In this document: piece after piece, positions 1 to 64,000 of the stretch | Numbering within the stretch: the stretch's first letter is position 1 | Layout: every line of letters starts with the position of its first letter | DNA from: a virus | Direction: 5' to 3' (one strand) | Length of the DNA: 64,000 bases | IMG/VR virus record: IMGVR_UViG_3300042503_001430 | Coordinates: 23,584 to 87,583 of that record | Program-made: the position numbers and the translations under genes | Notes under the pieces: generated by a model | What the model was told of the DNA's origin: nothing | Database searches by the model: none | What the model saw: only the letters and a program-made list of their open reading frames with translations

Positions 1-417
1 ATCGATGGGTTCAAGTCTGAGTTTAAGAGTCTCAGTCCAGAGACGGTTGCGTTTCCTCGTGGGTGTAACGGAATATCTACCTACGCAGATAACAAAACCA
101 TTTTTGGTAAGGGTACTCCAATCCATGTGCGAGGTGCACTTGTCTACAACAAGTTAATCAAAGAAAAGAAGCTTGAGAAAAAATACCCTTGCATCCAAGA
201 AGGTGACAAGATAAAATTCTTGTACTTGAAGACACCGAATCACATTCAGCAAAATGTTATCACGATGTCAGAAAATGGTTTGCCACAAGAGTTGAACCTT
301 CACAAGTACGTAGACTACGAGCTTCAGTTCGAAAAAACTTTCTTGGACCCACTCAAGATTATTCTCGATGCGATAAATTGGTCTACCAAGAAAACGATGA
401 GCTTTGACGATTTATAG
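1..417 (+). CDS. 43: DNA polymerase gp43, C-terminal end (partial)
   Basis: The frame is open from the first base and ends at a TAG, so only the last 138 residues are present. The run PIHVRGALVYN, then GDKIKFLYLK and LDPLKIILDAINW, is the C-terminal signature of T4-type family B replicative polymerases. The final residues SFDDL form a short acidic-hydrophobic tail like the one that docks gp43 on the sliding clamp gp45. The palm and exonuclease domains lie before the window. The stop overlaps the ribosome-binding site of uvsX (TAGGAG), so the two genes are probably cotranscribed. Confidence 0.93.
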   Translation: MDGFKSEFKSLSPETVAFPRGCNGISTYADNKTIFGKGTPIHVRGALVYNKLIKEKKLEKKYPCIQEGDKIKFLYLKTPNHIQQNVITMSENGLPQELNLHKYVDYELQFEKTFLDPLKIILDAINWSTKKTMSFDDL

Positions 418-425
418 GAGACAGT

Positions 426-1496
426 ATGGCTAAAAACAACCCGTTCGCTGATGTATTGAAGGTTCTTGAAAATGAATATGCTGCGGTAGCAGACGAAGGC
501 ACATCAGCAGATGTTGTCGGTTTCATCGACACTGGTTCATATGCACTCAACGCTCTCTACTCTGGTAGTATCTACAAAGGTATGCCAGCAAATAAGATCA
601 GTGCTCTTGCAGGTGAAGAAGCAACTGGTAAGACGTTCTTTGCACTTGGTATCATCAAGAACTTTCTCGACACGAATGATAAAGCAGTCGCTATCGTGTT
701 TGAGTCTGAGGGTTCAGTAACAAAAGAAATTCTTCAGTCTCGTGGTGTAGACACGAAGCGTGTACTCATCGTACCTGTAGAGACTATTCAACAGTTCAAG
801 ACACAAGCTCTTCGTGTTGTAGAAAACCATCTCACCACACCAGAAAAAGAACGCAGACCTCTCATGATGTGTCTCGATTCTCTTGGTATGTTATCGACCA
901 CAAAAGAGATGGCAGACTCTGGTACTGGTAAAGAGGTAAAAGACATGACTCGTACCGCAGAAATTCGTGCTGCGTTTCGTGTACTCACACTCAAGCTCAG
1001 TAAAGCTAAGATACCTCTTCTTGTGACGAACCACGTTTATCAGACGATGGGTATGTTTCCGACAAAAGAAATGGGTGGCGGTGGTGGTTTGAAGTATGCG
1101 GCAAACAACATCATCGCACTCTCAAAGTCAAAGAACAAAGACTCTGAGGGTAATGTGACTGGTATCTTCATTCGATGTAAGAATCTCAAGTCACGTTTAA
1201 CCAAAGAGAACACTGAGACGAGCGTGATGCTCTCGTATGATAAGGGTCTCGACAGGTACTACGGACTTACCGACCTCGCAATCGAACATGGTATCTTCAA
1301 AAAGGTATCTACCAAGATTGATGTTGGAGGTGGCAAGCTAGTATTCGAAAAGCAGATCACCAACAACCCAGAGAAGTTCTTCACTGAAGATATTCTCAGA
1401 CAGATTGATGAAGCAGCTCAACGTGAGTTTAGCTATGGTACTGGTGGTATCGAGACTGAAGACGTTGTAGAGGAGATGTTGAATGACGCCCACTAG
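426..1496 (+). CDS. uvsX: UvsX, RecA-like recombinase
   Basis: 356 residues, slightly shorter than T4 UvsX (about 390). Walker A is GEEATGKT at residues 63-70 and Walker B is the hydrophobic run ending MCLD near residues 147-151. A glycine-rich loop (MGGGGGLKYA) near residue 217 resembles the DNA-binding loop L2. The product should polymerise on single-stranded DNA and drive strand exchange for recombination-dependent replication. TAGGAG lies 4 nt before the ATG. The 3' end overlaps the next gene, giving the order 43-uvsX-40-41 known from T4. Confidence 0.93.
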   Translation: MAKNNPFADVLKVLENEYAAVADEGTSADVVGFIDTGSYALNALYSGSIYKGMPANKISALAGEEATGKTFFALGIIKNFLDTNDKAVAIVFESEGSVTKEILQSRGVDTKRVLIVPVETIQQFKTQALRVVENHLTTPEKERRPLMMCLDSLGMLSTTKEMADSGTGKEVKDMTRTAEIRAAFRVLTLKLSKAKIPLLVTNHVYQTMGMFPTKEMGGGGGLKYAANNIIALSKSKNKDSEGNVTGIFIRCKNLKSRLTKENTETSVMLSYDKGLDRYYGLTDLAIEHGIFKKVSTKIDVGGGKLVFEKQITNNPEKFFTEDILRQIDEAAQREFSYGTGGIETEDVVEEMLNDAH

Positions 1497-1833
1497 AGAT
1501 AAGTACAAGATCGTTTTTGATCCAAAAGATCCTAAGAAATGGGTTGTGCAGTTGACTACTGCATGTGCCCCTTTCAATGGAATTCTGTACAGCTATGGTG
1601 AGTTCTTTGCTAAAGACACAGAGAACGGAATGGAAAATGCAAAGCTGAACTTTCAGACTGACATCATTTACGTACCTGAACATCTTCGTGGAGTTGAATT
1701 TCCTGATCATGTAAGTAAAGAGATGGATAAGTTGCTCGGCGAAATTCTTTTTGATATAATAGAAACTCACACAAACGCAGCTAAAACCGAAGACGGCAAA
1801 TTGTTTCTTGAGATAGTAAAAGATGATAAATGA
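1483..1833 (+). CDS. 40: gp40-like protein (head vertex assembly chaperone by position)
   Basis: 116 residues between uvsX and 41, the place and size of T4 gene 40, whose product helps start head assembly at the portal vertex. The first part (YKIVFDPKDPKKWVVQL) is compatible with that family, but no motif settles it. It overlaps uvsX by 14 nt and the helicase gene by 11 nt, indicating coupled translation. The name rests mainly on synteny; otherwise it is a conserved small protein of unknown function. Confidence 0.6.
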   Translation: MTPTRDKYKIVFDPKDPKKWVVQLTTACAPFNGILYSYGEFFAKDTENGMENAKLNFQTDIIYVPEHLRGVEFPDHVSKEMDKLLGEILFDIIETHTNAAKTEDGKLFLEIVKDDK

Positions 1834-3241
1834 TCGTATCGAACTCGTGATTCTGAAGAGTCTCATTTTTAACGAGTCTTATTCACGACGAGTATTACCG
1901 TTCATTAAGCCAGAGTATTTCTCTGACATGGCTGAGAAGCTAGTCTTTGAGAAAGTATCTGAATTCATTCTCAAGTACGATGCTCGACCTAGCAAAGAAG
2001 CTCTTCTCATCGCAGTATCAAAAGATGACAAGATTGGTAGTGAGCTAGAGAGTAATGTCAAAGACATGATTGTGTCGTTTGAGAATTCTCAAATTGAAGA
2101 CAAGTGGTTAATTGAGCAGACTGAAGAGTGGTGTAAAGATCGAGCGATCTACATCGCACTGTTGGGTAGTATCAAGATTGCAGACGACAAGAAGAGTAAG
2201 TTCAGTCGTGGTAACATACCCAAGATGTTGACCGATGCTCTTTCAGTTTCGTTTGATCCGAATGTGGGTCACAGCTACCTTGATGACACTGATGCTCGAT
2301 ATGAATCGTACCATCGTGTTGAAGAGAAGTTTCCGTTTGATTTAGAGTGTATGAATAAGATCACCAAGAATGGTGTTCCTAGAAAAACTCTGAATGTGAT
2401 TCTCGCAGGTACAGCAGTTGGTAAGTCTCTTGCACTCTGTCATATGGCTGCGAGCTACTTCATGTCAGGTAAGAATGTTCTGTACATCACCCTTGAAATG
2501 GCTGAAGAAAGAATTGCAGAGCGTATTGATGCTAATCTCTTGAACATCTCTCTCACTGACTTACAGAATATCTCTAAAGATATGTACGACAAGAAGATCG
2601 ATGCTATCAAGAGCAAGACGGTAGGTCGATTGATTGTGAAAGAGTATCCAACAGCGACAGCTACGACGACACATTTTCGTGCACTCTTGAATGAACTTTC
2701 TCTCAAGAAGAATTTTGTACCTGATGTGATCTTTGTTGATTATCTCAACATCGCAGCGTCAGCACGAATCAATAACTCAAACAACATCAACAGCTACACT
2801 TACGTCAAGAGTATCGCAGAAGAGTTTAGAGGTCTTGCGGTTGAGTGTAACGTGCCTATGTGGACTGCAACACAAACCAATCGTGCTGGTTACGTATCGA
2901 GCGACATCGGACTTGAAAACACATCAGAGTCTTTTGGTTTACCTGCTACCGCAGACTTCATGATTGCTCTCTCGACAACAGAAGAGCTTGAACAAATGGG
3001 TCAGATATTGGTGAAGCAGCTCAAGAATCGTTACAATGATGTCAATTCTCTCAAGCGGTTTGTTGTCGGTATCGACCGTTCCAAGATGAAGCTCTTTGAT
3101 CTTGATGACTCTGCACAACAAGAGTTGGTGAACACCGATTTGAAGACTGATGATTCTCCAGTTTTCGATAAGGGTAAGTTTGGAAACGGTATGAAGTCTG
3201 AGAAGCGAGACAAAAGTGGATTCGACGACTTTCAGTTCTAG
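1823..3241 (+). CDS. 41: Replicative DNA helicase gp41 (DnaB-like)
   Basis: 472 residues, the length of T4 gp41. Walker A is AGTAVGKS at residues 195-202 and Walker B is VIFVDYLNI near 302-310, followed by the TATQTNRAG region typical of DnaB-family hexameric helicases. It unwinds the fork 5' to 3' and works with the primase gp61 (15.1 kb) and loader gp59 (36.3 kb), both in this window. The charged C-terminal tail ends DKSGFDDFQF. The start overlaps the preceding gene by 11 nt. Confidence 0.95.
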   Translation: MINDRIELVILKSLIFNESYSRRVLPFIKPEYFSDMAEKLVFEKVSEFILKYDARPSKEALLIAVSKDDKIGSELESNVKDMIVSFENSQIEDKWLIEQTEEWCKDRAIYIALLGSIKIADDKKSKFSRGNIPKMLTDALSVSFDPNVGHSYLDDTDARYESYHRVEEKFPFDLECMNKITKNGVPRKTLNVILAGTAVGKSLALCHMAASYFMSGKNVLYITLEMAEERIAERIDANLLNISLTDLQNISKDMYDKKIDAIKSKTVGRLIVKEYPTATATTTHFRALLNELSLKKNFVPDVIFVDYLNIAASARINNSNNINSYTYVKSIAEEFRGLAVECNVPMWTATQTNRAGYVSSDIGLENTSESFGLPATADFMIALSTTEELEQMGQILVKQLKNRYNDVNSLKRFVVGIDRSKMKLFDLDDSAQQELVNTDLKTDDSPVFDKGKFGNGMKSEKRDKSGFDDFQF

Positions 3242-3250
3242 GTAGTGGTT

Positions 3251-3346
3251 ATGAGTGACAATAACATTGGCCGAGATGAAAAACTTGTTCTGGGTTTAGT
3301 AGCATTAGCGTTAGCTCTCTTAGCTCATTTAATGGCAACCAGTTAG
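3251..3346 (+). CDS. 31-residue single-span membrane peptide (candidate microprotein)
   Basis: An ATG ten nt after the helicase stop opens a 31-codon frame. The first half is polar (MSDNNIGRDEKL); the second is a continuous hydrophobic span rich in Leu, Ala and Val, long enough for one membrane crossing, ending MATS. AGG stands before the start but the ribosome-binding site is weak. A late promoter follows directly, so it would be the last gene of the early operon. No family recognised. Confidence 0.35.
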   Translation: MSDNNIGRDEKLVLGLVALALALLAHLMATS

Positions 3347-3347
3347 A

Positions 3348-3355
3348 CATAAATA
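3348..3355 (+). promoter_or_regulatory. Late promoter CATAAATA
   Basis: Exact match to the T4-type late motif (N)ATAAATA. With T4 spacing the start falls near 3361, 21 nt before the ATG of the first leader-tagged protein at 3382. Confidence 0.7.
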
Positions 3356-3381
3356 CTTGGTTGTCTGAGATAATACGACCA

Positions 3382-4596
3382 ATGAAAACATTTAGACAGT
3401 ACCTTACAGAAGCATCTGACAAGAACACACACCTCGAACATCTTGAAGATGAAATTTTCAATGGTGGTGTTGCGGGTACAAAACGTGCTCTCAACTTCTT
3501 GCGTGGTCTTCGAAATATGTTGTCTGGCTCATCGAAATCGTCAGTCAACGTAACTGTCAAATGGGACGGTGCACCAGCGATTGTTTGTGGAACAAATCCA
3601 GAAAACGGCAAATTCTTTGTTGCAACGAAGAGTGCGTTCAACAAAAACCCCAAACTCAACTACACCCATGCTGACATAGACAAGAACCATTCTGGTGGTC
3701 TTGCAGATACTTTGAAGATTGCTCTCGACAACCTCTCGCAGTTGGGCATACAGGGTATCATACAGGGTGACTTACTATTCACCAAAGGTGCACTAGACAA
3801 TATCAACTACGATGGTGAAAAACTCGTCACATTCAAACCTAATGCTATTACGTATGCGGTACCAGCAGACTCAGACTTAGCACGTCACATTCTTGGCGCC
3901 AACATGGGTATCGTATTTCACACAACCTACGTCGGCGCCACAATTCAAGGTCTGAAAGCAAAGTTTGGTGCTGATATTTCGGGTCTTCGTCACACATCTC
4001 GTGTATGGGTCACTGATGCAAATTTTAGAGACACCTCTGGTGCAGCAACTCTCACCAAAGATGAGTCGGATATGGTGACAGCAATTCTGAGTGAAATTAA
4101 AGTGCTGCTTAGTCAAATGGACTCTCAGAGTGTTTCTGCGATTGTTTCTGATCCACAGATTGTGGGTTATGTTAAAGCATACATCAACTCTAAGGTGAAG
4201 GTTGGTGAGGGCATTTCAGGTACCAAAAAATATGCTACTGGTCTCGTTACTTTCATAAAAGGTAAGTTTCAATCTGAGATTGATGCTTTGAAGACAGACC
4301 GTGGCAAAGAAGGTAAAACTCAAAAGTTGAAGAACACCATTCAATTCATCAACACACATAAAGAGCAGTTTATTATCATGTTCATGATTGCTGCACTCAT
4401 GACAAGTGTGAAGGGATTGTTGTTGTCTAAACTCAAGAAGGTCAGCTCGATTGGCACGTTCTTAGAAACATCAGATGGGTTCAAAGTGACTTCACCTGAA
4501 GGTTTCGTTGCAGTAGATCATATTGGTAACGCAGTAAAACTCGTAGATCGTCTCGAATTCAGTCGAGCGAACTTCACTATGGAAAAGGGTTGGTAG
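3382..4596 (+). CDS. Capsid-targeted protein with KxDG motif (DUF6267-like)
   Basis: 404 residues from the ATG that gives the leader MKTFRQYLTE-A; a TTG seven codons upstream is rejected because the shared leader starts at the ATG. The leader resembles the T4 capsid-targeting sequence and has a prohead-protease-type site (LTE before Ala). The body has KWDG at residues 60-63 and GDLLF near 128-132, which look like motifs I and III of covalent nucleotidyltransferases (DNA/RNA ligases), then VTFKPNAITYAV. Long relatives are annotated as DUF6267 in marine T4-like phages. Ligase-type chemistry is a guess; packaging into the capsid is inferred from the leader and the late promoter. Confidence 0.7.
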   Translation: MKTFRQYLTEASDKNTHLEHLEDEIFNGGVAGTKRALNFLRGLRNMLSGSSKSSVNVTVKWDGAPAIVCGTNPENGKFFVATKSAFNKNPKLNYTHADIDKNHSGGLADTLKIALDNLSQLGIQGIIQGDLLFTKGALDNINYDGEKLVTFKPNAITYAVPADSDLARHILGANMGIVFHTTYVGATIQGLKAKFGADISGLRHTSRVWVTDANFRDTSGAATLTKDESDMVTAILSEIKVLLSQMDSQSVSAIVSDPQIVGYVKAYINSKVKVGEGISGTKKYATGLVTFIKGKFQSEIDALKTDRGKEGKTQKLKNTIQFINTHKEQFIIMFMIAALMTSVKGLLLSKLKKVSSIGTFLETSDGFKVTSPEGFVAVDHIGNAVKLVDRLEFSRANFTMEKGW

Positions 4597-4598
4597 TC

Positions 4599-5489
4599 AT
4601 GAAATCGTTTAAGCAATTCTTAACAGAGTCATTCAGTCAAGATCACATCAACAAGCTCAAAGCTGAGTATGGTACATTACAAAAAATGGACCCAACCTCA
4701 CCAGCATACAAGAAGCTCATCGCTCTTCTTGACAACCTACCTCAAGATCACTTGAAGCAACTTGCAGCAGCAGACATCAAGTTCATTTCGCCACTTGCGA
4801 AGAATCGAGTTAAAAAGTCTGTGTCTGAAGAAGAGTCTATCGATGAGCGTTGTTGGGATGGTTACAAGCCAACACCAGGTAAGAAGCCTTACGAGAAAGG
4901 TTCTTGCATGAAAGAAGAAGATGACCTTCAAGAAGAAGCAGAACATGATGGTAAGAAAGTCACATTGAACAAACCATTCAGAACACCAGACGGACCAAAG
5001 AAGTTTGCGGTGTATGTAAAGAACGATAAAGGTAATGTTGTTAAGGTGACGTTTGGTGATCCTAACATGGAGATCAAACGAGACAGTGATGACAGAAGAG
5101 CTAACTTTAGAGCACGACACAACTGTGATGATCCAGGTCCGAAGTGGAAAGCACGATACTGGTCGTGCAAGATGTGGTCGAATAAGCCGGTATCAAAAAT
5201 TGCAGAAGAGACTGTTGATGCATCTCAAGCGGCGAAGCTCTTCTCTAAGTTTCTCAGAAGTACTGGTGCGCCAGACAAGGTTGCTAAGTTCACATCAACC
5301 AAGAAGAATGTCTTCAAAGGTCAATCAGCAAAGTTTGACTACTACGTAGACATGGAAAAGAGAACCGTAGCATCTCGACAGAGAAACAGTTTCAATGACA
5401 CCATCTATGTGTGGGATGACAAGACACAAAGTGTGAAGATCGCAGAAGCTAAGATATACTTGGGTGAACTTTTGTCATCTAAAAAATAG
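4599..5489 (+). CDS. Capsid-targeted internal protein with RARHNCD...ARYWSC domain
   Basis: 296 residues. The leader is MKSFKQFLTE-S, with a predicted cut after Glu10. Next come a cysteine segment (CWDGYKPTPGKKPYEKGSC) and an acidic stretch with more (L/I)-x-E sites. A conserved block follows, FRARHNCDDPGPKWKARYWSC, which I recall from virion and scaffold-associated proteins of other phages. The C-terminal part is a separate small domain ending LGELLSSKK. The start is 2 nt after the upstream stop. Probably an internal head protein that is trimmed during maturation; exact role unknown. Confidence 0.65.
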   Translation: MKSFKQFLTESFSQDHINKLKAEYGTLQKMDPTSPAYKKLIALLDNLPQDHLKQLAAADIKFISPLAKNRVKKSVSEEESIDERCWDGYKPTPGKKPYEKGSCMKEEDDLQEEAEHDGKKVTLNKPFRTPDGPKKFAVYVKNDKGNVVKVTFGDPNMEIKRDSDDRRANFRARHNCDDPGPKWKARYWSCKMWSNKPVSKIAEETVDASQAAKLFSKFLRSTGAPDKVAKFTSTKKNVFKGQSAKFDYYVDMEKRTVASRQRNSFNDTIYVWDDKTQSVKIAEAKIYLGELLSSKK

Positions 5490-5492
5490 TAT

Positions 5493-6476
5493 ATGAAGTC
5501 ATTTGAGCAGTACATTTCAGAAGCTAATCCTGTCGTCGATCAAAAAGCACGATCATTAGCTGCACGTGTGTACAACAGAATGATTTCTCGTCTGAGAGAG
5601 TGTTTAGCTAAAGGTACTATTGGCACATCGTTTGTTTTCTATACCGCAAACGACAATGTTGGGTTCAATCTTGGCAGACTATTGCGAGAGCCCGACTACT
5701 TCGATATTACAATTTGGTTTGGACCAATGACAAACAAGTTTGGTGGCTACTTCAGTCAGCGTGATGACATGGACATCATCCATTTAGCAAAGTTGTTTCC
5801 TACATCAGCCAAAAAGATCAAACCAAATCAAGATATGAAGAACTGCGAGATTATTCTCGATGCTGTAGATAAACTACAGCATGATGTCAGAGATGTTTTT
5901 GTACATGAGTTCATTCACCACCTTGATGATACAAGATACAAATCCAATTCGTATAGAGTTAAAGGTACTCTGGACCTCTCTGGTGGTACATACTACAATG
6001 AACCAAAAGAACTTAACGCTCACACACAAGAGATGATTGCAAACATGGACTTGTGGTTCAAAGATTACTACGTCTCTACAGTCAATGCTCTCAAGAGTCG
6101 CATGGTTGTTGAGTTCAATCAAGCGAAAGATGAAGAGGGGTATGAGAATGCTCTGTTTATTGCAGGTAAAATTGTTCGTCACTATGCGCTGATTGTTGAA
6201 TACCTCGACGACACTCGAAAGGGTATGGAGTCAATCATCGAAAAAATTCCTGGCTCAAAGAGAGACTTCATGAAGCATTTGACGAGTGAGAATAGAAAGA
6301 AAGTGCTCGCTCGATTGTATCAGTACTACACAGAAACCCTCAATAAACGATTTAAGGTGCTCAAAGAATCGCTACTCTCGGTTGTGAAGAGACTCAACAA
6401 CAAGAATGCAATAGCGTACATTCAGAAAGAGGTTCCAGATACGTATAAATCTCTTGTGCAAATGGGGTTGAAATGA
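5493..6476 (+). CDS. Capsid-targeted zinc metallopeptidase (HExxH)
   Basis: 327 residues with the leader MKSFEQYISE-A. The zincin motif HEFIH is at residues 138-142, followed by HLDD and, about 30 residues on, NEPKELNAHTQEM, where a Glu or His could be the third zinc ligand. The C-terminal half is helical and basic. The leader predicts packaging with gp21-type cleavage after ISE, so the peptidase would enter the cell with the DNA. The alternative is a head-assembly protease. A second leader-tagged HExxH protein lies at 54.1 kb. The gene overlaps the next by 4 nt (ATGA). Confidence 0.72.
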   Translation: MKSFEQYISEANPVVDQKARSLAARVYNRMISRLRECLAKGTIGTSFVFYTANDNVGFNLGRLLREPDYFDITIWFGPMTNKFGGYFSQRDDMDIIHLAKLFPTSAKKIKPNQDMKNCEIILDAVDKLQHDVRDVFVHEFIHHLDDTRYKSNSYRVKGTLDLSGGTYYNEPKELNAHTQEMIANMDLWFKDYYVSTVNALKSRMVVEFNQAKDEEGYENALFIAGKIVRHYALIVEYLDDTRKGMESIIEKIPGSKRDFMKHLTSENRKKVLARLYQYYTETLNKRFKVLKESLLSVVKRLNNKNAIAYIQKEVPDTYKSLVQMGLK

Positions 6477-7486
6477 AAACGCTATCTGAAGTGGTGAAGA
6501 AAAAGAGTGCTGTGTTTGCGTTTGGTAGAATGAATCCACCAACATCTGGTCATGAGAAATTGATCAAGAAAGTTCTCGAAGTTGCAAAGAAGAATAATGC
6601 AACCCCGTTCATTTTCGTATCACACACACAAGACCCAAAAAAGAATCCACTCACCAGTAAGCAAAAGATTAAGTATCTGTCTTTGGGCATGCCTGATGTT
6701 GAGAAGTATCTTGTGTATGACCCTTCGGTAAAAACGCCGTTTGATGCTCTTGGGTACATTCAGAACAAAGGGTTTACTGATGTGATACTTGTAGCTGGTT
6801 CTGATCGTGTCAAAGAGATGAAAGATTCTCTAGCTAAGTACATAAACCACCCCGATCCAGAAAAACGATTTACGTTGAATTCTTTTGATGCTGTCAGTGC
6901 TGGTGACAGAGATCCAGATGCAGATGGTGTTACTGGTATGAGCGCATCAAAAATGAGGGCCGCAGCAGCAAGTAACGATTTCAATCTTTTCAAGAGTGGC
7001 GTTCTTTCGCACCTGAGCGACAGGTTTGCGAAAGCTATGTTCAATGATCTTCGCACAGCCATGCAAATTCACGAGATGGTTGAAGAGGTGAAGACGCTGA
7101 AAAATACGTTGAACATTCCTAGACGTGAGATGCCACAAATCAAGCGAGACCACATTCCTGAGTTTATCAAAGATTTGAAGAAAAGAGGTATCGACATCAG
7201 CAACAGATCAATACCTGTTGACACACTCAAGCCAACACAGAATGAAGTGAACCTCGATAAAGTCAAAGAGAAGTATCAGAAGTTTGTCGATGGTAAAGAG
7301 CCAAAACCATTTATTGTGTCACATGATAATTACATACTAGATGGTCATCACCAACTGTTCGCACTCAAGACACTCGATGGTGATCGTAAGGTTCCATGTT
7401 ACGTGGTTGGTATTAAGATGAAAGACTTGTTGAAGATCGCACATAAGTTTCCTAAGACAACCTATAAAACAATACTCGATAAATAG
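6473..7486 (+). CDS. Nucleotidyltransferase (cytidylyltransferase-like) fused to ParB-like domain
   Basis: 337 residues. The N-terminal half has FGRMNPPTSGH (residues 17-27), the HxGH-type nucleotide-binding loop of the NMN/cytidylyl-transferase family, and later GMSASKMR, the matching C-terminal motif. The second half (from about 225) carries IPVDTLKPTQNEVN and ILDGHHQLFAL, as in ParB/sulfiredoxin-like domains. This fusion is known from T4-like marine phages; its substrate is unknown. The start MKTLSEVV only partly resembles the leader of its neighbours and lacks the usual cleavage position. Translation is coupled by ATGA overlap. Confidence 0.75.
   Translation: MKTLSEVVKKKSAVFAFGRMNPPTSGHEKLIKKVLEVAKKNNATPFIFVSHTQDPKKNPLTSKQKIKYLSLGMPDVEKYLVYDPSVKTPFDALGYIQNKGFTDVILVAGSDRVKEMKDSLAKYINHPDPEKRFTLNSFDAVSAGDRDPDADGVTGMSASKMRAAAASNDFNLFKSGVLSHLSDRFAKAMFNDLRTAMQIHEMVEEVKTLKNTLNIPRREMPQIKRDHIPEFIKDLKKRGIDISNRSIPVDTLKPTQNEVNLDKVKEKYQKFVDGKEPKPFIVSHDNYILDGHHQLFALKTLDGDRKVPCYVVGIKMKDLLKIAHKFPKTTYKTILDK
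7478..7485 (+). promoter_or_regulatory. Late promoter GATAAATA, predicted start at the ATG
   Basis: Overlaps the last codons of the upstream gene. Six nt after its last base is 7491, the A of the next ATG, so the predicted transcript is leaderless. Confidence 0.72.
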
Positions 7487-7490
7487 ACAT

Positions 7491-7832
7491 ATGAAGACGT
7501 TCAAGCACTACATCGCTGAAGCTGAGAAGAACAGCACTAAGCCAAAGACAAACACCGACAAAGCTCGTGAGCGACAGACACGAGAAAAAGATGAGTTGAA
7601 GGTGCGCCAAAATCGTGAGATGGAAAAAGCACGTGAGCAAGACTTTCGACAAAAAGAAGCTGAGAAGCGTCAAAAAGAACTTCAAAAGAGAGCAGAGCAA
7701 AATGCTAAGAAACAAGAGTCTACTGACCCTTCGGTAGAAGTTGAATCTGAAGTGGATTTTGTTCCTGAGTATCTTGAAGATGGCACATTGGTCTTGGTGA
7801 AGAGCTATAAATCCTCAACGCCAGGTCAATAA
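7491..7832 (+). CDS. Capsid-targeted, highly charged coiled-coil protein
   Basis: 113 residues. The leader MKTFKHYIAE-A is very close to the T4 internal-protein leader MKTYQEFIAE. Residues 20-78 are almost all Lys, Arg, Glu and Gln in a long helical run, and the C-terminus (about 82-113) is a small acidic then hydrophobic tail. Composition and leader fit an internal head protein packaged with DNA. It has its own late promoter and no ribosome-binding site. Confidence 0.7.
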   Translation: MKTFKHYIAEAEKNSTKPKTNTDKARERQTREKDELKVRQNREMEKAREQDFRQKEAEKRQKELQKRAEQNAKKQESTDPSVEVESEVDFVPEYLEDGTLVLVKSYKSSTPGQ

Positions 7833-7836
7833 TAAA

Positions 7837-7866
7837 TTGACAACATATATGAAATTGATGTAAAAT
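7837..7866 (+). promoter_or_regulatory. Sigma70-type promoter
   Basis: TTGACA at 7837-7842 and TAAAAT at 7861-7866, 18 nt apart, upstream of the gene at 7892. Confidence 0.5.
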
Positions 7867-7891
7867 TGTTTTATTTTTGTGGAGTATCACT

Positions 7892-8194
7892 ATGACAACC
7901 TCAGACCAAACAACTCAAGCTACCGAGACCGCAGAGACAACCGAGACGACAGAAACAACTCCTGAAGTTGCGGTATCTTCTCCAACTCTGACAGCAGAAC
8001 AAGAGATCAATGCTCTTCGAGCTGCACACCAGTTCTTTTCAAATTTTGATCGAGTTCCTGGATTTGCTGCTAACCAGTGGTCGCAAGCTCTCGACACTAT
8101 CGCAGTGGTAGCAAACTCTCTCATCAACAAGACCAACGGCAAGACACCAGACACGACCGACACTAATGCTGCCGACGAGACGGTGACACAATAA
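7892..8194 (+). CDS. Hypothetical protein, Thr-rich termini
   Basis: 100 residues from an ATG with GGAG seven nt upstream. The first 30 residues are almost only Thr, Glu and Ala (disordered). The middle (about 35-75) is a helical domain with LRAAHQFFSNFDRVPGFAANQW, and the end is again Thr/Asp-rich. I do not recognise the family. A sigma70-type promoter precedes it inside an otherwise late block. Confidence 0.6.
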   Translation: MTTSDQTTQATETAETTETTETTPEVAVSSPTLTAEQEINALRAAHQFFSNFDRVPGFAANQWSQALDTIAVVANSLINKTNGKTPDTTDTNAADETVTQ

Positions 8195-8216
8195 CTTATG
8201 CTAAATACATGCTTGT

Positions 8217-8402
8217 ATGCCATTTTACGAGTATTCGTGTAAAAATTGTGGAATCATTGAGGTTCGTCAGAGCATTTCTGACGAACCATTAAAGAAGTGT
8301 CCAACCTGCAAAGATAAGGTTGAGCGTCTTATATCTGTTACTGGTCAGCCACAATTCAAAGGAAAAGGCTTTTACCAAACAGACTATAAGAAGGCTAAGT
8401 AA
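8217..8402 (+). CDS. FmdB-family zinc ribbon protein
   Basis: 61 residues starting MPFYEYSCKNCG, with a second CPTC pair near residue 30: the two CxxC knuckles of the FmdB/Zn-ribbon_8 family. The rest is short and basic (KGKGFYQTDYKKAK). FmdB-like proteins are common in phages but their function is unknown; nucleic-acid binding is possible. An imperfect late motif GCTAAATA (8200-8207) ends 9 nt before the ATG. A second member is at 29981. Confidence 0.8.
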   Translation: MPFYEYSCKNCGIIEVRQSISDEPLKKCPTCKDKVERLISVTGQPQFKGKGFYQTDYKKAK

Positions 8403-9271
8403 TGTGCGTTGTTGCTTGCAAGTATATTGAGAACATCGGATGGGTGCTTGCAAAGAACCGAGACCGCAACTATAAGCCTATCGTTCGCATACGCAAATCA
8501 TTTCGAGAAAATACCGAACGTCTCTATATCTGGGATGAAAAAACCAAGTACACAGAAGGTGTTAATGAATTTGGTGTGGGTATCATCAGCGCAAGCGTTA
8601 CGGTGAAAGAAGATGAAGCTGAGGGTGAAAAAGCTTCTAAGAAGACGCCAGATCTTAACAGAAAACCAAGAACTTTCTACTCTCCAGATGGACTTCGCAT
8701 TCGCACAGCACTCTTCGAGAAAACTGCTGTTGATGCTGCTCGTGTTCTAATCGAACTCGAAATACCAGGTAACACGATTGTTGCAGACAAAGAGCGATGT
8801 TTTCTCATCGAGGGCGGTTTCATTCGAGAGAATGAGTATGTCTACAAGGTTGTGGAAGTACCAAAAGAGAAGATTGCAGTCAGAACGAATCATGGAATCT
8901 TTCTCACCTGGACTGGGTACAGTCGTGAGGTTCCAGATCAAGTAGAGAAGCGAGAGTCATCTGAGGTTCGATATAAGAAAGCTGTAGCTGGTCTGAAGAA
9001 AGCTAAGACCTTCGAAGAGGTTTTGGAAGCGATGTCACTCGTCGATGATGAGAATCCACAAATGAATCCACTTCGACTTGATGATACTCGAAATTCAATG
9101 AGAACAACGGGTCAGATCGTCATAGTTCCAAACGAGCACACTCTTCACTATCGAGCCATATGGTGTGAGACCATATTCGATTTGGATAAACTAAATACAG
9201 AGAATGAAAAGACGTTCTTTGAGATTGTTTCCACAAGAAAACTGATTAGCTTTAAGAACTTTGTAAAATAG
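8402..9271 (+). CDS. Ntn-hydrolase-like protein (N-terminal Cys)
   Basis: 289 residues starting MCVVACKY, then LAKNRDRNY. A Cys as second residue followed by a (A/K)NRD segment is the hallmark of N-terminal-nucleophile amidohydrolases such as TANGO2/NRDE and acyltransferase-like (C45) proteins; Met removal would expose Cys as nucleophile. AVRTNHGIFL in the middle fits the NxxxH region of these folds. Probably an amide or acyl-ester hydrolase of unknown substrate. The start overlaps the preceding stop (TAATG). Confidence 0.65.
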   Translation: MCVVACKYIENIGWVLAKNRDRNYKPIVRIRKSFRENTERLYIWDEKTKYTEGVNEFGVGIISASVTVKEDEAEGEKASKKTPDLNRKPRTFYSPDGLRIRTALFEKTAVDAARVLIELEIPGNTIVADKERCFLIEGGFIRENEYVYKVVEVPKEKIAVRTNHGIFLTWTGYSREVPDQVEKRESSEVRYKKAVAGLKKAKTFEEVLEAMSLVDDENPQMNPLRLDDTRNSMRTTGQIVIVPNEHTLHYRAIWCETIFDLDKLNTENEKTFFEIVSTRKLISFKNFVK

Positions 9272-9280
9272 GAACCCGTT

Positions 9281-10348
9281 ATGTCACTACGAGATTTGCC
9301 TAAGTCATTAATTGATGCCGTCACTGAGGTGGTTTCTGATAGCGCACAGAAGCGTACTAAGCTTGCTAGTGATTTGCTTGCAGAAGGTCTTCGCAAATTT
9401 GGTGTGAAGCGTGAAGCTCAACTTAATGAAGCAGATCGAAAAGCTCTTCATGCGTGGGTTCAAATTAAGCTTGAAGAAGCTTCGTGCGGTTGTGGCGATG
9501 ATGTTGCTCAAGAAGACCATATGCCTGGTGATGAAGTTCTCTACAACAAAGATGGCAAAATCAAAAAGCAAATGGACGAAGACGAGCTTGCAGACAAAGA
9601 TCACGATGGTGACGGTGAGATCGAGTCTGGTACCGATGAGTATCTTGGTTCACGAGACAAAGCAATCAAAGCTGCCAAAAAAATTGTAACTGAAGCAAAA
9701 ATACATTCCAAATCTGATGTAAAAAAGTTGCTCAATACGCATTTTGGTAGCAAAGTGAAAATTACTGATTATGGACTTGGTTATGACGGTGAAGTATACT
9801 TTTCTTTTGAAGCTGAGAAAATCAACGGCTATGTGAGCGAAACTTTTTTGGGTAAAGACAAATGGGAAGCCGAGGTATCAAAAAACAAAACTCCTAATAA
9901 GGAAGTTAATGTGAGTGCTAAAACTCTTGATGAACTTCTCAAGAAACTGAAAACACACAAACTTAATGAAAATGTTAAGATTGGCGAAGAGTCTGATGAA
10001 GTTTCAGAAGAAGATGAAGTAGATTTGAACGAAAACTTAGCTATCGACGTTGAAGACTTGTCAACAAACGGTGCAGTAGCAGTTGGTGATGCTTCGATTG
10101 CAACACCAAAACATGCTGACGTTATTCGAGACACCGACCCATACACAAACACAACGCAGTATCGCATGTTGCTTCAGTTTGCAACAAATGAAGGTACTCG
10201 CATTTACCCACCAGTGAGCTTACCTGGTGCTCGCAGTGTTGCTGATTTGAGAACTCTTGTTGAGGGGTTGCCTGAGTTTAACGAAGCGGTTGATGCTGCT
10301 CTTGTTCATGCTTCTATGACAGCAGCAAATCAAGTTGATGATGCTTAA
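9281..10348 (+). CDS. Probable prohead core or internal head protein with EF-hand-like loop
   Basis: 355 residues, very acidic. Several sites fit prohead-protease cleavage: LLAE-G, QLNE-A and KLEE-A within the first 70 residues. A calcium-loop-like segment DKDHDGDGEIE is near residue 107. The C-terminal domain (from about 260) with TPKHADVIRDTDPYTNTTQYRMLLQF is conserved in marine T4-like phages, as far as I recall. It sits between other late virion genes. Scaffold or core is the best guess; no enzymatic motif is seen. Confidence 0.55.
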   Translation: MSLRDLPKSLIDAVTEVVSDSAQKRTKLASDLLAEGLRKFGVKREAQLNEADRKALHAWVQIKLEEASCGCGDDVAQEDHMPGDEVLYNKDGKIKKQMDEDELADKDHDGDGEIESGTDEYLGSRDKAIKAAKKIVTEAKIHSKSDVKKLLNTHFGSKVKITDYGLGYDGEVYFSFEAEKINGYVSETFLGKDKWEAEVSKNKTPNKEVNVSAKTLDELLKKLKTHKLNENVKIGEESDEVSEEDEVDLNENLAIDVEDLSTNGAVAVGDASIATPKHADVIRDTDPYTNTTQYRMLLQFATNEGTRIYPPVSLPGARSVADLRTLVEGLPEFNEAVDAALVHASMTAANQVDDA

Positions 10349-10353
10349 TTCTG

Positions 10354-10932
10354 ATGAAGACGTTTTTAGAATTTATCACTGAAGCTCCAGTTGCAGCACC
10401 AACACAAACTGCTCTTCCTGAGATTTACCTCGACATGGACGAAACCATCGTCGATTGGATGAAAGGTGCTAACAAAGCTCTTGTCGCTGCTGGCTACCCA
10501 GAGTGGAACAACTCGTTCTGGAATAAGTACAGCGAAGAAGAAGCTGATGTGATTCGTTGGGGTGTGCTAAATGACACCCCAAATTTTTGGGAAAACCTGG
10601 ACTTCATGCCAGATGGTAAAGCAATCTGGAACTTCGTGAAGAAGTACAAACCAAAGATTCTTAGTGCGTGTGGTAGCAAAGCTGGTAGCATTTGTCGTGA
10701 AGGTAAAATGCGCTGGTTGACTAAACATCTCGGCATGAACAACCTCAGTGGGGTTCATCTCGTGACACGCTCTGAAAAGAAGAAGTATGCGGTTGTAAAT
10801 GGTAGACCAACCATTTTGATTGATGACTACGACAAGAACTGTGTTGAGTACAAAGCTGCTGGTGGTATACCAGTCAAAGCTACAACTGGTTCTGAAGTCA
10901 TCTCAAAGCTGAAAAAGATTGGATTTAGATAA
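10354..10932 (+). CDS. Capsid-targeted HAD-family phosphatase (deoxyribonucleotidase-like)
   Basis: 192 residues. After the leader MKTFLEFITE-A comes the HAD motif I YLDMDETIVDW (nucleophile Asp27, general acid Asp29), motif II around ILSACGS, a TRSEKKKYA segment and motif III/IV ILIDDYDKNC. This pattern and size match 5'(3')-deoxyribonucleotidases. If packaged, it could act on host or phage nucleotides right after entry, or on another phosphorylated target. No ribosome-binding site is visible; the start is 5 nt after the previous stop. Confidence 0.75.
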   Translation: MKTFLEFITEAPVAAPTQTALPEIYLDMDETIVDWMKGANKALVAAGYPEWNNSFWNKYSEEEADVIRWGVLNDTPNFWENLDFMPDGKAIWNFVKKYKPKILSACGSKAGSICREGKMRWLTKHLGMNNLSGVHLVTRSEKKKYAVVNGRPTILIDDYDKNCVEYKAAGGIPVKATTGSEVISKLKKIGFR

Positions 10933-10935
10933 ATA
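10928..10935 (+). promoter_or_regulatory. Late promoter GATAAATA
   Basis: At the stop of the HAD gene. Predicted start near 10941 gives a 23-nt leader carrying GGAG before the ATG at 10964. Confidence 0.65.
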
Positions 10936-10963
10936 ATCTCAGGTAACTAACACGGAGTCTCAC

Positions 10964-11857
10964 ATGCCACTTTGGGGTAAGAAAGATAAAACAGCAGATC
11001 GTCCAAAATTTGTACACGTAAATGCAGACGGCAGCATCAGGCAAGATGCTTCTGGTCGTAAGCTTGTGTTCTTAGATACTGCTGAATCTGCCGCAAATGC
11101 AGACAAAGGTGCTCAGGGTGCTGGTTGGTATCTTGTTCTCAAGACAGGCTCAGGCGAATCACAAAGAATTAGAATGGAGAAGATCGTGTCTATCTCAACC
11201 ACAAATGAGATTGGCATAAACACAGACGATCTTGCGATAGACTCTGTTCCTGTAGTTCAGAACTTTGTGTATCCTTCGAATGCTTCTGTATACACTGATG
11301 GTGCAGCAGGTGTTCCTGATCCTAACAATAGAGATGGCTGGTACTTCATTAATAATACCGCAGGTAAAAAGATCAACTGGTATTTCTTTGATGGTGCAGC
11401 TAATGATGTCAAGCTTGCAGACTTCTCTGCATATGCGGTTGTGACCATAGACTCAACATCGAATGACAATGCTCCATTCTTTGGGTTGTACACAACTCGA
11501 CAGAATGATGGTCAAGATGCTGCTGCGTGGTATCGTTCACGAATAGTTTACACAATACCTGGCAGTTTCACACCAGGCACAAAGTATTTGATTCATTTTG
11601 GTGCTGATCCTGAAGTTTATCCAGACTTGCCTAGACTTGTTCTCACGCCAGTTACGACCGCAGGTATAAATCGTGGTCCACGAGCTGGTACCGAGCGTGT
11701 GCTTACAGTAGCACTCAACACAAACTCATCATCTGCGGTAAATTCAGTCAAGCTTGTTGCTGAAGCTGTTGGTGTTTCGTCTAGTACATACAACGTAAAC
11801 ACCGAGCTTACTAACGATGATAGTCAAAGTATCGAAACTGATTCTGGACTTGAATAA
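10964..11857 (+). CDS. Putative virion protein, WGK domain, long form
   Basis: 297 residues starting MPLWGKKD, with GGAG before the ATG. The first 75 residues (FVHVNADGSIRQDASGRKLVFLD, then GAGWYLVLKTG) are paralogous to the next gene. The rest is beta-rich, with Asn, Thr and Gly repeats and aromatic strands, like a decoration or fibre-type domain. Proteins starting M(P/S)LWGK are common in late regions of T4-like marine phages. Late promoter and position support a virion role; no enzyme motif. Confidence 0.6.
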   Translation: MPLWGKKDKTADRPKFVHVNADGSIRQDASGRKLVFLDTAESAANADKGAQGAGWYLVLKTGSGESQRIRMEKIVSISTTNEIGINTDDLAIDSVPVVQNFVYPSNASVYTDGAAGVPDPNNRDGWYFINNTAGKKINWYFFDGAANDVKLADFSAYAVVTIDSTSNDNAPFFGLYTTRQNDGQDAAAWYRSRIVYTIPGSFTPGTKYLIHFGADPEVYPDLPRLVLTPVTTAGINRGPRAGTERVLTVALNTNSSSAVNSVKLVAEAVGVSSSTYNVNTELTNDDSQSIETDSGLE

Positions 11858-11874
11858 TTAATAGAGGTAGTACT

Positions 11875-12180
11875 ATGTCACTTTGGGGTAAAACATACGA
11901 TAAGAAGCCAAAACACCTTACTCTAGCTGAAGATGGTGTTACAGTAGCTCATGATGCTTCTGGTAAGAAGCTCGTGTTGATTGATAGCGAAGAAGCTCTT
12001 GCAGCAGCAAACAAAGAGTTGGGCATCACATCACCAGGTTGGTATCTTGTTCAAAAGACGAATACTCGAACCAAGGTTGAGCTTTTGATTGCACTCGCAA
12101 GTGTTGATCGTCAAGAAGAAACTGAAGAAGAGATAGAGACCGAAACTGATTTGGGTATCACAGACCCAGACTCAGAATAA
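11875..12180 (+). CDS. Putative virion protein, WGK domain, short form
   Basis: 101 residues starting MSLWGKTYDKK. Aligns over its whole folded part to the N-terminal domain of the upstream gene (HDASGKKLVLID, then SPGWYLVQKTN), so the pair is a tandem duplication in which one copy kept or gained a large C-terminal domain. The last 25 residues are an acidic Glu/Thr tail. Its stop codon lies inside the stem of a Rho-independent terminator. Confidence 0.6.
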   Translation: MSLWGKTYDKKPKHLTLAEDGVTVAHDASGKKLVLIDSEEALAAANKELGITSPGWYLVQKTNTRTKVELLIALASVDRQEETEEEIETETDLGITDPDSE

Positions 12181-12194
12181 TCTGAGTTTTTATT
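12171..12194 (+). terminator. Rho-independent terminator
   Basis: Stem CTCAGA / TCTGAG with loop ATAA, followed by TTTTTATT. The stem starts inside the last codons of the upstream gene and contains its TAA. Confidence 0.8.
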
Positions 12195-12605
12195 ATGCTT
12201 TCATCGCATCATGATACTATGAATCAGCGATTGACTGAACAGAATTACATCATGTTTGCGATGAAGCACTATCAGAACCCCCAGTGTCTCAACATCGATG
12301 AATTTCACAACGACCTCAAGAGAATCAAATACATCAAGCGTCTGTTGAGTCGATATGTGGCTTCTGGCGAGTTAAAAGAACGTCTCATACTCAATCACCT
12401 CATCATTCTCTACAACTCATTTGGTGCTGAAGCAACCAAGCTCTTGTTCTTCAAGATAGACAAACAGTACTGGTCACAGCTCAAAACATTCTTGGTGTTT
12501 CTTCATTACATGCCAGAAGTTCTGCACCTTGTTGCAGACAAGCCGGTTCGTAGTACTGACATAGCTCTCGATCTATCAATCGTCGAAGTGTTGAGGAAGA
12601 TATGA
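12195..12605 (+). CDS. Conserved phage protein of unknown function
   Basis: 136 residues, or 128 from the ATG at 12219 (MNQRLTEQN), which may be the true start; neither has a clear ribosome-binding site. The core AMKHYQNPQCLNIDEFHNDL, RYVASGELKERLILNHLI and LLFFKIDKQYW belongs to a small helical family that I recall from marine T4-like phages near structural genes. No motif suggests a reaction. It overlaps the next gene by 4 nt (ATGA). Confidence 0.65.
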   Translation: MLSSHHDTMNQRLTEQNYIMFAMKHYQNPQCLNIDEFHNDLKRIKYIKRLLSRYVASGELKERLILNHLIILYNSFGAEATKLLFFKIDKQYWSQLKTFLVFLHYMPEVLHLVADKPVRSTDIALDLSIVEVLRKI

Positions 12606-12958
12606 AGTCATTTCGAACATTCTTATCTGAAGAGAAGCGCACGTTCAGTAAAGACCAAGCAAAACACATTGGCGATAAGCTCTCGGTTGACTGGTCAAAA
12701 GTTGACATAAACCAGTTCATTCTTGGATTGTCTGTCGAGTCTGAGCATGACGATGGTGGAAAACTTGATGTTGTGGATTCTGATGCTGACTTAGCCAAAA
12801 TTGTGTTAGCACATTTAAGAGAACTTCCAGATTATTATTCCAAGCTCAAAAAGGTGGAAGAAGAAGTTCCAGCAAATTCTATTTCGGGGAATGGAATTGC
12901 CGGTTTGAAAGAACCTATCGTTTTCCGAAAAAAGCGTTCCACTATTTCCAGACGTTAA
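12602..12958 (+). CDS. Capsid-targeted DUF5661-like protein
   Basis: 118 residues. Leader MKSFRTFLSE-E; then a domain (DWSKVDINQFILGLSVESEH and LAKIVLAHLRELPDYYSKL) that matches my memory of DUF5661, and a Gly-rich tail NSISGNGIAGLKEP. TTGAGGAAG just before the ATG is a good ribosome-binding site, unlike most leader-tagged genes here. Likely a packaged internal protein; function unknown. Confidence 0.68.
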   Translation: MKSFRTFLSEEKRTFSKDQAKHIGDKLSVDWSKVDINQFILGLSVESEHDDGGKLDVVDSDADLAKIVLAHLRELPDYYSKLKKVEEEVPANSISGNGIAGLKEPIVFRKKRSTISRR

Positions 12959-13008
12959 AATTGTTGTTCTACGTTCATGTGTGTGCTACACTGTAATAAC
13001 AGTGGGGA

Positions 13009-13016
13009 AATAAATA
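13009..13016 (+). promoter_or_regulatory. Late promoter AATAAATA, predicted start at the ATG
   Basis: The predicted start is 13022, the A of the next ATG. This also argues against an in-frame ATG at 12977 that would lie upstream of the promoter. Confidence 0.7.
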
Positions 13017-13021
13017 CTGCT

Positions 13022-13381
13022 ATGAGTGACGACGACAATAAAAATCCAGAAAACGAAATCAATGAGCTGACAGAAGACAAAAACCTTTTCGATGACTTGG
13101 GGCTTTCAGTACAACTCGGTGAAGTTGAGGTTGGTCAAATATACCCAATCTATGGACTGATTACTGAGTTTGTCAGTGAAGCGCCTGGAAATGTTGTCGT
13201 TAAGGTGAACGAAAACATTCAAGTGACAATGAACATAGAAGACCAAGACAAGATTGATGTTCTCAAGAACAGAAGCTTCGACCCTGGCATTTTCGTATGT
13301 ACGATCACTGAAGTTGATACGATCATCAAAGCTGAGTGCTCTACAGTAATTTTTGGCAAGAACAATAACACAATACAATAA
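13022..13381 (+). CDS. Hypothetical late protein
   Basis: 119 residues beginning MSDDDNKNPE. The N-terminal 35 residues are acidic and probably disordered. Then comes a beta-rich domain with VGQIYPIYGLITEFV, NVVVKVNENIQVTM and PGIFVCTITEV, like an OB or SH3-type barrel. I recall similar proteins in marine T4-like phages but no function. The start is fixed by the late promoter ending 6 nt upstream. Confidence 0.6.
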   Translation: MSDDDNKNPENEINELTEDKNLFDDLGLSVQLGEVEVGQIYPIYGLITEFVSEAPGNVVVKVNENIQVTMNIEDQDKIDVLKNRSFDPGIFVCTITEVDTIIKAECSTVIFGKNNNTIQ

Positions 13382-13382
13382 C

Positions 13383-13724
13383 ATGGACATACAAGCAACA
13401 CGACTGGTAATAGATACACTTTCAACTACCGTAAACGAACTTGAGCTTTCGGTGATGCACGCCTATGAACAATTCGTTTCAAAATATGGTGTGGGTCACG
13501 AGCATGTGACACGTCTTGAGTCGTATTTTCCTGCTATTGATAAGCAGCGTGAGTACATCACTGAATTGGGTGTATGTATCGACACGAAAGACTTTGAGCG
13601 TTTTCATGACGTAGCTACTAAGGTGCGAGCTTTGTCTGAGCTTATCAAGAACGATGCGAAATCTCTGTTGTCGTATATGAGCACAGGTCAGCACGTCGAG
13701 TTTCAAGAAGAGCAGGTCCATTAA
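13383..13724 (+). CDS. Hypothetical helical protein
   Basis: 113 residues from the ATG right after the preceding TAA. All-helical composition (VIDTLSTTVNELELSVMHAYEQF, FERFHDVATKVRALSELIK). No recognised domain. It is in the late block, between a late-promoter gene and the cyclotransferase-like gene. Confidence 0.5.
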   Translation: MDIQATRLVIDTLSTTVNELELSVMHAYEQFVSKYGVGHEHVTRLESYFPAIDKQREYITELGVCIDTKDFERFHDVATKVRALSELIKNDAKSLLSYMSTGQHVEFQEEQVH

Positions 13725-13729
13725 AATTC

Positions 13730-14119
13730 ATGAGAGCGTTTTTTATTTTTAACAACCTAAAAGTAAATACGTTCACTCTTCAAGATGAGCCTTTTCCTGG
13801 TTTTGAACTGCTCACCTGGGAGCACGAGAGCTATGCTCACGGCACTTTGTGGGATATTGGATTTGATGCTGGCTATACACCAATAGGTATTACCAAAGTA
13901 CACGGTCAACTTTGGTTAGCTAATGATGTGCAACAAATATCAGAGCTTGAGTATTTCTTGGGTGTGCAATCTGGACTTACAGAACCCATGAATACGAAAA
14001 TATGTGTTCAAGACGATTTAGGAGTCGAACAGGTCACTGCAACGGTGTATAAATTACGTGAGATCAAAAGTGCGTATGACATCGTTTATGATGGAAAGTG
14101 GCTCATTAAGAGGTATTGA
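13730..14119 (+). CDS. Gamma-glutamylcyclotransferase-like protein
   Basis: 129 residues. The order of elements fits the GGCT/AIG2 fold: an N-terminal strand FIFNNLK, an AHGTLWDIGFDAGYTPIG middle, VHGQLWLANDVQQISELEYFLGV and a final VTATVYKL strand. The usual YGTL loop is replaced by FNNL, so the active site may be altered. Family membership is a judgement from pattern only. Confidence 0.45.
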   Translation: MRAFFIFNNLKVNTFTLQDEPFPGFELLTWEHESYAHGTLWDIGFDAGYTPIGITKVHGQLWLANDVQQISELEYFLGVQSGLTEPMNTKICVQDDLGVEQVTATVYKLREIKSAYDIVYDGKWLIKRY

Positions 14120-14121
14120 TT

Positions 14122-14547
14122 ATGGACATTATGGCTTTTTTGACTGTTCTCTACAAGAACAGAATTGTCATAGGTATTGTTTCACTAGCGTTTGTGCTTC
14201 TCTCGTGCTTTGCATACTACAAGTACACCGTGGTTAAGATTGAGCTTCTTGAGCAAGAGAACGCACGACTTGTCGAAGAAGTTGAAGAGCAGAAGCGAGC
14301 GATTCAAACCCTCAAACAGAACTATGAAAACCTCGTCAAGACGAAAGATGATCTCTCTCGTGAGATCGAAGACATTCGAAGAGCAGAACAAGAAGAGATT
14401 GATCGAATAGCTCGTGAGCAACATAACAAGAAGTCTCTCGAAGAGCTTGCTCTCAAGAAGTCAAAGCTTGTAGAAAACGCTGTCAATCGTGCCACACAGA
14501 ATGTGTTTCGGTGCTTTGAGATTATTTCCCTTGGGGGTGACTGCTAA
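14122..14547 (+). CDS. Probable inner-membrane spanin (Rz-like)
   Basis: 141 residues. One N-terminal membrane span (about residues 15-35, IGIVSLAFVLLSCFAYY), then a long coiled coil rich in Glu, Lys and Gln (about 40-110), and a short tail FRCFEIISLGGDC. This is the layout of i-spanins, which link the inner membrane to an outer-membrane lipoprotein during lysis. The next gene is a lipoprotein with overlapping start (TAATG), completing a spanin pair. AAGAGG precedes the start. Confidence 0.68.
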   Translation: MDIMAFLTVLYKNRIVIGIVSLAFVLLSCFAYYKYTVVKIELLEQENARLVEEVEEQKRAIQTLKQNYENLVKTKDDLSREIEDIRRAEQEEIDRIAREQHNKKSLEELALKKSKLVENAVNRATQNVFRCFEIISLGGDC

Positions 14548-14891
14548 TGAAAAAGCTTCTCATTACAACTGTACTTTTGCTTAGTGGGTGTGCTGCTTCG
14601 GTTGCACCAACACCAATAGACACCAAACCTCCACTCAACCTGCGTCCTGCTGAGCCGTTGAAGATGCGACCTGTCAAGCTACATGTCATTCACATGGGTA
14701 TTGCAGAGAAGAAGTTCGAAGAGATTAGAAAGAGTGGTGAAAAGCCCGTGGTATTTGCTCTGACAGGCACCGACTACAAGAACCTAGCGGTGAATGTGCA
14801 GAGGTTGAAAGCGTATATCAAAACACAGCAACGCATCATAAATGCATACAAGAAATATTACGAGGGTACTCAAAATGGCAACCAAAACTAA
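14547..14891 (+). CDS. Probable outer-membrane spanin lipoprotein (Rz1-like)
   Basis: 114 residues. Signal peptide MKKLLITTVLLLSGC with lipobox LSGC, so Cys15 should be lipidated. A Pro-rich segment (APTPIDTKPPLNLRPAEPLK) follows, as in Rz1-type o-spanins, then a helical end. The gene overlaps the i-spanin stop by one base. It is longer than classical Rz1 but similar to o-spanins of T4-like phages. Confidence 0.65.
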   Translation: MKKLLITTVLLLSGCAASVAPTPIDTKPPLNLRPAEPLKMRPVKLHVIHMGIAEKKFEEIRKSGEKPVVFALTGTDYKNLAVNVQRLKAYIKTQQRIINAYKKYYEGTQNGNQN

Positions 14892-15075
14892 GAAGACACG
14901 AAAATCGAAGAAGACTGAGAGTGTTGAGAGCGAGGTTGTTGCTGCTGTAGTTCAGCCAGTAAGACGGCGTTTGTTGCCACATAACATGGCACACGAAATC
15001 ATTCTTCTACAACAGCGTGTTGCTGAATTGGAGAAAAGGTTGAATTCTGCACTTGAGCAATTATCCACAAAATAG
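14875..15075 (+). CDS. Small basic coiled-coil protein
   Basis: 66 residues from an ATG with GAGGG upstream, overlapping the lipoprotein gene by 17 nt. The N-terminus is a Lys/Arg/Thr-rich run, the C-terminus a coiled coil (LLQQRVAELEKRLNSALEQL). Function unknown. Confidence 0.5.
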   Translation: MATKTKKTRKSKKTESVESEVVAAVVQPVRRRLLPHNMAHEIILLQQRVAELEKRLNSALEQLSTK

Positions 15076-15083
15076 CAATTTTG

Positions 15084-15112
15084 TTGTGTTTGCTCGCTAG
15101 TTCTACTATACT
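15084..15112 (+). promoter_or_regulatory. Sigma70-type promoter of primase gene
   Basis: TTGTGT (15084-15089), 17 nt, TATACT (15107-15112). Predicted start near 15119, the primase ATG itself. Confidence 0.6.
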
Positions 15113-15118
15113 AGCATC

Positions 15119-16132
15119 ATGTTACATATCGACATTAAGTACATCTGCCTTGTTGGTCCTAGTCTGAGAAACTTCAAGAAGAAGAAAGCTTCTCTGTATA
15201 ACTGCTCGTGTCCTGTTTGTGGTGACAGCGAAAAGAAGAAGTCAAAAGCACGTGGTTTCTTCTACCAGAAAGGTCAAGCGATGTTTTACAAATGCCATAA
15301 CTGCTCGACTGGTATGGGTGTGGGTACGTTCTTGAAGCAACTGTTTCCTTCTTTTCATAGTGAATATTTGCTTGAGAAGTACAAGTCTGGTGTTACTAAC
15401 AAAAAGACTGAAGAGAAAGTCAGTAAAGTTGTGAAGGTCAAGTTCTCAACTCTTACCAGCAAACATGCAACCAAAGTCAGTGAGCTTGAAGACGGCCATT
15501 TCGCAAAGCAGTATGTGATTAATCGCAAGATACCAGAGAAGTATCATGCAAAGATTTTCTTCACCGAAGATTTCGCAGCATTGGTTGATGATGTATTTCC
15601 TGGTAAGTATTCGAACCTATCTAAGAATGATGCACGTCTCGTCATACCATTCTTCGATGAGAATGATGGTGTGTTGGGTCTTCAGGGTAGAGCACTATTC
15701 GCAGAGGGTGGTCTTCGATACATCACCATACGAGCATCTTCAAACACCAATCTCGTATATGGACTAGAGCGTCTTGATGAGAAAGATACGGTGTATGTGG
15801 TTGAGGGTCCTATCGATAGCTTGTTCTTGCCAAACTGTCTTGCTGCTGCAAACTCTGACCTCAAGTCTGCTCTAGCAAAAATTGGAACATCAGTCGATGC
15901 AGTGTTGGTGTTCGATAATGAGCCAAGAAATAAAGAGATTGTTAGTTTGATGTCAGATGCAATTCAAGCTAACAAGAAAGTCTGTATCTGGCCGCAGAGT
16001 ATCACAGAGAAAGACATCAATGACATGGTGCTCGCAGGTCACACACCAGAGAGCATATTAGAGACGATTCGAGAAAGAACCTTTTCTGGATTGAGCGCAG
16101 AGCTTGAGCTTTCTCAGTGGAGAAAAGTATGA
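15119..16132 (+). CDS. 61: DNA primase gp61
   Basis: 337 residues, matching T4 gp61 (342). A zinc site CPVC (31-34) and CHNC (59-62) with FYKCHNCSTGMG is followed by the Toprim core: VVEGPIDSLF near residue 228 (catalytic Glu) and VLVFDNEP near 265 (acidic pair). It makes RNA primers for the lagging strand with helicase gp41. Its own promoter appears to start transcription at or next to the ATG. The 3' end overlaps the next gene by 4 nt. Confidence 0.92.
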   Translation: MLHIDIKYICLVGPSLRNFKKKKASLYNCSCPVCGDSEKKKSKARGFFYQKGQAMFYKCHNCSTGMGVGTFLKQLFPSFHSEYLLEKYKSGVTNKKTEEKVSKVVKVKFSTLTSKHATKVSELEDGHFAKQYVINRKIPEKYHAKIFFTEDFAALVDDVFPGKYSNLSKNDARLVIPFFDENDGVLGLQGRALFAEGGLRYITIRASSNTNLVYGLERLDEKDTVYVVEGPIDSLFLPNCLAAANSDLKSALAKIGTSVDAVLVFDNEPRNKEIVSLMSDAIQANKKVCIWPQSITEKDINDMVLAGHTPESILETIRERTFSGLSAELELSQWRKV

Positions 16133-16392
16133 ACGACAAGCAGCTTGAGTTTCTGAAAGTGATGCCCGTAGGATATATGACACCATTTGCCGGCGATGTC
16201 ATACCCGATGGGTTCATGGAAGTTAATGGTCAGCGACTGATCAAGGGTGACAACATGAGACTGTTCAACATTCTTAGGGGTGTTGTTGTTGATGATGATG
16301 TGTACTTCGTGTTGCCAACAAAGCAAAAGCTATCTTCAATGTTCAATGGATTTGATCCACAAAAAAGCCGAATTATTATGAAGGTTCTCTAA
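16129..16392 (+). CDS. Short tail-collar-domain protein
   Basis: 87 residues from the ATG overlapping the primase stop. VGYMTPFAGDVIPDGFMEVNGQRL is the phage tail-collar signature (a receptor-fibre tip or collar fold). The domain stands alone, without fibre repeats, so it may be a small accessory fibre protein or a remnant. Unusual beside the primase gene. Confidence 0.6.
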   Translation: MNDKQLEFLKVMPVGYMTPFAGDVIPDGFMEVNGQRLIKGDNMRLFNILRGVVVDDDVYFVLPTKQKLSSMFNGFDPQKSRIIMKVL

Positions 16393-16454
16393 TTCTGAGA
16401 CATCGAGCCGTTATATATACTTCTGTGGTATATGTAATAATCGCTTGATGTCTT

Positions 16455-17798
16455 ATGAAGAAAATTTGGTCTTCGCTAATACTCGCCCTATCAATTTTTG
16501 CATTTACCGTTCAATCACGAGATGTGCCTCTAAGTAAAGCCGATTATGCGGCAGTACAAGATGAAGAGCGTTTAACAAATGTTGCGTTTGCGACATTTAA
16601 CCTTACCGCACCAACATTCAACTGTGATGGTTTCATAGCAGCAACAGCACCACTCAGAGAAATTCACATCTCATTTTTGTACAACACATTCGGTAATGAT
16701 TTCTCTTGTCTTAACAGACTTCTTACAGACCCAAGAGTGAAGAGCTTGCAGGTACACTTAATCAATGAACCTGGTCACAGAAACAATCGACTCGGTAATT
16801 ATGAATTCTTGTATGGTGTTGGTTCGGTGAATGTCTGGAACAAGAAAATGGCAGCTCGTGACGCTGCATTGAAGTCTAAGTTGGCGCAGTATGTGATACC
16901 ACTTCAACAAAACTTAGCAGAAAACTTGCGTGATGATATTGAATTCTATGTGAGCCCTGGACTAGAGAGCAACCTTGGTGATCGTGCAGGTCGTGTTCTT
17001 GTTGCTTGGACTAGAGAGTTGTTCCCTGATGCTAGAATTGTATGGAACGCATATCGTGGTTCTCGAAACACGATCAAACCAACACGAGCAGATTTGATGG
17101 AAGGTCATGGTTTCTCGCCAGCACTTAAAGCGCCGTGTATCTACAACATGGACGGACTAGACGTTACTTACCCAAACCGACCAGCACTCGGTCAACTGAG
17201 CCACCAAGAGGGTGGAACAAAAAACTGGTTACAGAGTGGCACACCAATTTTTCAACAGATGGAAAAATATGCCAATCGTTGTGAGCTTTCGTTCTTGTGG
17301 ACTCAAGAGTCAAACGGTCTGAGCTATAAGAGTCGAGGGTTTGTTGATCCCAGAAAGAGAAATAACAACATACCAACCACAACATATCGCATGATCATGC
17401 GTGACATTATTCGAGTTCACAAGAGGGGTGTTGTATATTCAGAAAAAGTCGCATACACATCAGCACAGAGTGTAGTGGAGAATACCTGTGCGGTATTGAC
17501 CGACAAATTTGAAGATGGTGATAAGAATGGTAATTTACTCAAGCAGTCTGAATTCAGAGAAAGAGGTGGAGTTTTGATTTTGAAGAGAGAGTATTCTTCG
17601 GTGTCAAGTGTAAAGTTGGTGTATGAGAATTCAGTTATTGACACATATGAGAACACAGGTGCATACAAAGATGGCAGAGCACTATTCAGATCACGACGAT
17701 CACCAACCACATATCCATTACACACTTACCTTGTGTTCAATTTCCGAGGTAAGAGAAATTGTTACAAAATACCAAATCCTCGCATTAGACTTGACTAA
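16455..17798 (+). CDS. Exported glycoside-hydrolase-like protein
   Basis: 447 residues. The N-terminus MKKIWSSLILALSIFAFTVQS is a signal peptide (likely cut after AFTVQS or nearby). The mature part alternates strands and helices like a TIM barrel. It has HLINEPGH near residue 100 and FLWTQESNGL near 279, positions where clan A glycosidases keep their acid/base and nucleophile Glu. The last 110 residues look like a separate beta domain. No lysis or tail motif is seen. A secreted glycan hydrolase expressed by the phage is the best guess; a non-catalytic exported protein is possible. Confidence 0.5.
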   Translation: MKKIWSSLILALSIFAFTVQSRDVPLSKADYAAVQDEERLTNVAFATFNLTAPTFNCDGFIAATAPLREIHISFLYNTFGNDFSCLNRLLTDPRVKSLQVHLINEPGHRNNRLGNYEFLYGVGSVNVWNKKMAARDAALKSKLAQYVIPLQQNLAENLRDDIEFYVSPGLESNLGDRAGRVLVAWTRELFPDARIVWNAYRGSRNTIKPTRADLMEGHGFSPALKAPCIYNMDGLDVTYPNRPALGQLSHQEGGTKNWLQSGTPIFQQMEKYANRCELSFLWTQESNGLSYKSRGFVDPRKRNNNIPTTTYRMIMRDIIRVHKRGVVYSEKVAYTSAQSVVENTCAVLTDKFEDGDKNGNLLKQSEFRERGGVLILKREYSSVSSVKLVYENSVIDTYENTGAYKDGRALFRSRRSPTTYPLHTYLVFNFRGKRNCYKIPNPRIRLD

Positions 17799-17820
17799 AC
17801 AATTTCTTGTTCTGTATACT
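17791..17820 (+). promoter_or_regulatory. Sigma70-type promoter upstream of RNR
   Basis: TTGACT (17791-17796), 18 nt, TATACT (17815-17820). The -35 overlaps the stop region of the upstream gene. Confidence 0.6.
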
Positions 17821-17868
17821 TAATTCTGATATAGTCATTCACATCTTGATGACATTAAAGGAGTGTTC

Positions 17869-19797
17869 ATGAAAAATTTACCAACGCTGTACCAACAGTT
17901 CATTCACCTGTCTCGATATAGCCGGTGGTTGCCCGAAAAGGGTCGCAGAGAAACTTGGGAAGAAACAGTAAGTCGATATTTCACTTTCTTTGAGAATCAT
18001 CTCAAATCACGATGTGACTTTTCATTCAAAAAGTCTGCACAAGAAGAGTTGAAAGAAGCTATTTTGTCTCTTGATGTCATGCCGTCTATGCGGTGCTTGA
18101 TGACCGCAGGTGAAGCACTAGAGCGTGACGAAGCTGCTGGTTATAACTGCTCATTCATAGCAATCGATAACCCAAGAGCTTTCGATGAAATTCTGTACAT
18201 TCTTTCGTGTGGTACTGGTGTTGGTTTCTCGGTTGAGCGACAGTACGTTTCTCAGTTACCGTATATTGCAGAGTCTTTCTATGACTCAGATACAACTATT
18301 GTTGTTCAAGATTCACGTATTGGGTGGGCAAAAGCTCTCAAAGAATTGATTGGTCTTCTCTATCAGGGTCAAGTGCCAAAGTTTGATGTAAGTCGTGTTA
18401 GACCTTCTGGTGCGCCACTCAAGACGTTTGGTGGTAGAGCATCAGGTCCAGCACCCCTCGTCGCATTGTTTGAATTCTGCATCAAGACTTTCCGTTCTGC
18501 TGCGGGTAGAAAGCTACAGTCGATAGAGTGTCATGATATTGTCTGTAAGATTGCAGAAGTCATCGTGGTTGGTGGTGTTCGTCGTTCTGCACTCATTTCA
18601 TTAAGTAACTTGTCTGATGACAGAATGCGAGCAGCAAAATCTGGTCAGTGGTGGATTGAAAACGTACAACGTGCTCTCGCAAATAACAGTGCTTGCTACA
18701 CTGAGAAGCCAGACATTGGCATCTTCATGGATGAATGGAAATCACTCTATGAGTCACGTTCTGGTGAGCGAGGTCTGTTCAATCTCGTAGCAGCTAAGAA
18801 GGGTGCAGAAAACCTCGGTAAAAATTCTGATGGTGAGCAGCGCCGAGATGCATCTAAGATTGCAGGTACAAATCCATGTGCAGAGATTCTTTTGAGAAAT
18901 CGTGGGTTCTGTAACTTATCTGAAGTAGTTGTTCGTGCTGAAGATACCAAAGACACACTACTGAAGAAGGTTGAGCTTGCTACTATTCTCGGTACGATAC
19001 AATCAACCCTCACTAATTTCAGATACCTCACACGAGACTGGCAAAAGAATGCAGAAGAAGAGCGTCTTCTTGGTGTGTCTCTTACAGGTATTCTTGATAA
19101 TGAGTTCATGTCAACACCGTCTGATGAGCTTAAAGAGTTTCTGGTTGAGCTTCGTGACAGAGCAATTCAAGTTAATCGCAAGTGGGCAAAGATGCTCGGC
19201 ATACCTGAGTCTGCTGCAATCACATGCGTCAAACCTTCAGGTACGGTGTCTCAGTTAGTTGACAGTGCGTCTGGTATTCACCCTCGTCACTCAGAGTACT
19301 ACATTCGAACGGTTCGATCTGACAACAAAGATCCGTTATGTGTTTTGATGAAGAACATGGGGTTCCCAAATGAGCCAGATGTTACCAAACCAGAACATAC
19401 AACCGTGTTTTCGTTTCCTGTTCAGTCGCCTGGTGGTGCAAAGTATAGAGATAGTCTGACGGCGATTCAGCACCTTGAATTGTGGCTTTTCTATAAGAAG
19501 TTCTGGGCTGAACATACAGTGTCTATCACCATCTCGGTAAAAGAGCATGAGTGGCTCGATGTCGCAGCGTATGTCTACAAAAACTTTGACCACATTTCTG
19601 GAATATCATTCTTACCGTTCAGTGATCATGTATACAAACAAGCACCTTATCAAGATTGCACCCAAGAGCAGTTCCAAGAGTTGGATTCTAAGATGCCAGC
19701 AGATGTTGATTGGACTAAATTGTCCGTGTACGAAAAAGAAGACACGACAACATCGTCCAAAGAGTTGGCGTGTTCTGCTGGACATTGTGAGATGTAG
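17869..19797 (+). CDS. nrdJ: Class II (B12-dependent) ribonucleotide reductase
   Basis: 642 residues from the ATG with AAGGAG 5 nt upstream; an earlier GTG lies inside that site. Signatures: SCGTGVGFSVE, GGVRRSALISL, NPCAEI, and a C-terminal redox pair CSAGHC. Length and pattern match the monomeric adenosylcobalamin-dependent reductases of cyanophages and other marine phages. It makes deoxynucleotides without oxygen or an NrdB subunit, so the host must have or import B12. Followed directly by a zinc-ribbon gene. Confidence 0.92.
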   Translation: MKNLPTLYQQFIHLSRYSRWLPEKGRRETWEETVSRYFTFFENHLKSRCDFSFKKSAQEELKEAILSLDVMPSMRCLMTAGEALERDEAAGYNCSFIAIDNPRAFDEILYILSCGTGVGFSVERQYVSQLPYIAESFYDSDTTIVVQDSRIGWAKALKELIGLLYQGQVPKFDVSRVRPSGAPLKTFGGRASGPAPLVALFEFCIKTFRSAAGRKLQSIECHDIVCKIAEVIVVGGVRRSALISLSNLSDDRMRAAKSGQWWIENVQRALANNSACYTEKPDIGIFMDEWKSLYESRSGERGLFNLVAAKKGAENLGKNSDGEQRRDASKIAGTNPCAEILLRNRGFCNLSEVVVRAEDTKDTLLKKVELATILGTIQSTLTNFRYLTRDWQKNAEEERLLGVSLTGILDNEFMSTPSDELKEFLVELRDRAIQVNRKWAKMLGIPESAAITCVKPSGTVSQLVDSASGIHPRHSEYYIRTVRSDNKDPLCVLMKNMGFPNEPDVTKPEHTTVFSFPVQSPGGAKYRDSLTAIQHLELWLFYKKFWAEHTVSITISVKEHEWLDVAAYVYKNFDHISGISFLPFSDHVYKQAPYQDCTQEQFQELDSKMPADVDWTKLSVYEKEDTTTSSKELACSAGHCEM

Positions 19798-19799
19798 TA

Positions 19800-20018
19800 A
19801 TGAAGAAAATCAAAAAAGAGATCGAATGCTATGAATGTGATCTGAAGTTCACACTACAGTACAAAGGGAAGAAAACCCCTCAGTGTTGTCCGTTTTGTGG
19901 TGAGGGTGTTCATGTCGTTGAAGAGACTCCATTCTTGAAAGACTTCGATGAGTACGATAACTTTGATGATGCAGAATACTTCGATGAGTCTGAAGACTGG
20001 GACGATGAGGATGAATGA
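19800..20018 (+). CDS. Small zinc-ribbon protein with acidic tail
   Basis: 72 residues. CYEC near residue 10 and CCPFC near 30 form a zinc ribbon; the last 28 residues are nearly all Asp, Glu, Phe and Tyr. It lies 2 nt after the RNR stop and overlaps the RuvC-like gene by 4 nt, so it is cotranslated with DNA metabolism genes. Function unknown. Confidence 0.65.
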   Translation: MKKIKKEIECYECDLKFTLQYKGKKTPQCCPFCGEGVHVVEETPFLKDFDEYDNFDDAEYFDESEDWDDEDE

Positions 20019-20554
20019 ACATCGTAGTCGGTATAGACTATTCGATGTCGAGTCCTTCGGTGTGTGTTCACACAGGTAGCGAGTGGTCTTTTAGTAATTG
20101 CAAATTCTACTTTTTGACGAGCAAGAAGAAATGCCAGTTTAATGATGGTCGTTTCTTCGGCTCGCCACACTCCGATTTCTCGTCTCAAGAAGAGAGATTC
20201 AATTCAATCGCTTCTTGGTCTATGTCTCATATACCACCACATGCAAACGTCTACATTGAGGGGTATGCATTTGCAGCAAAGGGTGTTGTGTTTAATATTG
20301 CAGAGAACACAGGTGTGCTCAAGCACAAGCTCTTTCTTAGAAATAAAAACACCCTCAGTGTTGTGGCGCCATCAGCAGTGAAGAAGTATGCAACCGGCAA
20401 AGGTAATGCAGATAAGATGCTCATGCATGAAAGTTTTGTTACAGACACGCAATTTGATATTTCAGCAGCGATTAATTGTAACGAGGGTGAGTCGCCAATG
20501 TCTGACATTGTGGATTCATACTTCATAGCGAAATATGCGTTCCATCAATCCTAA
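20015..20554 (+). CDS. RuvC-like Holliday junction resolvase
   Basis: 179 residues. RNase H-fold signature GIDYSMSSP (Asp8), VYIEGYAF (Glu near 84) and the C-terminal acidic helix SDIVDSYFIAKY. This arrangement is found in RuvC-type crossover-junction nucleases of T4-like marine phages, where it may replace or add to T4 endonuclease VII in resolving branched replicative DNA before packaging. Confidence 0.75.
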   Translation: MNIVVGIDYSMSSPSVCVHTGSEWSFSNCKFYFLTSKKKCQFNDGRFFGSPHSDFSSQEERFNSIASWSMSHIPPHANVYIEGYAFAAKGVVFNIAENTGVLKHKLFLRNKNTLSVVAPSAVKKYATGKGNADKMLMHESFVTDTQFDISAAINCNEGESPMSDIVDSYFIAKYAFHQS

Positions 20555-20616
20555 TGAACAAACGCATACCTCTGGTAAGAACCCTTAATCCTATTAAAAA
20601 TGTGGTGTTTAAGTAA
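20554..20616 (+). CDS. Candidate 20-residue basic microprotein
   Basis: Starts on the last base of the RuvC-like stop (TAATG) and encodes MNKRIPLVRTLNPIKNVVFK. The TAATG junction is typical of coupled genes in this genome, and the peptide is strongly basic. Short frames arise by chance, so confidence is low. Confidence 0.25.
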   Translation: MNKRIPLVRTLNPIKNVVFK

Positions 20617-20662
20617 TTGATATTATTTGTGTAAAAAACGTCTTTTTTCTGGTTTCTGAATA

Positions 20663-20671
20663 TGCTATACT
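20663..20671 (+). promoter_or_regulatory. Extended -10 promoter
   Basis: TGC-TATACT with a T-rich stretch around -35, followed by TGGTT. It belongs to a group of promoters here that share TA(T/C)ACTGGTT. Drives the gene at 20702. Confidence 0.55.
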
Positions 20672-20701
20672 GGTTGTATATCTTTTTGGAGAACCGCAGA
20701 A

Positions 20702-21808
20702 ATGGCAAAACGTGTGAAGAGCATCAATCGTGCCCAAGTAGAGTTGAATGAGCCAACTTTCAAGAGCACCGAGCCGCAAGCTGAGTTGGTGTCGATACTA
20801 AATTGGTATAGTTACAATAAAGACTCTGACGATGCGAAGACCTACTTTCTCACATACCTCAAGAAGTATGACATGGACGTTTTCGACAAATTAAAGACGA
20901 AAGCTTCTGAGATTCGTGTACCTACGACTATCGGGTGGTTGTGTCGAATTTACACACTGAATGAGTCATTGTTTCCTTTGCAGTATCTCAAGAACATTAA
21001 AGACGAGACAAATCGAGTCTTGCAGGTTGTCTCTACACCCACCGAAAGTGAGACTGCCGAAACAAAACCTCGTGTGGGTGTTCAAGAGCATTTACATAAT
21101 CAGCTTAAAGAATTGCTCGGTGAGCTTGATTGTGAGATTGATGAGTTTGTGTTGAATAACTGCAAATCTTCTTTCTCACTCTATGAGTGGATGCAGCACC
21201 GAAAGGTAAAGCATGTTCACGCAAAAAGTATTGCTGAGTACTACGAGAAGAGCATCTTAGCAGAACTTAAACTTGCACATAGTGGTGAGTGTGAGCAGCT
21301 AAAAGAGGCATATTCGTTTCTTTCGAAGAATCAGTTGACCACATTCATCAAGTTCATCGAAGGGTTTATTGAAGATGCAAATCGATGGCAAGGTATTGCG
21401 AAACAAATATCAAGCACGAATCGTGTGCCACGAAAGAGAAAAGCAAAACCAGCAGCGAAGCAGGTCGAAAAGCTTCAGTACCTCAAAGAGCACGAAAATC
21501 TCAAGAGCATCTTACCTTCACAAATAGTTGGTGCTACGCAGTTATGGGTATACAACGTCAAGTATAAGACGTTGGGTGTATACATCTGCAACAACGCACA
21601 TGGATTCATGGTGAAGGGTTGTACGATATTGAATTATGACTTAGAAGAGTCCATTTCCAAAACTTTGAGAAAGCCTGAAGATGTGCTTCCAAGTGTTCTT
21701 GAATCTGGAAAAGTAGCTTTGCGGAAAATACTACCTTCCATCAGAACGAAGGAAAAAAAGTTGACCGGACGCATCAATAAAGATACACTACTACTCAGAG
21801 TACTGTAG
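20702..21808 (+). CDS. Conserved phage protein, unknown function
   Basis: 368 residues with GGAG before the ATG. Mostly helical; a basic linker PRKRKAKPAAKQ near residue 240, then a beta-rich C-terminal domain (LWVYNVKYKTLGVYIC, KGCTILNYDL). I recall similar proteins near dexA/exonuclease genes in T4-like marine phages but no assigned role. The adjacent exonuclease suggests DNA metabolism or regulation. Confidence 0.6.
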   Translation: MAKRVKSINRAQVELNEPTFKSTEPQAELVSILNWYSYNKDSDDAKTYFLTYLKKYDMDVFDKLKTKASEIRVPTTIGWLCRIYTLNESLFPLQYLKNIKDETNRVLQVVSTPTESETAETKPRVGVQEHLHNQLKELLGELDCEIDEFVLNNCKSSFSLYEWMQHRKVKHVHAKSIAEYYEKSILAELKLAHSGECEQLKEAYSFLSKNQLTTFIKFIEGFIEDANRWQGIAKQISSTNRVPRKRKAKPAAKQVEKLQYLKEHENLKSILPSQIVGATQLWVYNVKYKTLGVYICNNAHGFMVKGCTILNYDLEESISKTLRKPEDVLPSVLESGKVALRKILPSIRTKEKKLTGRINKDTLLLRVL

Positions 21809-21809
21809 T

Positions 21810-23165
21810 ATGAAAAGTATATTTTTTGATCTTGAGACCACCGACCTAAACACGGTAGGTCAAATTCTTAATTACGCATTTGTCGAGATTGACGAAAATT
21901 GGACAATGCGCTCTTGCTTGCGTGGTAAGATTAAACTGTCACGATTGCAGTTGCCGAGCCCTGGTGCAATCTGCGCCACGAATACTGATGTGTTTGAGCA
22001 CAACAGCACATCAGATTCTACCGAAGCTGTAGCGATGGCAAAAATTCAAAAATACCTCGCAGATATTGTCGAGTGGGATGATACTCGATTGATCGGGTAC
22101 AACTCAAACAAGTTCGACATACCATACCTTCGTACGAGCATGATTCGAAATGGGTTGAATCCATACTTTGGTGGTAGCATCAAGTATGGTGATCTCATTC
22201 AAGTAGTTCGTCGTCTTGCATGTGATAATCAAGCATTCGTCGATAAGCTTATCAAGAAAGAGAATGGTCAACCATCATTTACTCTTGAATCGATTGCACG
22301 TTCGTTTGGGTTGCTAGAAGAAGAGCAGAAGCACGAATCTCTATATGACGTGATGCTGACAATCAAGGTTGCTCAATACATTCATGAGAACTACGGCATT
22401 GATGTTCGAGAGTATCAGGGGTATGAAGTTACCAAGAAGAATTTCGATGTCATCAAGGTATTTCCATATACTGATCATGAAGGTAACAAGGTAGCTGATG
22501 ACTACTGTTACATGGCTCTTCTTCAACAGAACAAGACACAAGCTCTCTGGATTAACCTCAAGAAGTATGAAGAGGGTTTAGGTAAAGAAGCAGTGTCGTG
22601 GTACAACAAGAACACATCAGCACTCTATGTAAAAGAGTTTGTGTCTGGTGACGACTTTGCAAAACGAGCAGACAAAGCACGTAAAGACCTATCACACATT
22701 ACCATCGACAATTTCTTTGGTCCTAAGAACTGTGATGTTGAGCAGTTCATTTTCATGCTGCCAATATCTGAGATTGGTGCTCTCTACGAAGCAATATGGA
22801 TGAAAGACCCAACCACCCTCAAGACCATGAAGAGTCGATATGGTAGTCAACTGTACTTGAGACACCTATCGAACGAAGCACCAATCGAAAACATCGAATC
22901 TCAGATTAAAGATTATGCACTCTATCGCTATGGTGGTCGAATGAAGATCAGCAAAGAGAACTTCGATAGTAAGTATGAAGCTGGTGTGTATAGTGCAGAC
23001 TTTCATCCAACATACAATGAGCTATTGAATCAGATAGATGAGCTTTCTAAGAATGAGAAACACTCTCATGTTATGCAACAGCTCAAGAAGTACTACGAGA
23101 CGAGCACCATTAGCTCTATCGCAGGTGAAGACTTGAAGAAGATCGTTAGACAAAAGACTGAATAG
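21810..23165 (+). CDS. ExoI-like 3'-5' exodeoxyribonuclease (DEDD)
   Basis: 451 residues. DEDD exonuclease motifs: FFDLETT (Asp7, Glu9) at the N-terminus, LIGYNSNKFDIPYLR near residue 92 and the SLYDVMLTIKVAQYI region near 180. The length and C-terminal helical domain match E. coli exonuclease I (SbcB) more than T4 DexA (227 residues). It probably degrades single-stranded DNA in recombination or host DNA turnover. Confidence 0.8.
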   Translation: MKSIFFDLETTDLNTVGQILNYAFVEIDENWTMRSCLRGKIKLSRLQLPSPGAICATNTDVFEHNSTSDSTEAVAMAKIQKYLADIVEWDDTRLIGYNSNKFDIPYLRTSMIRNGLNPYFGGSIKYGDLIQVVRRLACDNQAFVDKLIKKENGQPSFTLESIARSFGLLEEEQKHESLYDVMLTIKVAQYIHENYGIDVREYQGYEVTKKNFDVIKVFPYTDHEGNKVADDYCYMALLQQNKTQALWINLKKYEEGLGKEAVSWYNKNTSALYVKEFVSGDDFAKRADKARKDLSHITIDNFFGPKNCDVEQFIFMLPISEIGALYEAIWMKDPTTLKTMKSRYGSQLYLRHLSNEAPIENIESQIKDYALYRYGGRMKISKENFDSKYEAGVYSADFHPTYNELLNQIDELSKNEKHSHVMQQLKKYYETSTISSIAGEDLKKIVRQKTE

Positions 23166-23167
23166 AT

Positions 23168-23446
23168 ATGAAACTCTTTCGTAGAAAAGTAAAACTGGGT
23201 CCCATAAGTCTGCTTGCTCGCCGTGATAATCTGTTGACCAAGATGGATTTTGTACTCGACACACTTGAGCACAGTAAGTTTGACATTCTCTATATGGAGA
23301 ACTTGAAAAATCCACTGACAACCGACGAGCGTGTGTACTTCATACAGCAGATAGATAGAATTGAGTCTGCAAAGAAAACCGTCATGTGGATGAAAGAGAA
23401 TGCGAAGAATAATACACCATTCTGGAGACGATTATTGAGATGGTAA
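23168..23446 (+). CDS. Hypothetical small helical protein
   Basis: 92 residues, basic at both ends (MKLFRRKVK, FWRRLLRW), helical. The stop overlaps the next start (ATGGTAA). No family recognised; part of a tightly packed run of small genes after the exonuclease. Confidence 0.5.
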   Translation: MKLFRRKVKLGPISLLARRDNLLTKMDFVLDTLEHSKFDILYMENLKNPLTTDERVYFIQQIDRIESAKKTVMWMKENAKNNTPFWRRLLRW

Positions 23447-23682
23447 GTTCAACCTTCATATACACAGTAATAGCAAGTCTGATCAGTTTTCTCTTTGGTC
23501 GATATTGTGGTCGTGTCGAAGCTGCAATCATCTTCGGACAACGCATAAATTCGATAATCGATGCTATGCGAAAAGTTGAGAAGATCGCTGCTCTCAAGGG
23601 TGAAGATATGTCGAAGCTGTCTACAAGTGAGATCGTACACAGAACTCAAAAGCAGATGGAGATTATCGACGATGATTCATAG
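23440..23682 (+). CDS. Small membrane protein
   Basis: 80 residues. One N-terminal span (FIYTVIASLISFLFG) followed by a cytoplasmic helical part. Overlaps the upstream gene by 7 nt. No family recognised. Confidence 0.5.
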   Translation: MVSSTFIYTVIASLISFLFGRYCGRVEAAIIFGQRINSIIDAMRKVEKIAALKGEDMSKLSTSEIVHRTQKQMEIIDDDS

Positions 23683-23797
23683 CTTTTTCTTCATCTTCAT
23701 GACGCTAGTGTTCACACTTTCTGTGTTTGCTATTGGATATTCTGTTGGGTACGACTCTGCTATCGATGATATGAAGAAGGTGCGTAATAGAAAATGA
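23672..23797 (+). CDS. 41-residue membrane microprotein
   Basis: An ATG overlapping the upstream 3' end by 11 nt opens a short gene with one long span (FFFIFMTLVFTLSVFAIGYSVGY) split here as FFFIFMTLVF then TLSVFAIGYSVGY, ending in a basic tail KKVRNRK. Its stop overlaps the ung start (ATGA). Overlap on both sides supports it as a real gene. Confidence 0.45.
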   Translation: MIHSFFFIFMTLVFTLSVFAIGYSVGYDSAIDDMKKVRNRK

Positions 23798-24432
23798 ACT
23801 GGGAGCAACTTCTCAAAGATGAGATTGTAAAAGATTACTTTGTTGAGTTGACCAAGACAGTCAAAGCAACATCGAATCTGTGTCCACCTGTCAATCAGAT
23901 GTTCAGAGCATTTGAACTGACGCCATTCGAAACAATTAAGGTTGTTATCTTGGGTCAAGATCCATACCACGGCGAGGGACAAGCTAACGGACTTGCATTT
24001 TCTGTCAACAATGAATGTCCGGTGCCACCATCTCTAATCAACATATTTTTTGAGCTTGATAAAGACCTCAACATCAAAAACCGAAATGGTGATTTAGCAC
24101 CCTGGGCTACGCAAGGTGTTCTTCTTTTGAATTCGATCATGACTGTTGAGAAAGACAAACCAGGTTCTCATGTAAACCTCGGGTGGGAGAAGTTCACCGA
24201 CAAGATCATCTCTGATGTTTCAACCCACTTGTCTAATGTGGTGTTCATTTTGTGGGGTAACTACGCACAGTCGAAAGAGTCTCTGATTGATGTGAGCAAG
24301 CATCTTATCATCAAGTCGTCACACCCATCACCACTCTCTGCATACATAAATTTTTTTGATTCTAAACCATTTTCTACTACGAATGAATACTTGAAGAGTC
24401 ATTCGAAAGTACCTATTGATTGGAGAACATAA
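23794..24432 (+). CDS. ung: Uracil-DNA glycosylase
   Basis: 212 residues. Family 1 UDG signatures are complete: GQDPYHGEGQANG (Asp56 activates water), LLLNSIMTVE, and the C-terminal SSHPSPLSA loop. It removes uracil from DNA. UDG is not part of the T4 core set; its presence suggests defence against dUTP incorporation or cytosine deamination, or use of host uracil-DNA. Confidence 0.93.
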   Translation: MNWEQLLKDEIVKDYFVELTKTVKATSNLCPPVNQMFRAFELTPFETIKVVILGQDPYHGEGQANGLAFSVNNECPVPPSLINIFFELDKDLNIKNRNGDLAPWATQGVLLLNSIMTVEKDKPGSHVNLGWEKFTDKIISDVSTHLSNVVFILWGNYAQSKESLIDVSKHLIIKSSHPSPLSAYINFFDSKPFSTTNEYLKSHSKVPIDWRT

Positions 24433-24433
24433 C

Positions 24434-24679
24434 GTGATTGCTGCTATTATTATCATGCTCGGTCTGTTCGTGTCTGGATTTGTTGTGGGTTACACCGCAC
24501 GATATTCAGATGAGCAGAATATCTGTCGTCGAATTGAAAAAGATGTCTACTGTCATGGTTATGAAGACGGTTTCTACCTTGGTTGGGGTGAGTATGAACC
24601 CGAAGCGTTTCGTAAAGAGATTGCAGAGAAAGCATACTACGAGTACAAGGGTCTAAAGCACGGACCAGAAAGACACTAA
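24434..24679 (+). CDS. Small membrane protein, GTG start
   Basis: 81 residues from a GTG 8 nt after GGAGA. A TTG six codons upstream lies before that site and is rejected. One N-terminal span (IAAIIIMLGLFVSGFVVGYT), then a polar domain with Tyr/Gly (CHGYEDGFYLGWGEYEP). Function unknown. Confidence 0.5.
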   Translation: MIAAIIIMLGLFVSGFVVGYTARYSDEQNICRRIEKDVYCHGYEDGFYLGWGEYEPEAFRKEIAEKAYYEYKGLKHGPERH

Positions 24680-24680
24680 A

Positions 24681-25496
24681 ATGAACTTCGAATTTCTCTC
24701 CGACACGTCTGATGAGTATCTTTCACTCATCTCTGGGTGGCAAGATCCATACCCAACACCCGCCTTGGAGCAACATAATGGCATCTACGTTGTTCGTGAT
24801 GATTTGCTTACTGCGGGTACAAAAATACGTGGTGCAGATTACTTAATAGGTCACTGCCCTAAGCACAAGAATATCAAAGAGTGGGTGTATGGTTCTTGTC
24901 CCGCAACGGGGTATGCACAGATCAGTCTTCCGTTTTTGTGTAACAGGTACGATAAGAAAGCTGTCATCTTCATGGCAGAAAGAAGCATGGACAAACTCCA
25001 TGAATATCAGAAGAGGGGTATTGCTCTTGGTGCTCAGTATCATTGGGTACCTGATGGCATGTTGAATGTCACCAAGAAGAGAGCGAAAGATTATGTTGCA
25101 GAAGATCCTGAGACTCGTGCTCTGTTGCCGATAGGTCTTGAACACCCTACAGTGTTCGCATGTTTCATTAAGGTTGCACGTTCGCTGCCTATTACACCTC
25201 GCCACGTTTGGTCTGTTGGTTCTAGTGGTACGTTGAGCAGAGCGTTACAGTTGGCATGGCCACATGCAGAAGTGCACGTTGTGTCTTCTGGTGGCCACAA
25301 CATGAATTCACGTGAGATTGGTCGAGCAATCTTTCACCCATCGAAGTATAAATGGAACCAGACGGTAAAGAAGAACGAGCTTCCTCCATTTCCTAGCGCA
25401 CCAGAATATGACGCAAAAGCTTGGAAGCCGATGCTTGATTACTACGAAACGCATGAGAGAGTTGAACCCATTTTGTTTTGGAATGTAGGTGCATAA
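24681..25496 (+). CDS. PLP-dependent enzyme-like protein (tryptophan synthase beta fold)
   Basis: 271 residues. DDLLTAGTKIRGADYL near residues 40-55 places a Lys where fold II PLP enzymes hold the cofactor (KxR). YGSCPATGYAQISLPFLC, KRGIALGAQYHWV and VGSSGTLSRALQLAWP fit the phosphate-binding and cofactor loops. It resembles cysteine/ACC-deaminase-type enzymes but is short. Substrate unknown. It overlaps the following glycosyltransferase by one base, so the two may act together. Confidence 0.6.
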   Translation: MNFEFLSDTSDEYLSLISGWQDPYPTPALEQHNGIYVVRDDLLTAGTKIRGADYLIGHCPKHKNIKEWVYGSCPATGYAQISLPFLCNRYDKKAVIFMAERSMDKLHEYQKRGIALGAQYHWVPDGMLNVTKKRAKDYVAEDPETRALLPIGLEHPTVFACFIKVARSLPITPRHVWSVGSSGTLSRALQLAWPHAEVHVVSSGGHNMNSREIGRAIFHPSKYKWNQTVKKNELPPFPSAPEYDAKAWKPMLDYYETHERVEPILFWNVGA

Positions 25497-26851
25497 TGAC
25501 CACGTTTACATCACTGTCGAATCTGCCGGTTGAGAAGACAAAGCGAATCTTGGTGTACCCAAACATCACGAGCAAGAACTACGAGACTGATAGCTACGTT
25601 GATGCACTGTCGATGATGATCTCATCTCTCAGAAAAGAGAGAAGCGATCTGTTTTGGCACATCATATCACCAGCGAAGCTTAAATCTCTTGAGTTTGAGA
25701 ACACACACCAGTTTGTGATTGGTGGGTTCAATACGTACTCACCACAGATGCGTATTCACTTCAACACCGATGAGTTCAAGCGAGAGATATTGAACTACAA
25801 AGACTACCAGTACGATATGGTGTTCAGTCATTTACCTGAACATACCCTTCAGTTGATGAACCTCTTGAAGTATCAGACACACTTCGATGTGCGCTGTCTT
25901 GGGTACTGTCACTGGTTTGACTTTCCTAAGATCGTAACGTGGAAAGACACCTTCATGAACAACATTACGGGTCTTCTCGAAATGGACAAATGCTTCGTGA
26001 ACACCAACGCACAGAAGAACCTTGCGATCAAAACTGCACGACAGTTTTTCTCTGATTCTGTTATCGCCAAGCTCGAAACGATACTTGAGCCGAACTACCT
26101 TGGTATCAAAGAGAGTGACTGTACATCAGCACCACGAAAGACTACTGAGAAAATTATTGCATTCAACCATCGCCCTTGGGTGTACAAAGACTACGACACG
26201 TTCATCGAAACCTGTGACAAGTTGTGGGAGAAGCGTAAAGATTTTCGTGTTTGGGTGCCGTTAGAGAAGACATCAATACGACCGTACATGTACACAGATA
26301 AGTTTGACAAGCGTGGGTACTATGATCACCTGTCGAAGTGTCGTGTGTGCTATGCACCAAAGCAGAAATATGCTGGGTGGAGTATTTCTGCTACTGATTC
26401 GATGATGAATGGGTGTCCGGTTGTGTTCTACAACGGTGACTACTACCACGAGATTTGTCCTGAAGGTGTATCAGATCACTTCACTGATATTGATTCGTCT
26501 GTTGCGCTACTAGAGAAATACCTCGATGACAATACGTATCGAAATAACAAAGCACAAGAACAACTCAACTGGGCAAGTGACGTGCTACCGTATGGTCGTA
26601 GGTCTTCGCATCAGCTTTCTAAAGCTATTGATGCTGTGCTTGATAATAGCGTTTGTGTACAGTCTCAGAACAAGCTTGGTGAATTGAAAGCGTTCATCAA
26701 AAGCCGTGGAGTTGTTTCCAAACGTGAGCTTCTGACGCACTTCAAATGGGGTCAGGGTATCAATTTTACCAGATACCGAACCGCATTGATGAAAGATCCA
26801 AATATCTTCGATTTCCAAAATACTGCCGATCCACATTTTGTGTGGAAGTGA
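25496..26851 (+). CDS. GT-B glycosyltransferase with C-terminal winged-helix-like domain
   Basis: 451 residues. N-terminal Rossmann-like part (KTKRILVYPNITSKNY), middle AFNHRPWVYKDYDTFIE, and a donor-binding region GWSISATDSMMNGCPVVFYNG typical of GT4/GT-B enzymes. The last 70 residues (LKAFIKSRGVVSKRELLTHF, FTRYRTALMKDPNIFDF) look like a winged helix, so it may bind DNA. A glycosyltransferase for modified DNA bases is a possible role, as in T4; other targets cannot be excluded. The ATG overlaps the preceding stop (TAATG). Confidence 0.68.
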   Translation: MTTFTSLSNLPVEKTKRILVYPNITSKNYETDSYVDALSMMISSLRKERSDLFWHIISPAKLKSLEFENTHQFVIGGFNTYSPQMRIHFNTDEFKREILNYKDYQYDMVFSHLPEHTLQLMNLLKYQTHFDVRCLGYCHWFDFPKIVTWKDTFMNNITGLLEMDKCFVNTNAQKNLAIKTARQFFSDSVIAKLETILEPNYLGIKESDCTSAPRKTTEKIIAFNHRPWVYKDYDTFIETCDKLWEKRKDFRVWVPLEKTSIRPYMYTDKFDKRGYYDHLSKCRVCYAPKQKYAGWSISATDSMMNGCPVVFYNGDYYHEICPEGVSDHFTDIDSSVALLEKYLDDNTYRNNKAQEQLNWASDVLPYGRRSSHQLSKAIDAVLDNSVCVQSQNKLGELKAFIKSRGVVSKRELLTHFKWGQGINFTRYRTALMKDPNIFDFQNTADPHFVWK

Positions 26852-26860
26852 GTATAATTC

Positions 26861-26889
26861 TTTACAACAACAATGCGCTCGTGTATAAT
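26861..26889 (+). promoter_or_regulatory. Strong sigma70-type promoter
   Basis: TTTACA (26861-26866), 17 nt, TATAAT (26884-26889). Drives the RNase H gene and its followers. Confidence 0.7.
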
Positions 26890-26921
26890 AAAAGGTAGAA
26901 CTACAAAGTAGCGGAGGCGTT

Positions 26922-27809
26922 ATTATACTCATTGATTTCAACCAAACCCTCATATCGAATTTGATGTCGCAGATAAGCTCGAACCCTACAGCTCAGTTAT
27001 CAGAAGACATGATTCGTCATATGGTGCTCACATCAATCTTGTCATACAAGCGCAAGTTCGGTGACAAGTATGGTCAGATGGTTTTCTGTACTGATGACAG
27101 AAAGTACTGGCGTAAAGAATTCTTCCCGTACTACAAAGCAAACCGCAAGAAAATGCGTGATGCATCAAAGTTCGACTGGAATCTCATCTTCACCACACTG
27201 AACAAGATTCGTGATGAGATCGCAGATAAGTTTCCGTATGTGGTGATTCGTGTTGAGGGTGCAGAAGCAGATGACATTGTTGCTACGATGTGTAAGTACA
27301 CTCAGTCACACCGACTCATTCAAGAGGGGTTAGACCAGGTACCTGAACCTGTAATGATCTTGTCTGGTGACAAAGACTTCTTACAGTTGCAGAAATACCC
27401 GAACGTACATCAGTACTCACCTATTCTCAAGAAGTTTCTTATTGAGAAAGAGCCACAGCGATACTTGCTTGAGCACATCTTGACTGGCGACTCTGGTGAC
27501 GGAATACCAAACTTCTTATCGAACGATGCTGTGTTCGTGACGCCAGATCAGAGACAGAAGCCTATCCGAAAAGACAAGCTTGCTGAGTGGGTTGCTTCTG
27601 ACAATTTGGAATCTATGTTCGACGAGACCATGCTCAGAAACTTCAAGAGAAACCAAACTCTCATTGATTTGAGCAACGTACCTCCAAAAATCGAGCAGAA
27701 AATCATAGAAGCCTTCGAAAAAGGTCCACAAGGTGAGCGACGGAATTTACTAAATTATTTCATAGAGAATCGTCTCAAATACTTAATGGAAAGTATTTCA
27801 GAGTTTTGA
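26922..27809 (+). CDS. rnh: RNase H (T4 Rnh-like 5' nuclease) with non-ATG start
   Basis: The conserved N-terminal metal-binding segment LIDFNQTLIS (the Asp matches Asp19 of T4 RNase H) is encoded from 26928 on, but the frame has no ATG, GTG or TTG between the stop at 26889 and a TTG at 26961, which would delete it. GGAGG at 26913-26917 sits 4 nt before ATT (26922) and 7 nt before ATA (26925), so one of these rare codons is the likely start (295 or 294 residues; T4: 305). Other motifs: EGAEADDIVATM, LSGDKDFLQL, TGDSGDGIPNF. It removes RNA primers on the lagging strand. Confidence 0.85.
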   Translation: MILIDFNQTLISNLMSQISSNPTAQLSEDMIRHMVLTSILSYKRKFGDKYGQMVFCTDDRKYWRKEFFPYYKANRKKMRDASKFDWNLIFTTLNKIRDEIADKFPYVVIRVEGAEADDIVATMCKYTQSHRLIQEGLDQVPEPVMILSGDKDFLQLQKYPNVHQYSPILKKFLIEKEPQRYLLEHILTGDSGDGIPNFLSNDAVFVTPDQRQKPIRKDKLAEWVASDNLESMFDETMLRNFKRNQTLIDLSNVPPKIEQKIIEAFEKGPQGERRNLLNYFIENRLKYLMESISEF

Positions 27810-27816
27810 TGGAGTT

Positions 27817-28350
27817 ATGATGTCTTCCCTGAGTGTTGCAGAGGTTGTTCAGTTATTGAAGTCTGCGAAGACCAAGAACGAGCGAACTCAAATATTGAAA
27901 ACTCATGATTCACCTGCACTGCGTGGAATCTTGAGAATGAATTATGACGCATCTTTGGTTTTGTCGCTACCCGAAGGTAAGCCACCATACACCCCGATGG
28001 CGGTACCACAGGGTTTTGGTAACACGACATTGAAGGTTTCTGCTAAGGGTTGGTACGTTTTCAATAGAGAGAACACACCGAACCTCAGACAGTCAAAACG
28101 AGAGGCGATGTTTATTAGTTTGCTAGAAGCTCTTGATCCGGTAGAAGCAGAAATTCTTCTCGCTGCGAAAGACAAGAAGCTTGAGTTGGGTCTAACCAAA
28201 AAGGCAATCGACGAAGTATTTCCAGGTTTGATAAAATCTGAAGGTAAGACTAATGGCAAAAAAGAACAGTCAGCAAAAGCAGCTAACAACGCAGCAAGCA
28301 CCGCCACTGAGAGCGATGGTGAAGCTGCACGAACTGATACTGACATTTGA
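27817..28350 (+). CDS. Conserved phage protein (DUF6433-like)
   Basis: 177 residues (or 176 from the second ATG), GGAG before the start. SAKTKNERTQILKTHDSPALRGILRMNYD and LPEGKPPYTP match my memory of DUF6433, conserved in marine T4-like phages next to rnh or PhoH genes. The first two thirds are folded, the last 40 residues Ala/Lys/Glu-rich. Function unknown. The 3' end overlaps the next gene in another frame by about 98 nt. Confidence 0.7.
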   Translation: MMSSLSVAEVVQLLKSAKTKNERTQILKTHDSPALRGILRMNYDASLVLSLPEGKPPYTPMAVPQGFGNTTLKVSAKGWYVFNRENTPNLRQSKREAMFISLLEALDPVEAEILLAAKDKKLELGLTKKAIDEVFPGLIKSEGKTNGKKEQSAKAANNAASTATESDGEAARTDTDI

Positions 28351-28522
28351 TACTAACAAGCCAAACGAGCAGATCGAAGCACAAGCAATTCACCTGTTAG
28401 ATGAAATTAACAAACTTCTCTGCAAGCATTTCAAAGAGTTGTTGCCACAGGTCTATAAAGATCCAAAGAAGAAGACTAAGATTTCAGTTGTTCCAATCAC
28501 TCCAGAAGACCTTGAAGAATAG
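28253..28522 (+). CDS. Hypothetical small protein overlapping DUF6433 gene
   Basis: 89 residues in the +1 frame relative to the upstream gene, starting in its low-complexity tail. The C-terminal 60 residues form a helix pair (MVKLHELILTFDTNKPNEQI, LLDEINKLLCKHFKELL) with normal composition, and the frame stays open 170 nt past the upstream stop, which supports a real gene. Function unknown. Confidence 0.5.
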   Translation: MAKKNSQQKQLTTQQAPPLRAMVKLHELILTFDTNKPNEQIEAQAIHLLDEINKLLCKHFKELLPQVYKDPKKKTKISVVPITPEDLEE

Positions 28523-28545
28523 TTTGGATACTTCGGTTTTGTAGC

Positions 28546-28553
28546 CATAAATA
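28546..28553 (+). promoter_or_regulatory. Late promoter CATAAATA
   Basis: Predicted start near 28559, 23 nt before the ATG of the membrane metallopeptidase. Confidence 0.6.
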
Positions 28554-28581
28554 AAATAGGCTATAAACACGTAGGTACCGA

Positions 28582-29211
28582 ATGAATTTACTACTTTCAG
28601 CACTCGTCTCTCTCGTCAGAGTATCTGTAAAAATCTTCTTTGCAGTGCTACCCTCCGTTTTGGTTCTTGCAGTATTGACTCAGCCAGAGATTTTGATGAA
28701 TCGTGGTGTCTCGGTAATTAGCAAGACTGACCATGTAGCTATTCACGAGTTGTTTCCAAACTCTTCATGGAATGACCTTGAGCCATGCGGTAAGTATTTC
28801 GATGAGCTAGAAGAGTTTCGCAAAGCTCGACAGTGCGTAAATGATAACGTGTGGTCGGATAGACCTCTCACCTCTAACGAGCTAGATTTTCCTATTCCTC
28901 GCTGCTACATCGTGAAAGCACACGGCCCTAATGTTCTCTCAAAAGATGGAATCAACTTCATACCAATATTTGATGGTATGGGTGTGGGTGCTATTGTTGG
29001 TGTTTATCAACCAGAGACGCATACCGTGTATGTTGTAGAGAACGTAGACGCACCTATGGTGTATCGTCACGAACTTCAGCACTACTTCTTACATGAGCAT
29101 GACCCAGAAACTTCGGGTGGTGGTCATCACCAGCCTATTTGGCAAAAGTGTGAACCTCCATATTACACACCTTCAAAGAAGGCTGAAGCTCTCGGCAAGA
29201 AAGAAGATTAG
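28582..29211 (+). CDS. Membrane-anchored HExxH metallopeptidase-like protein
   Basis: 209 residues. N-terminal membrane anchor (about 12-35, FFAVLPSVLVLAVL). The C-terminal part has YRHELQHYFLHEHDP: HELQH at 163-167 as zinc motif, and GGGHHQPIW (His 182-183) as possible third ligand. Four cysteines (near 69, 85, 108, 190) suggest a periplasmic, disulfide-bonded domain. Expressed from a late promoter, so lysis or exit functions are plausible; substrate unknown. Confidence 0.6.
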   Translation: MNLLLSALVSLVRVSVKIFFAVLPSVLVLAVLTQPEILMNRGVSVISKTDHVAIHELFPNSSWNDLEPCGKYFDELEEFRKARQCVNDNVWSDRPLTSNELDFPIPRCYIVKAHGPNVLSKDGINFIPIFDGMGVGAIVGVYQPETHTVYVVENVDAPMVYRHELQHYFLHEHDPETSGGGHHQPIWQKCEPPYYTPSKKAEALGKKED

Positions 29212-29222
29212 CTCTTCTTTTT
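29200..29222 (+). terminator. Bidirectional Rho-independent terminator
   Basis: 8-bp stem AAAGAAGA / TCTTCTTT with loop TTAGC; T run on the + strand and, read in reverse, also on the - strand. It sits between the metallopeptidase and a candidate gene on the opposite strand. Confidence 0.7.
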
Positions 29223-29357
29223 GGATCTAGGCTTTTTTGTGGATTTCTCTTCCTTTTTCGTGGATATTGGAAGTGGTCCAGCATTACAAGCCTTTATCAA
29301 TCCAAGCTTGAACAATACTTGACAGATCAGACACTTAATTCGCTTCTTAATATTCAT
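29208..29357 (-). CDS. Candidate 49-residue basic protein
   Basis: Frame on the - strand starting MNIKKRIKCLICQVLF, with a CLIC pair and a Cys further on (KACNAG), ending in a Lys/Ser-rich tail. The shared terminator at its 3' end supports transcription from that side, and GGTAAG stands before the ATG, but it would be a lone minus gene among plus genes. Confidence 0.35.
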   Translation of the reverse strand: MNIKKRIKCLICQVLFKLGLIKACNAGPLPISTKKEEKSTKKPRSKKKS

Positions 29358-29394
29358 ACTTACCCATAAAGTTGTTTGTGTGTCGCACACAGTG

Positions 29395-29403
29395 TGATAT
29401 ACT
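29395..29403 (+). promoter_or_regulatory. Extended -10 promoter, start at the ATG
   Basis: TGA-TATACT; a weak TTTGTG -35 lies 17 nt upstream. Predicted start is about 29410, the ATG of the next gene. Confidence 0.5.
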
Positions 29404-29409
29404 ATATGT

Positions 29410-29994
29410 ATGAATATTTTCTACCTTTCTTCTGACCCCGTACAAGCTGCACGTTACCACCTCGACAAGCACGTTGTAAAAATGATACTTGAGACCGCAC
29501 AACTTCTCAGTACCGCACATCGTATGCTCGACGGCGTGCAGACTCAAGTTTCCAAAACCACCAAGACTGGTAAGCAGAAGACAGTCAAGCGTTACATACT
29601 CGCAAACCCTCTACACAACGAGATTGTCTACAGTGCTACGCATATCAACCATCCGTGCGCCATCTGGTGTCGTGAGAACATAAATAACTATATGTGGTTA
29701 TATGAGCTTTTCGTGGCGCTGTGTGACGAATATACTTACCGCTACGGCAAAAAACATAGGTCTGACATCTTACTGCGTGACATTCTCAAGTCGCCGCCGA
29801 CCAGCATTTCTCACGCACCATTTACACCACCAGCACAAGCGATGCCTGACCGATACAAACATGCTGACCCTGTTGTTGCGTATCAGCAATATTACATCGG
29901 CGAAAAATACAGATTTGCCAGATACACAAAACGCCCACGTCCTGCTTGGTTCAAAGTCACCGATTATCATGGGGGTGAACATGCCAACGTATGA
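29410..29994 (+). CDS. Conserved phage protein (MNIFYLSSDP family)
   Basis: 194 residues. MNIFYLSSDPVQAARYHLDKHVVKM, ETAQLLSTAHRMLDG, HPCAIWCRENINNYMWLY and FTPPAQAMPDRYK are diagnostic for a family widespread in T4-like and other large phages, sometimes labelled pyrimidine-dimer glycosylase-like; I cannot confirm that function. Several invariant His and Trp suggest an enzyme. The 3' end overlaps the FmdB-like gene by 14 nt. Confidence 0.65.
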   Translation: MNIFYLSSDPVQAARYHLDKHVVKMILETAQLLSTAHRMLDGVQTQVSKTTKTGKQKTVKRYILANPLHNEIVYSATHINHPCAIWCRENINNYMWLYELFVALCDEYTYRYGKKHRSDILLRDILKSPPTSISHAPFTPPAQAMPDRYKHADPVVAYQQYYIGEKYRFARYTKRPRPAWFKVTDYHGGEHANV

Positions 29995-30241
29995 TTATAC
30001 TTGCTCTAAGTGTGGTCACACATTTGAACGAATCTGTCGAATCGCTAACAGGCTCGATGCAGAACAGGAACCGTGTCCTGGCTGTAACGATAAATGTTGT
30101 GTGAGTTTGACGATCAACACACCTTCTCTTGTAAGTCCGTTTCGAGTTGATGGTTTAGTTAAACCGAAGGGTGACTTCAAAGAACGTATGCAACAGATCA
30201 AATCAAAATCGGGTAGAAAAAACACTATTAAGGATTACTAA
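29981..30241 (+). CDS. FmdB-family zinc ribbon protein (second copy)
   Basis: 86 residues starting MPTYDYTCSKCG, second CPGC near residue 38: FmdB/Zn-ribbon_8 fold. GGGGG lies 3-9 nt before the ATG, so longer in-frame extensions upstream are rejected. The basic tail KSKSGRKNTIKDY may bind nucleic acid. Divergent paralogue of the gene at 8217. Confidence 0.78.
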   Translation: MPTYDYTCSKCGHTFERICRIANRLDAEQEPCPGCNDKCCVSLTINTPSLVSPFRVDGLVKPKGDFKERMQQIKSKSGRKNTIKDY

Positions 30242-30244
30242 TCC

Positions 30245-31015
30245 ATGGGCAAACGGTCCAGCAGAAAAAACGCACATCACGAGCCGCAAGAAGAGACAGT
30301 TTTTGAGGAGATAGTAGATCCTTATCGCCGACAGAAAAAGCTACTCAAGCACAATTTTCCGTTAGGTCAGATTACTCCATTAACTGACAATCAAGAAGCT
30401 GCGTTTCATGCAAATGGTTCTGCAAAGAATCTCGTTCTGTATGGTGTTGCTGGCACAGGTAAAACATTTCTTGCGTCTTATTTCGCACTCAGTGATCTTG
30501 TTGCGGGTCATGCAAAACGAATCATCATTGTTCGAAGTGCAGTGACAACACGTGATCAAGGTTTCTTACCAGGTACGCTTCAAGAAAAAATGGCTATGTA
30601 CGAAGCGCCATATCGTGAAGTGTTTGCTGAATTGTGTGGTGGTAGACGTGATGTCTATGATGTTCTCAAGAAGAAAGACTACCTTGAGTTCATGTCAACA
30701 TCATTCATTCGAGGTGTCACATTCGATGATGCAATTATCATCGTAGATGAAATTCAGAACCTCACCGATCATGAAGTCAATTCTGTGTTGACTCGTGTTG
30801 GTAAAAATACTCGTGTCATTCTTTGTGGTGACACACGACAGAACGATCTTAAAATGACGGGCAAGAAGAATCAAGAAACTGGTATGCCAGGTCTGCTGTC
30901 GGTTGCGAGAGCGATGAACAGTTTTGCGCTCGTCGAGTTCGGTGTGAAAGATATTGTGCGCTCTGGTTTCGTCAAAGAGTACATCATCACACGCATCAAT
31001 CTTGGACTCGATTGA
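30245..31015 (+). CDS. phoH: PhoH-like P-loop ATPase
   Basis: 256 residues. Walker A GVAGTGKT near residues 69-76, RSAVTTRDQGFLPGTLQEKM, Walker B IIIVDEIQNL and GDTRQNDL are the PhoH signatures. PhoH proteins are common in marine phages and are probably RNA-associated ATPases; the role in infection is not settled. The start is 3 nt after the upstream stop. Confidence 0.9.
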   Translation: MGKRSSRKNAHHEPQEETVFEEIVDPYRRQKKLLKHNFPLGQITPLTDNQEAAFHANGSAKNLVLYGVAGTGKTFLASYFALSDLVAGHAKRIIIVRSAVTTRDQGFLPGTLQEKMAMYEAPYREVFAELCGGRRDVYDVLKKKDYLEFMSTSFIRGVTFDDAIIIVDEIQNLTDHEVNSVLTRVGKNTRVILCGDTRQNDLKMTGKKNQETGMPGLLSVARAMNSFALVEFGVKDIVRSGFVKEYIITRINLGLD

Positions 31016-31036
31016 TTCTGAAAGAACGATAAAATC

Positions 31037-31065
31037 TTGCTTTTTCGTTTCATTTTGTGTACATT
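31037..31065 (+). promoter_or_regulatory. Sigma70-type promoter
   Basis: TTGCTT (31037-31042), 17 nt, TACATT (31060-31065), before the MazG-like gene. Confidence 0.5.
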
Positions 31066-31097
31066 ATGAAAGCAGTATTCATTAAAGGTGATTGAAC

Positions 31098-31547
31098 ATG
31101 GCAAAGAACACAAAGAAGACAGAGGGTGTAAAGCACGACCAGCAGAAAATCCGTTGGGACTTGATTCCATACGATGCAGTCAATGAGATTGCTAAAGTAC
31201 TCACTTTCGGTGCAGCGAAGTATGAAGCACGAAATTGGGAAAAGGGTATGGATTGGTCACGTGCGTTCGGTGCACTACAACGCCACCTCACTCGATGGTT
31301 TCATGGTCAAGATAAAGACAAAGAGACCAAACTCACTCACTTAGCAAATGCTGGTTGTTGCTTGTTCTTTCTACTCTCATGGGAGCTTCGTCAAGTTGGT
31401 AATGACGACCGACCGAAGTTAGATCCAAAACTTCTTGAGCACATGGATGATACAGAATTCATGCAAAATGTATTCGAACTTCTCAAGCAGGTAAACCAGC
31501 AACAATCCACAGAAGACGAAGAAGTTGCAGAGAACCTTCCAAACTAG
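31098..31547 (+). CDS. dATP/dGTP pyrophosphohydrolase-like (MazG-type, PF18909-like)
   Basis: 149 residues. GVKHDQQKIRWDLIPYDAVNEIAKVLTFGAAKY, NWEKGMDW, RHLTRWF and HLANAGCCLFFLL match the dATP/dGTP diphosphohydrolase N-terminal family often found in phages. It would trim selected dNTPs, balancing the RNR output. A TTG two codons upstream is rejected in favour of the ATG. Confidence 0.75.
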   Translation: MAKNTKKTEGVKHDQQKIRWDLIPYDAVNEIAKVLTFGAAKYEARNWEKGMDWSRAFGALQRHLTRWFHGQDKDKETKLTHLANAGCCLFFLLSWELRQVGNDDRPKLDPKLLEHMDDTEFMQNVFELLKQVNQQQSTEDEEVAENLPN

Positions 31548-31560
31548 GTTCATGTAAATA

Positions 31561-31589
31561 TTGACAATCACATAAATCTTGTGTATACT
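31561..31589 (+). promoter_or_regulatory. Consensus sigma70 promoter of the tmRNA gene
   Basis: TTGACA (31561-31566), 17 nt, TATACT (31584-31589), then GGTT. Predicted start lies at about 31596, 2 nt before the mature tmRNA 5' end. Confidence 0.8.
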
Positions 31590-31597
31590 GGTTTTAC

Positions 31598-31985
31598 GGG
31601 CCTGCGTAGTTTCGACAAGCTGTAGGAACTAGCCTCTCCCACAACACGATGATGGTTCTTGGCATCGTAATAAATGAACCACCGTTTAAGTGCAAACTTC
31701 AACGACTCTGCTTACGCCTTAGCTGCATAAGCCGTGGTGTGTAACTGTTCTGCTAGTTACGTTACACACTGCGAAACTCAAACTAGCGGTGCTCACGGAT
31801 AACCGTTCGTAACGTGAGGGTAAAACCTAATCTTGGAGCGGGAATAGTGGCTACCCACTACCGACATGACTTAGAGGTGTTTGATCTGTAAAGTCTGAGG
31901 TCTATTAATTGATCAACCTATTGTTGTAAACGGAACTAGAGAACACAGCTTGAACAACGGGTGCGACTCCCGTTCAGGTCCACCA
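31598..31985 (+). ncRNA. ssrA: Transfer-messenger RNA (tmRNA)
   Basis: The 5' end GGGCCTG pairs with CAGGTCC at 31975-31981 (7 bp, one G-U), followed by encoded ACCA. The T arm is ACGGG-TGCGACT-CCCGT. GTAGTTTCGAC near the 5' end matches the tmRNA D-loop region. An internal frame from 31692 (resume codon GCA) to TAA at 31728-31730 encodes ANFNDSAYALAA, whose ALAA end is the universal proteolysis tag. Downstream, several pseudoknot-like stems are possible. The RNA would rescue stalled ribosomes and tag nascent proteins during infection. It is one-piece, not permuted. Confidence 0.93.
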
Positions 31986-31991
31986 ATTTGT

Positions 31992-31999
31992 CATAAATA
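31992..31999 (+). promoter_or_regulatory. Late promoter CATAAATA
   Basis: Just after the tmRNA 3' end. Predicted start is 32005, the first base of a 12-bp stem in the leader of the next gene. Confidence 0.72.
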
Positions 32000-32004
32000 G
32001 TAAC

Positions 32005-32094
32005 GGGTTTGTCACTAGGAAGTGTTTTTACCGTTTCCTGCTGCGAATCTGACTCCGAAGCGGAACGGTGCCAGGAGTTAGAAGTGACAAGCCC
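32005..32094 (+). ncRNA. Structured late 5' leader or small RNA
   Basis: GGGTTTGTCACT (32005-32016) pairs with AGTGACAAGCCC (32083-32094) over 12 bp with one G-U, closing a 66-nt interior that can form further helices (CCGTTTCC with GGAACGG). The stem begins at the predicted late start and ends 11 nt before the ATG at 32106, so it may protect the mRNA or control translation. Confidence 0.55.
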
Positions 32095-32105
32095 ACTTGA
32101 ATATT

Positions 32106-32960
32106 ATGAAAAACTTTTCAGAATTTCTAACAGAATCAATACTCGACCCCGAACAAGCTACCTTGTCGCCACAGGTGTTTGATGCAGACGGTACGAAGCT
32201 CAAGCCTGAAGTTCGCACTCAAATCATCGCAGGTATCTCGAAGCTTGCTGATAAAGCTAACGTGGTAGACTACACACTCATTGGTAGCATACTCACGAAG
32301 CGATATGCACCAGACTCAGATATTGATGTGAACATTCTTATCAACACCAAGCAGAGTCAGATTGATGATATTCGCTCGTTAGCTGTCAGTCTCAGTGGCA
32401 AAACCATCACCGGCACAAAACACCCAATCAACTACCACGTCTTAGCAGACAAAACAGATTTTGATAATGCAAACGAATCTGCTGATGGTGTGTTTGACAT
32501 CAGCAACAATACGTTCATACGAAAACCAACCGAAAAGCCATTTCACATCGAGAAGTACTTCGGTGAATTCAAGAATGTTGTCTCTAAGATTGACGCACTC
32601 AAAGACGATTTGAAAGATGACTTGATTGACTACTCGGTGTTGAAAGCATTCTCAGAAGAAGACATGACGAACCTTCGCAAGATGATTGAGAAAGAGCTTG
32701 ATGAGATTGAGAGTGATGTGAAGGGTCTTTCTGCACTCTATGACAAAATCTGGAAAGACAGAAACGCAGGGTTTCAGAAGAAGCTTACGCCCAAAGAGAT
32801 TCGAGAATATGGCACCAAGAATCGACTACCAGGTAATGTCATCTACAAGTTGCTTGAGCGTCACCACTACCTTCAATTTTTACATCAGGTAGAAGAGATT
32901 GTAGCAGACGGCAAAGTTTCTGAAAAAGAAGCTGATAAATTGATTGACATTGTTTTCTAG
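32106..32960 (+). CDS. Capsid-targeted pol-beta-type nucleotidyltransferase
   Basis: 284 residues. Leader MKNFSEFLTE-S. The body has LIGSILTKRYAPDSDIDVNI: Gly60-Ser61 and the acidic pair Asp72/Asp74 of the pol-beta nucleotidyltransferase fold (GS-x10-DxD). The rest is helical with long charged segments. Such enzymes add nucleotides to RNA, proteins or antibiotics; as an injected protein it could modify a host target. The ATG, not the TTG three codons earlier, gives the conserved leader. Preceded by a structured late leader RNA. Confidence 0.75.
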   Translation: MKNFSEFLTESILDPEQATLSPQVFDADGTKLKPEVRTQIIAGISKLADKANVVDYTLIGSILTKRYAPDSDIDVNILINTKQSQIDDIRSLAVSLSGKTITGTKHPINYHVLADKTDFDNANESADGVFDISNNTFIRKPTEKPFHIEKYFGEFKNVVSKIDALKDDLKDDLIDYSVLKAFSEEDMTNLRKMIEKELDEIESDVKGLSALYDKIWKDRNAGFQKKLTPKEIREYGTKNRLPGNVIYKLLERHHYLQFLHQVEEIVADGKVSEKEADKLIDIVF

Positions 32961-33184
32961 TGTGGTATCGTATGTCGATGCGAATGGTATTTCCATTTTT
33001 AGTTGTGATTTCTATCTTTGTGGGTCTATTCTTGTTGGGTAGGTTCGCAACGAAAAAGCACATTAATACAATAAATTGCATTTCTATGTGTGGTGATGGT
33101 GTTTGTGGATACAACATAATGTGTGAGTATCCACCCTGCGGGTGTTCAGAAAATGCTGTCGTATGTCCACGGGATTGTCATTAA
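32960..33184 (+). CDS. Membrane-anchored Cys-rich small protein
   Basis: 74 residues from GTG, or 70 from the ATG at 32972 (MSMRMVFPF). One membrane span (VFPFLVVISIFVGLFLLG), then a 40-residue domain with eight Cys: CGDGVCGYNIMCEYPPCGC and a final CPRDC. CGDGxC with CPxDC occurs in secreted disulfide-rich or metal-binding modules. Probably faces the periplasm. It overlaps the upstream stop by one base. Function unknown. Confidence 0.5.
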   Translation: MWYRMSMRMVFPFLVVISIFVGLFLLGRFATKKHINTINCISMCGDGVCGYNIMCEYPPCGCSENAVVCPRDCH

Positions 33185-33212
33185 AAAATTTTTGTAGGAC
33201 CATATCCAAACT

Positions 33213-33220
33213 GCTAAATA
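33213..33220 (+). promoter_or_regulatory. Late-promoter-like GCTAAATA
   Basis: One or two mismatches to the late motif. Predicted start near 33226, at the left end of the structured ncRNA region; the same variant precedes 8217. Confidence 0.45.
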
Positions 33221-33225
33221 GTACG

Positions 33226-33446
33226 CATCAAAGTAGCAGCCCTACTTCGACCGACATGAAACTGGTAGCGCAATAAACGGTTTCTACCTTCGGAAGATTT
33301 AGGATTCTGGCTTTGTGTTATAAAGTCGCTCTGTCGAGCGCAAATGGAAAATTGAGCTATGGCGCATCTGCACCTGACGAGCCCAGAAGGGCGAAACAGA
33401 GCGTAGACACGGCAACTATCGTGTCACCTCTGTAGTGCAGTACCTC
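33226..33446 (+). ncRNA. Structured late ncRNA containing a hammerhead ribozyme
   Basis: This gap has no convincing protein gene. Hand folding gives AAGTAG-CAGCC-CTACTT (33231-33247); GAAACTG/CGGTTTC crossing GGTAG/CTACC (possible pseudoknot, about 33258-33288); a C-UUCG-G tetraloop; a hammerhead core (33327-33403); and GACACG/CGTGTC near 33405-33424. The RNA ends against a gene on the opposite strand. No terminator is seen; read-through would be antisense to that gene. Confidence 0.6.
33327..33403 (+). ncRNA. Type III hammerhead ribozyme
   Basis: All core elements are present in order: stem III 5' strand CGCUCUGU (33327-33334), cleavage base C at 33335, stem I hairpin region (33336-33373), CUGACGA (33374-33380), stem II GCCC-AGAA-GGGC (33381-33392), GAAA (33393-33396), and stem III 3' strand ACAGAGCG (33396-33403) with 8 perfect pairs. 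Predicted cut is between 33335 and 33336. Stem I is the weakest part: G33336-C33373 then a mismatch, with GCGC/GCGC further out and a large internal loop that could contact the stem II loop. Confidence 0.8.
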
Positions 33447-34235
33447 TTAAAACGCCAACAGTATCGAATCTGCTTTCAAAGCTTTCTTATCAATGTCAGA
33501 ACTAGACCCACTCTTGAGTGGTGCTATGTTGTAGGGTGACTTCTTTACCTTACCGAAATGCAACGTCATCACGAACTGATATGTACCAGAACCCTTCGCT
33601 TGACATCGAACTCGAATGATAGCACTCGCAGATTTTGCAAAGTCTGGTATTGGTGGTAGGTTATTGTCTTTCAGTGTTTTATTCAGGTCGAGATCATCTC
33701 TGCCGTTGAGGGTGAAAAGGCCATGTGTTCCTATGTTGATGTATGAGCACTTCTTCTTGCTGTAGTATTCGCATATAACACTTGCTGGTACATCAATATG
33801 AATTTCGTTATCTGCTCCAAATTTTTTGATGTCTTTTTCGTATGCGTCTTGTGGCGACTTTGCACCCACAATCTTTTTGCTTCCGTCTTTCTCGTTTTGT
33901 AGACACGGAGTCTTTTTTCTCCAATTCTTTCCTTCTTCACCTCTGCTGTTCATTTGTTGAAGCAGGTTGAACTTTTCTCCGATTGCTTGTAAGAACTCTT
34001 TCTCAACATGACCTTTGTACTCGCCATAATCCCATTTACCATCGACGTACTTCATAACAAGAGAACCAGCAGCAGTGGGTGATATTTTCAATTCACACCC
34101 TGTCGTCTTTTTCTTTTTGGATATTGTGAGGTCTGGCTTATCTCTCGCTGCACCAGCAATTCCACCCGTGGATATTTTGTGCTCTTGTAACGCCTTGTAT
34201 GCGTTCTCTTCGTATTCAAACCCTTTTTGAGCCAT
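33447..34235 (-). CDS. PD-(D/E)XK nuclease-like protein
   Basis: 262 residues on the - strand. An N-terminal GFEYEENAYKAL helix is followed by DKPDLTISKKKKTTGCELKIS: Asp35 in PDLTI, then Glu48-Leu-Lys50, spaced as in PD-(D/E)XK nucleases. The middle is Lys-rich; the C-terminus beta-rich. It may be a structure-specific or repair nuclease, or inactive. GAGGA lies 5 nt before the ATG and a late promoter further upstream. Confidence 0.6.
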   Translation of the reverse strand: MAQKGFEYEENAYKALQEHKISTGGIAGAARDKPDLTISKKKKTTGCELKISPTAAGSLVMKYVDGKWDYGEYKGHVEKEFLQAIGEKFNLLQQMNSRGEEGKNWRKKTPCLQNEKDGSKKIVGAKSPQDAYEKDIKKFGADNEIHIDVPASVICEYYSKKKCSYINIGTHGLFTLNGRDDLDLNKTLKDNNLPPIPDFAKSASAIIRVRCQAKGSGTYQFVMTLHFGKVKKSPYNIAPLKSGSSSDIDKKALKADSILLAF

Positions 34236-34284
34236 TAATTCCTCGTATGATGGTCTTGCACTTTTGGTAGAAATGTGATATTTC

Positions 34285-34292
34285 TATTTATT
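34285..34292 (-). promoter_or_regulatory. Late promoter AATAAATA (minus strand)
   Basis: Reads AATAAATA on the minus strand. Predicted start near 34279, 44 nt before the ATG of the nuclease-like gene. Confidence 0.55.
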
Positions 34293-34378
34293 TTGGGAAG
34301 CCAAAAAAACGAGTTTTTCCTTGAAATTGTGAATTTTCGTGTTTATTGATATTTTGGGGTAATTTAATAGGAGGTACT

Positions 34379-34732
34379 ATGACACTACTCGAAACCTTTT
34401 TTCCAGAAATCGCTGTGGACCGTCACGACGACTACAACCTAGTTAAGCTGAACGATTCTGAGATGTTGTTAGAATTCTCAGTTCCTGGAATCTCTGAGTC
34501 TGGTGTGGATGTTGAAGTTTGTGGAAACACCCTGACGGTATCTGCAACCAGCGCCGAAGAGAGAGAATACCTGTATAGGGGTCTCAGAAGCTCTACAATC
34601 GACCGTAAGCTCACTTTGCAAGATGACGTTGTGGTGAAGTCAGCAACCGTGAAAAACGGTATTCTTGGAATCACTTTGGAAGTTCAGATTCCAGATGAGA
34701 AGAAGCCACGAAAAATTGCAATTACACACTAA
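34379..34732 (+). CDS. Small heat shock protein (Hsp20/IbpA-like)
   Basis: 117 residues from an ATG after TAGGAGG. Alpha-crystallin signatures: LLEFSVPGISESGVDVEVCGNTLTVSA, RKLTLQDDVVVKSATVKNGILGITL and the C-terminal KIAI motif (IxI type). Hsp20 genes are carried by many marine T4-like phages and probably protect phage proteins from aggregation, for example during head assembly. Confidence 0.88.
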   Translation: MTLLETFFPEIAVDRHDDYNLVKLNDSEMLLEFSVPGISESGVDVEVCGNTLTVSATSAEEREYLYRGLRSSTIDRKLTLQDDVVVKSATVKNGILGITLEVQIPDEKKPRKIAITH

Positions 34733-34742
34733 TGTGTATTTT

Positions 34743-34769
34743 CCACGATGTCGTTTTTTGGCATCGTGG
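34743..34769 (+). other. Stem-loop in Hsp20-ligase gap
   Basis: CCACGATG and CATCGTGG form 8 perfect pairs around an 11-nt T-rich loop. No T run follows, so it is not a classical terminator; it may stabilise or separate transcripts. Confidence 0.5.
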
Positions 34770-34818
34770 AGATCAATTAATACTAGACATGAGCTGTCTG
34801 GGTGTATATCATGGTATA

Positions 34819-35694
34819 ATGATCACTAGACCATTATTGGCTGGCACTCTTGAAGATGTTAGCACCCTAAAATTCCCTGTTCTTGCAACACCGAAGCTCG
34901 ATGGTATTCGTGTACTGAAAGTTGATGGCAAAGCAGTCACACGAAAGTTCAAACCAATACCCAACCACCACATTCGCACCCTACTAGAGAAGCACCTGCC
35001 TGACGGTGTAGATGGTGAGGTCATGACACCAGGTACCTTTAATGACATTCAATCAAAAGTCATGTCACATGATGGTGAGCCTGAGTTTACTCTGTATGTG
35101 TTCGACTACGTGAAAGATGACTTGAATAAACCATACAAAGATCGAATTGCTGATATGGTCAAGTCGGTCAAGAACAAAGCACCATTTGTGATAGTTGTTT
35201 TGAAGCCGGTTATGATTACCTCACCAGAAGAGTTGCTTGCGTTTGAGAATGAGTGTTTAGAACAGGGATATGAGGGTGTGATGCTTCGTAACCCCGATAG
35301 TAAATACAAGTGTGGTCGATCAACACTTAAAGAACAGATACTACTGAAGCTCAAGCGATTCTTAGATGCAGAAGCTCGTGTTGTTGGTTTCGAAGAAAAG
35401 ATGCACAACGACAACAAACAAGAGAAAGATGAGTTTGGGTTGAGCAAGCGATCATCAAAGAAAGGTGGTCTACAACCAGCGAACACACTCGGTGCATTAG
35501 TTGTTGAAGACCTCACGACTGGTGTGAAATTTGGGATTGGCTCAGGGTTCGACGATGCGCTCAAGAAAGAGATTTGGACACACCGTGACAAATACCTAAA
35601 CAAACTGGTCAAGTATAAATATCAGTCGGTAGGTCAGAAAGATGCTCCAAGATTTCCGGTATTTCTTGGTTTCCGCAGTGAACTTGACACATAA
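34819..35694 (+). CDS. ATP-dependent DNA ligase
   Basis: 291 residues from the ATG at 34819; the frame is open further upstream but that part runs through the hairpin and lacks ligase similarity. Motif I TPKLDGIR (Lys26 takes AMP), VDGEV (motif III region), YEGVMLRNPDSKY (motif IV) and LLKLKR (motif V). Much shorter than T4 gp30 (487 residues) and closer to T7- or virus-type minimal ligases. Seals nicks in replication and recombination. Confidence 0.88.
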   Translation: MITRPLLAGTLEDVSTLKFPVLATPKLDGIRVLKVDGKAVTRKFKPIPNHHIRTLLEKHLPDGVDGEVMTPGTFNDIQSKVMSHDGEPEFTLYVFDYVKDDLNKPYKDRIADMVKSVKNKAPFVIVVLKPVMITSPEELLAFENECLEQGYEGVMLRNPDSKYKCGRSTLKEQILLKLKRFLDAEARVVGFEEKMHNDNKQEKDEFGLSKRSSKKGGLQPANTLGALVVEDLTTGVKFGIGSGFDDALKKEIWTHRDKYLNKLVKYKYQSVGQKDAPRFPVFLGFRSELDT

Positions 35695-35699
35695 TTTTC

Positions 35700-35728
35700 T
35701 TGATTCAACAACCATTTTCGAGTATATT
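35700..35728 (+). promoter_or_regulatory. Sigma70-type promoter
   Basis: TTGATT (35700-35705), 17 nt, TATATT (35723-35728), upstream of the gene at 35796 and the 33-59-32 group. Confidence 0.55.
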
Positions 35729-35795
35729 AATTAAGTCGTCTAACAATTAGCACAAGACTTTGTGAGGTCGTGTTCTAACTATAGTAGGAGAAGAG

Positions 35796-36026
35796 ATGAA
35801 GATTGATTTCACAAGTCTTGTCAGAACGCACCTTGGGTTCCCTTCAGAATGGAAAGGCAAGACGCAAGATGGTAAAGACATAACCATCTCGTACCGATGT
35901 GGTAGAACGAAACTCATCGTAGATGAAGTGATTGTCGGTACACTCTCACTCGACCAATTTGATATTGGTGGTTACATGGACGACCATGTATTAAAGAAAC
36001 TGCTTGAAGATAACGGGTATCTATAA
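35796..36026 (+). CDS. Hypothetical small protein upstream of gene 33
   Basis: 76 residues after AGGAG. Beta-rich first half (KDITISYRCGRTKLIVDEVIVGTL), acidic end. Overlaps the gp33 start by one base (TAATG). No family recognised; position suggests a transcription or replication accessory role. Confidence 0.55.
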   Translation: MKIDFTSLVRTHLGFPSEWKGKTQDGKDITISYRCGRTKLIVDEVIVGTLSLDQFDIGGYMDDHVLKKLLEDNGYL

Positions 36027-36259
36027 TGGGATTGAAACTTCACACTCAATCGACTTTCTCGAAAGAGATTGAGAAAATTGTCAGAGATCAAAAAGTCACC
36101 TACTTCGAAGCGGTGTGTGACTACATCACAACCAATAATATTGAGCCTGAGACTGTACCTAAGCTTCTTACAGCTCGCATCAAAGAGATCATTGAAGCAG
36201 AAGCTACAGACTTGAACCTCATCAATCGTGGTAAGAAGAGAGCGAAGTTTGTTCTATAG
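36026..36259 (+). CDS. 33: Late transcription coactivator gp33
   Basis: 77 residues. TYFEAVCDYITTNNIEPETVPKLLTARIKEIIEAEA followed by DLNLI aligns, in spaced blocks, with the core of T4 gp33 (YLEATTAFLEENSIPE...), and the gene order 33-59-32 is that of T4. gp33 links RNA polymerase to the sliding clamp at late promoters, matching the many NATAAATA promoters here. Shorter than T4 gp33 (112), with a truncated N-terminus. Confidence 0.75.
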   Translation: MGLKLHTQSTFSKEIEKIVRDQKVTYFEAVCDYITTNNIEPETVPKLLTARIKEIIEAEATDLNLINRGKKRAKFVL

Positions 36260-36265
36260 TAACCT

Positions 36266-36901
36266 ATGAACGCTTTCGATGCATATAAGAAGTATGTCGC
36301 TATCAAGCTACATTTTCAAACAGACTACGACTACTTCAAGTTCTCTGGCAAGGTCAAAGCATCAAAAGAGAGTTTCGACAACAGACGAGATAGACGCATT
36401 TTTGAACGTCTCGCAAAGCTCTACGACAGCGACCAGTACGAACTACTACTTGTTGCAAACCTCATAGAAAACGCTGATGTCTGGATTGGCGACATCGCAA
36501 CTGAAGCTGGTAGACAGAAATACCTCAACATGAAAAAGAAGCTTCAGTCATTACAGTACACATTCAAACAAGACATGAGCAGAATTAAAGACGACATCGA
36601 TGGTGGAGTTGTGCCAGATTTCGATTCGATATTCAAGTTGGTGCTCGAAGATGCTTGCTGGCCACATGTTGTATCACTGATGGTACAGCACGACATTTCG
36701 CTAGAGAGCTTTATTGTTATGAACAAGATTTTGAATTTCATGCCAAGAACATCCAAGCACATTACTGATGACTTGGTGTGGCCAGAGATAGCAAAACTCA
36801 TATCCAACTATTCTCCATTTGTGAGAGTGGATCTGAAGCCATTTCGAGCCATCATGAAAAGTACATTTCTTGACAGCGAGCAAAAAAATCTTGATGTGTG
36901 A
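36266..36901 (+). CDS. 59: Helicase loader gp59
   Basis: 211 residues (T4: 217). MNAFDAYKKYVAIKLHFQTDYDYFKF, SFDNRRDRRIFERLAKLYD and VANLIENADVWIGDI are the gp59 signatures. It loads helicase gp41 on gp32-coated forks and recombination intermediates. Sits between 33 and 32 as in T4. Confidence 0.9.
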   Translation: MNAFDAYKKYVAIKLHFQTDYDYFKFSGKVKASKESFDNRRDRRIFERLAKLYDSDQYELLLVANLIENADVWIGDIATEAGRQKYLNMKKKLQSLQYTFKQDMSRIKDDIDGGVVPDFDSIFKLVLEDACWPHVVSLMVQHDISLESFIVMNKILNFMPRTSKHITDDLVWPEIAKLISNYSPFVRVDLKPFRAIMKSTFLDSEQKNLDV

Positions 36902-36926
36902 GAATAAATCTGTTATGTTAAACGTA

Positions 36927-36940
36927 CACTACTCGTAGTG
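36927..36940 (+). promoter_or_regulatory. Hairpin in gene 32 leader
   Basis: CACTA-CTCG-TAGTG, 22 nt before the ATG, within an AT-rich leader. T4 gp32 represses its own mRNA at a structured leader; this could be the matching operator. Confidence 0.35.
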
Positions 36941-36962
36941 AACTTATTTGTATGGAGAAACT

Positions 36963-37910
36963 ATGTCATTTGCAAATCTGAAAAAGAATGCTGGTACAGC
37001 AGGTCTGAAAAACCTTCAAGACGAGCTTGAGAAGCTTAACAAGAAGAGTGAAGGTGGTGCGTCTGATGAAGACAAGTACTGGAAACTTGCTACAGACAAG
37101 TCTGGTGTTGGTGCTGCGGTAATTCGATTCTTGCCTGCTGCTGAAGGTGATGAGCTTCCGTGGGTACTTGTCTATGAACACGCATTCAAGGGTCCTGGTG
37201 GGTGGTACATCGAGAGATCGAGAACTACACTCGGTAAGAATGTGCCAGATCCTGTGTTTGAGTACAACAACCAGCTCTGGAATTCTGGTGTCGATGCAAA
37301 CAAAGAGCTTGCACGTAAGCAAAAGCGCACACCACGATATGTGTCGAACATTCTTGTTGTAAAAGACCCTGCTAATCCTCAGAACGAGGGTAAGGTGTTC
37401 TTGTTCAAGTATGGTAAGAAGATCTTCCAGAAGATTCAAGAGATGATGATACCTGAGCCAGATCCTGTTGATCAGAAAGATCCAGTAAACCCATTCTGTC
37501 CATGGAAGGGTGCTAACTTCAAGCTCAAGTGTCGTAAAGTTGACGGCTACCCGAACTATGATCAGTCTGACTTCTCGTCGTCTGAAGCATTGTTTGGTGG
37601 TGATGACTCACGCATTGAAGACCTCTGGAAGACACAATTCAAGCTTTCTGAGTTGGTGAACCCAGACAACTTCAAGTCGTATGAAGAGTTGAAGAAGCGT
37701 CTTGATCGTGTTCTTGGGTTGTCTGCAAATGCAACACCAAAGAGCGAGAAGGTGACTGTACCTTCTGCTGCGAGCAAGAGTTCTGTTGCTGAATCTGCAT
37801 CAGATCTCGATATTGATGCTACGTTCTCATCGAGCGATTCTAGCTCGTCTGATGATGCTGACGTATCTGATGATCTTTCGTACTTACAGCAGTTAGCAAA
37901 CGAAGATTAA
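36963..37910 (+). CDS. 32: Single-stranded DNA-binding protein gp32, zinc ligands missing
   Basis: 315 residues, GGAG before the ATG. N-terminal basic B domain (MSFANLKKNAGTAGLKNLQ), OB-fold core (AAVIRFLPAAEGDELPWVLVYEHAF, GGWYIERSRTTLG, FKYGKKIFQKI) and an acidic, Ser/Asp-rich C-terminal tail ending DDLSYLQQLANED. T4 gp32 binds zinc with His64, Cys77, Cys87 and Cys90; here the His is present (73) but the CPVC pair reads DPVF (96-99) and no Cys replaces Cys77. The fold must be stabilised without zinc. Confidence 0.93.
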   Translation: MSFANLKKNAGTAGLKNLQDELEKLNKKSEGGASDEDKYWKLATDKSGVGAAVIRFLPAAEGDELPWVLVYEHAFKGPGGWYIERSRTTLGKNVPDPVFEYNNQLWNSGVDANKELARKQKRTPRYVSNILVVKDPANPQNEGKVFLFKYGKKIFQKIQEMMIPEPDPVDQKDPVNPFCPWKGANFKLKCRKVDGYPNYDQSDFSSSEALFGGDDSRIEDLWKTQFKLSELVNPDNFKSYEELKKRLDRVLGLSANATPKSEKVTVPSAASKSSVAESASDLDIDATFSSSDSSSSDDADVSDDLSYLQQLANED

Positions 37911-40403
37911 TTACTGACAAGCTACCATAGAAGAGAGACCCCTTGTGTCTGGTTGAGCACATCCGCCAGATGCTTGGGGTTTTTCGGTTGAGCCAGTGCT
38001 TTGAACAGAAGATGCGTCAATATTTTGATTTACTATCACTGGTGATATTCTTTGTTCTGCGACTTGTTGCTTGCTCAAGTCGGCAACGGTTTTCCCTGCA
38101 CTTGAATATATCGACTGAATTGGTGGACTTATCTGATTTGCCGTCAGACTCGCTGGCATAATAGGTGGACTAGGCAGTTGTGTGCGTGACCCACTTATCT
38201 GTGGTCGTGTAGACATACCTTTGTTGGTGATTTGTGTGAGCTTTGCTCCATATTTTGGATCGGTTGCATACCCTGTCGCTGCTTGAGCTGTGATAGCTTC
38301 TTGTATGTTGTTTGCGTTCAAAACGCCAGCATATCGTTTGTTCGTCTGCAAGAATTTTATGTAATCTGCTGCCGAGTCTTGCATGTTGTCATATGAACGG
38401 AAGCTATCTTTGATGGTAACGTATTTACCGTTGATGAATTCTTTTGTTGCTATACCCTTATTCTTCTTTGAGAAGTCTTTGATGCCGAAGTAGTTGTTAC
38501 CTGCTGCGGTGCTCTTTCCATAGCCTGTTTCGAGACTTGATTGTGCTGCACCAAGACGAGCAACAACTTCTGGATTTTTAACACCAGCTTTCTTAGCTTC
38601 TGCAAGTAGCGTTGCATACATGTTATCATAAAATTCTTGTTGTGACTGCTTCATCGGCGAAGCACTTCTATTCACATCGATTGCATCAGCACTGGTTTTT
38701 GACACCACAGCAACTTTATTCTGTGTTGCATTCTCTTGCAGCTCTTCTCTCTTCTTCATTCTATCTTCTGCTTCGAGCTGCTGTTTGTCGATAGTGTTTT
38801 GAAATTCGATTTGTCTTGCTTCTTTCTCTCTTGCGATTTCTTCACGAGCAACTTTTCTATCACCCATTTTCTTGATGAGACCATATTCTTGCTCTTGCAT
38901 CTCTTGGGTGAGAGGATTGAGAGTTTTTACTGCTAAGCCTGTTGGGTCAGCTTCCATGAGTTTGATTGCTTGTTTGATAAGCCAGTCGAGTACTGATATT
39001 TTTATGGAGTCTATGGTGTCGCCAATATCGAGAAATATCTCTTTCACCGTACCCCACATGTCGAGAAAGAAGTTCTTGATGACTAACAGACCATTAGAGA
39101 AGGTGTCTGTTACCCAAACGCCAAAGTCATCAAAAAACTGTGATATTTTTTGTCCGCCAATATAACCCATGAGGCCGCCGAGCATCGCACCGACCATACC
39201 ACCGATAGCTGCGCCGAACGGTCCAGCAGTCACCAAACCAATTCCTGCTCCGGTTATTGCATATCTGCCTGCGGTTGAGAATGCATTCACGACGCCATTA
39301 CCGGAACCGCCGAGAACTGCACCTATTGTGCTTGCTATTTTACTGACACCCCATTCGTCGGATTTTAACCAACCCTTGATTCCCTCAACGACATTCCAAA
39401 TGATGCTGCCCACGATGAGTGTTACTGGATTTGTCGCCGCGCCAACTATTGCACCACCAGCACCGGCGAGCATCGTTGACATCATTCCCATCAAACCTCT
39501 ACCCGACATAGCACCGAGTAGTGACGAAAATATACCACCTTGCGATTCGGTTTTTACTGTGGTTGTCTCTCTTGTGTCTCGCCCTCGTCTTCGTTCTCTT
39601 TCATTTTCTATGTTCTGAAAGTTCAAGTCTTCAATGATGTCTTGCATCATTGATTGAGAATCTTGTATTGTAGCGAGTATTCGTTTAACGTCTACCGAGA
39701 TTGTGTTTAGTACAGCTTCTACACCGTCGCCGCTGCCGCCAAATGGCGATGTACCAACCGGCTGAGATGGACCTAAGAAATCATCTTCTGGTATGGGTCC
39801 AGGTCCACGTGGCGCCCTCTTTATTCGAACACCCTTACCAAGCAGTGATGCAGCATCTTGTTTTATAGCTGCATTTTGAATGTTTTTCTTGTTCGCTCTA
39901 TTCGACAGAGCTTTACCAACAACACCCTTTAAGAATCCACCAGTGCGTGTGACTGCTTTTGTTGCTAAGTTGATGAGTGGGTCGTTAGCAAATGCGGTGC
40001 CCATCACACCTTCTACCATACTGCCAGCATTTTCTGTCCACCCTTTGACAATATTTGTAGCTGCGTCTAATACGCTTGTTTTGTCTGAGATTTTTTTTCT
40101 TAGGTACTTGTTGACAAGTCCGGTTGCATTTGTCAGTGCTGCGGTTTCTTTTTTGCTTAAATTTGCTTGCTGAATATACGAATCGAGTTCAACAATTCGT
40201 GCTACGTTTGCTTGAAGTATGTCGAGATCGGCATCATCGCTCTCTGATAGAACAGACCTGATGATGTCGATAGCTTGTGTTGCAAAATCTGTCTTTACCT
40301 TTGTTGCTTGTGTGTCAATGTTGGTGTCAAGAATCTCTCTTTCGGTTGAGAGCCTAGCAATTTTCTCTTTTAGAGTCTCGTTTATCTTGGACACCTTTGC
40401 CAT
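37911..40403 (-). CDS. 29: Tail tape measure protein with C-terminal glucosaminidase domain
   Basis: 830 residues. N-terminal 110 residues helical; a central hydrophobic, Gly/Ala-rich region (about 315-450) typical of tape measure proteins; coiled coil about 515-575; and a FlgJ/LytD-like hydrolase domain (about 600-725) with LGAAQSSLETGYGKSTAAGNNYFGIK and YDNMQDSAADYIKFL. The first Glu of SSLETGYG is the likely catalytic residue. It would set tail length and cut peptidoglycan on entry. AGGT before the ATG. T4 keeps lysozyme on gp5 instead. The 3' end abuts the gp32 stop with no terminator. Confidence 0.78.
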   Translation of the reverse strand: MAKVSKINETLKEKIARLSTEREILDTNIDTQATKVKTDFATQAIDIIRSVLSESDDADLDILQANVARIVELDSYIQQANLSKKETAALTNATGLVNKYLRKKISDKTSVLDAATNIVKGWTENAGSMVEGVMGTAFANDPLINLATKAVTRTGGFLKGVVGKALSNRANKKNIQNAAIKQDAASLLGKGVRIKRAPRGPGPIPEDDFLGPSQPVGTSPFGGSGDGVEAVLNTISVDVKRILATIQDSQSMMQDIIEDLNFQNIENERERRRGRDTRETTTVKTESQGGIFSSLLGAMSGRGLMGMMSTMLAGAGGAIVGAATNPVTLIVGSIIWNVVEGIKGWLKSDEWGVSKIASTIGAVLGGSGNGVVNAFSTAGRYAITGAGIGLVTAGPFGAAIGGMVGAMLGGLMGYIGGQKISQFFDDFGVWVTDTFSNGLLVIKNFFLDMWGTVKEIFLDIGDTIDSIKISVLDWLIKQAIKLMEADPTGLAVKTLNPLTQEMQEQEYGLIKKMGDRKVAREEIAREKEARQIEFQNTIDKQQLEAEDRMKKREELQENATQNKVAVVSKTSADAIDVNRSASPMKQSQQEFYDNMYATLLAEAKKAGVKNPEVVARLGAAQSSLETGYGKSTAAGNNYFGIKDFSKKNKGIATKEFINGKYVTIKDSFRSYDNMQDSAADYIKFLQTNKRYAGVLNANNIQEAITAQAATGYATDPKYGAKLTQITNKGMSTRPQISGSRTQLPSPPIMPASLTANQISPPIQSIYSSAGKTVADLSKQQVAEQRISPVIVNQNIDASSVQSTGSTEKPQASGGCAQPDTRGLSSMVACQ

Positions 40404-40432
40404 TGTCTACCTGCTATGAAGAGTCAGCACGA

Positions 40433-40609
40433 CTATTTCTTTGAGTTTTGAATCTTTTCCAACATCTTCATGTGTTCCACCAACATAGTCAGGTATATCT
40501 CAAGTTCGTAGGGAACCATGTTTTCCAATTCTGTCAGTGAGTATTTATGGTGCTGAACCATCGCAAATTGGGTCTGGTAGTAGTTCTCCAGACTATTATG
40601 GCCCAGCAT
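40433..40609 (-). CDS. 51: Baseplate hub assembly protein gp51-like
   Basis: 58 residues starting MLGHNSLENYYQTQF, with QHHKYSLTELENMVPYEL and IYLTMLVEHMK, the pattern of short gp51 proteins in T4-like marine phages. The ATG overlaps the gp26 stop (TAATG), and the order 26-51 agrees with T4-like genomes. T4 gp51 acts catalytically in hub assembly and is not in the virion. Confidence 0.7.
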   Translation of the reverse strand: MLGHNSLENYYQTQFAMVQHHKYSLTELENMVPYELEIYLTMLVEHMKMLEKIQNSKK

Positions 40610-41340
40610 TACCCGAAAAAAGTTTCTAACCTTTCGAGAACTTGCTCATCTTCAAAGTCGCACTTTCCACATTTGATCTTGATTGGTAGTGACAATTTTG
40701 GAAGTGTCTTGAAAAATGCATCAATCTTACCAAATTGTTGAGCATTGAGTGATTCCAAAAATTCGATTCCCTCTTTCTCACTCACGTCTTTTGCTGAAGT
40801 TACGGTACTCTCGTCGTACACAGATTCGATACACATCCAGATGAGCTTGAACAAGCTTTCTGCACTGTTTGTCTGCGATACCTTGTCGAACGAGTCCATA
40901 AGCTTGGCGCTAGGGTCTTTAAGTATGACACCAACCGTATTGGTAAGTTCGATCTTGTGTTGGTGATTTGGGTTGAATATCACCTCTGCTGTTGAGAGAT
41001 CGACCTCAATATCTCGACCAGCTTTACACTCTTCACAAGTCGAATCTTCTATTGGTGAAACTTTCAGTGAGAGTGTGTTACCAATACTCATGATTCTGAG
41101 TTGAAGAATCAAATACTCTAGGTCATACATAGGTAGCTTATCGACATCAACACCCTGTGTGATGATGCAATTTTGTATTACCTGCTTTGTTGCGTGTACG
41201 ATGTCTTTAGATTCGCCGCTCTGAATAGCGGTTAAGAGAATCTTCTCTTCTTTGACCAAGAATGGTCGAACGACAAGCTCTCTCTTGTCTGAAGGTAACA
41301 CTACTGTCTGTGTTGGTATGTCAATTTTTGGTAATCCCAT
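40609..41340 (-). CDS. 26: Baseplate hub subunit gp26-like
   Basis: 243 residues. Starts MGLPKIDIPTQTVVLPSDKRELVVRPFLVKEEKIL, continuing with LPMYDLEYLILQLRIMSIG, CEECKAG, and a C-terminal zinc-like pair CGKC. These features match gp26-type hub proteins of marine T4-like phages. ACGGAG lies 7 nt before the ATG. Followed by 51 and the tape measure gene. Confidence 0.72.
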   Translation of the reverse strand: MGLPKIDIPTQTVVLPSDKRELVVRPFLVKEEKILLTAIQSGESKDIVHATKQVIQNCIITQGVDVDKLPMYDLEYLILQLRIMSIGNTLSLKVSPIEDSTCEECKAGRDIEVDLSTAEVIFNPNHQHKIELTNTVGVILKDPSAKLMDSFDKVSQTNSAESLFKLIWMCIESVYDESTVTSAKDVSEKEGIEFLESLNAQQFGKIDAFFKTLPKLSLPIKIKCGKCDFEDEQVLERLETFFG

Positions 41341-41393
41341 AGCAAACTCCGTTGATAAACTGTACCATTATATAGTCGAAATATTTGGTGGTG

Positions 41394-42059
41394 TTAGAAG
41401 CCACCTGGTGACAAAGTTCTTCCAGGAAACACCAAGTCAATCACTGAACGCCATCGTCGATAGTAGAACTCAACATCAAGCTTGAGAACTACATCATTGT
41501 TTTCCGACGAGAGTTCTTGTGCACCAATTCTGTATGGATATGCTTCTTCAATCACATATGTACTCAACAGACCACCAAGCTCTGCTAGGGGAGGATCTAC
41601 CGTTGGTGGCTCAAATTGCAACACCGAATCAAGACCAGAACCTTTAAGCTTTTTCACAACAATATCTGTCTTATAGTTATCATAGTATTCCATGTACTGA
41701 GATGAAGGGCTGATGATGAATTGGTGCCATGCATCAAAGAAGGTTCTCTCAAACATTGAGTTTGTACACAAGAAACTGATGGTGATAGAGTCGTATAGAA
41801 CTGAAGTTGGCATCTTTCGAGTTGTGCCGAACATAGTTGCATCTTGTGTTTGAAATGCTCGCCCTGGAATACTGACTGAGGTTGCCATGACGGTGAGGTT
41901 TGCAGACCCCGCAATACTGAGCAATCCACCTAAAATACCAGCAGCGCCCTGAAGAAGCATTCCGGTTGGCGGTGTGATGATGCACAAATACTGTGTCGGT
42001 AGAGCTGGTCCGCCGAGAAGGTTGAGAGTCTTGTTCATCACTTTTGGTGAGAATACCAT
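41394..42059 (-). CDS. Tail-tube-fold baseplate protein (gp54/gp19-like)
   Basis: 221 residues. FSPKVMNKTLNLLGG, YLCIITPP, VSIPGRAFQTQDATMFGTTRKMP and a C-terminal Asp/Tyr strand DVVLKLDVEFYYRRW fit the tail-tube/gp54 superfamily (beta barrel). In this block it could be the gp54 tube initiator or a tube-like cap. The hydrophobic loop LQGAAGILGGLLSIAGSAN is unusual for a tube protein. Exact identity uncertain. Confidence 0.55.
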   Translation of the reverse strand: MVFSPKVMNKTLNLLGGPALPTQYLCIITPPTGMLLQGAAGILGGLLSIAGSANLTVMATSVSIPGRAFQTQDATMFGTTRKMPTSVLYDSITISFLCTNSMFERTFFDAWHQFIISPSSQYMEYYDNYKTDIVVKKLKGSGLDSVLQFEPPTVDPPLAELGGLLSTYVIEEAYPYRIGAQELSSENNDVVLKLDVEFYYRRWRSVIDLVFPGRTLSPGGF

Positions 42060-42060
42060 A

Positions 42061-42681
42061 TTACCTCTTTCTTATGAGATCGAATGATCTCTCCCAAATT
42101 TTTTGTTTGTTGGTGCTTTGACCAACATTCGAAATGAATTTTTCTGTCGGCAAGAACAGAGCAAGCTCCCATTCTTCTTGTGGTATGACAGAAATTTGTG
42201 GAGAGATATTCTTGAAAAGATACCTCTTTATGCAAGGTCTGTAATACCTCAAAGCCTGCTTTTCGAGTAGCATTTCGTAGTCTATTCTAACAACAGGGTC
42301 GCCGAGTTTGGTTCCAACATATTTATACAGCTCACTCATAAACATGATTCGGTGCAGTGGCTTTAGGTAGTGAAAGTTGAGAGCGAGCATACTCGATGTG
42401 TCCATAGATAGCGTGAGTACCAAAGGAAACGTGTCGTAGTATGATAGGGTAGCTTTTTCTTTGGGTGTGTACTTGAATGTTATGATCTGACCTGCAAAAG
42501 AAAGTATCTTTTTGGGTTGGGTTTCATAGACATTCGGGGGGTCTTGCGTCTTGCTTCCAAATGTCGTTTCTATTTTGTTCTGATACCATTCGAGAGCTTG
42601 TGTGCTTCGTTCTTTGAGCTTGGGTTTATCAGCTTTGACCTTTTCAATCAGACGTTGAAAGTTGGTTTTGGTTGGTTTCAT
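42061..42681 (-). CDS. Conserved T4-like virion protein
   Basis: 206 residues. YYDTFPLVLTLSMDTSSMLALNFHYLKPLHRIMFMSELY and YYRPCIKRYLFKNISP belong to a family I recall from structural regions of marine T4-like phages. No enzyme motif. Its late promoter ends 6 nt before the ATG, predicting a leaderless mRNA. Confidence 0.6.
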   Translation of the reverse strand: MKPTKTNFQRLIEKVKADKPKLKERSTQALEWYQNKIETTFGSKTQDPPNVYETQPKKILSFAGQIITFKYTPKEKATLSYYDTFPLVLTLSMDTSSMLALNFHYLKPLHRIMFMSELYKYVGTKLGDPVVRIDYEMLLEKQALRYYRPCIKRYLFKNISPQISVIPQEEWELALFLPTEKFISNVGQSTNKQKIWERSFDLIRKR

Positions 42682-42686
42682 TCATG

Positions 42687-42694
42687 TATTTATG
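42687..42694 (-). promoter_or_regulatory. Late promoter CATAAATA (minus strand)
   Basis: Predicted start is 42681, exactly the A of the ATG of the downstream minus-strand gene. Confidence 0.7.
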
Positions 42695-42695
42695 G

Positions 42696-43148
42696 TCACT
42701 TTCCAAGAGTTTTGATACCTAGCTGACTGAGGGTATCTTCAGTCCATACCTGAAAGGTTGCGTTTTGCTTTCTTGCATAGTCGTTTGCAGCTTTCCATTT
42801 TGCTTGGTTCTTTACGAAGTTTAGTACCTCGGTGATGTATTGTTTTCGTGCTCTCTTTTTTGTGGATTTCTGTTCGGGTGGTACTGTATACTTCTTTGGC
42901 TTCAGCTCTATCAAGTATGTGGTTTTGTTATTGAAGGTTATGCGAAAATCTACAAAATACCTATGTATGCGATTGTCTGTGGGGCATAAATATGGAATGA
43001 CCAACTCTTCTGATGACCATTGGGTGATGTTCGGGTTTGAGTCGCACCACAGCATGACAGACAGTTCCCAAGACGAGCGATAGTATATCTCGTCAGGGTT
43101 GCCTAAATACTTGTTGGTGTTTTTTGTCTTAAATTTACCTTGGTACAT
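42696..43148 (-). CDS. 4: Head completion protein gp4 (PD-(D/E)XK type)
   Basis: 150 residues (T4 gp4: 150). YQGKFKTKNTNKYLGNPDEIYYRSSWEL, EELVIPYLCPTDNRIHRYFVDF and YLIELKPKKY are the gp4 signatures; Asp in YFVDF and Glu-x-Lys in IELKP form a nuclease-like site. gp4 acts after packaging on the head before tail joining. The start codon abuts that of gp48 on the other strand. Confidence 0.85.
   Translation of the reverse strand: MYQGKFKTKNTNKYLGNPDEIYYRSSWELSVMLWCDSNPNITQWSSEELVIPYLCPTDNRIHRYFVDFRITFNNKTTYLIELKPKKYTVPPEQKSTKKRARKQYITEVLNFVKNQAKWKAANDYARKQNATFQVWTEDTLSQLGIKTLGK
42985..42992 (+). promoter_or_regulatory. Late promoter CATAAATA inside gene 4
   Basis: Exact motif on the + strand within the gp4 coding region, 157 nt before the gp48 ATG, which has no intergenic space for a promoter. 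A weaker CCTAAATA at 43102-43109 is closer. Confidence 0.45.
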
Positions 43149-44054
43149 ATGGGATACAAAGAGTTTGCAAAAGCAGTAATGTCAGACCCAACCAGCAACC
43201 CCGCAAACAGTACTGGTGTTGACTATCCAGCGTTAGATACCAAACCATCATCAAACCCCACAGCATCACACAAATTCCCTGAAGACTTGTGGGCGCCAGG
43301 TCAAGAGCCATTTATATACTTCAACATTCGCTCGACAGTAGATCCAACACTTGCGTCAAGAGGTAACATATCGTTGTATATGCCACCGACAATAAAAGTA
43401 AGTTATGGTGCCGGGTGGGAAGAGCTTTCAATGGAGAGCAGAAAAATGAAAGCTCTTACCGGCTTCGATGTTGCAAGCACGATGGGTAAACTGAGCGAAG
43501 GTCAACTCAAAGATGCGCTTACATCAGCAAAAGATAGCATAGCAAATACATCAAGCATTTCTACCTATGCGAAGTATGCTGCAAGTAACGCCGCCGAATC
43601 TGCACTTGGCTCATCATATGCATCTGATGTTCGTCGAGGTATTGCAGGTAAAGATCAGGTGGTAAATCCTTTCACGTCAATGTTGTACCAAGGTCCCAGA
43701 TTGCGTCAATTTCAGCTCGATTTTTCTCTTTATGCAAGAAATCAAAAAGAGAGTGAGAGTATTCAGAAGATCATCAAAGCATTTAAGCTTGCTATGCACC
43801 CAGATGCAGAAAAGGGTGGTGAAAGTGTGTTCTTCGATTTTCCATATATTTTTGATGTGTTCTTCATAACACCAGCTACCGACAAGATGTTCAATATCAA
43901 GAAAGCAGCTCTGACGGATTTGAGTGTTGATTATGCAGGTTCTGGTGCTCCATCATTCTTCAATGTCTCATGGGCGCCGGTCGATATTCGATTGAGCCTT
44001 ACGTTTAAGGAGCTCGAACTTCTTACCAGATCAGAAATCGATCAAAACTTCTAA
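43149..44054 (+). CDS. 48: Baseplate tail tube cap gp48
   Basis: 301 residues. The mid region NPFTSMLYQGPRLRQFQLDFSLYARNQKESESIQKIIKAFK, split as NPFTSMLYQGPRLRQF and QLDFSLYARNQKESES, then FFDFPYIFDVFF, matches the tail-tube-like core of gp48, which caps the hub so the tube can polymerise. The ATG is the second half of CATATG whose first half is the gp4 start. Followed by 53 and the hub gene. Confidence 0.8.
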   Translation: MGYKEFAKAVMSDPTSNPANSTGVDYPALDTKPSSNPTASHKFPEDLWAPGQEPFIYFNIRSTVDPTLASRGNISLYMPPTIKVSYGAGWEELSMESRKMKALTGFDVASTMGKLSEGQLKDALTSAKDSIANTSSISTYAKYAASNAAESALGSSYASDVRRGIAGKDQVVNPFTSMLYQGPRLRQFQLDFSLYARNQKESESIQKIIKAFKLAMHPDAEKGGESVFFDFPYIFDVFFITPATDKMFNIKKAALTDLSVDYAGSGAPSFFNVSWAPVDIRLSLTFKELELLTRSEIDQNF

Positions 44055-44056
44055 TT

Positions 44057-44719
44057 ATGAAACACTTTTACGTCTACCCAAAAATCGAGTACTCAAACAA
44101 CATAGCCACTAACGTCATGGTTAGAGGTAAGATTCGTGATGCGGTATTGCAGAACTCAGCACTGTACTACAAATACAGAATCGATGAGTTCATGAAGCCA
44201 GAGACGCTATCGTATAAGTACTATGGTTCACCCAACTATGTGTGGGCAATTTTTTATGCAAACAACATCGTAGATCCGTTGACTGACTGGCCAATGAACC
44301 AGAGAGAGTTCGATAAGTACATCTTGCAGAAGTATGGCAGCATGGACAGAGCACAACTCAAGTACTCTTCTAATGGTGCGCTCAATCACGACTCAATTCA
44401 CCACTACGTATTGAATGAAAAGCACGTGATTGATGAAACAACATTCTCGCAGCTAAATGCGATCTTGTCTAAGTACAAAACCTACTATCAAGCAAACGAT
44501 GACATGTTGAAGAAGGGTATGTCATCTCTCACCATTGGAAACTTCGTCATCGACAGACAGTCTTTCTTATCACTCGGTGTGTTAAATCCAGAAACTGTCT
44601 CTGCGGTCACATACTATGAGCATGAGTATAATGAGAACGAAAAGAAGCGAGATATTTTTGTGATAGATAAAGAGTACGTGTTTCAGATCGTCAGTGAGTT
44701 TGAAAATCTTTTTGATTAG
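44057..44719 (+). CDS. 53: Baseplate wedge gp53
   Basis: 220 residues. KYRIDEFMKPETLSYKYYGSPNYVWAIFYANN and DPLTDWPMNQREFDKYI are the gp53 (PF11246) core. It joins wedges into the baseplate ring. The C-terminal 100 residues extend beyond the family core. The start is 2 nt after the gp48 stop. Confidence 0.9.
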   Translation: MKHFYVYPKIEYSNNIATNVMVRGKIRDAVLQNSALYYKYRIDEFMKPETLSYKYYGSPNYVWAIFYANNIVDPLTDWPMNQREFDKYILQKYGSMDRAQLKYSSNGALNHDSIHHYVLNEKHVIDETTFSQLNAILSKYKTYYQANDDMLKKGMSSLTIGNFVIDRQSFLSLGVLNPETVSAVTYYEHEYNENEKKRDIFVIDKEYVFQIVSEFENLFD

Positions 44720-44721
44720 CT

Positions 44722-46146
44722 ATGTCTAAAGAAAACCAAATAGCTCGACAAGAGTTTGATCGAGTATTAGACTACATAAAGCTCAAAGACTGGAAGGGTA
44801 ATGAGCACACTCTTATTTCTCAGATGGTAGAGTTCTCTTTTGAAGAAGAGATATTTCACCAATCTTTGCACGGCTCAATCAAGATTTTTGACAGCGTAGA
44901 TTTTCCCACTTTGTTGCCGATGATTGGTGAAGAGAGAATCTTAGCAAGTTTCACTCGTCAAGAACCAGCAAACAAACAAAACGCATTTCTTGGCGGTAGA
45001 CTACCGCCTATCAAATTTGACATGCGTGTGTATCGCATGGACAACAAATACCAATCTGCTGAGTCACGAAAAGCACAATCATACACGCTTCGCTATACAT
45101 CACATTTGCCATTCTTGAACATAAACAAGCGTGTTTTTGCCAGCTATCAGAACATGAAGTACTCTGATATGGTAAAAGACATCTATGAAAATTACCTCAA
45201 AGAAGAAGGTGCACACTACAAACCACTCGTGATTGAAGAGACAGAAGGTGCGTTTGATTACTATGCACAAAACCTCTCTCCACTGTCTGCAATACGAAAG
45301 ATTTCTCAACGATCAACATCAGCAGAAGGTAATGGAAACTTCTACGTGTTCTATGAAGATCGAGATTCATACTACTTCATCACCGTGGGCAAGCTACTCA
45401 GACAAGACCCATCAATCAAGCTTCGGTGTGAACTAAAGAATGTCAGCAAGATTGACGCTGGTGGTTCAAAAACCACCGACCTTGAACGACAGCTATACAA
45501 CGTAACAAACTACACTCGTAATGAGAATTTTGATGTGTTTCAGTCTGCACTATCAGGTGAAGCATCTTCGAGCTTATTGTCGGTTGATCCAGTTACGAGA
45601 CAGTACTACCTGAATGAATTCGACTTGCGAGGTAAAGACAGAGCAGGAAATGACAACTGGTCAAAGTTACCTAAGCTCGGTGACAAGAAACCGTGGACTG
45701 ATGCTAACCCGATGTTCATAGATCCCAAAGCAAACATGGCGATGCTCATCACAGACCTCGACCAAGACACACATGAGTACATAGCAGAAAGAGATTCTGT
45801 ACGTCCGTATATGCCAGAAGACTTTTTCTTAGATCGAATTTCACAAAAGAGACAGCTATTGAAGAACACCATTCAAGCCAGTGTGAGTGGTGATCCAAGA
45901 GTTAAAGTTGGACAAGTTGTGGAGTTCAATCCACCAGAAATCTTGGGTATTACTGGAACCAAGAATCCAGAAATGCCAGACAAATGGCTCAAAGGTAAGT
46001 ATTTGGTAGTTGGGGTACTTCATGCGATCAATCAAGCACAGTACTCTATGCATCTCCAATTAGTGAAAGATGGATTCGCAACCGAAATTTCTGATGTTAC
46101 GTATCGACATCCATCCAAAGTTTACAAAGGCTACCATAATTCATAA
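44722..46146 (+). CDS. 27: Baseplate hub gp27-like
   Basis: 474 residues. MVEFSFEEEIFHQSLHGSIKIFDSVDFPTLLPMIGEE and the spread of paired beta domains (LSPLSAIRKISQRS, VGVLHAINQAQYSMHLQL) match the hub protein of T4-like marine phages, equivalent to gp27/gpD. It would form the trimeric hub under the spike. The start is 2 nt after gp53. Confidence 0.75.
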   Translation: MSKENQIARQEFDRVLDYIKLKDWKGNEHTLISQMVEFSFEEEIFHQSLHGSIKIFDSVDFPTLLPMIGEERILASFTRQEPANKQNAFLGGRLPPIKFDMRVYRMDNKYQSAESRKAQSYTLRYTSHLPFLNINKRVFASYQNMKYSDMVKDIYENYLKEEGAHYKPLVIEETEGAFDYYAQNLSPLSAIRKISQRSTSAEGNGNFYVFYEDRDSYYFITVGKLLRQDPSIKLRCELKNVSKIDAGGSKTTDLERQLYNVTNYTRNENFDVFQSALSGEASSSLLSVDPVTRQYYLNEFDLRGKDRAGNDNWSKLPKLGDKKPWTDANPMFIDPKANMAMLITDLDQDTHEYIAERDSVRPYMPEDFFLDRISQKRQLLKNTIQASVSGDPRVKVGQVVEFNPPEILGITGTKNPEMPDKWLKGKYLVVGVLHAINQAQYSMHLQLVKDGFATEISDVTYRHPSKVYKGYHNS

Positions 46147-46151
46147 AAACG

Positions 46152-46179
46152 TAGACAATCGCAAAAAATGTGATACACT
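46152..46179 (+). promoter_or_regulatory. Sigma70-type promoter with extended -10
   Basis: TAGACA (46152-46157), 16 nt, TGA-TACACT (-10 at 46174-46179), downstream of the tail block; opens the accessory region. Confidence 0.5.
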
Positions 46180-46233
46180 GTATGTACAGTAAAAACCCAT
46201 ATTGGGTAATTTTGTAGGAGAAACCTAGGTCCA

Positions 46234-46413
46234 ATGAAAGACAAGAAACACTCGTCGAATGAAAAAAACGAGGTGTCTGAAGATGTGAAGCGCAAGAAGA
46301 AGCAAAAGCGGTTGCGCCAACAGCACGAAGAGCAGAGTGCTTTTGAAGAAGCACTTGAAGAGGTACTTGAAGATGATGAGGTTTACCACCTCTTGAAGAA
46401 GCTCAAAGACTGA
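46234..46413 (+). CDS. Small charged coiled-coil protein
   Basis: 59 residues from an ATG after TAGGAG and AGGT. Basic first half (VKRKKKQKRLRQQ), acidic second half (FEEALEEVLEDDEVY), ending LLKKLKD; a helical, probably dimeric protein. No family recognised. First gene after the sigma70 promoter. Confidence 0.5.
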   Translation: MKDKKHSSNEKNEVSEDVKRKKKQKRLRQQHEEQSAFEEALEEVLEDDEVYHLLKKLKD

Positions 46414-46438
46414 GCAAGTACCCTTGGACCCTATCATT

Positions 46439-46864
46439 ATGAAAACGACAAAGCCAATATACTACCTAGCATCGCCGTATACACACGCAGAAGCTAGTGT
46501 TAGAAAAGCTAGAGCAGAAGCAGCAACCGAAGCAGCAGTAAAATTGCTTCACCAAGGCATATTTGTTTTTGCACCAATACCGTACAACGAACCGTGGGAG
46601 AAACATAACCTACCTGGTGACTGGGCGTTCTGGTGTGAGTTTGACAAATCATTCGTAGAACGATGCGATGGTGGTCTCATTGTACTCATGCTCGACGGGT
46701 GGGATAGAAGCACCGGCGTAACAGCAGAGATCGAATTTGCTAATAGTTTGGGTATGCCAATCTTTTATGCAACACCAGAACAGATTGAGACTGGTGATAT
46801 GAGCTTTATGACAGTCTGTCGCTTACCTAAGCTGGGACTGTTCTGTGCACATCAGAAATTCTAG
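46439..46864 (+). CDS. DUF1937-like (nucleoside deoxyribosyltransferase fold)
   Basis: 141 residues. PIYYLASPYTH at the N-terminus, FAPIPYNEPWEKHNLPGDWAFW, and GWDRSTGVTAEIEFANSLGMP are the pattern of DUF1937 (PF09152), related to nucleoside 2-deoxyribosyltransferases. Could act in nucleotide salvage. A TTG five codons upstream is less likely than the ATG that directly precedes the first strand. Confidence 0.7.
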   Translation: MKTTKPIYYLASPYTHAEASVRKARAEAATEAAVKLLHQGIFVFAPIPYNEPWEKHNLPGDWAFWCEFDKSFVERCDGGLIVLMLDGWDRSTGVTAEIEFANSLGMPIFYATPEQIETGDMSFMTVCRLPKLGLFCAHQKF

Positions 46865-46871
46865 GTGATAT

Positions 46872-47159
46872 ATGCCATACATTAAACAAGACCACAGAAA
46901 GCAGCTTGAATCTGCATTGAGTGACCTTTCACATGCGATCACAGAGACGGCAGGTAATGACATCTCAGTACTGCCTGGATTGTTGAACTACACTATCACA
47001 TGTTTGGTGAAGCGGTGTTACGCAGCGTTCAAATCCAAGATGTCATATGCAGATCACAATGCAGTTGTTGGTATGCTCGATTGTGCAAAGATGGAGTTTT
47101 ACCGAAGAGCTACAGCACCATATGAAGATGAGAAGGTGATAGAAAATGGTGATGTATGA
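46872..47159 (+). CDS. Conserved phage protein (DUF6899-like)
   Basis: 95 residues. MPYIKQDHRKQLESAL, GLLNYTITCLV and GMLDCAKMEFYRRATAPYEDEK match my memory of DUF6899, common in large phages, function unknown. The end (VIENGDV) overlaps the next start by 4 nt (ATGA). Confidence 0.7.
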   Translation: MPYIKQDHRKQLESALSDLSHAITETAGNDISVLPGLLNYTITCLVKRCYAAFKSKMSYADHNAVVGMLDCAKMEFYRRATAPYEDEKVIENGDV

Positions 47160-47422
47160 TACCGTATCTAAAAGCGATCCTTTTGTTGGGGTCGCTTGCT
47201 GTCGCCGGACAGACATTTCTGTTTCGTCAAAACGAAGAGTTGGGAATTCTATACCTACTTCTGTTCACCTCATTCAGAGAACTGTGGGAGATTACTAATG
47301 GAAACGAGCGAAACCTCACGCCTTGCTGGTCTAATAGCACAAAAGCTCACCCGCATAAAAGAACTCTCAAAAAAGAGAGTCGTTGTAAGAAACAAGTTAG
47401 ACGAAGTAAATCTCGAATCTAA
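47156..47422 (+). CDS. Small membrane protein overlapping next gene
   Basis: 88 residues. N-terminal hydrophobic segments (YLKAILLLGSLAVAG, LGILYLLLFTSF) and a basic tail. The last 125 nt overlap the coiled-coil gene at 47298 in another frame, so the C-terminus may be constrained or the gene spurious; the ATGA start overlap supports it. Confidence 0.4.
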   Translation: MIPYLKAILLLGSLAVAGQTFLFRQNEELGILYLLLFTSFRELWEITNGNERNLTPCWSNSTKAHPHKRTLKKESRCKKQVRRSKSRI

Positions 47423-47534
47423 CACTCTCGCAACACAGCTAAATAAGATTGAAGAAGAAGTGAAGTCGCTCAAATACGAAATCTCTGAGTGTTTGACTGA
47501 CCACAACCTTAAACTTGTTACTGATGGAGAATAA
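47298..47534 (+). CDS. Small coiled-coil protein
   Basis: 78 residues from an ATG after GGGAG. Nearly all coiled coil (LIAQKLTRIKELSKKRVV, NTLATQLNKIEEEVKSL). Lies before a lipoprotein gene. No family recognised. Confidence 0.55.
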   Translation: METSETSRLAGLIAQKLTRIKELSKKRVVVRNKLDEVNLESNTLATQLNKIEEEVKSLKYEISECLTDHNLKLVTDGE

Positions 47535-47535
47535 T

Positions 47536-47745
47536 ATGCGAAGTGTTCTTGCGTTGATTATGATGATGACTCTCGTTTCTGGCTGTTCTGCGGTTAAGAG
47601 AAGTGTAGGTCAGGTATCGCACCAAGTTATTACGTGCACATCTGAGCTTGATTGTAAGACGAAGCTTTCAGAAGATTGCCCGAAGGGCGGCACATTGTAT
47701 GGTGTTCGTCAAGCTGTAGAAATCGAATATTCATGCAACCCCTAA
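47536..47745 (+). CDS. Small lipoprotein
   Basis: 69 residues, GGAGA five nt before the ATG. Signal peptide MRSVLALIMMMTLVSGC with lipobox VSGC (Cys17). The mature part has four more Cys (TCTSELDCKTKLSEDC and a final YSC). Could act in superinfection exclusion or as a second envelope protein; no family recognised. Confidence 0.65.
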   Translation: MRSVLALIMMMTLVSGCSAVKRSVGQVSHQVITCTSELDCKTKLSEDCPKGGTLYGVRQAVEIEYSCNP

Positions 47746-47746
47746 T

Positions 47747-48319
47747 ATGCCAATACTTCGTTATCTCTACGAGAGATTTTTCAGAACGAAGTCGAAAGAA
47801 CCTTTAGACCTTAACAAATCTCAGGGTATTCTCATTCGACCTGATGGTAGTTGGATTGTGGCGCCACATAACACGCCGCAAGTCCAACACCATCCATATG
47901 CTCCGCAGAATCCTTATGGTGTGGGGTTGCCGCCTGTCCTGGGCAAAGACCTTAACTGGCTATCACAAGATAACAATCGACTTGATGTTTTGAATTTCCC
48001 ACCAACGTACTTTCCTCATGCACAAGAGCTGTACTCAAAGCTTGAGCAGTGTCTTGATCGTGACATCATCACCAGTTGTGTACACAAGCAGACACAGAAC
48101 AATATCTACATTCTTGCGATAGAGCTGCCATGTGGTCCTGATCACTGCGAAAACATGCGACGATTTAAGCAGTTCATCAAGGCGATGGAAGAGATGTACG
48201 ACTTCAAAGTGATTCAGCAAGAGCGAATAAATAGTTCTGTATGTAACGAACAATCATACTCGGTGGTGTTTGAGTATGACCCCAAAAATGACCTATTGAA
48301 GAACCTCAAAGGAGATTAG
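47747..48319 (+). CDS. Long member of the small paralogue family
   Basis: 190 residues. The first 90 are Pro- and Asn-rich and unlike the others. The last 100 (LYSKLEQCLDRDIITSC, IYILAIELP, FKQFIKAMEEMYDFKV, YSVVFEYD) show the layout of the ~80-residue family expanded in this region: helix, strands ending hydrophobic, helix with aromatic at its end, final strand. It is the first copy and is followed 1 nt later by the second. Confidence 0.55.
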   Translation: MPILRYLYERFFRTKSKEPLDLNKSQGILIRPDGSWIVAPHNTPQVQHHPYAPQNPYGVGLPPVLGKDLNWLSQDNNRLDVLNFPPTYFPHAQELYSKLEQCLDRDIITSCVHKQTQNNIYILAIELPCGPDHCENMRRFKQFIKAMEEMYDFKVIQQERINSSVCNEQSYSVVFEYDPKNDLLKNLKGD

Positions 48320-48320
48320 T

Positions 48321-48554
48321 ATGACAAGCAATATTGATATAGAACTCGACAACCTCAGACGTACAGAACAAATTAAGGATTGGAGCTCCTCTCTTGGATA
48401 TGGAGAAGCTGAATATACAATCGAATTCAAGCCAGAGAGCGTTCCAAACCTGAAGCTCTTAGCTAAGAAGCTTAACGAAAAGTACGGCGCTCGCCATTTT
48501 ACCAAACATAACGATAATGGCACAATCGCAGTAAGATTTGTGGTTACTCTTTAG
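48321..48554 (+). CDS. Small paralogue family member
   Basis: 77 residues after GGAG. ELDNLRRTEQIKDW (helix 1), YTIEFKPES (strand), LKLLAKKLNEKYGA (helix 2), GTIAVRFVVTL (last strand). The clearest short copy: helix 2 ends in KY as in most members. Function unknown. Confidence 0.6.
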   Translation: MTSNIDIELDNLRRTEQIKDWSSSLGYGEAEYTIEFKPESVPNLKLLAKKLNEKYGARHFTKHNDNGTIAVRFVVTL

Positions 48555-48582
48555 TTGACATAACAGAAAAAGCTGGTATTCT
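48555..48582 (+). promoter_or_regulatory. Sigma70-type promoter
   Basis: TTGACA (48555-48560), 16 nt, TATTCT (48577-48582). Predicted start near 48589, 6 nt before the next ATG. Confidence 0.55.
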
Positions 48583-48594
48583 ACCAGAAGAATC

Positions 48595-48879
48595 ATGCTC
48601 AAAAGCTCAAAAGAGAAATCTGTTGAGAAGCTAGAAAAGGAACTGTACGTAGCACACAAACGTGGTTACATTTTCAGATGCACACACATTTCTGAAATGA
48701 CCAGTTTCGGTGATTCGAGTGAGATTGTAGGGGTCGAGGTTCTGTTCTCTGATGACGTATCGATTGAATCAATACGAAAGATCAAGACGTACATAGAAAA
48801 GACCTACGATTTTGATGTTGATAATACAACATACATGGATCTCTCTAACGCAGTGAAGATCATTATTGTGAGGTACTGA
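48595..48879 (+). CDS. Small paralogue family member
   Basis: 94 residues. LEKELYVAHKRGYIFRC, VEVLFSDDVS, IRKIKTYIEKTYDFDV, VKIIIVRY. Nearly no mRNA leader is predicted from its promoter. Closest to the next copy, which it precedes by 1 nt. Confidence 0.6.
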   Translation: MLKSSKEKSVEKLEKELYVAHKRGYIFRCTHISEMTSFGDSSEIVGVEVLFSDDVSIESIRKIKTYIEKTYDFDVDNTTYMDLSNAVKIIIVRY

Positions 48880-48880
48880 T

Positions 48881-49165
48881 ATGCAAACCGAAATATCAAC
48901 AGATGCGCTGTATTCAAGAGTGCGAGATTTTGAGCACGAATTGAAGCGTGTTCATGCAACTGGTCACATCATCAAAACCCTCAACATAAAAAAGTATGAC
49001 GACGATGGCTCTTCTATCAAGGGTGTTGAGCTTCTGGTTGACGCTCGTGTGTCCAAGAATCAGATCAAGCAGATTGTAGACTACATTAAGAAGGTTTACA
49101 GCTTCGATACGCTCTTTCACGCAAAAACACATTCTATCAAGATTTGGTACAAGAGCATCAAGTAA
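48881..49165 (+). CDS. Small paralogue family member
   Basis: 94 residues. FEHELKRVHATGHIIKT, VELLVDARVSKNQIKQIVDYIKKVYSFDT, SIKIWYKSI. Tandem with the previous copy. The ends of helix 1 (GHII) and helix 2 (YIKKVY) are the family landmarks. Confidence 0.6.
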   Translation: MQTEISTDALYSRVRDFEHELKRVHATGHIIKTLNIKKYDDDGSSIKGVELLVDARVSKNQIKQIVDYIKKVYSFDTLFHAKTHSIKIWYKSIK

Positions 49166-49365
49166 TGGCAAAGATTTACTCCTTCGAGGAGTACAAGATC
49201 CGGCGATTAATCAGAGATAATCAAGAAGACCTCCTGTCAAAAATCGAGTTTTGTGATAAGAATGGGTATCTCTGGACTGATCATTACTCAATAAAGATGA
49301 TCGGTGACAGAATTGAAGAGTTGAAGAAAATGCTAGAGGACTTGAAAAATGAAAAACCTTCATGA
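49165..49365 (+). CDS. Hypothetical small protein
   Basis: 66 residues, starting one base into the previous stop (TAATG). IYSFEEYKIRRLIRDNQEDLLSKIEFCDKNGYLW and a long C-terminal helix. Not a clear family member (no second strand-helix-strand). Overlaps the transaminase gene by 17 nt. Confidence 0.5.
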   Translation: MAKIYSFEEYKIRRLIRDNQEDLLSKIEFCDKNGYLWTDHYSIKMIGDRIEELKKMLEDLKNEKPS

Positions 49366-50626
49366 TGTAGCTTCGAAATACATTCTTGTTGACCACTTTG
49401 ACATGATCTATTCGATAGATTCGAGTAAAGGTAACTTCTTATACGACAAGAAGAATGATCGCATGTTACTCGATGCGTTCAGCTTCATAGCGAGCAACCC
49501 GATTGGTCATAACCACCCAAAGATGTCTGACCCCGACTTTGAGAGAAAGCTTCTCAGAGCAGCGAAGGTGAATCCATCTAACTCAGATATTCTCACCGAA
49601 GAGTATGTAGAGTTTCTTGAGACGTTCTTCGATATTGCAGTGCCTTCATACTTCAGAGACTCGTTCTTTATTGCCGGTGGGTGTCTTGCGGTAGAAAATG
49701 CTCTCAAGACTGCATTTGACTGGAAATACCGAAAGCTCAAAGAGCGTGGTATAATGGTAAATCCAAACCACATGAAGGTCATACACTTCAAGAACTCGTT
49801 TCATGGTCGTTCTGGGTATACCATGACGCTCACTAATACCGCAGACCCACGTAAGTATCAGTTCTTTCCTAAGTTTGAAAATTGGCCACGATTGTGTGCA
49901 CCTGCTGTTCATGAAAAATACACAGCACAAGAGCAAGCAGAGCGAGATCACCGATTCTATCTTAATGCTCTTGATGTTGCAGAGTGTCAGGGTCATGAGT
50001 GTGCTGCGATAATCATTGAGCCAATTCAGGGTGAAGGTGGTGATAACCATTTCACGAAACAGTTTCATCAGAACTTGAGAAAAATTGCTGATGAGAAAGA
50101 GATGTTGCTTATTTACGATGAGGTACAATCTGGCGTTGGTTTGACTGGTACAATGTGGGCACACCAACTCTACGATGTTCAACCCGACATCATCTCGTTC
50201 GGCAAGAAGATGCAAGTCTGTGGCATTCTGAGTGGTAACAGGGTGCGTGAAGTCAAAGACAACGTATTTGAAGAGAAGTCGAGAATCAACTCAACATGGG
50301 GCGGCAACCTGGTTGATTTTGTTCGCTCACAACGATACCTCGAAATCATACGAGAAGAAAACCTAGTCGAGAATTCTCGTGTTGTGGGTGACTATCTTCT
50401 CACCAAGATGAAAGGCCTGGGTGTACAAAACGCTCGTGGTGCTGGTTTGATGTGTGCATTTGATATGCCAGACGCACAGCAGCGTGATGACTTGGTGAAG
50501 CGATGCATACAAAATGGTCTGTTTGTTCTTGGATGTGGCACAAGAAGTGTTCGTGTGCGACCATCACTCACTTTTAGCACACAAGAATGTGACTTGATGA
50601 TAGATATTCTGAAGAAAAGCATGTAG
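49349..50626 (+). CDS. L-lysine 6-transaminase-like class III aminotransferase
   Basis: 425 residues. The N-terminus KYILVDHFDMIYSIDSSKGNFLYD and FSFIASNPIGHNHPKM is characteristic of lysine epsilon-aminotransferase (Lat). Further: FHGRSGYTMTLTNT, IIIEPIQGEGGDNHF, DEVQSGVGLTGTMW (cofactor Asp) and SFGKKMQVCGI, whose Lys should bind PLP. Lat turns lysine and 2-oxoglutarate into allysine and glutamate. Such an enzyme is very unusual in a phage. Starts inside the previous gene. Confidence 0.8.
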   Translation: MKNLHDVASKYILVDHFDMIYSIDSSKGNFLYDKKNDRMLLDAFSFIASNPIGHNHPKMSDPDFERKLLRAAKVNPSNSDILTEEYVEFLETFFDIAVPSYFRDSFFIAGGCLAVENALKTAFDWKYRKLKERGIMVNPNHMKVIHFKNSFHGRSGYTMTLTNTADPRKYQFFPKFENWPRLCAPAVHEKYTAQEQAERDHRFYLNALDVAECQGHECAAIIIEPIQGEGGDNHFTKQFHQNLRKIADEKEMLLIYDEVQSGVGLTGTMWAHQLYDVQPDIISFGKKMQVCGILSGNRVREVKDNVFEEKSRINSTWGGNLVDFVRSQRYLEIIREENLVENSRVVGDYLLTKMKGLGVQNARGAGLMCAFDMPDAQQRDDLVKRCIQNGLFVLGCGTRSVRVRPSLTFSTQECDLMIDILKKSM

Positions 50627-50629
50627 TGA

Positions 50630-50944
50630 ATGCAACAAAAGGTACTTGAGCTGTTTACAGAATTGCAGAGAGCACGAAAGCTGAAGTTCATTCAAGGTAT
50701 CGATTGCCTTGTGATGAACGATCATCCTATGCTCACTCGTGATACGAGTCTTTTTGCGATGTCTGACGTTTCAGTACCTCACCCCAATACAGTGAAAATG
50801 TATGTGAGGTTCGACCCTAGCGTTTCATATGGTCAAATACTTGACATCAAACGATATGTGGAGATCAAGTATGGATTCAAGTGCTCTCTTTGTGAATGGT
50901 CTATTCCCTCAAGATTGGACATAACAGTGAATATAAATATCTGA
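50630..50944 (+). CDS. Small paralogue family member
   Basis: 104 residues. LFTELQRARKLKFIQGI (helix 1), VKMYVRFDPSVSYGQILDIKRYVEIKYGFKC, LDITVNI. The ATG is 3 nt after the transaminase stop. A loop of about 30 residues is inserted before the second strand. A late promoter for the next gene lies in its last codons. Confidence 0.58.
   Translation: MQQKVLELFTELQRARKLKFIQGIDCLVMNDHPMLTRDTSLFAMSDVSVPHPNTVKMYVRFDPSVSYGQILDIKRYVEIKYGFKCSLCEWSIPSRLDITVNINI
50932..50939 (+). promoter_or_regulatory. Late promoter TATAAATA
   Basis: Exact T4 consensus. Predicted start 50945, 2 nt before the ATG. Confidence 0.72.
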
Positions 50945-50946
50945 CT

Positions 50947-51804
50947 ATGAAGAGCTTTTTAGAGTATTCACGTCAAATTGACGAGAAGCAAATTCAGTAC
51001 GGCAAGAACGCTAACTACGGACAGGTGGTGTTCTTTGCTGGCGGTGCTGCATCAGGTAAAGGCTTCGCAGTATCTAACTTCATCGACACAACCAAATTCA
51101 AAGTGTGGGACGTTGACGATCTGAAAATCAAGCTCACCAAGATGCCGAGCATGGTTGCTAAGTACCCTGGTATCGACAAGCTGAAGCTCAATAATCCAGA
51201 AGATGTTAGACAGCTACACCTCATAGCAAAAAACGAAGGCATACCAGAAAAGCAACTCAAAGCATGGATTGGTAACTTTCATTCACCCGATACTTTGCCG
51301 AACCTTCTGTTCGACATGACGTTCAAGAGCATAGAAAACGCATCGTTCATCATACCAGACCTCATCAAAGCTGGCTACAAACCACAAAACATTCACATCA
51401 CCTGGATTCTTGCAAACTACAACGTAGCTGTACAGAGAAACAGAATGAGAGAACGTGTGGTGCCAGATGACATTATGTTACTCACACACTCTGGCGCTGC
51501 GATGACGATGAAAGACATCTTGAGTGGTTCATTACCAAAAGAGATCAACGGCAGTTTTACGGTTGTTCTCAACAATCCAGAAGAAGTGTCGTTCTACACT
51601 CGAAGTGATGATGAAAAATCAAAAATAACGAAACCATCGAAATCCTCTGTCGTAAAAGACTTTACCTACATCACAGTAAAGAAAGCCGGTGCGCCTATGC
51701 AAACATGGCGAGAGATGCAATCACAAATTCGTGAAAAGATATTTTCATGGGTCATGAAGAATGCACCTCAATCTGATGAGGTTAAGGGTGCATATTCGTC
51801 TTGA
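50947..51804 (+). CDS. Capsid-targeted P-loop kinase-like protein
   Basis: 285 residues from the ATG behind the late promoter. Leader variant MKSFLEYSRQIDE-K with the cleavage-type site IDE. Walker A is AGGAASGKG (residues 31-39), then VWDVDDLKIKL (acidic motif after strand 2), ITWILANYNVAVQRNRMRER (lid-type Arg). This fits Zeta-toxin/kinase-like P-loop proteins of phages. An injected kinase could act on nucleotides or a host protein. Confidence 0.65.
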   Translation: MKSFLEYSRQIDEKQIQYGKNANYGQVVFFAGGAASGKGFAVSNFIDTTKFKVWDVDDLKIKLTKMPSMVAKYPGIDKLKLNNPEDVRQLHLIAKNEGIPEKQLKAWIGNFHSPDTLPNLLFDMTFKSIENASFIIPDLIKAGYKPQNIHITWILANYNVAVQRNRMRERVVPDDIMLLTHSGAAMTMKDILSGSLPKEINGSFTVVLNNPEEVSFYTRSDDEKSKITKPSKSSVVKDFTYITVKKAGAPMQTWREMQSQIREKIFSWVMKNAPQSDEVKGAYSS

Positions 51805-52039
51805 ACAGCTTCAAAATCAACTAAGACAAGCGCAAGAGCTTGAGTACATCATACATCTCGAATTTCAGAGAAACTATGTCGTCGTGCACTTTGCACAGCA
51901 CGTGTTGTACAAGACCATTCATGAGTTAGTACGACACATAAACCTCTCATATAAAGATGTTGCGTGGGTGCCTAGTTCTCTATACCTAGTGAATCCAACA
52001 AAACGAATAACCATTCACTACAAACGAGATCACTCATGA
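51776..52039 (+). CDS. Small paralogue family member
   Basis: 87 residues, start uncertain (ATG 51776, or GTG 51788 after AAGG). LEQLQNQLRQAQELEYIIHL, YVVVHFAQH, HELVRHINLSYKDV, ITIHY. Overlaps the end of the leader-tagged kinase gene by 29 nt. Confidence 0.55.
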   Translation: MRLRVHIRLEQLQNQLRQAQELEYIIHLEFQRNYVVVHFAQHVLYKTIHELVRHINLSYKDVAWVPSSLYLVNPTKRITIHYKRDHS

Positions 52040-52299
52040 GTAAAGAGCATGATCTCTGGCGAGAGATAGACGAAGCTGTGGTGAACGGATATGTCTACCA
52101 TCTCGAAGAGGTTTGTGAAACTCATGGCACCTCCCGCATCTGTAATTATGGAACAAAGATTTGGTTCAACGGCCGAGTGAATGCTGAACAGTGTCAAAAA
52201 ATTGCTCTGTACATTCGGCAGAAGTACGATCTGAAAGTGGATTATCACACAGAATTTTGTCTCGTTATTTGGCATTCCATGTCAAATCAGCCATCATAA
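52036..52299 (+). CDS. Small paralogue family member
   Basis: 87 residues, ATGA overlap with the preceding copy. LWREIDEAVVNGYVYHL, TKIWFNGRVNAEQCQKIALYIRQKYDLKV, FCLVIWHS. Strong match in helix 2 (YIRQKY). Confidence 0.6.
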   Translation: MSKEHDLWREIDEAVVNGYVYHLEEVCETHGTSRICNYGTKIWFNGRVNAEQCQKIALYIRQKYDLKVDYHTEFCLVIWHSMSNQPS

Positions 52300-52351
52300 A
52301 AATCGAATAAAAAATTGCATCCACATTATTTTCTGATACCATTTTCGAAGT

Positions 52352-52771
52352 ATGTCAAGCTTCGATAAACTCTTAGGTATAGAACCACAACTCGACGCAG
52401 AGAAGCGTGAACGTGCACCGTCACCGAATGCTTCTCTCTATCGAAGAAAGTACCTACGAGCGAAAAAGAGAAACCCGATTAGTCTGCTGTTCAAAAATGC
52501 AAAACGCAGAGCACGAGAAAAGGGTCTTGAATTTTCAATAACGAAAGATGATGTGCCTATGCCGAAGGTGTGTCCGATTCTTGGTATTCCTCTGTTTTCT
52601 GCTGAGGGGTATGCGAAAGACAACTCACCTTCTATCGACAGAATAGACAGCACGAAGGGGTACGTGCCTGGTAATGTGATGATCATTTCGTTCAGAGCAA
52701 ACACACTCAAGAACGATGCAACACGAGATGAGCTACAGCGAGTTTTAGACTTCTTATGCAAAACAACATAG
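52352..52771 (+). CDS. HNH-like endonuclease
   Basis: 139 residues. CPILGIPLF (zinc or fold Cys), SPSIDRIDSTKGYVPGNVMIISFRANTLKNDAT. This SxDRIDxxKGYxxGNV...RAN..KN pattern defines a phage HNH-related nuclease family. The first His of HNH is not obvious, so activity is uncertain. It may be a free-standing mobile nuclease inside the small-gene cluster; TTGCAT and TACCAT upstream give a weak promoter. Confidence 0.6.
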   Translation: MSSFDKLLGIEPQLDAEKRERAPSPNASLYRRKYLRAKKRNPISLLFKNAKRRAREKGLEFSITKDDVPMPKVCPILGIPLFSAEGYAKDNSPSIDRIDSTKGYVPGNVMIISFRANTLKNDATRDELQRVLDFLCKTT

Positions 52772-53019
52772 AACACGAAACCAACCACTTTCATTCACTA
52801 ATACTTGAGCTTCAAGAAGCGAAGCGTCTTGGTCACATCTTTCAGATTCAATTTCTCTCTCATGACTTATTGGTGCTGATGAATAGCGACACCACGACTG
52901 CAAAAATAACCGAGGTTGCCGATTACATTAGCAAGAAGTATCGCATCTACACCGAAGCATCTATCAGCGCAAAGACCATCACGATATTTGATGTTTACAT
53001 GCTCGATCCAAAAGTATGA
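52756..53019 (+). CDS. Small paralogue family member
   Basis: 87 residues, overlapping the HNH gene by 16 nt. LILELQEAKRLGHIFQI, LLVLMNSDTTTAKITEVADYISKKYRIYT, KTITIFDVY. All family landmarks are present. Confidence 0.6.
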   Translation: MQNNIEHETNHFHSLILELQEAKRLGHIFQIQFLSHDLLVLMNSDTTTAKITEVADYISKKYRIYTEASISAKTITIFDVYMLDPKV

Positions 53020-53273
53020 GAGATTTAACAGACCTAAAGTTTGCCCTACAAAAAGCAGCAGAGATGACTCTGATCGACAATTTTTCGGTTCAGATGCACT
53101 ACCTCGACATTGACTTTCATTTAGGACACGAAAATCGCACACCCAGTTCTGTAGATAGAATTCTGATTCTTCGTGATTTCATCAGAATGAACTATCGAGA
53201 AGTTGTCGCTGCGGATTACATGCCTTTACTCAACCGATTGAGATTGTATGGAAATTTCCAACGAATTAAGTGA
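53016..53273 (+). CDS. Small paralogue family member
   Basis: 85 residues, ATGA overlap. LKFALQKAAEMTLIDNF, LDIDFHLG, ILILRDFIRMNYREVV, then LRLYG. Helix 1 uses Ala where others have Glu. It overlaps the next copy by 26 nt in a different frame. Confidence 0.55.
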   Translation: MRDLTDLKFALQKAAEMTLIDNFSVQMHYLDIDFHLGHENRTPSSVDRILILRDFIRMNYREVVAADYMPLLNRLRLYGNFQRIK

Positions 53274-53490
53274 ACTCACAACAGAGCTTGAGAAAGCATA
53301 CTCACGAGGATTGATAGTTTACTACAGTCTAAATAGGTGTGTAATCGACGCCAACATTGAGTATGTCGATTTGCACATAACACTATGCAGTCGTGATTTT
53401 AATCGAGAAGAGCCGTTGAGAAAGTACCTGCGAGATAGGTACGGAACCTTGGTTCGCTCAATATTGATAGAACCCCACACAAGAAACTGA
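53248..53490 (+). CDS. Small paralogue family member
   Basis: 80 residues. LTTELEKAYSRGLIVYY, VDLHITLCSRD, LRKYLRDRYGTLV, ILIEP. ELEKAYSRGLI is nearly the family consensus for helix 1. Confidence 0.58.
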   Translation: MEISNELSELTTELEKAYSRGLIVYYSLNRCVIDANIEYVDLHITLCSRDFNREEPLRKYLRDRYGTLVRSILIEPHTRN

Positions 53491-53502
53491 CAGGGCACAC
53501 AC

Positions 53503-53883
53503 ATGACAACAAAAGAGAAGGTACAGAAGCTGGTTTACGTACATGACCTTTCTAAGATGAAGATTGAAGCTCGATTGCCAGAGATGGTGCGAGATGTTGA
53601 GCTTGATGACGTTACGTTGAAGGTGAATATGCCATCGCACGAAGAACGTGCAGCGTCTATTGCTTGGGATGCTTGCTACATTCAGTATCTCAATAGCAAT
53701 CCAAGCGGAACCCTCGAAGATTTTGATGCGAACCTCAACATGGTTGCATACGAGCAGATTACCAGAGATGTGCAGAGCAAGATTCCACAAGAAGTAGACT
53801 TGAATGAATTGCGTGAAATTCACCGTGTTCAATTCTTGAACTTGACCAGAGTTGATTTGAAGCGACAGATTGACAATGAGTAG
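53503..53883 (+). CDS. Hypothetical protein, paralogue of the gene at 61965
   Basis: 126 residues. KVQKLVYVHDLSKMKI, then SIAWDACYIQYLNSNPSGTLEDFDANL and IPQEVDLNELREI. The YL..NP.GTLEDF block and the flanks are shared with 61965-62342, showing an old duplication. All-helical second half. Function unknown. Confidence 0.6.
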   Translation: MTTKEKVQKLVYVHDLSKMKIEARLPEMVRDVELDDVTLKVNMPSHEERAASIAWDACYIQYLNSNPSGTLEDFDANLNMVAYEQITRDVQSKIPQEVDLNELREIHRVQFLNLTRVDLKRQIDNE

Positions 53884-53888
53884 CACCC

Positions 53889-54122
53889 ATGCGGTCGTTT
53901 ACGCATCTTGAACTTCAGCTTGTTCTGGCAAAAAAGTGTAAACTCATCAAAGACTTTGAGTACATAAAGAATCGTGACTTCATTCTTGTGAGGTTCTTGT
54001 CTGCTACGACACAAGAACAGAAGTATGAGTTGCGAGAGCATATTCGACAAGCATATCGAGACGTTATAAGTGTTACTCTGACACCACACGACAACGCACT
54101 GTACATACGTTACTCTTCATAA
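53889..54122 (+). CDS. Small paralogue family member
   Basis: 77 residues. LQLVLAKKCKLIKDFEYI, FILVRFLSATTQEQKYELREHIRQAYRDVI, ALYIRYSS. Its last codons carry the late promoter of the following leader-tagged peptidase gene. Confidence 0.6.
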   Translation: MRSFTHLELQLVLAKKCKLIKDFEYIKNRDFILVRFLSATTQEQKYELREHIRQAYRDVISVTLTPHDNALYIRYSS

Positions 54123-54125
54123 ATA
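54118..54125 (+). promoter_or_regulatory. Late promoter CATAAATA, predicted start at the ATG
   Basis: Predicted start 54131, the A of the next ATG; leaderless late mRNA expected. Confidence 0.72.
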
Positions 54126-54130
54126 TCTGT

Positions 54131-54997
54131 ATGAAATCGTTCAAAGAGTTTCTTACAGAAGCACTTATTGATGTTGATGCGTCAGATATTAATCTGATCT
54201 ACGCACCTATGGCAAAGCCTATGCGAGAACTTGCAGAGGTTTGGAAACGTCATTTCAAAGACCTCACAAGCAGCGACCTAGACCTTCGGAATCTTGCACA
54301 AACCCGATTACAACGTGAACTGAATGAGGTGCGAAAGAAGTATCAGCCCGTGTTTGGTCCACTGAAAGTGATTGACTCATCGAAACTCAAGTCAGAGAAC
54401 GCAAAGAAAGCACATGCAATAAACCCAGTGAAGATCAATGTGTACTTAATTGGTACACCGAGCATGTCAAATTCATACAACGTACAGCACAAGGAGATTA
54501 ACATCTGTTTGCCGTATGGTGTTGCAGAAGCGATGATGGATCGTATCAACACTGTACCTCAGTATCAGTTACCGATGCTACAGAACGAAGTATCGATGTT
54601 GAAGCACAAGACAACCATTCGTCATGAACTCACCCACTGGATAGACGATTCACTTCACAACCTGTACCTGACAAAAGCACTGTTTCGTGCTCACGAACTG
54701 GTAAAAGTAGACAAAGAAGGTGCGGTAAAATACTACAATGATGCTGTGAAGCATGGGTTCGATGACATTTACCTATCGCCCGTAGAAGTCACGCCGATGG
54801 TGAATCAGATAGCAGAACTGAAGCGACGACTTGGCAACAAAAAATACGACAACCTCACCTGGGCACAGGTCATGATACTTTTACCTTCGCTCGATTCATT
54901 GAATAGAAAACACGGCGCAGCATGGCGCAAAATCATGTTCACTCGACTTGCTAGAGAAAACCTCATAGGTAAAAAGTTCAGAGATCAGTTGTCGTGA
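54131..54997 (+). CDS. Capsid-targeted zinc metallopeptidase (second)
   Basis: 288 residues. Leader MKSFKEFLTE-A. Zinc motif HELTH at 165-169 (IRHELTHWIDD), then SPVEVTPMVNQIAELK about 50 residues on, with Glu as candidate third ligand. KINVYLIGTPSMSNSYN may line the site. It differs in sequence from the peptidase at 5493 except for leader and zincin motif. Predicted to be packaged and injected. Overlaps the next gene by GTGA. Confidence 0.72.
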   Translation: MKSFKEFLTEALIDVDASDINLIYAPMAKPMRELAEVWKRHFKDLTSSDLDLRNLAQTRLQRELNEVRKKYQPVFGPLKVIDSSKLKSENAKKAHAINPVKINVYLIGTPSMSNSYNVQHKEINICLPYGVAEAMMDRINTVPQYQLPMLQNEVSMLKHKTTIRHELTHWIDDSLHNLYLTKALFRAHELVKVDKEGAVKYYNDAVKHGFDDIYLSPVEVTPMVNQIAELKRRLGNKKYDNLTWAQVMILLPSLDSLNRKHGAAWRKIMFTRLARENLIGKKFRDQLS

Positions 54998-55308
54998 GCA
55001 TCGAGCCACCACCACAATCAAAACCAAAAAAGCAATTAAGTGACCTCGAAACTGAGTGTCGAAATGCATATCGCCACGGGCTGATAGAAGAGTATGCTTG
55101 TAACCCATACCTTGCGAAGCCGTATATATTCATACGGTTTCATAAGCTCACCGAACAATCAACAAAGGTTGATTTGGTTGAGTACATCAAAGCAACTTAT
55201 CATGTGAAAGAGATTGAATTCGTCGCTGACGGCAGTGCGCTCTACATCGTATATGATTACTGGTCACGATACGAAGACCACAACGACAACGACGGCGAGA
55301 TTGATTGA
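54994..55308 (+). CDS. Small paralogue family member, GTG start
   Basis: 104 residues from GTG (GTGA overlap). LETECRNAYRHGLIEEY, YIFIRFHKL, LVEYIKATYHVKEI, ALYIVYDYW. N-terminal Pro/Lys linker and acidic C-terminal tail extend the fold. Translationally coupled to the injected peptidase gene. Confidence 0.6.
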   Translation: MSIEPPPQSKPKKQLSDLETECRNAYRHGLIEEYACNPYLAKPYIFIRFHKLTEQSTKVDLVEYIKATYHVKEIEFVADGSALYIVYDYWSRYEDHNDNDGEID

Positions 55309-55328
55309 CACAAGCTCATCAGTGAGCT

Positions 55329-55583
55329 ATGGTCTCTCACATGAGCAACTACGTTGAAAAAGCAATCGCTATCGAAGTCGCACTTTTACTCAATGCTTCA
55401 GGTCAAGATCGAACATTCATAGTCGAGTTAATCAATGAAGCCTATGGTAGTAAACACATACTGCGGCTTGACCTACTAGGACACCAACTCAAGTTTCTCA
55501 CACTCGCAAAAGCAAAAGAGAGACAAGAAGACATCTCACACTTCATGACGTGCTTACGTTTGGAGTGTATAAGTTTGCGATAA
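55329..55583 (+). CDS. Hypothetical small protein
   Basis: 84 residues (or 80 from the ATG at 55341). VEKAIAIEVALLLNAS, TFIVELINEAYGSKHILRLDLL. It does not show the family landmarks clearly. It ends shortly before a strong terminator. Confidence 0.45.
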   Translation: MVSHMSNYVEKAIAIEVALLLNASGQDRTFIVELINEAYGSKHILRLDLLGHQLKFLTLAKAKERQEDISHFMTCLRLECISLR

Positions 55584-55606
55584 GTCGTTGGTTCCATATC
55601 CAAGAA

Positions 55607-55635
55607 AAAACACCTTCGACCAGAGGGTGTTTTGT
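55607..55635 (+). terminator. Rho-independent terminator
   Basis: AAAACACCTTC / GAGGGTGTTTT: 11 pairs (one G-T) around loop GACCA, T run at the end. It also overlaps the -35 area of the following promoter. Confidence 0.78.
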
Positions 55636-55643
55636 GCTATACT
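55635..55643 (+). promoter_or_regulatory. Extended -10 promoter
   Basis: TGC-TATACT. Predicted start near 55650, 2 nt before the ATG at 55652. Confidence 0.6.
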
Positions 55644-55651
55644 GAAGGTGT

Positions 55652-56005
55652 ATGGAATCAACGTATTTGGAAATAGCTGGCATAGCACTCTTTTTGCTGT
55701 TGTTCTCACGGCGAATATTTGACTTGTCTTTGAGCATCTTCATCACATCATCAACCCTGATGGTGTCGCTGCTTGCTATCTCTATCAGTGCGCTCATTCT
55801 CGCAATTACCGCAGTGCCTGTGTTCTTGATGGGGTGTAAGATTGCAGAGAACGTCTATACACAATCAACCATACCACACGGCGTCATAGCTGTCTGTGGC
55901 ATGAAAGTTCGAGCACCGAAGATAGTTCACTCTCGTAGTGTTGAGTTTCGTCAATCACGAGAGTGGCCACATGTAGCACCAACATCAGCACCAGGTAAAT
56001 ACTAA
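55652..56005 (+). CDS. Membrane protein with two or three spans
   Basis: 117 residues. Hydrophobic segments: EIAGIALFLLLFSRRIF and a long run FITSSTLMVSLLAISIS then ALILAITAVPVFLMG. The polar end has AVCGMKVRAP. No signal for export by itself. Possible superinfection or membrane-modifying protein. Confidence 0.55.
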   Translation: MESTYLEIAGIALFLLLFSRRIFDLSLSIFITSSTLMVSLLAISISALILAITAVPVFLMGCKIAENVYTQSTIPHGVIAVCGMKVRAPKIVHSRSVEFRQSREWPHVAPTSAPGKY

Positions 56006-56006
56006 G

Positions 56007-56564
56007 ATGGTACGAGGACTTTTTCGAAACATCGTCGCATACGTAGCATACCGAACTACCAAGAGGTATAACACACTGAAGCTACCTTCGCTTCCGCCTA
56101 GCTACTGGGACAAAGACGAAATAATGCTTCATGCTGTCATGACACTGGTTGTCGATTTCGTCGAGATTGAGTGTTCATTCATGGAGCTTGACTCACCCTT
56201 CTCGTTCAAAGAGAAATTATGGTTGCGTCTGCCGTGGTTCTTGAGAAGTGATAACTTGATTCGTTCAAGAGAGCGTGGTCTCAAGCATCTCAAATCTCTG
56301 ATCTCGATGTATGAAGACGGCATGAAAGATTCATCTGGACACCCACGAATAATTCGAGATGCATACTTGTGGTGGAAAGACATCAGACCACAAACAGTGA
56401 AATCTGTAGAAATGCTCAATCAGAAACTACAACTAGATGATTGTGACGCAGAAGAAGTCAAAGCTGCATTTGACATAATACAAAAGAAAGAAAAAGAGAT
56501 TGAGCATCAAGACACAAAAATGCTGAAGAAAGTTATAGAAGCTCGCACCTTTATGTGGACATAA
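56007..56564 (+). CDS. Hypothetical protein, phage-type
   Basis: 185 residues. MLHAVMTLVVDFVEIE, KEKLWLRLPWFL, SRERGLKHLKSLISMYEDG and AYLWWKDIRP suggest a helical protein; I recall similar sequences in large phages without function. Begins 1 nt after the membrane protein gene. Confidence 0.5.
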   Translation: MVRGLFRNIVAYVAYRTTKRYNTLKLPSLPPSYWDKDEIMLHAVMTLVVDFVEIECSFMELDSPFSFKEKLWLRLPWFLRSDNLIRSRERGLKHLKSLISMYEDGMKDSSGHPRIIRDAYLWWKDIRPQTVKSVEMLNQKLQLDDCDAEEVKAAFDIIQKKEKEIEHQDTKMLKKVIEARTFMWT

Positions 56565-56566
56565 CT

Positions 56567-56821
56567 ATGAGAACCAAGTCGCAAGAAATCTTAGAACAAC
56601 TCAGAGAAGCTGAATCGCAAGGGTTGGTGAAGAAGGTGTTTGTACACCCCAAGAAATCATCGACCGATTTTCTCGTCACGTTTTTAGAATCTACCGACAT
56701 TGTGACGAGAGAACGCCTGGTACACTTGTTTCGAACCAAGTACCTCTCTCATGCTCAGTTGGCAACACCATACAAAGATCGTCTTCTTGTGTGCGTCAAA
56801 GATGCAATCGTTAGTGCATGA
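56567..56821 (+). CDS. Small paralogue family member
   Basis: 84 residues. ILEQLREAESQGLVKKV, DFLVTFLES, LVHLFRTKYLSHA, LLVCVKDA. A GTG four codons upstream is less likely than the ATG. Helix 2 is LFRTKY rather than YIxxKY. Confidence 0.55.
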   Translation: MRTKSQEILEQLREAESQGLVKKVFVHPKKSSTDFLVTFLESTDIVTRERLVHLFRTKYLSHAQLATPYKDRLLVCVKDAIVSA

Positions 56822-57084
56822 AGAAGCGCATACCTGATCTCATAGAAGAACTCATACGAGCACGAGAGACGTATAATGACTATGTGTTTGCAGTAAAGCA
56901 CACAAAGTACAGTCAACCTCTTTTGTGTATAACTGATGAGGTTCAGTTTCGCATTACAGCTAATGTCACCGAGCAGCAAATACGACAGATCATCAAGTAC
57001 ATTCGCAATTCTTATGAAAATATCTATTCGGTTCAATGTAATAGAGACTACTCAATGATTGTAGCTCTGTTTGCTGAAAAGTAG
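56818..57084 (+). CDS. Small paralogue family member
   Basis: 88 residues, ATGA overlap. LIEELIRARETYNDYVF, VQFRITANVTEQQIRQIIKYIRNSYENI, MIVALF. Helix 2 (YIRNSY) is a close match. Confidence 0.6.
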   Translation: MKKRIPDLIEELIRARETYNDYVFAVKHTKYSQPLLCITDEVQFRITANVTEQQIRQIIKYIRNSYENIYSVQCNRDYSMIVALFAEK

Positions 57085-57087
57085 CTT

Positions 57088-57095
57088 CATAAATA
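57088..57095 (+). promoter_or_regulatory. Late promoter CATAAATA
   Basis: Predicted start 57101, one nt before the ATG at 57102. Confidence 0.7.
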
Positions 57096-57101
57096 GCACG
57101 T

Positions 57102-58286
57102 ATGAAGTTATCAAAACGTGCTCAAAAATTGGGGTGCTCACCTATTCGAAGTCCACTCAAGCCGAGTGATACTTCGGTGCATGTACATCGATTGAATATT
57201 GGTCAGCCTGATATTCACTCACCCAAAGAGTTTATCGATGCGTTACATGCGTTTTCTAACCCCGTTGTTGCATACGATTCTGCACAAGGTAACGCAGACC
57301 TCATTTCTGCGTGGGTACGAACCATCAACACCCAATACAAAACAGCTCTTGCACCAGAGAACATGGTAATCACATCAGGGTCTAGTGAAGCACTCACATT
57401 CGCATTCAATATCTGCTGTGATGCTGGCGACAATATTCTCGTATTTGCGCCGACGTATGCAAACTACACTGGGTTTGCAACCATGACTGGTATCAACTTG
57501 AACGTCATTCAGTGCTCATTTGATTCTGGGTTTCATGCGCCTGTGAATAAGCACGAGATTGAGAAGTGCATCACCAAGAAAACGAGAGCAATTCTCATAT
57601 GCAATCCAAACAATCCAACAGGTACGGTATTCACAGAAGCTGAGATTCGCACGTTGCTTGACATATGCGAACAACATGATCTGTTTTTGATTGTTGATGA
57701 AGTGTATCGTGAGTTTGTCTACGATACGAAACCGACAAGTGCGTTAGAAATTGCACCACACAGTGATAGAGTGGTTGTTGTCGATAGCATCTCAAAACGA
57801 TACAGTCTCTGTGGTGCTCGTATTGGTTGCATCATCTCACATAACGAAAACTTTATTGCAGCAGCTACCAATTTTGCCGGCACTCGTGTGTCTGCACCTA
57901 TTGTTGAACAGATTGCAGCAGCGCACATGCTCAATACCATACCCGACAATTACTTGACAGAAACAGTGCGTGAGTATGCAGAACGTAGAGCAACCCTCAT
58001 ATCGAACCTTAGCACTATACCTGATGTAGAGGTGTGTGTGCCTGAAGGTGGGTTTTACGTGTTTGCAAAACTGCCGGTAAAAGACAGTGCAGACTTCTGC
58101 AAGTTCATGCTCGGTGAATTCTCACACAACGGTAACACGGTAGCTCTCGCACCTGCACATGGATTTTTCATCTCAAAGCCACAATCGAAGAGCTACGTAA
58201 GAATTGCATTTGTGGTATCGGTGCAAGATTTGATTAGTGCGACTGATGTATTACGACACGCTCTTGAAGCATATCAGAATCGATAA
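57102..58286 (+). CDS. Class I/II aminotransferase (aspartate-aminotransferase-like)
   Basis: 394 residues. LNIGQPDIHSP, SGSSEALTFAFN, CNPNNPTGTVF (cofactor Asn), VDEVYREFVYD (Asp/Tyr), SISKRYSLCGARIGC with PLP Lys in SKRY, and C-terminal VRIAFV (substrate Arg). Complete active site. Its late promoter is odd for a metabolic gene and suggests use late in infection. It has no capsid leader (MKLSKRAQKLG). Confidence 0.88.
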   Translation: MKLSKRAQKLGCSPIRSPLKPSDTSVHVHRLNIGQPDIHSPKEFIDALHAFSNPVVAYDSAQGNADLISAWVRTINTQYKTALAPENMVITSGSSEALTFAFNICCDAGDNILVFAPTYANYTGFATMTGINLNVIQCSFDSGFHAPVNKHEIEKCITKKTRAILICNPNNPTGTVFTEAEIRTLLDICEQHDLFLIVDEVYREFVYDTKPTSALEIAPHSDRVVVVDSISKRYSLCGARIGCIISHNENFIAAATNFAGTRVSAPIVEQIAAAHMLNTIPDNYLTETVREYAERRATLISNLSTIPDVEVCVPEGGFYVFAKLPVKDSADFCKFMLGEFSHNGNTVALAPAHGFFISKPQSKSYVRIAFVVSVQDLISATDVLRHALEAYQNR

Positions 58287-58985
58287 TTACTGAATATTTT
58301 TGTCGATCTTAGTCATTGTCTGCTTGTACAGTTTCAGGGCAGCTTTCAACTCTTGTGCATTGAATGTGGTGCTGGTTGCAGAAACCACTTTCTTGAGTTG
58401 TGCTATTGCCCAGAGAACGCTGTCACGACTTTCCCAGAAAACCATATCGTCATTGTCATTAGAGAAGCTGAGTATCATTTTTCTGCCAGAACCTCTAACT
58501 TGCATAATACCCTTGACAAGATACTCGTTGCCGAGGTTGTTCTGTTGTCTTCGAATAACAAGAAAGAATTCATTCTCACCTTTGTTTAGTTTGGTGAATG
58601 GCAACCTAGCTTCAGACACATTCGATGTGATGCGAATAACATCTGCGTCAAAATTTTTCCTGAAAAGTTCAAACACTTCAGGATACGTGATCGTTTTTCG
58701 CTGTGGAAATGGCGCTGTATTATCTTGGTAATCATCGTCATCTTGGTAGGGCGACGAGTGTTGTGTGGCGTTGGTTGTCGCTAAGTGTGAAAGCACATCT
58801 CGTGCTACGTTGATCTTTTGCATCATGACAACACTGCCACCTTTGTCGGGGTGGTTTGCAATCGCAGCTTTCTTGTATGCGTCTTTGAGTTGATCTGGTG
58901 TGAAGTGTGGTGAGAGACCGAGAACCTTGAGTGCATCGCTCGGTGTCATGGTCGCTTCAATGAGGTAATGAATGAATCGTTTCAT
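58287..58985 (-). CDS. Capsid-targeted J-domain protein
   Basis: 232 residues on the minus strand. Leader MKRFIHYLIE-A. Residues 14-60 form a J domain (DALKVLGLSPHFTPDQLKDAY, HPDKGG with HPD at 45-47) that should stimulate DnaK-type Hsp70. The C-terminal 140 residues are unique (VIRITSNVSEARLPF, GIMQVRGSGRKMILSF). An injected J protein could recruit the host chaperone early. Late promoter 5 nt from the ATG by prediction. Confidence 0.78.
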   Translation of the reverse strand: MKRFIHYLIEATMTPSDALKVLGLSPHFTPDQLKDAYKKAAIANHPDKGGSVVMMQKINVARDVLSHLATTNATQHSSPYQDDDDYQDNTAPFPQRKTITYPEVFELFRKNFDADVIRITSNVSEARLPFTKLNKGENEFFLVIRRQQNNLGNEYLVKGIMQVRGSGRKMILSFSNDNDDMVFWESRDSVLWAIAQLKKVVSATSTTFNAQELKAALKLYKQTMTKIDKNIQ

Positions 58986-58995
58986 AGTAGTCTAC

Positions 58996-59003
58996 TATTT
59001 ATG
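58996..59003 (-). promoter_or_regulatory. Late promoter CATAAATA (minus strand)
   Basis: Predicted start 58990, 5 nt before the ATG of the J-domain gene. Confidence 0.68.
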
Positions 59004-59067
59004 TGGGGTGAATTTTGTACGAAAATCCACAATGGCAGAAAATTGTGCTTCCACAAAAATATAGGTA

Positions 59068-59096
59068 TTGACAGAAACGATCTCGTTTGATACACT
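59068..59096 (+). promoter_or_regulatory. Promoter of the tRNA cluster
   Basis: TTGACA (59068-59073), 17 nt, TACACT (59091-59096). Confidence 0.7.
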
Positions 59097-59135
59097 AAGT
59101 AGTACAGTGTGCCACTTAGTGGCTCCACTCAGTAT

Positions 59136-59207
59136 GTTTCCATCGTCTAGTGGTTAGGACACCCGCCTTTCACGCAGGTAACACGGGTTCGACTCCCGTT
59201 GGAAACA
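59136..59207 (+). tRNA. tRNA-Glu (TTC)
   Basis: Acceptor GTTTCCA/TGGAAAC, T arm CGGGTTCGACTCCCG, anticodon TTC at 59169-59171. The anticodon stem has one C-A mismatch. CCA is not encoded. Confidence 0.9.
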
Positions 59208-59228
59208 CACACATACATAATGATATAC

Positions 59229-59304
59229 GGAATCGTAGTTCAGTGGTTAGAACGCTCCCCTGTCACGGGAGAGGTCGTGGGTTCAAGTCCCATCGGTTCC
59301 GCCA
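59229..59304 (+). tRNA. tRNA-Asp (GTC)
   Basis: Acceptor GGAATCG/CGGTTCC, anticodon GTC at 59262-59264, loop CTGTCAC; GCCA end encoded. Confidence 0.93.
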
Positions 59305-59314
59305 TTTTTTATAT

Positions 59315-59389
59315 CGGGGTGTAGCTCAGCCCGGCTAGAGCGCCTGTTTTGGGAACAGGAGGTCGTAAGTTCGAATCTTGCTACCCCGA
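59315..59389 (+). tRNA. tRNA-Pro (TGG)
   Basis: Acceptor CGGGGTG/TACCCCG, anticodon TGG at 59350-59352 in loop TTTGGGA. CCA is not encoded. Confidence 0.92.
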
Positions 59390-59394
59390 CACAC

Positions 59395-59469
59395 TGGCGA
59401 GTAATTCAGTGGAAGAATGTCTGACTGTTAATCAGATCGTCGTAGGTTCGATCCCTACCTCGCCAGCCA
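59395..59469 (+). tRNA. tRNA-Asn (GTT)
   Basis: Acceptor TGGCGAG/CTCGCCA, anticodon GTT at 59427-59429, loop CTGTTAA; GCCA end encoded. Confidence 0.93.
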
Positions 59470-59470
59470 C

Positions 59471-59478
59471 AATAAATA
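59471..59478 (+). promoter_or_regulatory. Late promoter AATAAATA
   Basis: Directly after the last tRNA. Predicted start 59484, 5 nt before the ATG at 59489. Confidence 0.65.
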
Positions 59479-59488
59479 CCCTCTACGT

Positions 59489-60028
59489 ATGAAACGCTTC
59501 AAGCACTACATCGCAGACCTCACCGAATCAAAAGCATCTGACGCTTACGCTGCTGCACTGCAACAATTTCACGGCAACTCATCAAACTACATCAGTCGCA
59601 AAACCAAGAAAGATCCAACAGACCTTACACGAGATGAGATTAGAGCATTTAAGAAGGTGCTTGATGCGAACAGAGCCAAGTTCAAATCTACACAAGAACT
59701 CTACAACGCTGTTGCAGACCACTACGATATACCCGTTGCAACACTTCAGCACGTTGAAAAGACATTGAAAGAATCAACAGAGCAAGAACGCAAAGACTAC
59801 ATCAAGAGTCTTCAACTCACCCTTACCGCAGACGACCTCACTGATGCACAACTGAAAGACTTCGCAAGACGCAGTAATGGTGGTCCAAGTTCGCCGAATC
59901 AAATTTCAGCTAAAGCAGACGTTGACGCTATGTCACCAAATCACCTCAAGCAAGTAATCGCACACAAACGAGTACACGTGTTCTTTAAGAACCATGCACG
60001 ACAACGACTTTCTGGAAACTGGAAATAA
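59489..60028 (+). CDS. Capsid-targeted protein, unknown domain
   Basis: 179 residues. Leader variant MKRFKHYIADLTE-S with cleavage site LTE at 11-13. The body is helical: KASDAYAAALQQFHGN, LTRDEIRAFKKVLDAN, ELYNAVADHYDIPVATLQHVE and HVFFKNHARQRLSG. Charged throughout. No family recognised; predicted internal protein because of leader and late promoter. Confidence 0.62.
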   Translation: MKRFKHYIADLTESKASDAYAAALQQFHGNSSNYISRKTKKDPTDLTRDEIRAFKKVLDANRAKFKSTQELYNAVADHYDIPVATLQHVEKTLKESTEQERKDYIKSLQLTLTADDLTDAQLKDFARRSNGGPSSPNQISAKADVDAMSPNHLKQVIAHKRVHVFFKNHARQRLSGNWK

Positions 60029-60046
60029 CCCCCATCACACATCATC

Positions 60047-60301
60047 ATGATAGCACCCACCCTCATTCACGAACTCTCAGAAGCACGACAACGTGACCTG
60101 TTGCAGTTTAAGATATTCAATGAGTATGAGCTTCAGATCACGTTCTATGGGGTGTCACAAACGACCGTAGAAAGAATTCAACATTATATTCAAACTCACT
60201 ATGACTACCGAACCACACTCTTTATCGACTATAGCATCAGCACCGTGATGGTGTACACGTACAGTACGATAAAGCTCAACCCGCCGGAAATATGGATATG
60301 A
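60047..60301 (+). CDS. Small paralogue family member
   Basis: 84 residues. LIHELSEARQRDLLQFKIF, LQITFYGVSQTTVERIQHYIQTHYDYRT, TVMVYTYS. Lies between two leader-tagged genes and overlaps the second by 4 nt. Confidence 0.6.
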   Translation: MIAPTLIHELSEARQRDLLQFKIFNEYELQITFYGVSQTTVERIQHYIQTHYDYRTTLFIDYSISTVMVYTYSTIKLNPPEIWI

Positions 60302-60702
60302 AACGCTTTACGCAATACCTTACTGAAGCTCTTGACCCCGTTGAAGTACTAGGTCGCAACCTTGCTGCAAAAGCTAGGTACAAGCAGTTGCACCAGTCGA
60401 ATCCACAAGCAGCACACGAGTTTCTACAGAGATATAAAGCTCGCACTGAAGCACACCAGAAGCTCTACACGCTACTGAAAGACCTTATCTCACAACACCT
60501 CTCTCGCACCTCAAAGCTCAACATCACGTCAGGGTCAAACTATGCTATCGCTGTGAAGAATGTATCTGATGCGGTACGTGATCAGTTTCCAGAATTGAAG
60601 CACCAACAGATTGCACGAGCACTGAACGACCTAAATGCAGACACCGAGACCATGACGAGCATGTTGATTGATGTGTTGTTTTCAGACTTGAAGAAGTTGT
60701 AG
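60298..60702 (+). CDS. Capsid-targeted protein, unknown domain
   Basis: 134 residues from the ATG giving MKRFTQYLTE-A (an ATG two codons upstream is rejected). The body is helical: VEVLGRNLAAKARYKQL, AAHEFLQRYKARTEAH, LYTLLKDLISQHLSR and a final helical domain QIARALNDLNAD. Part of a late operon. Function unknown. Confidence 0.62.
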   Translation: MKRFTQYLTEALDPVEVLGRNLAAKARYKQLHQSNPQAAHEFLQRYKARTEAHQKLYTLLKDLISQHLSRTSKLNITSGSNYAIAVKNVSDAVRDQFPELKHQQIARALNDLNADTETMTSMLIDVLFSDLKKL

Positions 60703-60711
60703 AGAGATCGT

Positions 60712-60915
60712 ATGAGACCGACACACTACACGATAACTGAAACTTCAGATGGCATCAGGGTTGTTCACCACGATGCAATCTTGGTAGCGATTATCACCGC
60801 TAGTAACGTGGTGTTGTACTATGACAATGACCAGCTCAAAATGCTTGGTCAGTTTCATGATGATGATGCACTACTGCAAGCACTCACAGTAAAGCACGAC
60901 ACGATGAAGTTGTAG
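60712..60915 (+). CDS. Hypothetical small protein
   Basis: 67 residues. Beta-rich (DGIRVVHHDAILVAIIT, NVVLYY), then an acidic helix. No family landmarks. It stands between a leader-tagged gene and another small paralogue. Confidence 0.45.
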   Translation: MRPTHYTITETSDGIRVVHHDAILVAIITASNVVLYYDNDQLKMLGQFHDDDALLQALTVKHDTMKL

Positions 60916-60918
60916 ACG

Positions 60919-61158
60919 ATGCGAACCTCGTTTCCACAATTAGTGCAAGACCTACAGAGAGCGTATGAGCAGAACTTAATCGCTAATGTAGTCATTCCAC
61001 ACTTGTCGCTCTATCCACAAAACATTACGTTCAACACCACCCACCCCATGTCACAAGAGACTCAAGACAAGCTCATCGAGTACCTAGAGACAGAGTGTGA
61101 TAACGTCATCGTCGCATATGCAGGTGAGCACAAGGTTCTGATACGAGTGAGACCATGA
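60919..61158 (+). CDS. Small paralogue family member
   Basis: 79 residues. LVQDLQRAYEQNLIANV, QNITFNTTHPM, LIEYLETECDNVIV, KVLIRVRP. Helix 2 ends in EC instead of KY. ATGA overlap with the next gene. Confidence 0.57.
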   Translation: MRTSFPQLVQDLQRAYEQNLIANVVIPHLSLYPQNITFNTTHPMSQETQDKLIEYLETECDNVIVAYAGEHKVLIRVRP

Positions 61159-61334
61159 CACACCTTGAAGCAACACTGATCAAAGCACTGAGAGACATCG
61201 GCTGCACATGGCGACGAATAGCAGAAATTCACGCAGAATCCACAAACAGTACAGACACCTCACAAGAACGTGGAAGAGAGCTATGTGAACAAGCTGCACA
61301 AGTTCTTAACCTAGACTCACTCGACGATGAGTAA
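61155..61334 (+). CDS. Small helical protein
   Basis: 59 residues starting on the overlapping ATGA. LIKALRDIGCTWRRIAEIHAE has helix-turn-helix-like spacing; the rest is acidic. Might be a small regulator; low evidence. Confidence 0.45.
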   Translation: MTHLEATLIKALRDIGCTWRRIAEIHAESTNSTDTSQERGRELCEQAAQVLNLDSLDDE

Positions 61335-61352
61335 CCACAAAAAATCCACAAA

Positions 61353-61381
61353 TTGACAAAACCAGTCGAGTTTGGTATACT
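61353..61381 (+). promoter_or_regulatory. Consensus sigma70 promoter
   Basis: TTGACA (61353-61358), 17 nt, TATACT (61376-61381). Predicted start near 61388, 2 nt before the ATG. Confidence 0.75.
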
Positions 61382-61389
61382 AACACCAT

Positions 61390-61602
61390 ATGCTGCCGAC
61401 AGACTTAGACAGAGCACTCAAACTAGCACTCAGAGAACGAGTCATTACCCACATGCGTAAGTACCAGTCTACGACGATTGTTCATTTCCATGAATCGGTG
61501 AGTGATAAGAACAAACGAACGCTACAAACCTACCTCTCAGTGCGATACAACTATACCACCTCTCTCAGTGCTCTAGGTGACAAGATGTACATTTACCACT
61601 AA
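61390..61602 (+). CDS. Small paralogue family member
   Basis: 70 residues, the shortest copy. LDRALKLALRERVITHM, TIVHFHESVSDKNKRTLQTYLSVRYNYTT, KMYIYH. Landmarks intact without linkers, so it is a good model of the minimal fold. Confidence 0.6.
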   Translation: MLPTDLDRALKLALRERVITHMRKYQSTTIVHFHESVSDKNKRTLQTYLSVRYNYTTSLSALGDKMYIYH

Positions 61603-61618
61603 ACACAGGTAGACAGCT

Positions 61619-61867
61619 ATGAACGAGACAAGTCCACTAAACGGTATACTTATCACAGAACTCAATAGAGCAAAGAGTCACAACCTTATTGCATACACCA
61701 TAACCGGCACCGACCAAACCATCTACATCGACTTCGTAGACCGTAGCATACAGAAAGAAAACATACTGAAGTTTCAGCAGTATATCATAGACAACTACAA
61801 CTATAAGACCCTTGCATACCCTGACAGCCGAGGCATGATCGTCTTCAATGAGCACCTTCAGAAGTAA
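61619..61867 (+). CDS. Small paralogue family member
   Basis: 82 residues. LITELNRAKSHNLIAYTI, IYIDFVDRSIQKENILKFQQYIIDNYNYKT, GMIVFNEH. The last copy in the window. The next 97 nt hold no gene. Confidence 0.6.
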   Translation: MNETSPLNGILITELNRAKSHNLIAYTITGTDQTIYIDFVDRSIQKENILKFQQYIIDNYNYKTLAYPDSRGMIVFNEHLQK

Positions 61868-61964
61868 CCTATATAGAGGGTACAGAGGGTGTGAGAACGG
61901 AAACCTTTCCAAAACCGCCCACTTTAGAAAGTCGTAAAATGTCGTTTTCCGAGGTCCACTAATC

Positions 61965-62342
61965 ATGCAGGCGATCCAAAAAGTTGAGGCTTTGGTTTAT
62001 ATTTTTGATCATCGGAGTGTGGATTTTTTTCTTGACGTGCCCGAATTTCTGAAGTTCGACAAACTCCTCCCTTCTGTATTAGAGAAGTACGTGCCGCCTT
62101 TCACTGCAAGGATTTCCAACGTAGCTTTCACTGTGTGTCACCATGCGTACTTGAAGGATAATCCTGAAGGAACTCTGGAAGATTTTCAAACAAAATTCTT
62201 AACAACTCCTGCCGGCATCACTGCATATCAAGAAGCTCTTGCGCTTGTGTCAAGTAAGGTGAAGAAAGTCCTTACGGTAGAAGATATTCAAGGCATGTGC
62301 GTGAAGAGGAACGCTGAGCCTCCTGCTGATACTAATAGCTAG
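61965..62342 (+). CDS. Hypothetical protein, paralogue of the gene at 53503
   Basis: 125 residues. KVEALVYIFDHRSVDFFLDVPE, CHHAYLKDNPEGTLEDFQTKF and VKKVLTVEDIQGMC line up with the gene at 53503. Codon use looks less biased to CTC/GTG than its neighbours. Function unknown. Confidence 0.55.
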   Translation: MQAIQKVEALVYIFDHRSVDFFLDVPEFLKFDKLLPSVLEKYVPPFTARISNVAFTVCHHAYLKDNPEGTLEDFQTKFLTTPAGITAYQEALALVSSKVKKVLTVEDIQGMCVKRNAEPPADTNS

Positions 62343-62583
62343 ACAATTTCTGTTCCGCTAATCCTATTGATGGTAGGCTGGGTCTGTGGGTGTATTCGCT
62401 CATTACATTAAATTCGCTGGTTGTAAGTTGCTGAAGTGGTTGGACGTTCCGATACGAGATTTTCGTAGTCCAGGTTCATTTTGACATGGAAATAGTTCTT
62501 GACTTCCATGTGGATATTTGAGATACTATAATAGAAGTTGCAACCCTCGGTTGATTCGAAGATTGATCCCTTTGAGTCATGCG
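62343..62583 (+). other. Non-coding stretch with stem-loops
   Basis: No protein gene is seen in 62343-62693. The left part can form CCTA-TTGATGG-TAGG (about 62364-62378) and a two-part hairpin TGGAC..TACGA / TCGTA-GTCCA (62441-62472). Around 62503-62526 lie TTGACT and an AT-rich -10 area (GATACTATAAT) that may start transcription of the tRNA-like element. Confidence 0.4.
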
Positions 62584-62673
62584 TAAGCAGACCGAGCGAG
62601 GTTAGGTTGGACTCTTCAGTAAACTGATCATTTACTGAGTAAAAGAGTTGAAGGTTCGAGCCCTTCCTGCTTC
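62584..62673 (+). ncRNA. tRNA-like element (degenerate tRNA, Ile-GAT-like loop)
   Basis: T arm GAAGG-TTCGAGC-CCTTC (62650-62666) is perfect. TAAGCAG (62584-62590) pairs 6 of 7 with CTGCTTC (62667-62673). An anticodon-like hairpin CAGTAAA-CTGATCA-TTTACTG (62617-62637) has GAT in anticodon position. The D arm is not normal, and GACTCTT/AAGAGTT forms an extra helix. Either a decayed tRNA or a tRNA-like RNA with another role. Confidence 0.45.
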
Positions 62674-62693
62674 CCTAAATTTTTCAAGAGCTT

Positions 62694-62876
62694 ATGACTG
62701 TAACTGAGATACGAGAGAGAATAGAGTTTCATACTGCTGAGAGAGATCGGCACTATGCTCGTTTCATCGAGTTGACCAATGAGGGTATTAGGGACAAGGC
62801 GGTATTGGGTCCGGTTGCGGAACACGCTGCGGCTATTATCGAGTTGATTGTTGAGATGGCAAGGGCGACTAAGTAG
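62694..62876 (+). CDS. Small helical protein
   Basis: 60 residues. MTVTEIRERIEFHTAERDRHYARF and EHAAAIIELIVEMARATK: two helices, probably a coiled-coil pair. Follows the tRNA-like element. Function unknown. Confidence 0.5.
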   Translation: MTVTEIRERIEFHTAERDRHYARFIELTNEGIRDKAVLGPVAEHAAAIIELIVEMARATK

Positions 62877-62894
62877 CTTAAATGCTTGAATGGT

Positions 62895-62954
62895 TCTCTA
62901 CGAGAATTGCGTAGCGAATATTTCTTGCATTCTGTGTGGATTGTGTGGTACACT
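62895..62954 (+). repeat. Promoter cassette, copy 1
   Basis: Hairpin CTACG/CGTAG, then GAATATTTCTTGCA, TTGCAT (62925-62930), 18 nt, TACACT (62949-62954), GGTT and, downstream, AAAGAGAAAA before the ATG. A second copy is at 63257-63314. Confidence 0.65.
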
Positions 62955-62981
62955 GGTTCTATAAGATAAAGAGAAAAAGAT

Positions 62982-63251
62982 ATGACAACAGCATTAAACA
63001 GAAGCCTCCTCGGAAAGAAAGTCACTGGTAAGTACTACGGGTTAGCATACAGTGGTACGGTGATCGAGAGTACGCCAATCGGTGCTCACTTTCGTCACGT
63101 GATCAAGCTTGATCATAAGCTGACCATAACCCATAAGACGATGGGTCATGACAATTACAAGGGCTTCAAGCCAATGATTTTCCAAGGTTTATCGTACAAT
63201 ACACATACGAACGATCCTAAGACGCACGAAATCATTAGTGTTTCTGAGTAG
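62982..63251 (+). CDS. Hypothetical protein
   Basis: 89 residues. KKVTGKYYGLAYSGTVIEST and FRHVIKLDHKLTITHKT indicate a small beta-barrel-like fold (SH3-type). Driven by promoter cassette copy 1. No family recognised. Confidence 0.5.
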   Translation: MTTALNRSLLGKKVTGKYYGLAYSGTVIESTPIGAHFRHVIKLDHKLTITHKTMGHDNYKGFKPMIFQGLSYNTHTNDPKTHEIISVSE

Positions 63252-63256
63252 TTGGT

Positions 63257-63314
63257 TCTACGGGTTTCTCGTAAGGAATATTTCTTGCAATCCATGTGGA
63301 ACCTGTGTTATACT
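63257..63314 (+). repeat. Promoter cassette, copy 2
   Basis: Hairpin TACG/CGTA, GAATATTTCTTGCA, TTGCAA (63285-63290), 18 nt, TATACT (63309-63314), GGTT, then GTAAAGAGAAAA. Nearly the same as copy 1. Confidence 0.65.
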
Positions 63315-63345
63315 GGTTTTGTAAGGTAAAGAGAAAAGGTTTTCT

Positions 63346-63624
63346 ATGACAAAATATTTCCTCGTCAAGTACATGAATAAAGCTGGTCATTCATTAGTCC
63401 TCCAGAAGTGTGGTCGAACTTTCCTCTATAACGACTACGGACGCAATAAGCAGTATAAGACCCTCACTGCTGCACGAAAGAAAGCCAAGTCTATTCGAGA
63501 CACCCACCAATTCAGAAACGATCCGGGCGATCTGATCGTCGTCGAAGTTGCATTTGAACCCTGCAATCCACTTTTGTCTGATGGGTTCTATAAGCCTGTT
63601 CACACTGTAGTTAGCTCACTGTAA
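63346..63624 (+). CDS. Hypothetical protein
   Basis: 92 residues. KYFLVKYMNKAGHSLVLQKCGRTF, YKTLTAARKKAKSIRDTHQF, DLIVVEVAFEPC. Small alpha-beta protein with a basic helix, possibly nucleic-acid binding. Driven by promoter cassette copy 2. Confidence 0.5.
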   Translation: MTKYFLVKYMNKAGHSLVLQKCGRTFLYNDYGRNKQYKTLTAARKKAKSIRDTHQFRNDPGDLIVVEVAFEPCNPLLSDGFYKPVHTVVSSL

Positions 63625-63637
63625 TAGGAGATCGGTT

Positions 63638-63814
63638 ATGTCACAGAACGAAATGAAGTCGATTTTGGAAAGATTACAAGCACGAAAAGAGAAGCTTTGG
63701 AAGTTGCTGGTTGATGTCAACCTGTCAGAGAAGATGGCGAACGCTATTACCGAAGAGCTTCGAAAAGTCGAGACCCGCATGTTTTCAATTCAGTGTAAGT
63801 TGATGAGGGCTTAG
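63638..63814 (+). CDS. Small coiled-coil protein
   Basis: 58 residues, TAGGAG 8 nt before the ATG. SILERLQARKEKLWKLLVDV and ITEELRKVETRMFS are helices; likely dimeric. Function unknown. Confidence 0.5.
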   Translation: MSQNEMKSILERLQARKEKLWKLLVDVNLSEKMANAITEELRKVETRMFSIQCKLMRA

Positions 63815-63816
63815 TC

Positions 63817-64000
63817 ATGAAGTTTCCAAAACGATTCGAAATTGAAGGTATCGATCCACTCACCGTAAAGTGTAAGGTAGTTCACTGCGTCGAAGGACAC
63901 TTGTTTGAGAACCTGTACGACAGTGTGGAAATGGCATCGTACCTTGTCTGTCTTGATACCCTTGTCGGACCAATGGCTGATAAGGACAAAGATGGAAATT
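63817..64000 (+). CDS. Hypothetical protein (partial, runs off the end)
   Basis: At least 61 residues from an ATG 2 nt after the previous stop. KFPKRFEIEGIDPLTVKCKVVHC, then MASYLVCLDTLVG. Open to the window edge. No family recognised. Confidence 0.45.
   Translation, partial: MKFPKRFEIEGIDPLTVKCKVVHCVEGHLFENLYDSVEMASYLVCLDTLVGPMADKDKDGN

Follow-up and report, generated by a model that had tools for sequence, protein, structure and literature searches.

A large set of proteins with T4-type capsid-targeting leaders, probably injected, in an uncultured Kyanoviridae-related phage

The closest described systems are the internal proteins of T-even phages and their capsid-targeting sequence, reportedly characterised by Mullaney and Black and by Repoila et al. 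As in the proteins described here, a leader of ten residues, constrained at the same positions, stands at the N-terminus of IPI, IPII and IPIII of T4 and the T-even phages. The bodies behind it are likewise unrelated, late promoters precede genes of the set (here six of twelve), and a gp21-type protease is encoded within the phage group. T4, however, has three such proteins, all small and basic, besides Alt with its own leader, whereas the present phage, which is Kyanoviridae-like, has at least twelve tagged proteins of up to 404 residues, many of them enzyme-like. Virion-associated enzymes, including cytidylyltransferase, kinase and SAM hydrolase, have been described in the cyanophages S-CREM2, S-CRM01, S-SCSM1 and S-SM1. 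There the cytidyltransferase has the same position in the cluster, several of the enzymes bear the leader and they were detected in purified virions; in contrast, those genomes have about 4-5 tags each against 12 here, and the enzymes were reported without a targeting explanation. In the giant phages SPN3US and phiKZ, which belong to another lineage, a prohead protease reportedly trims many head proteins, which are then ejected (PMC7411985, PMC10052503); the likeness is one of published descriptions. A literature search with partial coverage of subscription papers found no report of the leader in cyanophages, which does not prove its absence. The known precedent is that of the T-even internal proteins; what is new is the number, the enzyme content and the spread across T4-like families.

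The window (the whole stretch analysed, 64,000 nucleotides) lies in a record that is an 87.6 kb fragment from an uncultured T4-like phage, a relative of Kyanoviridae. By megablast of its first 25 kb against phage isolates, no near relative was found. The fragment starts just 3′ of the head genes, where the sister contig G059 has portal, protease, scaffold and capsid. No prohead protease gene was found within the 87.6 kb; a gp21-type protease is present in the sister phage G059, and PF03420 in 10/10 complete phage-isolate genomes tested. Taking all the evidence together, it is probable that at least twelve unrelated proteins of this phage carry T4-type capsid-targeting leaders, are made late, assembled into the prohead core, trimmed by gp21 and probably injected.

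Leader-bearing proteins and their promoters

The tagged proteins are the following, where core cargo denotes the six that are conserved in sister phages, where they sit between gp41 and gp61.

3382..4596, + strand: DUF6267 protein (Pfam) with a KWDG motif; leader MKTFRQYLTE at 3382-3411; core cargo
4599..5489, + strand: uncharacterised protein; leader MKSFKQFLTE; core cargo
5493..6476, + strand: HExxH protein (HEFIHH), putative metallopeptidase; leader MKSFEQYISE; core cargo
7491..7832, + strand: small charged protein; leader MKTFKHYIAE; core cargo
10354..10932, + strand: HAD-type 5'-3' deoxyribonucleotidase-like protein (PHROG); leader MKTFLEFITE; core cargo
12602..12958, + strand: DUF5661 protein (Pfam); leader MKSFRTFLSE; core cargo
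32106..32960, + strand: pol-beta-type nucleotidyltransferase (Pfam); leader MKNFSEFLTE
50947..51804, + strand: P-loop / zeta-toxin-like kinase; variant leader MKSFLEYSRQIDE
54131..54997, + strand: second HExxH protein (HELTHW), putative metallopeptidase; leader MKSFKEFLTE
58287..58985, − strand: J-domain protein (Pfam DnaJ); leader MKRFIHYLIE
59489..60028, + strand: uncharacterised protein; variant leader MKRFKHYIADLTE
60298..60702, + strand: uncharacterised protein; leader MKRFTQYLTE; in-frame ATG also at 60292

The leaders thus stand before bodies of different, unrelated families (Pfam, PHROG), whose individual functions are predicted from sequence. Most of the families proposed in the preliminary description were recovered: DUF6267, pol-beta nucleotidyltransferase, DnaJ and DUF5661 by Pfam, and the HAD protein and the kinase by PHROG. 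The kinase match is clear in PHROG (5e-52), whereas Pfam gives a weak hit to Zeta_toxin (7.7e-4) that misses the cut-off. The two HExxH proteins are recognised by that motif alone and matched no family, and an AlphaFold model of the one at 54131, made from the single sequence, was uninformative (pLDDT 40). The KxDG protein of the preliminary description is the DUF6267 protein at 3382. In 24 homologues of the latter, K60, D62, G63, E373, G374, V376 and K386 are invariant, and the motif order (KxDG, EGxV, K) is that of the KxDG covalent nucleotidyltransferases of the ligase/capping superfamily. A fold search gave no match at E≤0.001, although T4 RNA ligase 2, tRNA ligases and DNA ligases came up repeatedly among its weak hits; a profile search against PDB sequences gave none.

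One further enzyme-like gene is found inside the cluster.

6473..7486, + strand: Cytidyltransferase/NMNAT-like protein; starts MKTLSEVVKK, without the canonical leader

Its homologues S-CREM2 gp154 and S-SCSM1 gp91 are virion proteins, and both bear the leader.

The late promoter motifs near the tagged genes, and a late-transcription factor, are located as follows.

3348..3355, + strand: late promoter NATAAATA, 26 nt before 3382; kept at 27 nt in 5 sister contigs
7478..7485, + strand: late promoter NATAAATA, 5 nt before 7491
31992..31999, + strand: NATAAATA, 106 nt before 32106; link doubtful
36026..36259, + strand: gp33-like late-transcription coactivator; match to S-CREM2 gp197, E=9e-13
50932..50939, + strand: late promoter TATAAATA, 7 nt before 50947
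54118..54125, + strand: late promoter NATAAATA, 5 nt before 54131
58996..59003, − strand: late promoter NATAAATA, 10 nt before 58985
59471..59478, + strand: late promoter NATAAATA, 10 nt before 59489

A late promoter directly upstream had been claimed for eight of the twelve genes; only six have one within 30 nt (3382, 7491, 50947, 54131, 58985 on the minus strand, and 59489), and the other six lack one. The motif WATAAATA is not significantly enriched across the record (7 against 10 in the reversed control), and its significance lies only in its placement relative to start codons: a promoter at most 12 nt before the start was found in 5/12 leader genes and 3/115 others (Fisher P=1.5e-4). Factors like gp55 and gp33 are also encoded, and the tagged proteins are proposed to be expressed late.

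By analogy with T4, each leader-bearing protein, made late in infection, would dock through its leader on the prohead's scaffold core. A gp21-type protease would then cut after (L/I)-x-E, releasing the body inside the head, and the bodies would be packed together with the DNA. They would probably enter the next host with it and be active before any phage gene is expressed. The same targeting evidence would equally be obtained if these proteins worked inside the head and were not meant for injection, for instance by helping to assemble the core, condense the DNA or mature the head. Loss of IPIII slows T4 head assembly (PMC9026906), and the protein at 7491 is small and highly charged; nevertheless, the enzyme- and chaperone-like bodies (nucleotidyltransferase, nucleotidase, kinase, J-domain) have no obvious task in a sealed head, and in T4 the internal proteins Ip1-3 enter the cell by injection and block restriction enzymes of the host (PMC12373910). 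A purely in-head role is improbable, though the likeliest of the alternatives.

The leader and the virions of related cyanophages

All twelve starts proposed as leader-bearing encode the proteins described. Ten of them (3382, 4599, 5493, 7491, 10354, 12602, 32106, 54131, 58985 on the minus strand, and 60298) have M-K-x-F-x-x-[FY]-[LI]-x-E at the N-terminus and the other two are variants. The residues F/Y4, F/Y7, L/I8 and E10 are all present in 10/12, and those at positions 4 and 7 in 12/12. Both variants deviate at the processing positions and keep F4 and Y7: at 50947 the processing site is shifted to 11-13, and at 59489 there is D at position 10 and LTE at 11-13. The invariant positions of the leader are 4, 7, 8 and 10. 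Genetics of T4 IPIII assigned capsid targeting to positions 4 and 7 and gp21 cleavage to 8 and 10 (PMC9026906), so the proposed likeness to the T4 internal-protein leader holds, and cleavage of these leaders by gp21 may be expected by analogy. Run on T4, the pattern retrieved ipII, ipIII and gp61.1.

Three S-CREM2 proteins selected with a pattern fixed beforehand (gp6, gp14 and gp154) were all in the published virion mass-spectrometry list (3/3; PMC10665884). With gp13 and gp136, which were included by a pattern relaxed after the list was seen, the count is 5/5 (P=6.5e-4; PMC10665884). These proteins include enzymes that the authors of the S-CREM2 study could not explain; the same authors leave room for contamination in the virion proteome (PMC10665884). 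S-CREM2 gp175, which has a looser leader pattern, is absent from that proteome. S-SCSM1 gp91 is tagged and is a virion protein, while gp30 of the same phage has the tag and is not marked as one. Since the tag is shared with T4 and the clearly tagged S-CREM2 proteins are all in virions, the phage of the window probably carries, and may inject, an unusually large toolkit.

Whole-virion mass spectrometry does not resolve the place within the particle, and the tagged gp136 of S-CREM2 adjoins the terminase genes, which would suit a motif that docks proteins on a different part of the virion, or on a membrane or replication complex. There is only a slim chance of this, because the T4 match spans both targeting and cleavage residues and the pattern recovers internal proteins of T4. 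The agreement with IPIII residues, the conservation in orthologues and the virion mass spectrometry of leader-bearing proteins in S-CREM2 and S-SCSM1 give good support to capsid targeting by a leader of the T4 type; this part of the initial interpretation stands together with the large size of the set, while its promoter count is reduced to six.

Conservation of the leader and chance controls

Of the tagged proteins, 7/12 have orthologues in sister phages that begin with the leader or something very near it, while 7 interleaved untagged neighbours never gained it in the sisters. The leader at 3382 is kept in 5 sister orthologues (68-71% identity), with variants in more distant homologues, and that at 7491 in 6 sister loci. 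At 4599 it is retained even though a stretch of about 100 residues that separates it from the body is different. It is also kept in 3 sister orthologues of 5493 at 40% identity, the lowest at which retention was seen, and in those of 10354 (61-70%); at 12602 it is present as such or as a close variant. Two orthologues of 32106 (56-60%) begin MKSFNNFLHE and MKNFKSHLRE.

The cargo beyond the core six is partly common to T4-like phages of enterobacteria and Aeromonas. Homologues of the 50947 kinase in Straboviridae begin MKSFKQFTESTLTE and MTLKSFKEFITLDE, and the J-domain protein has homologues in Straboviridae as well as one in Variovorax phage V45v66 (MNRYESYLRE). Among viral contigs no relatives of 5493, 50947, 54131, 58985 or 59489 were found; these scans miss divergent relatives, given that 5493 does have sister orthologues and that phage isolates encode homologues of 50947 and 58985. 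The set had been called unusually large, and indeed the 87.6 kb hold 10 canonical leaders, while no other record scanned exceeds 6, a number reached in a sister phage.

The 10 canonical matches among 127 called genes compare with none at all when the residues were shuffled 2000 times. A canonical match starts at 0 of 460 internal methionines, and the reversed pattern has no match in the whole record. Codons 2-10 are on average 59% identical between leaders and the same residue has the same codon in only 51% of cases, so the leaders are not recent DNA copies. Regional composition as their source is ruled out, as the interleaved untagged neighbours never carry the leader. Duplication or recombination could yield 12 copies in one genome, but chance likeness or recent functionless copying of one DNA segment deserves almost no credence, being ruled out by the shuffles, the codon differences, the retention in orthologues and the positional constraint.

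A possible delivery code

It is an evenly balanced question whether T4-like phages have a common modular delivery code, in which a ten-residue leader would load any protein into the head, lineages such as this one would have built an injected enzyme kit acting at time zero, and cargo would be exchanged between distant T4-like families. The kit would comprise the ligase-like protein, nucleotidase, nucleotidyltransferase, kinase, J-domain protein and putative peptidases. With the present findings, a feature studied mainly in T-even coliphages becomes a sequence rule usable on many environmental T4-like genomes, and the leader points to the proteins that are likely to be injected by phages for which no host is in culture. 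It also offers a testable reason why enzymes recur in the virion proteomes of cyanophages. Should the cargo be injected, phages of this kind would alter the cell by ready-made enzymes ahead of the start of transcription.

Twelve proteins with a constrained leader

The preliminary description had placed the leader, a ten-residue capsid-targeting tag, on twelve proteins with unrelated bodies, and the sequence confirmed that the described proteins are encoded at 12/12 of the claimed starts. The exact pattern M-K-x-F-x-x-[FY]-[LI]-x-E is present in ten of the twelve leaders. The variants, named by start position in the window, were:

50947, variant leader MKSFLEYSRQIDE
59489, variant leader MKRFKHYIADLTE, with D at position 10 and LTE three residues further on

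Among the 127 genes called across the record, the canonical pattern was observed ten times, against 0 matches in 2000 residue shuffles and 0/460 at internal methionines. A degenerate DNA pattern for the leader gave 10 matches in the record and 0 in the reversed control. When leader residues were identical between pairs, the codon was also identical in only 51% of comparisons; because synonymous positions differ, the leaders are maintained by selection at the protein level and not by recent copying. Information content (35 leaders, seven families) was highest at positions 1, 2, 4, 7, 8, and 10 and dropped past position 11.

Retention in sister phages and association with virion proteins

The gp41-gp61 cluster of the sister phages holds orthologues of 3382 (DUF6267), 4599, 5493, 7491, 10354 (HAD), and 12602 (DUF5661), at ~40-79% identity and with the leader retained as such or as a close variant; in every sister the leader is absent from the interleaved or adjoining neighbours 6473, 8402, 9281, 10964, 11875, 12195, and 13022. 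For the pol-beta protein 32106, two orthologues were identified: the leader is canonical in one and variant in the other. In 4599, ~100 residues between leader and body differ among sisters and the leader is still N-terminal. The CWDGYKPTPGKKPYEKGSC segment of this protein (residues 77-122; window 4599-5489) recurs in a neighbouring, otherwise unrelated protein of sister phages (contig L233, 8256-9392) and could represent a small mobile domain.

In cyanophage S-CREM2, 52/219 proteins are listed for the virion (PMC10665884 Table 3), and the leader was searched in its 216 translated annotated genes. The previously used pattern M..[FY]..[FY][LIM].E matched gp6 (SAM hydrolase), gp14 (kinase), and gp154 (cytidylyltransferase), 3/3 in the virion list (chance ~0.013, hand calculation from 52/219). 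A relaxed pattern, picked once that list had been seen, adds gp13 and gp136 (5/5, hypergeometric P=6.5e-4; P=5.4e-5 minus structural proteins); gp175, matched by a looser pattern, was not detected in the virion proteome. The Cas9-like virion protein gp12 (OR473000 7704-10313, minus strand) carries the leader-like RFASFMAEA ~17 residues in; its N-terminal region aligns with gp91 of cyanophage S-SCSM1, and its start codon may be misannotated. In S-SCSM1, the annotation marks gp91 (NMNAT, MKSFLQFLKE) as a virion protein and does not so mark gp30 (MKTFKQFMSE), which also has the leader. A passage of PMC10665884 reports a kinase in virions of cyanophage S-CRM01, probably the annotated PKN8 gene (start MISFDQFLSE). 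The S-CREM2 authors left undecided whether the enzymes in virions are carried or contaminants (PMC10665884); the leader favours carriage. A homologue of S-CREM2 gp6, with degenerate N-terminus MFTFKQQQLHESS, lies outside the window (record 13764-14318) and is a possible thirteenth cargo.

Late promoters and putative cargo bodies

The late promoter NATAAATA lies ≤30 nt upstream of six leader genes, and ≤12 nt upstream of five versus 3/115 other genes (P=1.5e-4). Five sister contigs conserve it ahead of DUF6267, at a distance of 27 nt. The remaining leader genes may be transcribed from late promoters further upstream; gp55-like and gp33-like late-transcription factors are encoded. Several genes, some with the leader and some without (window 7478-7491, 13009-13022, 54118-54131, and 42061-42693 on the minus strand; contig L233), have their ATG exactly 5 nt downstream of NATAAATA, a spacing that recurs in the HAD and 13022 orthologues of sister contig G059. 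With T4 late-promoter spacing, the transcript start would then fall at the ATG, and by this analogy these genes would give leaderless late mRNAs. A class I/II aminotransferase (PF00155, window 57102-58286) has a late promoter 6 nt ahead and no leader. Four tRNA genes (Glu, Asp, Pro, Asn; window 59136-59469) lie directly between leader genes 58985 (minus strand) and 59489, in a small-gene stretch.

In DUF6267 (window 3382-4596), KxDG followed by EGxV and K motifs is invariant in 24 homologues, the same motif order as in ATP-dependent ligases. Its AlphaFold model (pLDDT 76) gave no significant PDB match; the recurring weak matches were T4 RNA ligase 2, tRNA ligases, DNA ligases, and capping enzymes. 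We read it as a putative ligase-like nucleotidyltransferase. For both HExxH proteins, the putative peptidase assignment comes from the motif only.

Distribution, phage identity, and precedent

A broader leader pattern was scanned in 38 records (reversed controls 0-2 per record). The counts, upper bounds with some matches within genes or with stops, were 10 in this record, 5 in DSL-LC03, and 4 each in S-CRM01 and C48C1. Close sisters have 2-6 leaders each in fragments of 5.8-93 kb; high leader density is therefore a trait of the clade. Homologues of kinase 50947 and J-domain protein 58985 occur in 207 and 196 phage records, mainly phages of enterobacteria and Aeromonas. Among the few homologue N-termini read, Klebsiella phage P-KP2 (MKSFKQFTESTLTE) and Variovorax phage V45v66 (MNRYESYLRE) have leader-like starts, TAAATA-type promoters precede some such starts, and the likeness is less clear in Aeromonas phage CC2 (MSKMFNELFES). 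These sequences suggest a cargo pool common to T4-like families. In T4 the matches were ipII, ipIII, and gp61.1. The last (54 aa, MKTFKEFIKED..., NC_000866 18966-19130, minus strand) is possibly a further T4 internal protein; it adjoins 61.2, the anti-DarT factor AdfA (PMC9391042).

The window covers bases 23584-87583 of an IMG/VR record 87,583 bases long. The source phage is T4-like, near Kyanoviridae, with PHROG matches that include UvsX, gp41-type helicase, gp61-type primase, gp32-like SSB, helicase loader, DNA ligase, tail tube, gp48- and gp53-type baseplate proteins, gp2-like DNA end protector, PhoH, and ribonucleotide reductase. Neither the PF03420 protease nor the capsid gene gp23 was found in the record fragment. 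G059 has a protease-like gene (1e-72), a gp23-like gene, and genes that we read, from position and sequence, as portal- and scaffold-like; after its head genes comes a tube-like protein similar to the record's first gene (MSITDLKSRNFQSPLTFDFRVD vs MPTYEVVNRNFQSPLNFEFRVD). From this gene order, the missing head genes are most simply explained by the contig starting just there.

What the analysis demonstrates is the presence and constraint of the tag, its persistence in sister phages, and its link to virion proteins of related phages. By analogy with T4, the tagged proteins would dock on the scaffold core, have the leader cleaved by the prohead protease gp21, be packaged with the DNA, and be injected. 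Precedent for leader-tagged internal proteins is well established: those of T-even phages are diverse, with the leader as sole common feature, and at least 10 have been reported so far (PMC12373910). The present phage has the same leader and differs from them in the number of tagged proteins, their enzyme content, and the phage family, which are what is new here.

Follow-up and report, generated by a model that had tools for sequence, protein, structure and literature searches.

A cassette of diverged small-protein paralogs next to the baseplate genes of an uncultured T4-like myovirus

An array of small genes in an uncultured T4-like myovirus encodes one family of strongly diverged proteins, with 17 of 18 listed genes supported as members and the remaining one, at position 48321, a probable member going by its sequence profile. 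The array lies in the window, by which we mean the whole 64,000-nt stretch of DNA analysed here (bases 23,584–87,583 of the 87.6-kb IMG/VR virus record IMGVR_UViG_3300042503_001430), and all family copies in this record fall within a single cassette. The claim of roughly 18 copies of one family, made in an earlier note on this DNA, is thus borne out. The account that we favour, tentatively and at somewhat less than an even chance, is an ancient radiation of a phage-specific mini-domain into non-enzymatic binders, which would be expressed early or in the middle of infection, each with partners of its own, and would serve host takeover or anti-defence.

Results

An accessory cassette next to the late baseplate genes

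The array lies just behind late baseplate genes (gp48, gp53 and the hub gene); the tube cap, wedge and hub-type genes of the baseplate are at 43140–46146, directly upstream. Based on this baseplate gene set, together with genes for a DnaB-like helicase and a ribonucleotide reductase elsewhere in the genome, the source is a T4-like myovirus, a virus of bacteria. The nearest named relatives of its hub protein (Synechococcus phage BUCT-ZZ01, Caulobacter phage Cr30, Delftia phage PhiW-14 and others) are only 21–28% identical. Gene packing in the array is tight, with overlapping genes.

Cultured relatives have the gp5 hub-lysozyme gene directly behind the hub gene or separated from it by one or two small genes. 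In contrast, in the uncultured relative G022 a gp5-like gene, identified by eye from its N-terminal sequence, is found ~30 kb downstream of the hub gene, behind the array and many small genes, indicating that the array sits in an accessory and variable stretch that interrupts the run of baseplate genes.

Related arrays in five further uncultured lineages

Relatives of the virus were reached via neighbouring genes encoding an aminotransferase, a ribonucleotide reductase and a DUF1937 protein. Five further uncultured lineages carry the array, namely G022 (L046), G023 (L047), G024 (L048), G032 (L064) and the near-identical trio G021/G036/G037 (L056, L066–L068). Its position is common to the relatives, after gp48, gp53, the hub gene and the DUF1937/DUF6899 genes, and its copy number varies by lineage, with ~5–7 copies in the trio and 18 in the window. 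An iterated profile search of 3334 ORFs yielded 61 matches, the last at E 1.5e-7 and the next candidate at 0.0078; about 10 further members are contributed by L064.

Profile searches detected no array in G025–G031, which share the aminotransferase, in G034, or in eight cultured phages, T4, SPN3US and phage G. A tblastn comparison of single copies with 50,697 phage records found nothing, even at E 10, and back-translated single copies, the baseplate hub gene and a zeta-toxin-like gene revealed no relatives among viral contigs. The contigs found via the DUF6899 neighbour were MAG contigs, and the family was present in none of them.

Profile searches recover the copies as one family

All 18 listed ORFs are present on the plus strand. 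BLASTP identity is 35% between 48595 and 48881, 32% between 52036 and 48595, and 27% between 61619 and 60047, with most other pairs near 20%. When leave-one-out HMMs were searched against the 472 window ORFs of at least 40 aa, 15 of the 18 copies ranked first, with E-values from 9e-13 to 6e-5. The gene at 48595–48879 (E 9e-13) has orthologs in L046, L047 and L048, the following one at 48881–49165 (8e-10) in L046 and L048, and the one at 53248–53490 (2e-6) in L047 and L048. An ortholog in L046 was also found for 50630–50944 (1e-7), in which the beta1-beta2 region is longer, for 51776–52039 (9e-6; 58% identity), 52036–52299 (6e-5), 52756–53019 (2e-7) and 54994–55308 (2e-10), while 53889–54122, the query for structure prediction, has its ortholog in L047 (55% identity). 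For 56567–56821 (5e-7) and 56818–57084 (1e-7) no ortholog was found, and 60047–60301 (2e-5) and 60919–61158 (1.5e-8) are without a clear one. The members at 61390–61602 (4e-8) and 61619–61867 (6e-9) complete the set recovered in this way. The same test also ranked 53016–53273, which has an L046 ortholog, first at a marginal E of 0.067, and it missed 47747–48319 and 48321–48554.

The earlier note had set a test in advance, asking whether an HMM built from half of the copies would miss the other half. In 40 random splits of the 16 core copies, 95% of the held-out half was detected on average (minimum 75%, E<0.01) with zero false positives, and 20 random sets of small window ORFs, used as a control, gave 0% detection. 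The family passed this test, and half-split and leave-one-out detection together with the empty control indicate that it is not a chance pattern.

An HMM built from 52 members of other viruses only, among them the L064 ortholog of 47747, detected 16 window copies at E<=3e-6, including 53016 at 2e-7. It placed 47747 at E 6.5e-4, 48321 at a non-significant 0.18 and the best non-member at 0.26. In a profile-profile comparison (hhalign) covering 63 groups of non-seed small ORFs, 47747 came first (P 1.9e-4) and 48321 second (P 4.4e-4), both aligning in register over 58–59 columns (59 for 48321) that span helix 1, the hairpin and helix 2; the groups ranked after them align over 12–28 columns only. 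In addition, the L064 ortholog of 47747 matches the family HMM (E 1e-5). On this match, the relatives-only HMM, the profile comparison and its predicted order of elements, 47747 was accepted as a member with a divergent family domain at approximately residues 92–177 of the C-terminus. The divergent gene at 48321, for which L046 holds an ortholog, was retained as probable. A gene at 55329, considered as a further member, was dropped because only ~25 columns align (P 0.007).

A predicted mini-domain outside the known families

For 53889, AlphaFold2 predicted from 59 aligned members an alpha-beta-beta-alpha-beta-beta fold with a pLDDT of 94.3 (helices at residues 4–16 and 42–55; strands at 22–26, 31–35, 59–64 and 70–75). 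The model of 47747, which was built from five sequences only and has a mean pLDDT of 70 with ~90 in the C-terminal domain, shows the same order of elements in that domain (helix 92–104, strands 110–115 and 121–128, helix 133–151, strands 154–162 and 169–177); its N-terminal part consists of a helix and a low-confidence Pro-rich linker. The order of elements described in the earlier note is therefore shared, but the fold has four strands, with a hairpin after each helix, and not fewer. A second correction concerns 47747, whose product is 190 aa long and carries an N-terminal extension.

A Foldseek search of the PDB with the 53889 model gave no match at E<0.001. Its best matches, which are not significant, were eukaryotic uL23-type ribosomal proteins (E 0.011, TM ~0.38, 5 A rmsd), and a ribosomal uL23/eS24-like fold accordingly found no significant structural match. 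The 47747 model, weak outside its C-terminal domain, also returned no match at E<0.001. Among sequence profiles, the best match was a weak one to ribosomal protein eS24 (hmmsearch, E 0.2), and scanning 59 members against Pfam, PHROGs, NCBIfam and PADLOC produced isolated weak matches only, to one member each (best E 7.8e-4). Within these four libraries and the PDB, the earlier statement that no such family is described is supported. In BFVD, three uncharacterized proteins of uncultured Caudovirales phage, A0A6J5MC11, A0A6J5M6Y5 and A0A6J5M578, have the same predicted fold (TM 0.87, 0.80 and 0.74, respectively) and are probably members of the array family; A0A6J5MC11 is 31% identical to the query (E 5.6e-5). 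A search of the literature on phage paralog arrays or related genomes turned up no account of the protein family, nor of its array in T4-like viruses or its size class.

Ancient diversification and present constraint

Reciprocal best hits between the window and L046 are collinear, with 37–57% identity in clear pairs, and further ortholog groups extend to L047, L048 and L064; distal copies of the window are without orthologs. On a tree of 68 members, which is built from few columns and does not resolve the deep forks, 45 changes of genome label were counted compared to 42.2 in shuffles. Genome labels are thus not clustered, indicating that these viruses split after most of the duplications had taken place. 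Ortholog dN is 0.37–0.68 in clear pairs and 0.86 in the 53889 pair, and 0.39–0.69 in the adjacent baseplate genes. The copies are under purifying selection; omega between family orthologs is 0.16–0.35 where measurable, dS being saturated otherwise, and the strains G021/G036/G037, compared for dN/dS, are nearly identical in sequence. Collinear orthologs, unclustered labels and baseplate-like divergence together point to a diversification that is ancient and now maintained, rather than recent or ongoing.

Hydrophobic core columns of the alignment are 47% identical among paralogs and 68% among orthologs. Exposed-like columns, defined as rarely hydrophobic in the alignment and not read from coordinates, are 11% identical among paralogs (7.5% expected from composition) and 35% among orthologs. 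This suggests, as far as alignment columns can tell, that each copy keeps its own surface on a shared scaffold, and no other result speaks as strongly for distinct, fixed roles. The earlier note had seen in the array a diversification of binding specificity. Exposed positions that are paralog-specific yet conserved between orthologs would fit this reading, whereas a recent or ongoing process does not. Conservation is highest in hydrophobic or aromatic columns (A14, Y58, L7, L11, I20, F38, I54 and I75), and the column statistics revealed neither a conserved polar site nor a conserved Cys set. Predicted pI ranges from ~5 to 10, with a median of 7.35.

Promoter motifs and capsid-targeting tags

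Sigma70-like extended -10 sites, identified as matches to a consensus motif and not as mapped transcripts, are located on the plus strand at 46152–46179 (TAGACA-16-TACACT), just 3' of the late baseplate (hub) gene, at 48555–48582 (TTGACA-16-TATTCT), 12 nt before the ATG of 48595, and at 61353–61381 (TTGACA-17-TATACT), 8 nt before the ATG of the directly following 61390. The site at the start of the cassette (TAGACA-16-TA[TC]A[CG]T) is present in the window, L046 and L047, and in a weaker version in L048, and a TTGAC-type site also precedes the L046 ortholog of 48595. Over the whole region, 21 sigma70-like matches were counted, fewer than in shuffles (31.8), which speaks against early expression. 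Only few window copies or operon starts have such a site directly in front, and the others would need read-through.

The motif NATAAATA is the late promoter of T4-like cyanophages (PMC2984593). Of its 21 sites in the genome, 12 have an ATG within 10 nt, compared with 2.1 in shuffles. In the array region it marks 50944, 54131, 57102, 58287 and 59489, all of them non-family genes, and it stands directly before no family copy. A rough pattern scan found a capsid-targeting-like tag on none of the window copies and on several neighbouring genes. Going by these motif patterns, the array would appear to stand outside the late program, and sigma70-type promoters combined with the lack of both a directly upstream late promoter and capsid-targeting tags would suggest early-expressed binding modules. 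One more NATAAATA site, at 48226, falls within the 47747 gene, and the ATG behind it is non-coding.

A companion family within the array

A second small-protein family, of ~126 aa, is encoded on the plus strand inside the array at 53503–53883, with another copy at 61965–62342. This companion family occurs in 8 of 8 array contigs and in 0 of 13 records without the array, and has no PHROG or NCBIfam match. Homology to the array proteins was considered and rejected (P 0.057).

Discussion

Our analyses suggest that one compact scaffold was adapted long ago to many distinct tasks that have since stayed fixed. In the favoured account, a single ~75-residue alpha-beta-beta-alpha-beta-beta mini-domain would have radiated long ago in an uncultured T4-like myovirus lineage. 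Its copies would be transcribed early or in mid infection by the host sigma70 RNA polymerase and would work as small binders without enzymatic activity. Each would have one stable partner of its own, be it host machinery, a defence protein or another phage protein, and such a repertoire might help the phage take over the host or counter its defences. The copies are unlikely to be enzymes or to share one ligand, since there is no conserved polar residue and no common charge, and exposed residues are variable. The copies probably bind different partners early in infection, and host takeover or anti-defence is suggested by the candidate early promoters and by the placement in an accessory segment. 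The lack of a PADLOC match is no test of an anti-defence role because PADLOC covers defence systems. Possible, though rather doubtful, is the more specific proposal of a standing repertoire of ~18 specific binders that has long been retained, works with its own partner family and addresses multiple targets in host takeover or anti-defence.

Because the array adjoins gp48, gp53 and the hub gene, the copies might instead be virion proteins, that is, minor head, baseplate or tail components comparable to paralog family B of phage SPN3US, which was detected in the virion by mass spectrometry (PMC5694885). We consider this unlikely, as no late motif directly precedes the copies, the window copies lack a capsid-targeting-like tag and cultured relatives assemble without the array family; moreover, genes in the SPN3US region have ~275–500 codons and SPN3US is without a match to the family profile. 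Less likely again is a hetero-oligomer, in which the paralogs and the companion family would form one complex with each copy at a fixed position. Tight packing, overlapping genes, collinear orthologs and the strict co-occurrence with the companion family would all suit such a complex, but this co-occurrence may merely reflect shared ancestry of the array-bearing viruses, and a copy number of ~5–7 to 18, along with distal copies that lack orthologs, is awkward for a fixed assembly.

Lower still we place nucleic-acid or ribosome-associated regulators, in which case the copies would bind RNA or DNA, each with a different specificity. The idea draws on the ribosomal nature of the weak best matches (uL23-type at E 0.011, eS24 at E 0.2), which are not significant at a TM of ~0.38 and 5 A rmsd; in addition, the pI is not consistently basic and surface residues are not conserved. 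Convergence of unrelated small alpha/beta proteins on a generic pattern is very improbable. Even with identities often near 20% and a simple pattern, half-split and leave-one-out HMMs detected the copies without false positives where random sets gave none, and the HMM from other viruses found the window copies, which refutes convergence for at least 16 of the 18.

The favoured reading, of binders with separate partners, concerns a real protein family that is missing from the searched libraries and that has a confidently predicted fold, reaches 18 copies in one virus and includes ortholog groups that diverged viruses have retained. Paralogy at ~20% identity is nearly invisible and can hide among small unknown phage genes, and the arrays of relatives resolve it. 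Should the copies prove to be specific binders, a phage target ought to be traceable from each conserved surface, and the array would amount to a natural mini-binder set on one scaffold.

Expanded paralog sets are already known from large phages. Paralog family B of the Salmonella phage SPN3US comprises ~20 virion head proteins (gp83, gp138–154 and others) and resembles the array in being a large tandem set of diverged paralogs of unknown function in a large myovirus, with a copy number that varies among relatives (PMC5694885). In contrast to the array, its genes have ~275–500 codons and its members reside in the virion, and the SPN3US genome contains no match to the array-family profile at E<=1. 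The ~35 zinc ribbons of Bacillus phage G (PMC7824862) are likewise a lineage-specific expansion of one family in a large phage, whereas the array family is without conserved Cys and phage G without a profile match. IPI–III and Alt of T4 are also proteins of a T4-like phage, some of which act in host takeover, with Alt modifying the host RNA polymerase (PMC9026906); they carry capsid-targeting sequences, unlike the array copies, and T4 is without a profile match. Expansion as such has been seen before; the array protein itself is new.

Promoter-type motifs and other genes in and around the array

In the window and in contigs L046, L047, L048 and L064 of array-bearing relatives, the late-promoter-type motif NATAAATA lies 3-10 nt upstream of start codons much more often than in shuffled sequences, a spacing at which, judged from sequence, late mRNAs would be nearly leaderless. 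Several sigma70-like sites, which are candidate early promoters, likewise lie 6-12 nt ahead of an ATG in the same sequences.

The cassette also holds a phage-encoded L-lysine 6-transaminase-like aminotransferase (49349-50626; 520.3 bits against TIGR03251, cutoff 520.8), 70-79% identical to copies in array-bearing relatives. A second PLP-dependent aminotransferase (57102-58286; NF005744) is preceded by a late-type motif and has an ortholog in L046. Four clustered tRNA genes (Glu, Asp, Pro, Asn) lie at 59136-59469, and an HNH/endonuclease VII-like gene within the array (52352-52771), not found in the relatives' arrays, is possibly a homing endonuclease.

A companion small-protein family was detected solely in contigs that carry the array (window 53503-53883 and 61965-62342; L046:10562, L047:14942, L048:15191, L064:11423 and L056:18731). 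The relatives' arrays are adjoined or followed downstream by 420-450-aa proteins whose N-termini carry hydrophobic segments (L047:11312 and L048:11349, 45% identical to each other; L064:6031; L079:6877), and none was seen in the window. In relative G021 (L041:12713-13375), ribonucleotide reductase appears to be interrupted by an intein: its downstream part starts with an intein-like C-terminus (...ENGCVSHN).

The tag MDINLFRKSLASKQ recurs at the N-terminus of five proteins (L046:14989, 15303, 15976 and 16376; L079:10348) and probably serves as a targeting sequence specific to this lineage. At least ten different window proteins carry MKxFxxFLTEA-like N-termini (3361, 4590, 5493, 7491, 10354, 32097, 54131, 58287 on the minus strand, 59489 and 60292; also 50944), among them 58287, which has a DnaJ domain, and 50944, a kinase with weak similarity to zeta toxins. 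The tagged set may represent a large cargo of injected proteins, and these N-termini resemble the capsid-targeting sequences of T4.
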